From positions 1-21,536 of IMG/VR virus record IMGVR_UViG_3300025000_000464: DNA of 21,536 nt; one strand, written 5' to 3'. Both the position numbers and the translations under genes were made by a program. The notes beneath the pieces are model-generated. The model saw only the letters and a program-made list of their open reading frames with translations, was not told the DNA's origin and searched no databases. Positions within the stretch are counted from its first letter, which is position 1; each line of letters opens with the position of its first letter. The stretch comes from a virus. This document shows, piece after piece, positions 1 to 21,536 of this stretch.

Positions 1-343
1 TATCCGGGATACCCCCTGTAGGAACCTCAAGACAGGTCATCTTGCCACCGAGGACCGTGCCGTTCTTGGCTGCGGTGACCTGTCCGATATGGGACACCCC
101 GGTGTTGCCGATGATGTCAAGATCGGTGGTGGAAGACTTTGCACCGGTCAAGTCGAGGAGCATCGTGGTCTTGATAACGTCGCCCATCTTGATGACCGAC
201 ACCTTATGGATCGTGCCAGTACCTGCGAACCCTGCTCCGGGGGTCATTGTCAAGCCGCTGCGATCTGCAAAGTTGGCGTTAATCGCCTCTTTGTCACCTG
301 CACCCATGTTACCGCCGCCAGTACCAATTGATGTAATTGCCAT
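1..343 (-). CDS. Conserved phage structural-type protein, 3' end cut by window edge
   Basis: The reading frame is open from an ATG at 343 to the window edge, giving about 114 residues; the stop lies outside. A clear Shine-Dalgarno (CTGGAGA) sits just upstream. The protein starts MAITSIGTGGG and continues with a pattern of KVSVIKMGDVIKTTMLLDL, then TTDLDIIGNTGVSHIGQ and GGKMTCLEVPTGG. From memory, this pattern recurs in a widespread, uncharacterised phage protein encoded near tail fibre genes and often labelled putative structural protein. It follows the tail fibre gene by 27 bases and is probably in the same transcript. No signal peptide or membrane segment is visible. Its role, possibly virion decoration or a tail accessory, is inference. 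I am confident that it is a gene and less confident about its role. Confidence 0.75.
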   Translation of the reverse strand, partial: MAITSIGTGGGNMGAGDKEAINANFADRSGLTMTPGAGFAGTGTIHKVSVIKMGDVIKTTMLLDLTGAKSSTTDLDIIGNTGVSHIGQVTAAKNGTVLGGKMTCLEVPTGGIPD

Positions 344-370
344 GAATTTTCTCCAGTAGGAAGATAATTG

Positions 371-1627
371 TTAAGCTACTCTTCGCAGTTCAGAAAAGGT
401 GTTCAAGGTCACCCCGCCGGTTACCCGTACCGCGTAATAGTGCCCGTCGGGCACGATAAGCACAAAAAGCCCAGACTCCGGCGGAGTTACCAGGTAATTA
501 TATACCACGGCTACATTTTCGGTAGCGGTTGCACTCGGGCCTATGTACACGGTTGCGTACCCAGCGGACTCCGGGGCTACAACGGCTATGGCTATCTGGA
601 TAGCTTGGCCGGTGTCGTTCTGATAGGTGCCTGTCACGGTACGAGCGCCAACATCTGGCCATACCCAGGACTGTCCGTAGCCAACAGGGACGACAGCGGG
701 TAGAGGCGCACTGAGCATAACGCTCCAATCGTTTGCAGCCTCTGCCGCCGAGGACACGAAATCAACATCCACGGTCATTGCCCCGGTAGATGGGGTGAAC
801 GCCGTTATGATGCCATGCATGAAATTGGATGCGGGGTTAGAGGTCTGAGCCGCTACAACATGCATACCAACAACGAAAGCCTTGCCTGTCTGTGCAAGCG
901 TGAGAGTCTTCTCCCCGGTTGCCGGGGTTATGCTTGAGTTACTGGTGGCGTTGGTACCTGGAGCGTTCACAGCAGTAGCCGCGCTTGCTGCTGCTTCAGC
1001 CGCGTCTTCAGCCGCAGCAGCCGCAGCACCGACAGCGGTATCCGCAGCACCCGTAGCTGTAGCTGCCGCTGAGGTGGCTTCCCCGATAGCCAGGTAGAGT
1101 ACCCACTTACCCGCAGCGAGGTCGGTAGCCCAGGTACCTGATGTGTGCGCGGTCAGGCAGCGATACCAATCACCAGTGGACGGGAGGACAACAATGTCTT
1201 TGACTAGGTAGCTAGTTCCGGTAGCCCAGTCACCACGCCAGAAGGATTCAGCCGCCTCCCCCTCCATGTACACCTGCATCTGCTGCAGGATCATGGTCAG
1301 TTTGTCGAACACAGCAGTAAGCAGGGGCATGTCTAGCGATCCTCCGTTCGCCCACGAGGTTGCTTGGGTTACGGGTATAACCCGACGTATCTCAATAGTG
1401 CCACCGGAGGCGTATGCCTCAGTTGTAACAACAATATTCGCACCAGCACCAGCAGGCAGGATGGTAACCGAGTAGTCAGTACCATTCACCAACCCGACGA
1501 TGGTACCATCAGGACGGATAAGCTGGGCCTGAATATGACTTGCCTCAAGTACCTTGAAAGTAACCCCATAGGTACCCGCTCCACTGAACAGATAGATTTT
1601 CAAAGGGCTAGTTGCGTCTACGGCCAT
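371..1627 (-). CDS. Tail fibre protein with T7 gp17-type N-terminal domain
   Basis: This 418-residue protein is likely the host-contacting tail fibre. Residues 1-125 look like the T7 gp17 N-terminal domain that docks the fibre to the tail: short beta segments, then a region ending IEIRRVIPVTQ (79-89) and a helix rich in L, M and Q (101-121). Residues 130-175 hold a Trp-rich segment (W130, W134, W154, W166, W175) resembling a small carbohydrate-binding module. Residues 183-222 are an Ala-rich helical stretch. Residues 226-308 form a module of a kind seen in other phage tail proteins, with TGKAFVVGMHV. Residues 316-415 form a C-terminal beta-rich domain starting GYGQSWVWPDV. No depolymerase motif is seen. 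T7 gp17 is longer (553 residues). The start overlaps the preceding gene by 20 bases and has a good ribosome site (AGGAGACGAA before ATG). Confidence 0.85.
   Translation of the reverse strand: MAVDATSPLKIYLFSGAGTYGVTFKVLEASHIQAQLIRPDGTIVGLVNGTDYSVTILPAGAGANIVVTTEAYASGGTIEIRRVIPVTQATSWANGGSLDMPLLTAVFDKLTMILQQMQVYMEGEAAESFWRGDWATGTSYLVKDIVVLPSTGDWYRCLTAHTSGTWATDLAAGKWVLYLAIGEATSAAATATGAADTAVGAAAAAAEDAAEAAASAATAVNAPGTNATSNSSITPATGEKTLTLAQTGKAFVVGMHVVAAQTSNPASNFMHGIITAFTPSTGAMTVDVDFVSSAAEAANDWSVMLSAPLPAVVPVGYGQSWVWPDVGARTVTGTYQNDTGQAIQIAIAVVAPESAGYATVYIGPSATATENVAVVYNYLVTPPESGLFVLIVPDGHYYAVRVTGGVTLNTFSELRRVA
1203..1216. repeat. ACTAG dyad 1 (spacer GTAG)
   Basis: ACTAG-GTAG-CTAGT, flanked by G and T, inside the tail fibre gene. 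It is read as TSYLV (residues 138-142) in the Trp-rich module. Confidence 0.85.
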
Positions 1628-4600
1628 TTCGTCTCCTCATTTCTGCCTCAATAAGAAATACCCCGACAGCCGCGTTCTTGTTGTCAGGATTCTTTGCGTC
1701 CGCCTGTGCTGCATTATACCACGCTTCTTTAGCTCCCATTGTACCGCTGTCAAGGAAGTTTCGCAAGTATGGGTTTTCAATGTGCTTTATTCCTGTCTTC
1801 TTTAACCGACCTTTGATGACTGCTGAGGTAACATTCAGGTCTTGTACCTTGTTGACTGTCTTGCCTATCTCCTCGCGGTTCAGCTCCCCTTTCTCGTTCA
1901 AGCCGAATAAACGCTCGGCTTCTTCATCGACGATACCTACATCGACAGCACGAGCAGAACGGTTGCGTTCCTCGATCCGGTGACCCTGCTCTCGGACACC
2001 CGCATCGCTGTGACTGATGAAGCGGTTATACATCTCGGAGCCAAACGGGAAACTAGTACCTAGTTGAGCTGCACGAGACAACGAACTTTCGGTAGCCCCA
2101 GCCTCTGGTGCAAACAGATGTCTCAAGTCTTCAGCCCAAGTCATCGGCTCACGAAGGCTTTTCCACACTGCCATGTCCTTTGCGGCAGTGTCAATAGCAG
2201 CAGTGATCCGCTCCTTGACGGTGTTTAGTTCGTTGTCACCATACTTCATATCTTTGAAGTAGTCGTCGTAGACGTTGCCCCTCAGCAGTATATCACCTAC
2301 CTCTCTGGGCATCGTCAAAGCTGGTGACAGGTTGGGCTTGAACCCCTCAGTCCCGAACAAGATAGACCCCGCCAGATCATTCAGGTGTTCATAGGCATCA
2401 CGTAGTTCAGGATCGTTTGGATCGGCACGATACGCGTCAACGATAGCTCTGGTCATGCGCTGAGACACAGCATACATGATCCGGTAGACAGGACTCTGAG
2501 GGGCGGGGATACGAAGAGATACCCCCTTGCCCTCCTCATCGACACTCTGGGGAATATGGAAGTTGGCTTCGAGCGAACGGGTAGACTGCTTACCGAGCAC
2601 AGAGGCCATACCTTCTACCTGATCCTCCTCGTCGTCAAACACGCCACTCTGCATCAGCCCCTGGACCACGCCCGGAACGACAGCGAGCATTGTAGCCCGG
2701 AGCATCCACTCAGGCTTGTTACGAGCGAACGCTTCAGCGTCACCGCGAATACCTTCCTTGATCGCGCCGATGAACGGGGAGATAGTATTCATCGCCGTAG
2801 ACCACGAACCCTTGCGCCCATAGGCGGGGGCACCGAGCTGAGTGCGGACAATATGCTCGATAGCGTCTTGGTTAAGATTCAACTCGCCACGCGCCTTGGC
2901 CTCCTCCATGTAGCGTAGCCCAGCCTGCTTACTGATACCCTCAGCCACGTTGTAGAAAGTGTCGAACAAGCCCCTGATACGCTGTCCAGTCTTGTCGAGC
3001 AACCCATAGGCCCGGTCGTTGACCTTGACTGCATAGCTCTGTGGTCCGTACTTGCTGAGAAGCCGCTCAGTTACCGTTGTATCTGTGGGGTCTTCGGTGA
3101 ACCGGGTGCCCTCAGACATCAACCCCCGCTCAAGAATCTTCATCGAGCGCGGAGACAGCTCGCCTTTGAGCGATCCCATCATTCGGTCTACGCCCTCAGT
3201 CACCATGTACCATGCCAGCTTCTCGTGACCAGCAAACGGTGATGCGTTGTAGACCTGTTTGGCATTACGCATCAAGGCTGAGTCAGTCGGCTCTATCCTG
3301 AGTTTCGTCTTTGGAGCGTTGGCGAAGGTACGGGCGGGATCATAGAACAGCAAGTTGGCAACCTGAAACCCCGCGTTGAAGACAACTGCAAACGACCGGA
3401 AGGCAGCGTTGGTCTTCATGACGCCTTTAACTCCAGTCCTGACTAGCTTCCTAGTCGTGTCAGCCGCACCCTTAGCCTTGACAGTGCTGCTCGCCAGCTC
3501 GCCAAACGACTGCGTTGCTATCTCGCTGAAGAATGTCGTGATAGCGTCAGGCTTGCCGTAGAACGCGTCATAGATCGCCTCGGGTACAAGGTACTCACGC
3601 AGCTCAACGATGTTACGCCCCAGCTTCTCGTTCCAGATACGTTCGGGAAACTGCACCTGACGTAACTCGTTACGCAGGTAGCCCCGCAGCAGTTCCGGCT
3701 GAAACCGACTGATCCGCTCAATCTCCATCGGCGTGAATGCAGGAGCTACACCCGTAGCACGAAGCTCGTTGACGACAGTCTTCAGGGCTTGCGTCTTTAG
3801 GACGCTGGAAACGATATACATATCTTGTTCAATAGTCGCGGCCATCGGGTTACGCACCCTGCCAAGGCTACCGACAGAGGGCCTCGCCTTGGCTACTTCA
3901 GCAGGAGTAAGAACTCTACCACCCATGCCACTACCACCATGTGCGCCTGCGTTCACCGCTTCAACATAGTGGCGCAGATCGTCAAAGCGGACATACCCTG
4001 AGTTGTCGAAAAACCACTGCATCGTCGCATCATCATACAGTTGGCTTTCCTTCATCAGCTTGAGCACGGTGTCTTTGCGGACCTCATGAAACTCACGCAG
4101 CAAAGAATCCATGTCAAGGTTCTGCAGCTTACCAGCGGTCTGCTGTTGCACTAGATCAAGACGGGCACTGAGCTGCTTCCGGGCATACACTGAGTCAATA
4201 CCAAGAGCGTTGAACAGGTCGGCCCTGCCTTCATCAGTCGATACCCTGTTGAAGAACAGAATTAAGCCAATATCGTCTTCCTTCAGGCCAGCAAGCCGCA
4301 GGGGTTCAGCAAAGCGTTTCTTCATGTTCTCGGTGTACCACCGCTGAACCGCTGAACCGTGCTGCATACGCTCAAGGACATTGCGAATCCGGTCGTTGCG
4401 CTTGAAGTGCTTCAGAACTGGTTGCATCTTGTCGAGGAACAGACTGAGAATCTTGTCCTCAGCACCGCTGATAGTGTGCTCACGGGGAGCCGCACCGGCC
4501 TGCTCTGCCTGTAGCTTGACATCTTCAGCAGTCTGAAACCCTTCCTTGAGCAAACTAGTAACTAGTTCGGGGTCTTTCTCCTTGGTGACGTACTCGGTCA

Positions 4601-6875
4601 ACTCGGCAAACCTCTGCTTCATCTCGGGACGCGACTGCCAGAAAACCTCCATCGCGCTCATCAGGCTGGGGGCATACTCGTGGATCAGCTCAGGCTTCTG
4701 AATATAAACGCTGACAACATCCGCGATCATCTCGGCCCCGCTGGTACGGTAGTCACTGATCATGAACAGGTCTTTAGCGGCGGGTCGCCACAGGCGGGAG
4801 ACGAACGCGCCCTCGTCCCAGATGTCCTGCATGTTCAGGCCGTTCTTCTGGGCGTGATCGAGGATTTCCTGGAACATCTTAGGGAACGACACAAGTGTTG
4901 TCAGGAAGTTGTCCGCCAGCCCTGTTGTCTTCCACTGCTCCCAATTACGGCTGAAGTACGACAGGAGGTGACCTATCTCGTGGGTCATAGTCAGGAGCTG
5001 ACGCTCGACCGGACCAGCAGAGAGAATGCGGTTCATAACGATTTTACCTTCATCCGCCCTCAGCTCATCAGTCTTCAGCGAGTCAACCTTCTTGGTGATG
5101 TCGGCTATACGCTCAGACCATTGAGCTGTATTGTGACCACGACGAGCCTCTTTACGCAGGTCACGCTGAAGACGTACAAGCTCCTTCTCGTGCGCTCTGA
5201 TCTCAAGCTGGCGTTCACGACTCGCAGATGAGAAGTAGCCAAGAATCGTACCCTCGTTGGATCGCAAGTCCATATCTGTCTTGGTGTCACGAGCACGGAT
5301 GCTCTGCTCTTTGCCAAAGCCGAACAGCTTGGTAGCCCAGGATATCATGGTCGGCAGCTCGATAAGCCCGGAAGTAGACAAGGCCAACGAGTTTGCGCTG
5401 TCGATGGGGACCATGACCTTCTTACCGTTGGGCAGGTCGATAACCTCGAAACGATCCCCTTGGAACAGTGGGATGGGCATATCCACACCAGCAGGCGGCT
5501 GCACCAGTACACGGATAGCGGGAGGCTGACTAGGGGTGCTAGTTGCTGGAGGGGCTGCGCCTGCTGTGGCCTGCTTGACCGGCTCAACGTCAGGCACGAA
5601 CCTACCCGCCCTCAAGTCCTGCTTGAGTACATCGAGGCTTGCCTGTAACGGCGGTACTTCAGGCTCGATACCCCCCGCCTTCTCGTAGGCGCGTATGCGG
5701 GTGGTGTCCTGGTTGAGCAAGTCCTCAAGGACGGTGATGTCCTTAGAAGAGTCAACCGCTACCGAGTAAGGATGTCGGGCATTGCGGACGTAGGCTTCCT
5801 TCAGAGAGCCAACGATAGCGTTGCTGGCAGACAGGTTGCCGAGGTCCGTACCAAGACGGCGCACACCACCGAACAGCTCCATACCTAGGATGAGGCCAAG
5901 GGAGGTGGCGAACTCATCCTTGCCGGGGAGCACAAGGGGGTTGTGAAGCTGGGATTGTACCGTCGCTATCGCGGTTGCTTCAGGGACGAGAAACCCGGAG
6001 GCTTTAACGAATCCCATGATCGGGTCTTTAGCGTTCTCAAGTATCTTGGCACGGGCCTCATGACCAGCACCAAACATATTACCCATCGCATAACCCTTAA
6101 CCGTATCATAAAGGCTCCCACCAAGCATCTTAAGGAAGTCGGGCTTACGTCCCTCCTTCTCTGCCATAAACTTCTCATAGTACATCCGCCGGATACCCTC
6201 AAAAAAGCCAAAGGATGCCCCTGAGCGAACGGCAGCACTCGCCTCGTTAGCGAATAGGGGGGCACTCCGTAACAGCGGTACAGCCCTACCTGCGGCGTTC
6301 CCTATGGCCGGTATGGTGCCACCAAGGCCCAGCAACCAGAAGTCAGGACCGAGCGCAAGGGCTGTCCTGCCGATCTTGTCAGTTATGCTGAGACGGTCCT
6401 CTCTGGCCTGATCCAGCTCAACGTCAAATGAGCCACGCATGACTGAGCCAGTAAGCGACATCTGCCAAGCGGTCTTCTGCAGATAGGCGCGATCCTTCAT
6501 CAGTTCAGGCAGGGTATCTAGCACCTCGTCAATCCGCACCTGCTGGTTCTCAGAGGGTGCGATCATCGACTCCCCGCCAGTACCAGCAAAACCTGTCTCG
6601 CTACTGTACCAACGCTTGACCTTGGCCTTCTCCAGCTCCTCACGTACCTTCTCGTCAGGAGACTGCCCAACCTGTGGACGAGTAGAAAAGCCCTGCTGTT
6701 CAACTAGGTCGCTAGTTGACATGACAGGGCCTCCCTGCACCTCGTTTATCTCGAACTGATCCAAACCGCTAGGCGGCTCCACATCGAAGTCATCAGCGGT
6801 AGGATCAGTCAGAGCAGCCTGCTGGTCTGGGGGAGCAGCCTGCGGGTATTCTACTACCTCAAAATCAAACGCCAT
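1608..6875 (-). CDS. Giant internal virion (ejection) protein with HEIGH metalloprotease motif
   Basis: This 1755-residue protein occupies the position of the T7 gp16 ejection protein, last of three internal virion genes and just before the tail fibre. T7 gp16 is shorter (1318 residues) and carries a lytic transglycosylase; I see no such motif here. Instead residues 632-636 read HEIGH, the HExxH zinc site, followed at 712-719 by SGAEMIAD, where E715 is a plausible third zinc ligand as in gluzincin proteases. The segment after it (Y-I-Q-K-P-E-L-I, then a charged helix) resembles domains in other very large phage polyvalent proteins. The N-terminal 120 residues are acidic and low in hydrophobics. 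Hydrophobic stretches near 175-200 and 1400-1420 could contact membrane. The start has a GAGGC ribosome site nine bases from the upstream stop. Its TAG stop overlaps the tail fibre gene. It contains five ACTAG dyads (2052, 3442, 4554, 5529, 6703). Activity is untested. Confidence 0.85.
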   Translation of the reverse strand: MAFDFEVVEYPQAAPPDQQAALTDPTADDFDVEPPSGLDQFEINEVQGGPVMSTSDLVEQQGFSTRPQVGQSPDEKVREELEKAKVKRWYSSETGFAGTGGESMIAPSENQQVRIDEVLDTLPELMKDRAYLQKTAWQMSLTGSVMRGSFDVELDQAREDRLSITDKIGRTALALGPDFWLLGLGGTIPAIGNAAGRAVPLLRSAPLFANEASAAVRSGASFGFFEGIRRMYYEKFMAEKEGRKPDFLKMLGGSLYDTVKGYAMGNMFGAGHEARAKILENAKDPIMGFVKASGFLVPEATAIATVQSQLHNPLVLPGKDEFATSLGLILGMELFGGVRRLGTDLGNLSASNAIVGSLKEAYVRNARHPYSVAVDSSKDITVLEDLLNQDTTRIRAYEKAGGIEPEVPPLQASLDVLKQDLRAGRFVPDVEPVKQATAGAAPPATSTPSQPPAIRVLVQPPAGVDMPIPLFQGDRFEVIDLPNGKKVMVPIDSANSLALSTSGLIELPTMISWATKLFGFGKEQSIRARDTKTDMDLRSNEGTILGYFSSASRERQLEIRAHEKELVRLQRDLRKEARRGHNTAQWSERIADITKKVDSLKTDELRADEGKIVMNRILSAGPVERQLLTMTHEIGHLLSYFSRNWEQWKTTGLADNFLTTLVSFPKMFQEILDHAQKNGLNMQDIWDEGAFVSRLWRPAAKDLFMISDYRTSGAEMIADVVSVYIQKPELIHEYAPSLMSAMEVFWQSRPEMKQRFAELTEYVTKEKDPELVTSLLKEGFQTAEDVKLQAEQAGAAPREHTISGAEDKILSLFLDKMQPVLKHFKRNDRIRNVLERMQHGSAVQRWYTENMKKRFAEPLRLAGLKEDDIGLILFFNRVSTDEGRADLFNALGIDSVYARKQLSARLDLVQQQTAGKLQNLDMDSLLREFHEVRKDTVLKLMKESQLYDDATMQWFFDNSGYVRFDDLRHYVEAVNAGAHGGSGMGGRVLTPAEVAKARPSVGSLGRVRNPMAATIEQDMYIVSSVLKTQALKTVVNELRATGVAPAFTPMEIERISRFQPELLRGYLRNELRQVQFPERIWNEKLGRNIVELREYLVPEAIYDAFYGKPDAITTFFSEIATQSFGELASSTVKAKGAADTTRKLVRTGVKGVMKTNAAFRSFAVVFNAGFQVANLLFYDPARTFANAPKTKLRIEPTDSALMRNAKQVYNASPFAGHEKLAWYMVTEGVDRMMGSLKGELSPRSMKILERGLMSEGTRFTEDPTDTTVTERLLSKYGPQSYAVKVNDRAYGLLDKTGQRIRGLFDTFYNVAEGISKQAGLRYMEEAKARGELNLNQDAIEHIVRTQLGAPAYGRKGSWSTAMNTISPFIGAIKEGIRGDAEAFARNKPEWMLRATMLAVVPGVVQGLMQSGVFDDEEDQVEGMASVLGKQSTRSLEANFHIPQSVDEEGKGVSLRIPAPQSPVYRIMYAVSQRMTRAIVDAYRADPNDPELRDAYEHLNDLAGSILFGTEGFKPNLSPALTMPREVGDILLRGNVYDDYFKDMKYGDNELNTVKERITAAIDTAAKDMAVWKSLREPMTWAEDLRHLFAPEAGATESSLSRAAQLGTSFPFGSEMYNRFISHSDAGVREQGHRIEERNRSARAVDVGIVDEEAERLFGLNEKGELNREEIGKTVNKVQDLNVTSAVIKGRLKKTGIKHIENPYLRNFLDSGTMGAKEAWYNAAQADAKNPDNKNAAVGVFLIEAEMRRRNGRRRN
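2052..2064. repeat. ACTAG dyad 2 (3-base spacer TAC)
   Basis: ACTAG-TAC-CTAGT with A and T flanks, in the giant internal virion gene. The spacer is one base shorter than most, and the coding frame shifts accordingly (QLGTS), again avoiding TAG. Confidence 0.85.
3442..3455. repeat. ACTAG dyad 3 (spacer CTTC)
   Basis: ACTAG-CTTC-CTAGT with complementary G and C flanks (six-base arms). It is translated as TRKLV in the giant internal virion protein. Confidence 0.85.
4554..4566. repeat. ACTAG dyad 4 (3-base spacer TAA)
   Basis: ACTAG-TAA-CTAGT with A and T flanks. It is translated as ELVTSL in the giant internal virion protein, about 65 residues after the metalloprotease ligand E715. Confidence 0.85.
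5529..5543. repeat. ACTAG dyad 5 (5-base spacer GGGTG)
   Basis: ACTAG-GGGTG-CTAGT with G and T flanks, the only 5-base spacer. It is translated as TSTPS in a Pro and Thr rich linker of the giant internal virion protein. Confidence 0.8.
6703..6716. repeat. ACTAG dyad 6 (spacer GTCG)
   Basis: ACTAG-GTCG-CTAGT. Arms extend to seven bases (CAACTAG and CTAGTTG, 6701-6718). It is translated as TSDLV near the N-terminus of the giant internal virion protein. Confidence 0.85.
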
Positions 6876-6884
6876 CAGTTGCCT

Positions 6885-8888
6885 CTATTTCTTCAGCTTG
6901 AAGTTCACTGCGTACCAGCCGGGTTCATACACCTTGCCATCTTTCTCTCTTGCCACTGGATACAGGACAGCATAGCCTGTGTATCGCTCCATACCCTCTG
7001 GGGTGTTCTTTACCTCGCCGTTGTATAGGAAGCGGACCTGTGTAGCCCCCGGAGAAACCTGCTGGATCGCGTCATATATCTGTGCCCGGTCACCGAGTTG
7101 AGTGCCTATGTTGGTCTTAATGTAGTCCGCCTCACCCCAATTCAGTTGAGGCAAACCCTCTTCTGGCTTGGACTGTGGAATCGGCTCATCCGTCCAGTTA
7201 CCAGACATCTTGTTCTCGTTCTGCTGCAGCATAGCGGCGTACTGCTCAACCCGGTAGGTTTCCCCCAGCGTCTCGAAAGCATCCATCGGGAAGCCGAGCA
7301 TACCCTCTGGCCCTGCATCCTCTTGCTTACCGTTGATCTTCTCCATCTCAAGACGGAGAATCTCTTCCATGTTGGCATGGCGCTGGGCAGGAGCAACAGT
7401 TTGATCCTGTGCTGCCGCCTGTAGCTTCATCTTGATCGCTTGGGCGTAGTTGACGACATCAGAACCTGGAGCCTGCGGACCCTCCCCCGGCTTGGTCTGG
7501 AAACCCCCAAAAAAGTCCGCGATACTGTTGGTGTTAAGGGCCTTGTCGATACTCTTGACGGCTGTCAGGTAGTTCTGTTTCAGCGTCTTTTCGTCTTGAG
7601 CCAGCGGTTTGAGATGTTCGTTGTACAAAGCACCCAGCTCTTTTGGCCCTAGCCCAAAAGACTCAAACTGCCTGTCAAACTCCCAGCGGTTCGGGATGAC
7701 CACCCCATCAAGGCCAAGCTGATACATCGCATCCCGTGCGTCGAGGATGTTGTTCTGCTTCTCTCGGGGGTCTTTTAGGGCGTCATCGCGCTGGTTAATC
7801 AGCATATTCAGAAGGGTGTGATCCTCCGCTGCCTCTGGGACTAAACGAAGAATGTCGTTGATAGTTGTATAGTCACCTGGTTTCTCGAATATCTTACCCA
7901 GCCCTCTGGCATAGCTCCGGTCAGCACTCTCACTCCATGCCTTACGCGCTGCCACCTCCTTGCGCTCCTGATCTCGAACCTCCTCTTCTCCCTGCGCCTC
8001 AATATACGCGTCGAGGTTGACAAGGGCCTTTCGTGAAATGGTGTCTTTTACATCCTCACGATAGTTCTTGAGTGCTTCCATACCATTCTTACCGCGTTGC
8101 TTGGCATCGTCATACCGGGCATTGCTGCCTACCAGCACGGCTTGATCCCAATGCTCAGACATACCCTTAAAGTCGGTACCAAACAAATGAGCAAAGCCAT
8201 CCTTCAGTTCGGTAACACGGGTCGTGTCGTAGACTAGCTCCCTAGTCAGGTCTTCAGCTTTACGATACTGGAGTTGCTGCTCATACTCTGCCTGCTCCTG
8301 AGCGATATGCCCGGAAGCCCTGTTCAGGGTGGTATCCCGGATGCTATATATGCGGGCCATCGCCTTCTGCTTCACCTCTGGATCGAGTCCCGAGATGAGG
8401 CTGGTCATCTTGTCTTCTACCGTCGAGAAGAACTGCTTTCGCGCATCGACTGCAGCTTGGCCTTTAAGACCTGAAAAACCAAAATCACCTTTTTCAGGGT
8501 CGCCAAAATACGAGGTCCGTGCAAACTCATTAAACTGTAGAACTGCCTCATCTGCTTGAGCATCGTTGACCCTCTCCGCATATTTGAAAACCGCATTACT
8601 GAGAATCTGACCCACTGAGTTGATAGTCTGGGCATCGACCCCTGATCCGTTGGTAATCAAAGGCTTGGCTTTCAACGTGTCGAGGGGCTGGGCGTGTACC
8701 TGGGCACCGGCTGCGCTGAGTCTCCGGGCGGCACTGGGGTCAACCCCTCCTTTGCCACCTGAGATACCGCGCTCCTGTCCCCCTGTCTCAAGCCTGCGGT
8801 TGGCAGCGGGAGACGCAAAACGGGTGCCTCGTCCGGTACCCAGACCCTCGGTTAGTATCGTGCCTTCTATCTGTGGTTGGCTTGCCAT
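6885..8888 (-). CDS. Internal virion protein, T7 gp15-like position
   Basis: This 667-residue protein is probably an ejected virion protein comparable in place to T7 gp15, between a gp14-like and a gp16-like gene. The first 70 residues are Gly, Ala and Arg rich and look disordered. Residues 85-200 are helical, with QADEAVLQFNEFARTSYFG and then GLKGQAAVDARKQFF, a pattern I associate with ejection proteins of podovirus-like phages. The middle is charged and helical (QERKEVAARKAWSES). The C-terminus is more beta-like and ends AVNFKLKK. There is no signal peptide and no catalytic motif that I can name. One ACTAG dyad at 8233 is translated as TRELV. The gene begins 7 bases after the upstream stop and ends 9 bases before the next start, so it is tightly coupled. 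The assignment rests mostly on order, size and composition. Confidence 0.75.
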   Translation of the reverse strand: MASQPQIEGTILTEGLGTGRGTRFASPAANRRLETGGQERGISGGKGGVDPSAARRLSAAGAQVHAQPLDTLKAKPLITNGSGVDAQTINSVGQILSNAVFKYAERVNDAQADEAVLQFNEFARTSYFGDPEKGDFGFSGLKGQAAVDARKQFFSTVEDKMTSLISGLDPEVKQKAMARIYSIRDTTLNRASGHIAQEQAEYEQQLQYRKAEDLTRELVYDTTRVTELKDGFAHLFGTDFKGMSEHWDQAVLVGSNARYDDAKQRGKNGMEALKNYREDVKDTISRKALVNLDAYIEAQGEEEVRDQERKEVAARKAWSESADRSYARGLGKIFEKPGDYTTINDILRLVPEAAEDHTLLNMLINQRDDALKDPREKQNNILDARDAMYQLGLDGVVIPNRWEFDRQFESFGLGPKELGALYNEHLKPLAQDEKTLKQNYLTAVKSIDKALNTNSIADFFGGFQTKPGEGPQAPGSDVVNYAQAIKMKLQAAAQDQTVAPAQRHANMEEILRLEMEKINGKQEDAGPEGMLGFPMDAFETLGETYRVEQYAAMLQQNENKMSGNWTDEPIPQSKPEEGLPQLNWGEADYIKTNIGTQLGDRAQIYDAIQQVSPGATQVRFLYNGEVKNTPEGMERYTGYAVLYPVAREKDGKVYEPGWYAVNFKLKK
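8233..8246. repeat. ACTAG dyad 7 (spacer CTCC)
   Basis: ACTAG-CTCC-CTAGT with complementary G and C flanks. It is translated as TRELV in the gp15-like protein. The core is identical to the copy at 15086. Confidence 0.85.
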
Positions 8889-8895
8889 GTTCTGC

Positions 8896-9825
8896 CTATT
8901 TGTCGTTGACTAGGAGGGAACCGTAGTCGGTCCCTGAACGTGTTGGATAGACGTTGCTGCTGGTCGCCGGGGTACCTTGGGCACCTTGGCTGGCTGGCAT
9001 CTTGTAGGAGAGATATGCCTGTGCTCCTTGTGCTCCTGCCTGGAACATGCCGTTGGTCATGGCCTGGGAGGACTGTGCCCGGTAGCTGGCTGAGTCGGTA
9101 ACGCCGCCAAACAGCACGTTGGCCGCACCAATCTGGGCATTGGCAAAGGTCGTTGAGGCGTTGATCCGGCCCTGTGCGGTGTTACCCGCTATGTTCACAC
9201 CCGCTTGCAGGAGTTGGCTTTGAGCCCCCATGCTGCCCTCATAAGTGATCTGCTGAGCCGCGACATAGCCATCCCAGCGGGAACGCGCCGACTCGTTGCG
9301 TATCTTAGCGGCCTGAATGTCGGCACCATGACGAACAATGAACTTGTTCAGTTCTGCCTCTGTACCCGCTGCAATCATCGCATCGGCAACAGAATCCGTC
9401 TCGTTGATCTGGGCACCGGAAGCCCCATAAGCGACAAGAATGTCGCCTTTGGTTCGGGCAAGATCGCGCTCGATCAAGGTAACGTCGGTATTGGCTGCGT
9501 CCCATATGTAGTACGCCTCCTGTGCGATAACCTGCGCGTTGTAGTCCGCCACCAGCATCTTAAGGTCGGAGTTATACTCCGCGATCGCCATCGAGTCATG
9601 AGCACCGATCTGAGCTATTGCCCAGGTAGCCGCGTTACTCGCCATCGTCGCAGCGGTTATGGCGTTTGCATTGAGCAAGCCGGTCTGCAAGTTCATACGG
9701 GAGTTGTACAGAGACGCTGCCATAGCGTTGTTGGCGTTGCGCTTGGCTGCGTTGCTCCCCGACACCCCACCGTATATGGCAGATGCCGCTGCTATAGCAG
9801 CCATTGCTATGAGCTGATAGGCCAT
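8896..9825 (-). CDS. Internal virion protein, T7 gp14-like
   Basis: This 309-residue Ala-rich protein has an N-terminal hydrophobic helix (AYQLIAMAAIAAASAIYGG) followed by long Ala, Asn and Gln rich helices, the usual look of the first ejection protein of T7-type particles, which inserts in the outer membrane at infection. I chose the ATG at 9825 rather than the in-frame ATG at 9858 because it forms a TAATG junction with the preceding gene and has GGAGG nine bases upstream. The C-terminal 40 residues are Ser, Thr, Gly rich and probably flexible. A lone half-site, ACTAG at 8909-8913, lies near its 3' end, where the partner half is degraded. Next come the gp15-like and gp16-like genes, so the three ejection proteins are contiguous. 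Membrane insertion is inferred by analogy. Confidence 0.75.
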   Translation of the reverse strand: MAYQLIAMAAIAAASAIYGGVSGSNAAKRNANNAMAASLYNSRMNLQTGLLNANAITAATMASNAATWAIAQIGAHDSMAIAEYNSDLKMLVADYNAQVIAQEAYYIWDAANTDVTLIERDLARTKGDILVAYGASGAQINETDSVADAMIAAGTEAELNKFIVRHGADIQAAKIRNESARSRWDGYVAAQQITYEGSMGAQSQLLQAGVNIAGNTAQGRINASTTFANAQIGAANVLFGGVTDSASYRAQSSQAMTNGMFQAGAQGAQAYLSYKMPASQGAQGTPATSSNVYPTRSGTDYGSLLVNDK

Positions 9826-11615
9826 TATCCGTACACCTCCACGTTGTCGATAATACAAACCACCGTCAAGGGCAGCGGCGAACGCTGCCGAATCAATACC
9901 CGTAGCTCATCGGTGTAGCCTTCAGGGAAGCCGATCTGCTTCAGTCCGGTAAACAAAGGTATCTGCTCTCCTGTGTTATGGCTGGGGTAACGGAAGGGCA
10001 GCTCCTCGAACACCTCCTCGCCCTCCTCAGTGACGTATCCGTACTCGAACCCTATGGACTTGTTCAGCATAATGTCCATGCGCGGTACGCTCACCACCCT
10101 ACCCAGTATTGTACCATCGTTCAGCGGTACATCCAAGAGGGTAGGTTCGAGAACTGACTCATACTCCAATCCGACGACCACCTTTGAAGCGGCAACGTCG
10201 AGATTGATTGTACCATCCACGACTAGTTGACTAGTCACGACACAGCCATCAGCCAAGATGCCAACCGTCTTACCCTCAAGATGCTCAAGCCCGGTAAGCT
10301 CGGTAACTGCCGTCTCACTCTCGAAAACTATGTGGCTGTCGAGGAAGTAGGCATCAAGCGGTGACGTGCTCTTAAACTCAGGTTTCTTCTGCTCAACATA
10401 CCACTTCGTTGCGCCATCAATCGTCCGCTGTACTACTGCCCACAGGTCATCCTCTCGGTCCCCCGGTATGCAACCCACGGCAAGGAACTGTCCGTCCGTG
10501 TCATGACGATGCCAACCAGTAACCTTGTGCTCCCGCTTGAAGGTCAAGCCAAGCAGGGCACCATCACGACGCACACACCAGACGATACCGTGCGGGGTCT
10601 GCTGGTAGTCCCAGCCAGTGATGTAGTGCTGCTCGGTCAGGTGGGGAGCCAGTACCGACAAGTCAACCGTATCATAGGTATCTGAGTTGAAGTCAAATAT
10701 GAACTGGTTGATCTTCCTGCCGTGCCGTTCAACAAACAGGGTTACCGGCCCGATCATCAGGGCGGGCTTACGCTCTCCACCATTATTGGTATGCCGCGCT
10801 ACTCGGTTGGACTGAAACGACAGAGGCTCATATCCGCTGCCAGATATGGCCCACTCATCACCAAGGGTGCCGATCAAGAGCTGCTTGGCTGAGTTTGTCC
10901 ATTGTACCCGGTTCTGTGTTCCTGAGTCGAAGGTCAGCGTAACCGCGTCACTCGCTACAATCGGGCTACTCTTGCCGAAGTCGTAGAAGTCGCCAGACTT
11001 TGAAAACCACACCGTCTGAGGTCTAGCAAAGGTGGACAGATAAGCGATACGTTGCTCATAGAAGTCAACAAACTCCGGGTATCCGTCCGTCGCGTTCCAG
11101 TCGGAAGGCATGTCGGTGAACGAGCACTCGTTTGCCGACCACTCTGCTGCTCCGAGACGCTTGAACTCGATAGGTACTCGTCCCGACTGGGCTATGTAGA
11201 GTATGTCAGCAGACTGCTTATAAGTGAACTGCTCAAGGGAGAATCCCCCAGTAAACTCATACACGTAGGGGTTTCCCGGATCGAGTGGGTCTTCGAGTAG
11301 ACCGTCTCCCGTAGCAAACACACAACGCACAGTGAGGGTGCTATGACGATAGAAGATGATCGCATACGCCTGTGTTTCCGAGAAAACAAAGGGCACTATG
11401 CGGGGATACTGAGTAGAAGCGGGGGTACCAAGCAGGGGGGTAAGATCGAAACGAAAGCAGAAGCCCTCCCGTCTAGCTGCCGGGCCTTGCGGTTTTACGT
11501 GCATATTCCGCAGGGTCCGACAACCGAAACGGTAGCGGTCATTTTCTACTTGAGCAAGAAGGAGGGGGGATAGTTCGCCAGCGGTGAAGTTCCTTTTAAG
11601 TCGATGTATAGCCAT
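9825..11615 (-). CDS. Tail tubular / nozzle protein (T7 gp12-like role)
   Basis: This 596-residue protein starts MAIHRLKRNFTAGELSPLL, an opening typical of a widespread family of short-tail phage stabilisation or nozzle proteins (xxNFxxGElSP, then LRNMHVKPQGPAARREG). That opening is followed by alternating beta-rich blocks, for example YEQRIAYLSTFARPQTVWFSKSGDFYDF around residues 188-215, and LLIGTLGDEWAISG near 247-260. In T7 the equivalent gp12 forms the distal tail nozzle; I infer the same role. It follows the tail tubular A-like gene with a 20-base overlap and shares a TAATG junction with the next gene. No protease or lysozyme motif is visible. One ACTAG dyad at 10222 is translated as TSQLV. 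The start ATG at 11615 is favoured because the family pattern begins there. Confidence 0.85.
   Translation of the reverse strand: MAIHRLKRNFTAGELSPLLLAQVENDRYRFGCRTLRNMHVKPQGPAARREGFCFRFDLTPLLGTPASTQYPRIVPFVFSETQAYAIIFYRHSTLTVRCVFATGDGLLEDPLDPGNPYVYEFTGGFSLEQFTYKQSADILYIAQSGRVPIEFKRLGAAEWSANECSFTDMPSDWNATDGYPEFVDFYEQRIAYLSTFARPQTVWFSKSGDFYDFGKSSPIVASDAVTLTFDSGTQNRVQWTNSAKQLLIGTLGDEWAISGSGYEPLSFQSNRVARHTNNGGERKPALMIGPVTLFVERHGRKINQFIFDFNSDTYDTVDLSVLAPHLTEQHYITGWDYQQTPHGIVWCVRRDGALLGLTFKREHKVTGWHRHDTDGQFLAVGCIPGDREDDLWAVVQRTIDGATKWYVEQKKPEFKSTSPLDAYFLDSHIVFESETAVTELTGLEHLEGKTVGILADGCVVTSQLVVDGTINLDVAASKVVVGLEYESVLEPTLLDVPLNDGTILGRVVSVPRMDIMLNKSIGFEYGYVTEEGEEVFEELPFRYPSHNTGEQIPLFTGLKQIGFPEGYTDELRVLIRQRSPLPLTVVCIIDNVEVYG
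10222..10235. repeat. ACTAG dyad 8 (spacer TTGA)
   Basis: ACTAG-TTGA-CTAGT with complementary G and C flanks. It is translated as TSQLV in the nozzle-like protein. It differs by one base from the E. coli trp operator core (spacer TTAA). Confidence 0.85.
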
Positions 11616-12216
11616 TGATGCCCTGCCTTATCGAGTCAGCTAAGTCGGGATTTACAAAAGAGTCGTTGTTCGGATCGTTGTCAGGGTGCCTGTGCTCTTC
11701 GCCCCGTCCTGCATCCTCTTCCTGGGCCAGCATCAGGGCGGATGTAGCCCGCTGTTCGAGTCGGGCTTCGTACTTGTCATTCTGGCGGATAGTCGGCGCG
11801 ATGGCTACGGCAAGCTGCAATGACAGGGCATTGACGAAGGCCACAGTGTACAGACCCGTATTCGTCTCCCGCTTGGTGTAGCGGAGCTTAGGCTCAGGTA
11901 TCTGCGTGTAGATCGAGGCCCCTACCTGTTCCCAGCGTTGCCCCCTGCCAAGCGGCATGATGTCCACGGGGCGAAGGCAGTCGTTGGGGATATCATAGCC
12001 GGTGCCATACTCGTTCGGTTCTGCTCCCACCGTCACCCGCAGAGACGCGATAACCCGCGCAAACGACCAATCGTAGCCAGCCAGCAGGGTATCCCTGACT
12101 TGCGGATACGTTGTCTCACAGACCCGCTCACGCTTGTTGGCCCCCGTGAAGTCCCGAATCTGCTCCGCACCAAGAGCCACAAGGGCCAGGTTACAGATGT
12201 CGATTTCGGAAGACAT
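11596..12216 (-). CDS. Head-tail adaptor, tail tubular protein A-like
   Basis: This 206-residue protein begins SSEIDICNLALVALGAEQI, with ERVCETTYPQVRDTLLAGYDWSFA soon after. An N-terminal helical bundle with LALxxLG, YPxVRDxLL and a Trp-Phe pair is the hallmark of the T7 gp11 tail tubular A and related adaptor proteins. In T7 this protein forms the ring that joins portal and nozzle. The middle has YDIPNDCLRPVDIMPLG, matching the beta hairpin of the family, and a helical C-terminal half (QLAVAIAPTIRQNDKYEARLEQRA). The last 30 residues are Asp and Asn rich. The start ATG has AAGGAG upstream at a proper distance. The 3' end overlaps the nozzle-like gene by 20 bases, which suggests translational coupling of two parts of one tube. 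Confidence 0.85.
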   Translation of the reverse strand: MSSEIDICNLALVALGAEQIRDFTGANKRERVCETTYPQVRDTLLAGYDWSFARVIASLRVTVGAEPNEYGTGYDIPNDCLRPVDIMPLGRGQRWEQVGASIYTQIPEPKLRYTKRETNTGLYTVAFVNALSLQLAVAIAPTIRQNDKYEARLEQRATSALMLAQEEDAGRGEEHRHPDNDPNNDSFVNPDLADSIRQGINGYTST

Positions 12217-12219
12217 AGC

Positions 12220-12669
12220 TTATTTCTCCTTGGGGGGTTTGGTAGCCTTGACTGCAGGCGCAGCAGCAAGACGCTGAGTCTCAGCAGCCTGAGTAAGGGC
12301 GGCGTTGGTGGTGGTGAAACGATACCGGGCATCGACGAACCGAGCAACGGCAGTAGCCTTGCTGGGGTCTTCTGGCAACTCCACGCCATAATTCAAGGCG
12401 GCGAACTCGCGCAGCTTGGCAACGTCATAGTCAGCGGCCAGCAACAGCTCCTCGCCTGCCGTGTTGAAGTCAAACTCCAGCTTGGCTTCAGGGGGTCCGG
12501 TCATGACAGGCTCATCACCAACCACCATCGACGGATCGAACGCCTCATCTACAGCCACGAAGTGCGGCGGGCAGGTCTTGAAAAAATGCACTTCTCCCCG
12601 ACGATAGAAGCAGTGCGTCGGTTTCTCGTGCTTGGTGTGGCAGTCTTCTACACAGATGAACTTAGGCAT
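12220..12669 (-). CDS. Small Cys/His-rich virion-region protein, unknown function
   Basis: I do not recognise a named family. The 149-residue protein has an N-terminal Cys/His cluster: C6, C10, H11, H14, H19, C20, then C34 and H37, with FYRRGEVHFF between. The YRxGEV-F pattern recalls small beta domains in phage head or tail accessory proteins, but the metal-ligand-like spacing is unusual. Residues 82-112 (DVAKLREFAALNYGVELPED and the following helix) could form a helix-loop-helix of LEM or HeH type. The C-terminus is Ala, Pro, Lys rich. I chose the ATG at 12669 because GGAGG lies five bases upstream; a TTG at 12681 would overlap that site. It lies directly downstream of the large hairpin at 12680-12709 and four bases before the tail tubular A-like gene. 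Zinc binding is inference. Confidence 0.7.
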   Translation of the reverse strand: MPKFICVEDCHTKHEKPTHCFYRRGEVHFFKTCPPHFVAVDEAFDPSMVVGDEPVMTGPPEAKLEFDFNTAGEELLLAADYDVAKLREFAALNYGVELPEDPSKATAVARFVDARYRFTTTNAALTQAAETQRLAAAPAVKATKPPKEK

Positions 12670-12679
12670 GTAAACCTCC

Positions 12680-12709
12680 AAACCCCGACTAGCAGCCTAG
12701 TCGGGGTTT
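12680..12709 (-). terminator. Long hairpin after capsid genes, terminator or attenuator
   Basis: A perfect inverted repeat has 13-base arms (AAACCCCGACTAG and CTAGTCGGGGTTT) around a 4-base loop. In the transcribed direction the stem ends in three T, then GGAGG and the ATG of the next gene. A GC-rich stem with a short T run suggests a partial terminator, in the same place as the T7 terminator after the capsid gene 10. It can equally affect access to the adjacent ribosome site. The top of the stem is one of the 15 ACTAG dyads. Confidence 0.75.
12688..12701. repeat. ACTAG dyad 9 (spacer CAGC), top of the long hairpin
   Basis: ACTAG-CAGC-CTAGT, between the cement gene and the Cys/His gene. It is the only copy whose arms extend far (13 bases), giving a terminator-like stem. 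Confidence 0.9.
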
Positions 12710-12734
12710 CCATAGGTTGAGCAGTTTAGTCGGC

Positions 12735-13088
12735 TTACTGTGCCGTCTGGTGATCCAGCATCAGGGAGCAATCCAAAATGGTACCGGCTGAGATATTTGT
12801 AAACGCTACAGTCACATACCGCAAGAGCTGTGCCGGTGGCAGGGTAAAGTTGAACCCCGCATTCGCCTGGGTGTGGGTGCAGGGAATGGTGTCAATGGTG
12901 GTGGCAGGGCTACTGGTAGCTCCGGTCAGGATAACCAGAGCGGTCATGCCGGTAACCTCGGAACCCTGCAGGCGACCCTTGATCTGATAACCGGGGCCTG
13001 GATTGGTGGTGCCGAGGTCTATAACGGTGGGAGTGCCGTTATAAGCCATGTCGGTACAAAAACTGAGAGCTTTGTCAATCATACCCAT
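12735..13088 (-). CDS. Capsid cement / decoration protein, Bbp16-like
   Basis: This 117-residue protein is predicted to be nearly all beta. It begins MGMIDKALSFCTDM, continues PTVIDLGTTNPGPGYQI, and ends LLRYVTVAFTNISAGTILDCSLMLDHQ. This pattern (start xMIDxALxF, VIDLG, then RYVxVxF and TxLLD near the end) fits the Bordetella phage BPP-1 cement protein Bbp16 and relatives, which bind the capsid surface and lock capsomers. The position directly after the major capsid gene agrees. The ATG at 13088 has GGAGG nine bases upstream. An ACTAG dyad lies just before that ribosome site (13110) and another, within the large hairpin, lies just after the gene (12688), so the gene is bracketed by two copies. 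The Bbp16 assignment is from pattern memory, not from a search. Confidence 0.75.
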   Translation of the reverse strand: MGMIDKALSFCTDMAYNGTPTVIDLGTTNPGPGYQIKGRLQGSEVTGMTALVILTGATSSPATTIDTIPCTHTQANAGFNFTLPPAQLLRYVTVAFTNISAGTILDCSLMLDHQTAQ

Positions 13089-13109
13089 ATTCTACGTCCT
13101 CCAAGATCG

Positions 13110-13123
13110 ACTAGCGACCTAGT
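13110..13123. repeat. ACTAG dyad 10 (spacer CGAC)
   Basis: ACTAG-CGAC-CTAGT in the 41-base gap between the major capsid and cement genes, seven bases before the cement ribosome site GGAGG. Outer bases continue the symmetry with one mismatch. Confidence 0.9.
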
Positions 13124-13129
13124 TGATTA

Positions 13130-14155
13130 TTAGGCGGTAAGCGCGTCCTCAGTAAGCAGGATGGAATCGCACTGCTTCATCGGGATACCCCAGAACGAGG
13201 TCTGCCGTTTACCAAACACTTCACCGATGGACAGCGCGGCGTTGGACTTGTCGGTAGCAGCGATGTCGATCAGGTTCTTGGTGGCGCGGTTCATATAAAA
13301 GCAGGCCCTACCAGAGCTGAGATTCGGCACCGTGTTGGTCGCGGTGATCAGGTTGTTGTACAGGGTCTTCTGCTTGGCCCCGTCAGCCGCAATCGCGGAT
13401 ACGTCGATATTGGCAACCCGGACGATGTAACGCCAGTCACGCACAACCAGACCCATGTTGGCCCCGAATACAGAGGCATAAGCCCGATAGATGCCGCCGT
13501 CTGCATCATAGGCATCGACCTCGCCCAAGTCCTGACTCTCAATACCCTGAGCGGACCCCTTTGGGTAGATCATATGCACGGTGTTGGCACCCCAGACGAT
13601 AAGCCAGATCGAGGTCAGGGCGCTACCCGTTCCACCGCAGCCAACGACCTGATTCAGATAGCTGTTGGCAGTCGGCTTGTTGGACGGGGTACCGAGCTTG
13701 TCATAACGCACGGCAAGGCCGTTGAACTTGTCGGGATGGGTCACCAGTGAGCCATAGATGAAAGTAGAGGCAAGCTCGTTGGAGATACCCTCAAGGATCG
13801 GCTGAGCCTCGGAGAGCATGAACTCCTTGCTGTTGCCGTTCAGATTGGCGAGTTTCTTGTCAATCTGGGAACGTGCTTCGAGCATACCGCAGACATCATC
13901 AACCTGCATGGTGTTCGACTTGATCGGCCTGACACCATAGTTGAACTTACGCCAGGTCGGAGCCGGAATGTCACAACGGATGGTGGTACGATGGCCCGTG
14001 GGGAGGTTACCCTCCACGAAGTAGGCATCGTCCAGCATTTCGTTGGTCTTGTTGAGAATCTCAACGATTTTGGCAACCTTGCCGTTGGGATCGGTGCGCT
14101 TTGCCAGGTTAAGCAGATTCGGATACGCGGAACCGGCAGTCGGATCAAAAGCCAT
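13130..14155 (-). CDS. Major capsid protein, BPP-1 Bbp17 / epsilon15 gp7-like
   Basis: This 341-residue protein is the main shell protein. It begins MAFDPTAGSAYPNLLNLAKR, followed by KIVEILNKTNEMLDDAYFVEGN and then TIRCDIPAPTWRKFNYGV, the order seen in the short-tailed phage capsid family that includes BPP-1 Bbp17 and epsilon15 gp7 (HK97 fold). Residues 108-160 hold the long spine helix region (EAQPILEGISNELASTFIYG). The C-terminus contains YMNRATKNLIDIAA and GIPMKQCDSIL. Length suits this family. The start has AAGGAG eight bases upstream. The preceding gene is a scaffold with a 37-base gap and the next is a cement-like protein. An ACTAG dyad begins seven bases past its TAA stop. No frameshift site for an extended minor capsid form was seen. 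Confidence 0.9.
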   Translation of the reverse strand: MAFDPTAGSAYPNLLNLAKRTDPNGKVAKIVEILNKTNEMLDDAYFVEGNLPTGHRTTIRCDIPAPTWRKFNYGVRPIKSNTMQVDDVCGMLEARSQIDKKLANLNGNSKEFMLSEAQPILEGISNELASTFIYGSLVTHPDKFNGLAVRYDKLGTPSNKPTANSYLNQVVGCGGTGSALTSIWLIVWGANTVHMIYPKGSAQGIESQDLGEVDAYDADGGIYRAYASVFGANMGLVVRDWRYIVRVANIDVSAIAADGAKQKTLYNNLITATNTVPNLSSGRACFYMNRATKNLIDIAATDKSNAALSIGEVFGKRQTSFWGIPMKQCDSILLTEDALTA

Positions 14156-14192
14156 AGTCTGTCTCCTTTAGAAATTGCGTGTTAAGGGGTTC

Positions 14193-14897
14193 TCAGCTCT
14201 TATCGAAGATAACTTCAGCCGCAGACTTCTCAGCACGGCTAGTCGGACCCTTATTGGGGATGAAACCGTCTTCTTTCATCAGTTCCCGACCCACCTTTGC
14301 CATAAACGCCACAACGGTCGGATTATTCCCAGCTCGTGTGCTGTTGAGAAGTTGTTTGAGCTGACCCCCCTCGTCAAAGTGGTTGATAAACTGCTTTGCG
14401 TACTGAATATTGGCGTCTTTCTCGGCCCCCCAGGTCTCGAACAGCTTGTTCAGCCCGTCATTCTGGGTCTTCTCGACGAACTCGTACTCAGCACCACGAG
14501 CATGAGCGTCAAGGGCCAGCACGTTGTCAAGCTGGGCCTGGGTAAGCCCCAACTTGTTGGCCCAAACACCTATATCCTTGATCGGGAAGTTCTCCGGCAG
14601 CTTATAAGCGTCTGCTTCCAGGGGCGCAGGCGCGATGTTGGCTTTGGAATACGCTTCCGCCAACTCTGCTACGCTCTTAATTCCTGACAACCGCTCATTA
14701 CCACGCAGTTCCTCCGGCAGTGCGGACAGCCAATCGCCGCCCTCACTCGCCGGGGGTGTCCCGCCATCACCTAAAACGGTACCTGCATGAGCCTCAGTGG
14801 TCGTAGTGCTGTCCGCTGTAAGCTCGGTACTCGTATCTGTCGTAGCTGTACCCTCTGTGGTGGTAGCCTCACCAGTTACAACAACCTCATCAGCCAT
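14193..14897 (-). CDS. Capsid scaffolding protein
   Basis: This 234-residue acidic protein has a Thr, Glu, Ala rich disordered start (to about residue 50), then a block with WLSALPEELRGNERLSGIKS and VAELAEAYSKANI, and then a helical C-terminal half. The phrase LPEELRxNxxLxxxKSVxELAxAY is typical of scaffolding proteins of short-tailed phages, which guide capsid assembly and then leave. Its place between portal and major capsid genes fits. I chose the ATG at 14897 over the in-frame ATG at 14915 because GGAGG is eight bases upstream of the former. The gene then overlaps its upstream neighbour by 8 bases. A lone CTAG half-site occurs at 14239 near the 3' end. Whether it is cut by a protease during maturation cannot be seen. 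Confidence 0.85.
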   Translation of the reverse strand: MADEVVVTGEATTTEGTATTDTSTELTADSTTTTEAHAGTVLGDGGTPPASEGGDWLSALPEELRGNERLSGIKSVAELAEAYSKANIAPAPLEADAYKLPENFPIKDIGVWANKLGLTQAQLDNVLALDAHARGAEYEFVEKTQNDGLNKLFETWGAEKDANIQYAKQFINHFDEGGQLKQLLNSTRAGNNPTVVAFMAKVGRELMKEDGFIPNKGPTSRAEKSAAEVIFDKS

Positions 14898-15231
14898 CTG
14901 TATCGCCTCCGTCATCCTGTTGGGGTTTGTGTTCCAGTATCATCTTGGTGTAGATACTTGGATCAATCTCAAAAAGTAAGTCCAGTATCTGCAATCCAAC
15001 TTTACGGGAACCCTCTGTCATGAAAACCGTGTTATCACAGGCTGTATTGACGTTGTAGAGGCCGGTAAATCCTAAGATTTCCCAAACTAGCTCCCTAGTT
15101 GACTTATCATGCAACGCTTTTGCGAAATTTGCAAGTTTGATTTTCTCATCTCGCTGATTTTCGCTCGTTTCACGCACCAAGTCATCATAGGTCTGGGTAA
15201 CCGTTCGGTCTATACCTCGTCTTCTCGCCAT
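14890..15231 (-). CDS. Bbp19-like small phage protein
   Basis: This 113-residue protein is basic at the start (MARRRGIDR) and acidic at the end. Residues 38-95 read as a helical domain: TRELVWEILGFTGLYNV, then FMTEGSRKVGLQILDLLFEI and DPSIYTKMI. This matches the pattern I know from BPP-1 Bbp19-type proteins (R-V-L-W-xx-L, FxEGxRxVGLxLL, xDPxxYxxM), which lie between portal and scaffold genes in related phages. Their role is not established. The start forms a TAATG junction with the portal stop, suggesting translational coupling. The segment TRELV at residues 45-49 is encoded by an ACTAG dyad at 15086. In other family members a simpler sequence usually occurs there, which would be worth checking. 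Confidence 0.75.
   Translation of the reverse strand: MARRRGIDRTVTQTYDDLVRETSENQRDEKIKLANFAKALHDKSTRELVWEILGFTGLYNVNTACDNTVFMTEGSRKVGLQILDLLFEIDPSIYTKMILEHKPQQDDGGDTDG
15086..15099. repeat. ACTAG dyad 11 (spacer CTCC)
   Basis: ACTAG-CTCC-CTAGT with A and T flanks, inside the Bbp19-like gene. It is translated as TRELV (residues 45-49). Confidence 0.85.
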
Positions 15232-16937
15232 TACATCACGCTCCCGCCCATGATCTCGCTGATATCAACTCCAGCCCCGGCAAAGTCACGAGCGGCAGCG
15301 GCGGTGTTGGTCAGCCCCTCGCCCTGAATCTGGGTCTGAGCAGCCTTCTCTGCCATTGCCTGCTGCTTCTGCTGGGCCTGAGCACGGGCCTGCCTACGTT
15401 GAGCTACCTCGGCCTCGGTGTTCAACACGACAGCCGGGACACCCGTCATATCAGCAACCTCGTCAATGGTTCGGTCGGTGTTGATCTTGTCCCTGGCCGT
15501 ATCGTCAAACGGCACGATACCCGCAACGAACTGGAAGAAGTTCTGAATCGAGCGCACCTCGATCAGCTTCTGCTGCTGGGCGAGGGGTCCGATCAAGGTT
15601 ATGTTGATACCTCCGGCACTCTTCAACATCTCAGGGTCCATCGGCGCAAACAGGCCGCGTCTGAGCATACTGTTGAAGCACCGGGTGACCAGATCGCACA
15701 GGGCTTCCGAGTACAACCGACCGATAACAGGCCCCAAACGAATAACTCCCTCATCCTCCCGTGCATCGACCTCACGGGCCTTCAGTGGGGAAGCGTTCGG
15801 ATCACGCATACCCGTCAGGAAAACGTCATTGAAGCAGGCTTTCCTGATCGCCATCTCGACCCGCTCGGAGGCAGCACTCACACCAGAGTAATCGAAACCC
15901 GCATTAACGATTGGCTCAACCTTCTCGTTCGGGTTAGCTACATAGTTATAACCCCCCGGCAAGGTATTGGCCTTTCCTCTCATCCGGGCCGGGATGTTAT
16001 ATGGCGGATTGACAGCCTTATGAGTGGCTATCAGGAATGCCTTCTCCATCTCCTGCAGACGCTTGGCGAGTGGCAGGATACGACTACCTACACCTACCCC
16101 CATGTTGTCAGTTCCAATAGCGTCCCAACGAGCAGTGTGGTAGGGGAACTCATGATACCCAGCGATCTTGAGAGGCTTCTCTTGATCCTGAGCCTCAATA
16201 CTTGAGTTCCCTGATTCGAGGAAGTGGACAGAGGTCCACGGCTTGTTCCTATACTTACGAGCGTAGACGCAGACAATTACCCGCCTCTTGGCGGTGTTCT
16301 GCTGGGCGTTGTCCGCTGTCAACGTATCGCGGATATCTTCGGGCAGGTTCTCCTTGCCATAGTTCAGCTCAAGCTGGCGAAGGCTCATGTCGATGTAGCG
16401 GAAGTACTTGTCGATCCGGCCATTTTTACCCCGGAACAGGAAATATTCCCCAAAGGTCAACAGGTCGAAGTGAAATATCTTCTCGTCGTCATCCGCGTTG
16501 TGGACAGAGGCATTGCCGAACCCGGCACACTCCTTGTAGAACCCTGGCATAACCTCGTAGAAGTTCGACAAGTTCCAGGCCTCGTGCATCCGCTTCTGAC
16601 AATCATACAGCCAGTTCCGCAGCGACGAGCTGGGAGGTGAGGGATCACCCACGAAGTCAAGCCGACACCAATGCCGGGACTGGCCGGTAAGCCGTCCGTG
16701 CATACCGCTGGTCAGTATCTCAACTGCGTCCTCAGCAACCGGGTTGACAATATCCCGGCTGGAGAACGAACGTCTCTTGACGGTGGTGTTGCCCGGTTTC
16801 GTGGACAGACTGTCAAAACGACCGCGCCCAGGTAGAACGAAGCGGGCAATCTCCTTACCTTCCTCGATCCAATCCTGGGCTTCTATGACCGCCTCGTGAT
16901 AGTCCCGGCGTAAGTCCTTTATGCTTGGCAGCGCCAT
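15231..16937 (-). CDS. Portal (head-to-tail connector) protein
   Basis: This 568-residue protein forms the dodecameric portal through which DNA is packaged and ejected. It begins MALPSIKDLRRDYHEAVIEAQDWIEE, and residues 55-95 hold KRRSFSSRDIVNPVAEDAVE and LTSGMHGRLTGQSRHW, the signature region of the phage head-to-tail connecting protein family shared by T7-like and BPP-1-like phages. The middle contains DNMGVGVGSRILPLAKRLQE. The stem and crown region follows (LYSEALCDLVTRCFNSMLRRG), and the C-terminus is Gln and Ala rich (AQRRQARAQAQQKQQ) before a Gly-rich tail. Length suits the family (about 530-580). The start overlaps the previous gene by one base (TAATG) with a G-rich ribosome site. No ACTAG dyad lies inside this gene. 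Confidence 0.92.
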   Translation of the reverse strand: MALPSIKDLRRDYHEAVIEAQDWIEEGKEIARFVLPGRGRFDSLSTKPGNTTVKRRSFSSRDIVNPVAEDAVEILTSGMHGRLTGQSRHWCRLDFVGDPSPPSSSLRNWLYDCQKRMHEAWNLSNFYEVMPGFYKECAGFGNASVHNADDDEKIFHFDLLTFGEYFLFRGKNGRIDKYFRYIDMSLRQLELNYGKENLPEDIRDTLTADNAQQNTAKRRVIVCVYARKYRNKPWTSVHFLESGNSSIEAQDQEKPLKIAGYHEFPYHTARWDAIGTDNMGVGVGSRILPLAKRLQEMEKAFLIATHKAVNPPYNIPARMRGKANTLPGGYNYVANPNEKVEPIVNAGFDYSGVSAASERVEMAIRKACFNDVFLTGMRDPNASPLKAREVDAREDEGVIRLGPVIGRLYSEALCDLVTRCFNSMLRRGLFAPMDPEMLKSAGGINITLIGPLAQQQKLIEVRSIQNFFQFVAGIVPFDDTARDKINTDRTIDEVADMTGVPAVVLNTEAEVAQRRQARAQAQQKQQAMAEKAAQTQIQGEGLTNTAAAARDFAGAGVDISEIMGGSVM

Positions 16938-17275
16938 TAGGCCCCCGACATCTTAGCTGAGACGGTTGTTGGCTCCTCACCATCAGCAAGTGGCGAGGTC
17001 AGTATAGTCGAGGACCGGCCACGACGACGAGCAAGCTCACTGGCGGTGTCCGTAGCGATCTTGCTCTGTAGTTCCTTCTGCTTGGCCTGCCAATCGACGT
17101 TCATCGGCTTCTCGATGGTCGGCGGGGTTGGCATCCCAGGCATCTGGATACTGTTGTTGATAGCCATCGAAGCCATCGAGGCCATCATCCCCATCATCGG
17201 CGCAATCATCGCGTTCATATCCACCTGCGGCTGCACCGGAGGCGGGGTGTAGTTGTCTTCACTCTTACCACCCAT
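16937..17275 (-). CDS. Small MGGKS protein with RGRSSTILT C-terminal motif
   Basis: This is a 112-residue protein of unknown function. It starts MGGKSEDNYTPPP, then has a Met-rich helix (MIAPMMGMMASMASMAI, residues 23-39), a Pro-rich linker, and a charged helix (WQAKQKELQSKIATDT). It ends with ARRRGRSSTILTSPL, a short motif I recall near the C-terminus of small virion-region proteins in many short-tailed phages. The preceding gene also starts MGGKS and ends with a similar RGGATVLT stretch. The two use different codons for MGGKS, so the likeness is at protein level. The ribosome site (AGGAG, 17283-17287) lies inside an ACTAG dyad that also holds the upstream stop codon. It is probably a portal-associated or internal virion protein; that is inference from context. 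Confidence 0.7.
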   Translation of the reverse strand: MGGKSEDNYTPPPVQPQVDMNAMIAPMMGMMASMASMAINNSIQMPGMPTPPTIEKPMNVDWQAKQKELQSKIATDTASELARRRGRSSTILTSPLADGEEPTTVSAKMSGA

Positions 17276-17276
17276 G

Positions 17277-17290
17277 ACTAGGCTCCTAGT
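17277..17290. repeat. ACTAG dyad 12 (spacer GCTC), holds a stop codon and a ribosome site
   Basis: ACTAG-GCTC-CTAGT. On the coding strand it supplies the TAG stop of the upstream MGGKS gene and the AGGAG ribosome site (17283-17287) of the downstream MGGKS gene, whose ATG follows one base after the dyad. Confidence 0.9.
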
Positions 17291-17982
17291 AAGGTTTTGC
17301 TGTTTGCCTCGTCTTCCTCGGTCAGCACGGTTGCCCCACCTCTGACTGGCCCCCCAACCTTCTTACCCTCTTTGCTGAGTGCGCCCTCGGTACCTGTTCC
17401 CGTACCCCGCGTAACCGGCAGGGTCCAGTCGTAGGCGGTGTTACCTGCTCCCCACTTACCATAGAGGTCAGCGAACTGGGCCTCGGACGACTCAGACCAG
17501 TAGTCAGCAAACATGTTGTTGATCCGGGCCTGCTTCTCCTCTTCGGAGACAGCGAAGTCCAGACCCTTGACAGAGGCATGAGCTGCCTCGTCGCTGATCT
17601 GGGTGTTTACGTCCGCAATGGCCTTGTTGGCCGCATCCAGCTTGGTGCCAAACACCTGATCGAGCGAGGCCAAGCCTTGCATCTGCTCTGCTTCCTTCAG
17701 GGCTTTCTCCTGCTGCGAGGCATACTGTGCTGCCAGTTCCTCCTGACGACCATAGGCCATCTCCTGCTGACCGGCAAGGGCCTCGAAGATCGCCCCGAAG
17801 TCGAACTCAGGCATCATCGGCGCGGCCCCATAAGTGCGTCCCTCGGCCTGCCCCCAGCGTTGGTAGTGGTAGTAGGGATTCAACCCCGACTCGGCTACGT
17901 CCGGGTAGCGGCTGAGGTAATCGAAGTCCTCAGCCGAAGCTGCGGGGGCCATGCTGGGATCACTTCCTGATTTTCCACCCAT
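17278..17982 (-). CDS. MGGKS protein with PDVA-type motif, unknown function
   Basis: This 234-residue protein begins MGGKSGSDPS. Residues 20-51 read DFDYLSRYPDVAESGLNPYY followed by H-Y-x-x-W-G-x-x-E-G-R, a pattern close to the YPDV-A-x-G-x-NP-HY-x-G-EGR repeat known from diverse bacterial secreted and surface proteins. Here there is one copy. Residues 70-130 form a Gln, Glu, Ala rich probable coiled coil. The C-terminal third contains W and Y residues (YWSESSEAQFADLYGKWGAG) and the tail GGPVRGGATVLTEEDEANSK. The start ATG has GGGAG six bases upstream. Its stop codon (TAG) is formed by one ACTAG dyad (17277), and another dyad (17995) lies just before its ribosome site. I expect a virion or portal-linked protein, without proof. 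Confidence 0.7.
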   Translation of the reverse strand: MGGKSGSDPSMAPAASAEDFDYLSRYPDVAESGLNPYYHYQRWGQAEGRTYGAAPMMPEFDFGAIFEALAGQQEMAYGRQEELAAQYASQQEKALKEAEQMQGLASLDQVFGTKLDAANKAIADVNTQISDEAAHASVKGLDFAVSEEEKQARINNMFADYWSESSEAQFADLYGKWGAGNTAYDWTLPVTRGTGTGTEGALSKEGKKVGGPVRGGATVLTEEDEANSKTLLGA

Positions 17983-17994
17983 GCTACTCTCCCG

Positions 17995-18008
17995 ACTAGG
18001 AAGCTAGT
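17995..18008. repeat. ACTAG dyad 13 (spacer GAAG), holds a stop codon
   Basis: ACTAG-GAAG-CTAGT. It forms the TAG stop of the acetyltransferase-like gene and directly precedes the GGGAG ribosome site of the next gene. Confidence 0.9.
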
Positions 18009-18550
18009 TCGTCTGCTGTGAGGACTGTAACCAGCCCCGGTGTGTATTCGTCCAGATCGTGCATGTAACACGCTCCGGGTATGGTCGCGACCGGCTTGAA
18101 GCCAACCTGCTTGATGAACCGGCAGGCCAGCTTGTTACGGGTCGGTGTAACCCCTATCAAGGTCTGAGCCAACGGCAACGGCGAGCTATACCGGCGCATC
18201 TTGAAGAACTCAACCAATGTTGCCTTGGCTATCTCTACCGAGCTTACATGGCCGTGCCCCCTGCGTAGAATTGAGAAGTGAACATACGCGGTGAGACCCG
18301 CAAAGTTTGTCAAGTGAAAATGCCCTATTGGCAACACCTCATCATTGATGAATACTACAAAGAAATGCTTGTTCCTGTCAAGGCAGAAATCTCGGAAGTC
18401 CTTGAATGCACGAATCTTCGCGTCATAGAACAGCGAGTCGATCAGACCGTCTTCGTTGAGCTGGCCCCAGTAGTAAGCCAGCACCATCTCAGCCGCTCCT
18501 ACCTTAGCCCTGATCAAGTCACGCACATTAACGATCTTGATAGGGATCAT
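17996..18550 (-). CDS. GNAT-like acetyltransferase in the late operon
   Basis: This 184-residue protein shows a GNAT-like order. A central strand (residues 62-69, HFFVVFIN) and turn lead to IGHFHL (75-80), then HFSILRRGHG (91-100), where RRGHG resembles the acetyl-CoA pyrophosphate loop R/Q-xx-G-x-G/A. A helix follows, and TPTRNKLACRFIKQVGFKPV (135-154) matches motif B with its N, A and GF landmarks. The substrate is unknown. Related phage acetyltransferases sit in late operons, and T7 gp13 has been compared to this fold. I chose the ATG at 18550, which overlaps the upstream stop as ATGA, over a GTG at 18562. The last codons and TAG stop (ELAS-stop) are made by an ACTAG dyad. It could be a virion protein that lost activity. 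Confidence 0.65.
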   Translation of the reverse strand: MIPIKIVNVRDLIRAKVGAAEMVLAYYWGQLNEDGLIDSLFYDAKIRAFKDFRDFCLDRNKHFFVVFINDEVLPIGHFHLTNFAGLTAYVHFSILRRGHGHVSSVEIAKATLVEFFKMRRYSSPLPLAQTLIGVTPTRNKLACRFIKQVGFKPVATIPGACYMHDLDEYTPGLVTVLTADELAS

Positions 18551-19128
18551 AGCACACCCCACTGTTTCGCAAGCGCCTTCGCGTGTCCGGGGTAGGTGTT
18601 ACTGCGTAGTTCATCACGCACAGGCCCAGGTGGCATACGGTGACACTCCTGCTTAATCTCTGGATAGTCAGACTTCTTGTGCGTAGCCTTCAGTAGCGGA
18701 AGACCGGTCAACCACCAACCTGTAGCTTTGCTGTAGGGATCACCAAACCACCACGGCTGGACAAACTGGGTAGCAACGCGGCCTATGCGTGATACCGCGT
18801 GGCAGTGCATTATCGGGTTCTCAATAGCTCTCAACGGTATGTGCGTAGCTCGTTCAAACAGCAAGAAGAACTCGACACCCTTCAGCATCAGTTCCCAACG
18901 TCCTTGCTGCTCGGACAGCCAACGCACCCCGGAGTTACAGAGGTATGTGCAGGTGGGATGCGCGATAAGCAAATCCCACTGGCGATACAGAACATCCCGG
19001 ACATCCCCCTGATAATGCGGTCCGGGTCTCCTCGTGGGCTTCAGATCACAGGACCACGCGTTATGCCCTTCTGCTATGAACGCATCACGAACGATCCCAG
19101 AACACTCACAGGCTACCAGAACGTTCAT
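18547..19128 (-). CDS. C5-cytosine methyltransferase-like protein, compact form
   Basis: This 193-residue protein opens MNVLVACECSGIVRDAFIAE (motif I-like), then GHNAWSCDLKP and GDVRDVL (41-47). HPTC at 57-60 corresponds to the PC catalytic loop (usually HPPC in this phage family) and carries a Cys at the expected place. IENPIM at 102-107 resembles motif VI (ENV). The later block GDPYSKATGWWLTGLP is also typical of this widely distributed phage group. It lacks an obvious target-recognition domain and is about half the size of standard C5 methyltransferases, so the DNA target is unknown and activity uncertain. I favour the ATG at 19128, where family similarity begins; an in-frame ATG at 19140 is possible. 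It overlaps the terminase by 23 bases and the acetyltransferase by 4. Confidence 0.7.
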   Translation of the reverse strand: MNVLVACECSGIVRDAFIAEGHNAWSCDLKPTRRPGPHYQGDVRDVLYRQWDLLIAHPTCTYLCNSGVRWLSEQQGRWELMLKGVEFFLLFERATHIPLRAIENPIMHCHAVSRIGRVATQFVQPWWFGDPYSKATGWWLTGLPLLKATHKKSDYPEIKQECHRMPPGPVRDELRSNTYPGHAKALAKQWGVL

Positions 19129-20533
19129 ACTCGCCGCCATTGAAATAGTTCAACACATCATAGTCCTGGGTACCGCGTTGCTCCTGCTTCTGCTCCAGTA
19201 TCTTACGGTAGATGCTTAGCTCGTGGGGGTGAATACCCAGCGTCTTGGCTTCAGCCAGGATGTCATCCTGCGGCGAGTCCATCTCAGCGAAGCAGAGCAT
19301 CACGGCATCCGATTTGTTGGGACTTCTGCCGATGATGTCACGTATCTTACGCTTCTTGATCAGCCTGACCTTGTTGTTCGGGTCTTCATCGAGGTGCATG
19401 TTGACCAGCTCCTGTGTCAGCTCATCGTCTACTGGGAGGTGCCCGGTCGGCAACCACTGCTTGAGCCTGTAGGCCATAGCCGCCCGCTTGTTGAAGCAGT
19501 TCTCCTCATCGCTGGCTCCACCGAAGAAGACATCGACTATGTTGGTATGGCCCAGCTCACGCAACCGGGAGAGCACGGCCATACCCTGACCAGCATCACC
19601 AAAGACGGTGGTCGGCGGCGGGTTGATCATCTTGAGGGCGCGGGATATCTTACTGACGTTCTCCATCGGGTTGGTCGAGACAACCTCGATCAGCGGGCGT
19701 ATCTCGGTACCCTGACGGATGGCTAGCTCAGACGGGTCGCCGGTCAGCCCTACGTCCAGGCCGACGATGACTTCAGACAGGCTTACGAGGTTCTTGTCGA
19801 GTGGTCGGCGCTGGGCATCCAGCACCTCCTGTGCGGTGATGAGGATGTCCGGTACGTCCGCAAAGAAGTCGTTCTCGAACTCACGCCGGTAGGCACCTGC
19901 CGACATGGTGGCCCTGAGCATCCGCAGCTCGCTCTCTGGCAGGATGCCGGTCTGGCTGGCCTTCAGGTCGATGGTGGCCCAGTCGAGCAGGTCTGGGTCA
20001 GTCGAGACACCATACTGATAGAAGTCATAGAACTGGTTGAGGCCTTTGACTGTGCCGATTATCAAGGCGTGGGCGCGACGGTCGGCCATTGCTGGCCTGA
20101 GTACCTCAGCATAGGCATACTGCGAGTTGGCCCAGGACGCTACCTCATCGAGCACGATCCGGTCGATGTAGATGCCCCGGTAGTTCTCGATGGACTCAGC
20201 CGAGCCGAGGTAAATCTTACCGCCGTTGGGCAGGTCGATGCGTAGCTCCGTCTCGTTGAACGACACCAGGCCGACTCGTTCGAGGTCGAACAGGGCGTTC
20301 TTGAAATACTGCCAACTGACGATCTTAGCCTGCTTCTGAGTGGAGCAGAAGTAGTAGCCCCGGTAGTCCTGGATGTTCTTGTCGAAGGCTTCCTTGATCA
20401 GCCAGTTGACCGCAAGCAAGGTCTTACCGAGGCGACGATGACAGACCGCTACGACGAAACGGTACATATCCAGCCGCCGCAGGATCAACATCTGCGCGGG
20501 TCTGGGCTGGAATGATATATAGTATTTGATCAT
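19106..20533 (-). CDS. terL: Terminase large subunit (packaging ATPase and nuclease)
   Basis: This 475-residue protein drives genome packaging. Residues 31-38 are CHRRLGKT, the Arg-rich Walker A of phage terminases. IVLDE at 126-130 is the Walker B with catalytic Glu, and IIGTVKG at 158-164 is the coupling motif. The RNase H-like nuclease has D260 (VGLDVGLTGDPS), D313 (FGDAGQG) and D409 (NKSDAVM) as likely metal ligands. Length is usual for the family. The start is 8 bases after the upstream stop. I see no strong Shine-Dalgarno there, so translation may depend on the upstream gene. An ACTAG dyad lies 28-41 bases before the start. Position beside the small terminase and before the portal fits. 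Confidence is high. Confidence 0.95.
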   Translation of the reverse strand: MIKYYISFQPRPAQMLILRRLDMYRFVVAVCHRRLGKTLLAVNWLIKEAFDKNIQDYRGYYFCSTQKQAKIVSWQYFKNALFDLERVGLVSFNETELRIDLPNGGKIYLGSAESIENYRGIYIDRIVLDEVASWANSQYAYAEVLRPAMADRRAHALIIGTVKGLNQFYDFYQYGVSTDPDLLDWATIDLKASQTGILPESELRMLRATMSAGAYRREFENDFFADVPDILITAQEVLDAQRRPLDKNLVSLSEVIVGLDVGLTGDPSELAIRQGTEIRPLIEVVSTNPMENVSKISRALKMINPPPTTVFGDAGQGMAVLSRLRELGHTNIVDVFFGGASDEENCFNKRAAMAYRLKQWLPTGHLPVDDELTQELVNMHLDEDPNNKVRLIKKRKIRDIIGRSPNKSDAVMLCFAEMDSPQDDILAEAKTLGIHPHELSIYRKILEQKQEQRGTQDYDVLNYFNGGEYERSGSL

Positions 20534-20541
20534 GAGTGGGG

Positions 20542-21204
20542 TTACAGCAGCTCGTTGAGAACTAGTTCCCTAGTTACGTCAGGGGTGAACGTAGTTGGTA
20601 GCCGCATCTGCTCCGGCAGGGAGTCCTCCAACCGCTTCATCTCGATCAGTTGCCGGTCGTCGGTGATGAGGTCGGTCATCCTGTTGCTGGCCTCACCGTT
20701 GAGAGAGGGAGCAGCCTGGCCCCAGAGCACCACGATACGCTTGTCCTCCTGGGTGTAGACCTCCGTCTTCTCCGAGATGCCCAGGTAGGCCGACATCAGG
20801 AACTTGCCGAACGATTGGTTGAGCTTCTCGGTCAGACCCACTCTTGTGAGGAAGTCCGCCAGGATGCTGCAGCCGATCAGCAGGTAGTGGCGGGAGTCCT
20901 CCGGGTGGTCGATGTTCTCGATGGCCTTCTTGAGTGAGTTGAAGTTGGCGAAGCCCAGCGCACGGGCAAAGCTCTCCGGTGTTGGCATCAGCGAGAACAC
21001 CTTGCGTGTGGGTATCGTCAGGTTCTTGTTCTTCGGGGCGTTCTGGGTAACCGCAGCCAGGTCGTTGGGATGCTCGAACAGCTCATAGAACGGATGCTCG
21101 TTGAAGTAGTACTCAATTCCTGACTTCAGCCACTCCCCGTTGCACATGATAGTGCTAACAGGGAGGTGGCAGTTGATCTGTATCTTACCTTCTTTGGTCA
21201 GCAT
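20542..21204 (-). CDS. Probable terminase small subunit
   Basis: This 220-residue protein probably binds the packaging site and regulates the large terminase, which follows after 8 bases. Residues 73-96 (MPTPESFARALGFANFNSLK and onward) look like a helix-turn-helix. A helix from 103 to 130 leads to SFGKFLMSAYLGISEKTEVY (131-150), and then RIVVLWGQ. The KFxxSxxxGxxEKxxV pattern followed by a short strand is typical of small terminases. The first 60 residues are unusual (NCHLPVSTIMCNGEWL) and I cannot place them. The only strong ribosome-like sequence, AGGAGG at 21222-21227, lies inside an ACTAG dyad, 17 bases before the ATG, which is longer than normal. A second dyad encodes TRELV five residues before the end. 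The identity is inferred from position and pattern. Confidence 0.65.
   Translation of the reverse strand: MLTKEGKIQINCHLPVSTIMCNGEWLKSGIEYYFNEHPFYELFEHPNDLAAVTQNAPKNKNLTIPTRKVFSLMPTPESFARALGFANFNSLKKAIENIDHPEDSRHYLLIGCSILADFLTRVGLTEKLNQSFGKFLMSAYLGISEKTEVYTQEDKRIVVLWGQAAPSLNGEASNRMTDLITDDRQLIEMKRLEDSLPEQMRLPTTFTPDVTRELVLNELL
20561..20574. repeat. ACTAG dyad 14 (spacer TTCC)
   Basis: ACTAG-TTCC-CTAGT with A and T flanks, near the 3' end of the probable small terminase gene (translated TRELV), 28-41 bases before the large terminase start. Confidence 0.85.
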
Positions 21205-21216
21205 GGCGTTGGTGTG

Positions 21217-21230
21217 ACTAGCCTCCTAGT
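21217..21230. repeat. ACTAG dyad 15 (spacer CCTC)
   Basis: ACTAG-CCTC-CTAGT in the 38-base gap before the probable small terminase gene. On the coding strand its loop and left arm contain AGGAGG, the only strong ribosome-like sequence for that gene. Confidence 0.9.
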
Positions 21231-21242
21231 TGATAATAGTTC

Positions 21243-21536
21243 TTACTCTTGGTTGGTTGATGGCATCACGATGCCTGTCAGGTCGCTGCCGGTGGTGTAG
21301 CTATACCAGTAAGTGTAGATGATCTCAGACAGTGTGTCAAGGTCGTCGATCAGCCACACGTAGGCGGGGATGCCTGTCCTCTCCTCGATCTGGGCGGCTG
21401 TCCGAGGGGTTGGTCTGCGCCCTTGCCGGTTGATCTGGTAGAGCAGGGACTCCGACACGTTCATGTACGCCGCCATCTGCCGCAGGTACTCGCGGGGGAT
21501 GATGAACCGGGCCTTGATGTCCGTTGGTGCCGGAGG
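21243..21536 (-). CDS. Cro-like helix-turn-helix protein, 5' end outside window
   Basis: The frame is open through the right edge, so the true start lies outside; an in-frame ATG at 21476 cuts the first helix of the domain and is unlikely to be the real start. Visible residues include REYLRQMAAYMNVSESLLYQ, then INRQGRRPTPRTAAQIEERT and GIPAYVWLID. This is the usual form of a Cro/XRE-type helix-turn-helix, with the recognition helix around SESLLYQINRQ and the ending xRxPxxxxAxxIExxTGIPxxxW. After it come an acidic and aromatic segment (EIIYTYWYSY) and a short tail. Targets may be phage operators. It is the only clear regulator in the window, so it is a candidate, among many, for binding the ACTAG dyads. 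Confidence 0.75.
   Translation of the reverse strand, partial: PPAPTDIKARFIIPREYLRQMAAYMNVSESLLYQINRQGRRPTPRTAAQIEERTGIPAYVWLIDDLDTLSEIIYTYWYSYTTGSDLTGIVMPSTNQE

Follow-up and report, generated by a model that had tools for sequence, protein, structure and literature searches.

The window, by which we mean the whole 21,536-nt stretch of DNA analysed, is a 21.5-kb virus record in which portal, capsid, tail and TerL families were recognised. The phage is podovirus-like and belongs to a small, uncultured group of tailed phages; no close relative was found among GenBank phages. Scattered through the window are copies of a gapped inverted repeat, or dyad, ACTAG-N3-5-CTAGT. A sequence-only reading had reported 15 of them, and all 15 were located at the positions below; its spacer tally (12 copies with 4 bases, two with 3 and one with 5) was likewise borne out. 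The tetramer CTAG occurs 42 times, as had been counted, with 30 occurrences in dyads and 12 outside, and the four half-sites claimed outside dyads were recounted as two ACTAG and two CTAGT. The base before the dyad is a purine in 15 of 15 copies and the base after it a pyrimidine in 14 of 15, again in agreement with the earlier description. At the right end of the window lies a truncated gene for an XRE-type helix-turn-helix protein. The features are as follows, with the dyads listed without strand.

1203-1216: ACTAG-GTAG-CTAGT, within the tail-fibre-like gene (371-1627, minus strand)
2052-2064: ACTAG-TAC-CTAGT, within the 1755-aa gene; the sole one of 14 aligned dyads that is not preserved in the 48-kb relative G1 described below
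3442-3455: ACTAG-CTTC-CTAGT, within the 1755-aa gene
4554-4566: ACTAG-TAA-CTAGT, within the 1755-aa gene
5529-5543: ACTAG-GGGTG-CTAGT, within the 1755-aa gene
6703-6716: ACTAG-GTCG-CTAGT, within the 1755-aa gene
8233-8246: ACTAG-CTCC-CTAGT, within the 667-aa gene
10222-10235: ACTAG-TTGA-CTAGT, within the tail protein gene (9825-11615, minus strand)
12688-12701: ACTAG-CAGC-CTAGT, between genes, forming the tip of a perfect inverted repeat of 13 bp (AAACCCCG...CGGGGTTT)
13110-13123: ACTAG-CGAC-CTAGT, directly downstream of the major capsid gene; in the same place in the 48-kb relative and in a deeper relative, G031
15086-15099: ACTAG-CTCC-CTAGT, within the 113-aa gene (14890-15231, minus strand)
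17277-17290: ACTAG-GCTC-CTAGT, at a gene junction, comprising the stop of gene 17278-17982 and the AGGAG before the ATG of gene 16937-17275
17995-18008: ACTAG-GAAG-CTAGT, overlapping the 3′ end of gene 17996-18562
20561-20574: ACTAG-TTCC-CTAGT, close to the 3′ end of the 220-aa gene upstream of TerL
21217-21230: ACTAG-CCTC-CTAGT, between the XRE gene and the 220-aa gene
21243-21536, minus strand: XRE-type helix-turn-helix gene, candidate dyad binder, truncated by the right end of the window

That so many copies would be rare by chance was confirmed by dinucleotide shuffles of the window, which held a mean of 0.09 copies (three spacers summed) and never more than one, against the 15 observed. 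Synonymous-codon shuffles within each gene produced 0.05 dyads inside genes, and never more than 1, where the window has 12; in the relatives G1 and G23, whose gene coordinates come from a simple custom gene caller, the corresponding figures were 1.1 against 21 and 1.4 against 15. The motif stands above chance in both comparisons that the sequence-only reading had singled out, relatives and codon-preserving shuffles, and the dinucleotide and codon shuffles together rule out chance or composition as the source of the dyads. A mobile repeat was also rejected, since the flanks of different copies are alike over about 3 bases at most and the spacers vary.

Four IMG/VR relatives share the array: G001 (hereafter G1; 48,131 bp, TerL 97% identical) holds 31 exact dyads, G023 (hereafter G23; 47,939 bp, capsid 74% identical) holds 27, and the shorter records G022 (12.2 kb) and G002 (5.7 kb) hold six and four. 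Because G022 bridges both ends of G023, the latter is probably a complete circular map. Replication genes and late genes both contain dyads in G1 and G23; the late-region distribution proposed earlier is thus real but is no confinement, as the early/replication region of the longer relatives is occupied too. The deeper relative G031 (about 28.5-28.6 kb, TerL 57%) has three exact dyads against 0.06 expected, all of the form TA-ACTAG-N4/5-CTAGT-TA, one of which lies just 3′ of the capsid gene and matches the window and G1. Distant relatives (portals about 24-45% identical) have no dyads, except one record with a single copy, so the dyads are not a general property of the relatives. The nearest near-complete relative without dyads is G008 (TerL 45%), whose apparent GGCCG "array" is a tandem repeat coding AKEAPA. 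No comparable gapped-dyad array was found in the other contigs of about 1.58 Mb of viral DNA, in which many loci had been chosen for holding one dyad. Among the matches listed in an IMG/VR scan with CAACTAG-N4-CTAGTTG, the dense ones were the same phages; the matches also include contigs bearing 2-4 copies, and two of these contigs repeat a single identical copy.

The window and G1 align at 84.6% nucleotide identity. All ten bases are kept in 13 of the 14 alignable window dyads, the exception at 2052 having three changes, and across all aligned stretches a matched 10-column mask is intact in 28%; given this background, the probability of at least 13 of 14 dyads being kept is about 6e-7 (binomial). 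The dyads are held by selection. Their spacers differ among copies and change freely between the window and G1, as the claim of freely varying spacers would have it, and where the -1 base changes, it is mostly by A/G exchange. About 5 of 31 sites are at matching places in G1 and G23, two in the primase-helicase gene and three downstream of the same genes. Despite this turnover, dyad number is similar in the two genomes (31 and 27), at about 30 sites per genome or roughly one per 1.6 kb. Their spacing is evener than random, with coefficients of variation of 0.47, 0.61 and 0.50 in the window, G1 and G23 against 0.91-0.95 (p = 0.002, 0.003 and 0.0002).

Most dyads lie in transcribed DNA, and those wholly inside genes number 10 of 15 in the window, 17 of 31 in G1 and 13 of 27 in G23. 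Gene 3′ ends also have an excess of dyads within 60 bp (p = 0.003, 1e-7 and 4e-7 for the window, G1 and G23), a preference that may merely mark where new sites cost least, and at gene junctions several dyads also serve as stop codon, AGGAGG and start spacing (ACTAGGAGGCTAGTTATG). CTAG is missing altogether from the divergent control region of G23, and the only copies in that of G1 are imperfect or widely spaced; in G1 a promoter-like pair at 9420-9392 on the minus strand contains a dyad with 1 mismatch, and ACTAG-N14-CTAGT comes after a rightward promoter-like pair. Ordinary promoter operators are therefore not seen, and the dyads were rejected as such on their absence from the G23 control region. 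They were rejected as terminators too, few of them sitting on long stems.

Recognition of the dyads looks all-or-none, because exact copies are abundant (15, 31 and 27 in the window, G1 and G23) and 1-mismatch copies are at chance level (0, 4 and 2 against 1.3, 3.2 and 3.0 expected). No exact dyad with a spacer of 0-2 or 6-9 bases occurs in these three sequences. The half-site reads Y-R-ACTAG: the -1 base is a purine in 29 of 30 half-sites in the window and 61 of 62 in G1, and is A in all 54 in G23, while the -2 base is a pyrimidine in 22 of 30, 53 of 62 and 52 of 54, respectively (127 of 146 overall).

The XRE gene sits before the terminase genes, at the early/late junction, and it also precedes the terminase in G031. 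The candidate protein is about 110 aa long. The window gene matches HTH_3 at E 1.6e-4, under the curated cut-off; the XRE proteins score 16.4-16.9 bits against a Pfam cut-off of 23. An AF2 model of an orthologue (pLDDT 79.6) places the helix-turn-helix at residues 27-37 and 41-50, the second being the recognition helix. Its Foldseek neighbours are mostly XRE proteins (HigA, SinR, C.Csp231I), all weak at E 0.3 or worse, with no match at E <0.001. In a comparison of orthologues that included two only 31-35% identical to the first, six of the 13 invariant residues (S40, S42, Y45, Q46, I47 and R49) fall at 40-49, in or beside the recognition helix.

A profile search among the relatives found the XRE protein only in the window, G1, G23 and G031/G030, all of which bear dyads. 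When the whole IMG/VR collection was scanned with the XRE alignment, exactly four contigs came back, G1, G23, G030 and G031, all with excess dyads, and a search of GenBank phages found none. The co-occurrence of XRE gene and dyads is a correlation; the independent lineages are few, and it may reflect common descent. Genes common to G1 and G23 and undetected in G008 encode the XRE-type protein, a KA-rich 338-aa protein, a MoxR-type ATPase and a VWA/DUF2201 protein.

We give roughly even credence to the reading that the dyads are dispersed sites for the phage-encoded XRE protein, acting as a dimer, with roadblock or silencing as the most likely outcome. A dimer of this XRE-family (Cro/CI-type helix-turn-helix) protein would read two YR-ACTAG half-sites, usually 4 bp apart and 14 bp in total. 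With some 30 such sites, nearly all in transcribed DNA, the action of the protein would extend over the entire chromosome, and bound dyads could form a roadblock to host RNA polymerase, causing silencing or late shut-off of phage transcription. The 434-type XRE operator, like the dyad here, is 14 bp long, which roughly matches the distance at which two XRE recognition helices should lie; 434 has few operators in a single switch region, against about 30 dispersed sites here. Dispersed inverted repeats are found in phage phiC31 as well, where the phage repressor binds these conserved inverted repeats (CIRs). A rigid helix-turn-helix dimer would not usually accept spacers of 3, 4 and 5 bp alike.

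The strongest alternative, possible but somewhat doubtful, is that phage chromatin or a packaging-competent structure is anchored at the sites by the XRE protein, the KA-rich 338-aa protein or both, so that density matters and not position. Such an organising array is favoured by the even spacing and the turnover of positions, with site number kept at 31 and 27 while most positions changed between G1 and G23, and about half or more of the sites being intragenic is consistent with it. The KA-rich early protein, which has a very conserved segment, SWGHMVNRASERFTMLNP, is found in both dense-array genomes, is absent from G008 and gave no further hits in IMG/VR or among GenBank phages; the G031 record is without its early region and thus falls outside this presence/absence comparison. 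By its co-occurrence with the dense arrays, this protein could be the binder instead of the XRE protein. Against an organising role, the KA-rich protein matched no structural homologue or DNA-binding family, its model is poor and uninformative (pLDDT 52), and G031 holds just three dyads. As a joint claim, we advance only tentatively, well short of even odds, that a lytic podovirus lineage may use an exact, position-independent dyad about every 1.6 kb for chromosome organisation via an XRE dimer, perhaps with the lysine/alanine-rich protein; this would be a chromatin-type system for condensation, for clearing transcription before packaging or for segregation, and not an immunity or operator system. 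The XRE link and the junction preference slightly favour roadblock or silencing by the XRE dimer, in the manner of L5 stoperators, over an organising array.

We consider it unlikely that the dyads act as an RNA or single-strand DNA hairpin, with a 5-bp stem and a loop of 3-5 nt, that is recognised or processed. The spacer limits of 3-5 would fit small hairpin loops, all eight dyads tested fold in this way (-3 to -9 kcal/mol, or -22.5 for the longer stem at 12688), and a few dyads cap long terminator-like stems. However, compensatory change is never seen at the five stem positions, the core being invariant, and no copy has a spacer of 6-9, though loops of that size would fold too. The -1/+1 bases are strongly constrained yet unpaired: the flanks of one site combine independently, with sense-strand A..C found 17 times against three for G..U, as separate reading of the half-sites would give. 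Flank constraint that acts half-site by half-site, with no covariation of the pair, points to a protein dimer on DNA and not a hairpin, which is thus weakened by the flank data though foldable in all tested dyads. The earlier suggestion of a symmetric DNA-binding protein is upheld by the exact conservation, the half-site-wise flanks and the XRE co-occurrence; that the XRE protein is this binder is a prediction.

About as hard to credit is an immunity system of the L5 type, in which a temperate phage would use the XRE protein as its lysogeny repressor and the dyads as stoperators. The XRE gene does lie close to the divergent control region, and the dyads prefer gene junctions. L5, a cluster A mycobacteriophage, carries more than 20 copies of its repressor site, a similar number, in operators and short intergenic spaces (PMC9283540). 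Stoperators are asymmetric 13-mers, oriented with transcription and bound by the monomer of a temperate immunity repressor (PMC9283540, PMC6550527), and motif and repressor evolve together across cluster A (PMC6550527). The L5 likeness that the sequence-only reading drew therefore stands for number and spread, both systems having at least 20 near-identical dispersed sites (here 31 and 27 in near-complete genomes and 15 in the window). In other respects it breaks down or is doubtful: the sites here are 14 bp, symmetric, unoriented, exact, with 1-mismatch copies at chance level, evenly spaced and often intragenic. No integrase, partition (ParAB) or methyltransferase gene was found among the proteins scanned, which cover most genes, and a TerL profile search of GTDB bacterial genomes for a host or relatives found none. 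A further parallel is the SPbeta SPBRE, a 15-bp motif in about 10 promoter or intergenic regions bound by the recombinase-like repressor MrpR (PMC10516654); both are repeated regulator sites in one phage genome with a phage-encoded binder (here a candidate), but the dyads lie mostly in transcribed DNA.

Least credible is exploitation by the phage of sites for a host DNA-binding protein such as a TrpR-like repressor: the E. coli trp operator contains exactly ACTAG-TTAA-CTAGT and so shares the dyad core, but its -2 base is G on either side and one of its two -1 bases is T where the phages have Y and R, sister phages have different flank preferences (A only against A/G), and the sites track a phage gene. 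The TrpR regulon consists of few operators, not a genome-wide array, and with a Trp repressor gene in none of four phage records, a phage-encoded Trp repressor was rejected as binder.

Dispersed arrays of phage regulator sites are thus already known, and the exact, symmetric, evenly spaced form described here appears to be new. Few phages are known to have dispersed arrays of exact binding sites, and both L5 stoperators and SPBRE serve temperate immunity; here such an array occurs in phages without visible lysogeny genes. The relatives offer a natural series for array growth, from none through 3 per 28 kb to about 30 per genome, and a protein of about 110 aa with a 14-bp site would allow simple binding and roadblock tests. 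If the reading is correct, constant density, moving positions and an all-or-none sequence would mean that a virus can need a certain count of sites over its whole chromosome.

Dyads (ACTAG-N3–5-CTAGT) cap long intergenic inverted repeats, terminator-like in appearance, at locations that correspond across three phages:
window 12688-12701
L039 (related phage) 3585-3598
L041 (related phage) 337-350

The lysine/alanine-rich early protein, which was detected only in the two dense-array genomes, G1 and G23, contains a highly conserved segment, SWGHMVNRASERFTMLNP, and matches no known family. Its genes lie at:
L038 (G1 1-16100) 7907-8923, minus strand
L043 (G23) 417-1544, minus strand

The early region of G1 also carries a gene pair, interrupted by a radical SAM gene:
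L038 4837-7790, MoxR-type ATPase and VWA/DUF2201 metallopeptidase-like protein

The portal gene of G23 appears to be split, reflecting either an assembly error or a real frameshift:
L043 12013-13716 (G23 44013-45716), two frames of 276 and 289 aa

In G008, the nearest near-complete relative without dyads, CTAG is strongly depleted (6 observed versus 53 expected). An 18-base tandem repeat encoding AKEAPA occurs at both contig ends (L045 1-80 and the end of L047), which suggests a circular genome.

Both dense-array genomes have a long divergent control region:
L038 9332-10597, G1
L043 3592-4549 (G23 35592-36549), G23

At L038 (G1) 10538-10561, ACTAG-N14-CTAGT, directly downstream of a promoter-like pair, has half-sites identical to those of the dyads, separated by about one additional helical turn. 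The two control regions contain iteron-like repeats (GTAGCTG... in G1, CTATGGATTGTGA in G23) and share a TGTCAAAATAACA-like element; possibly, they comprise a replication origin and promoters.
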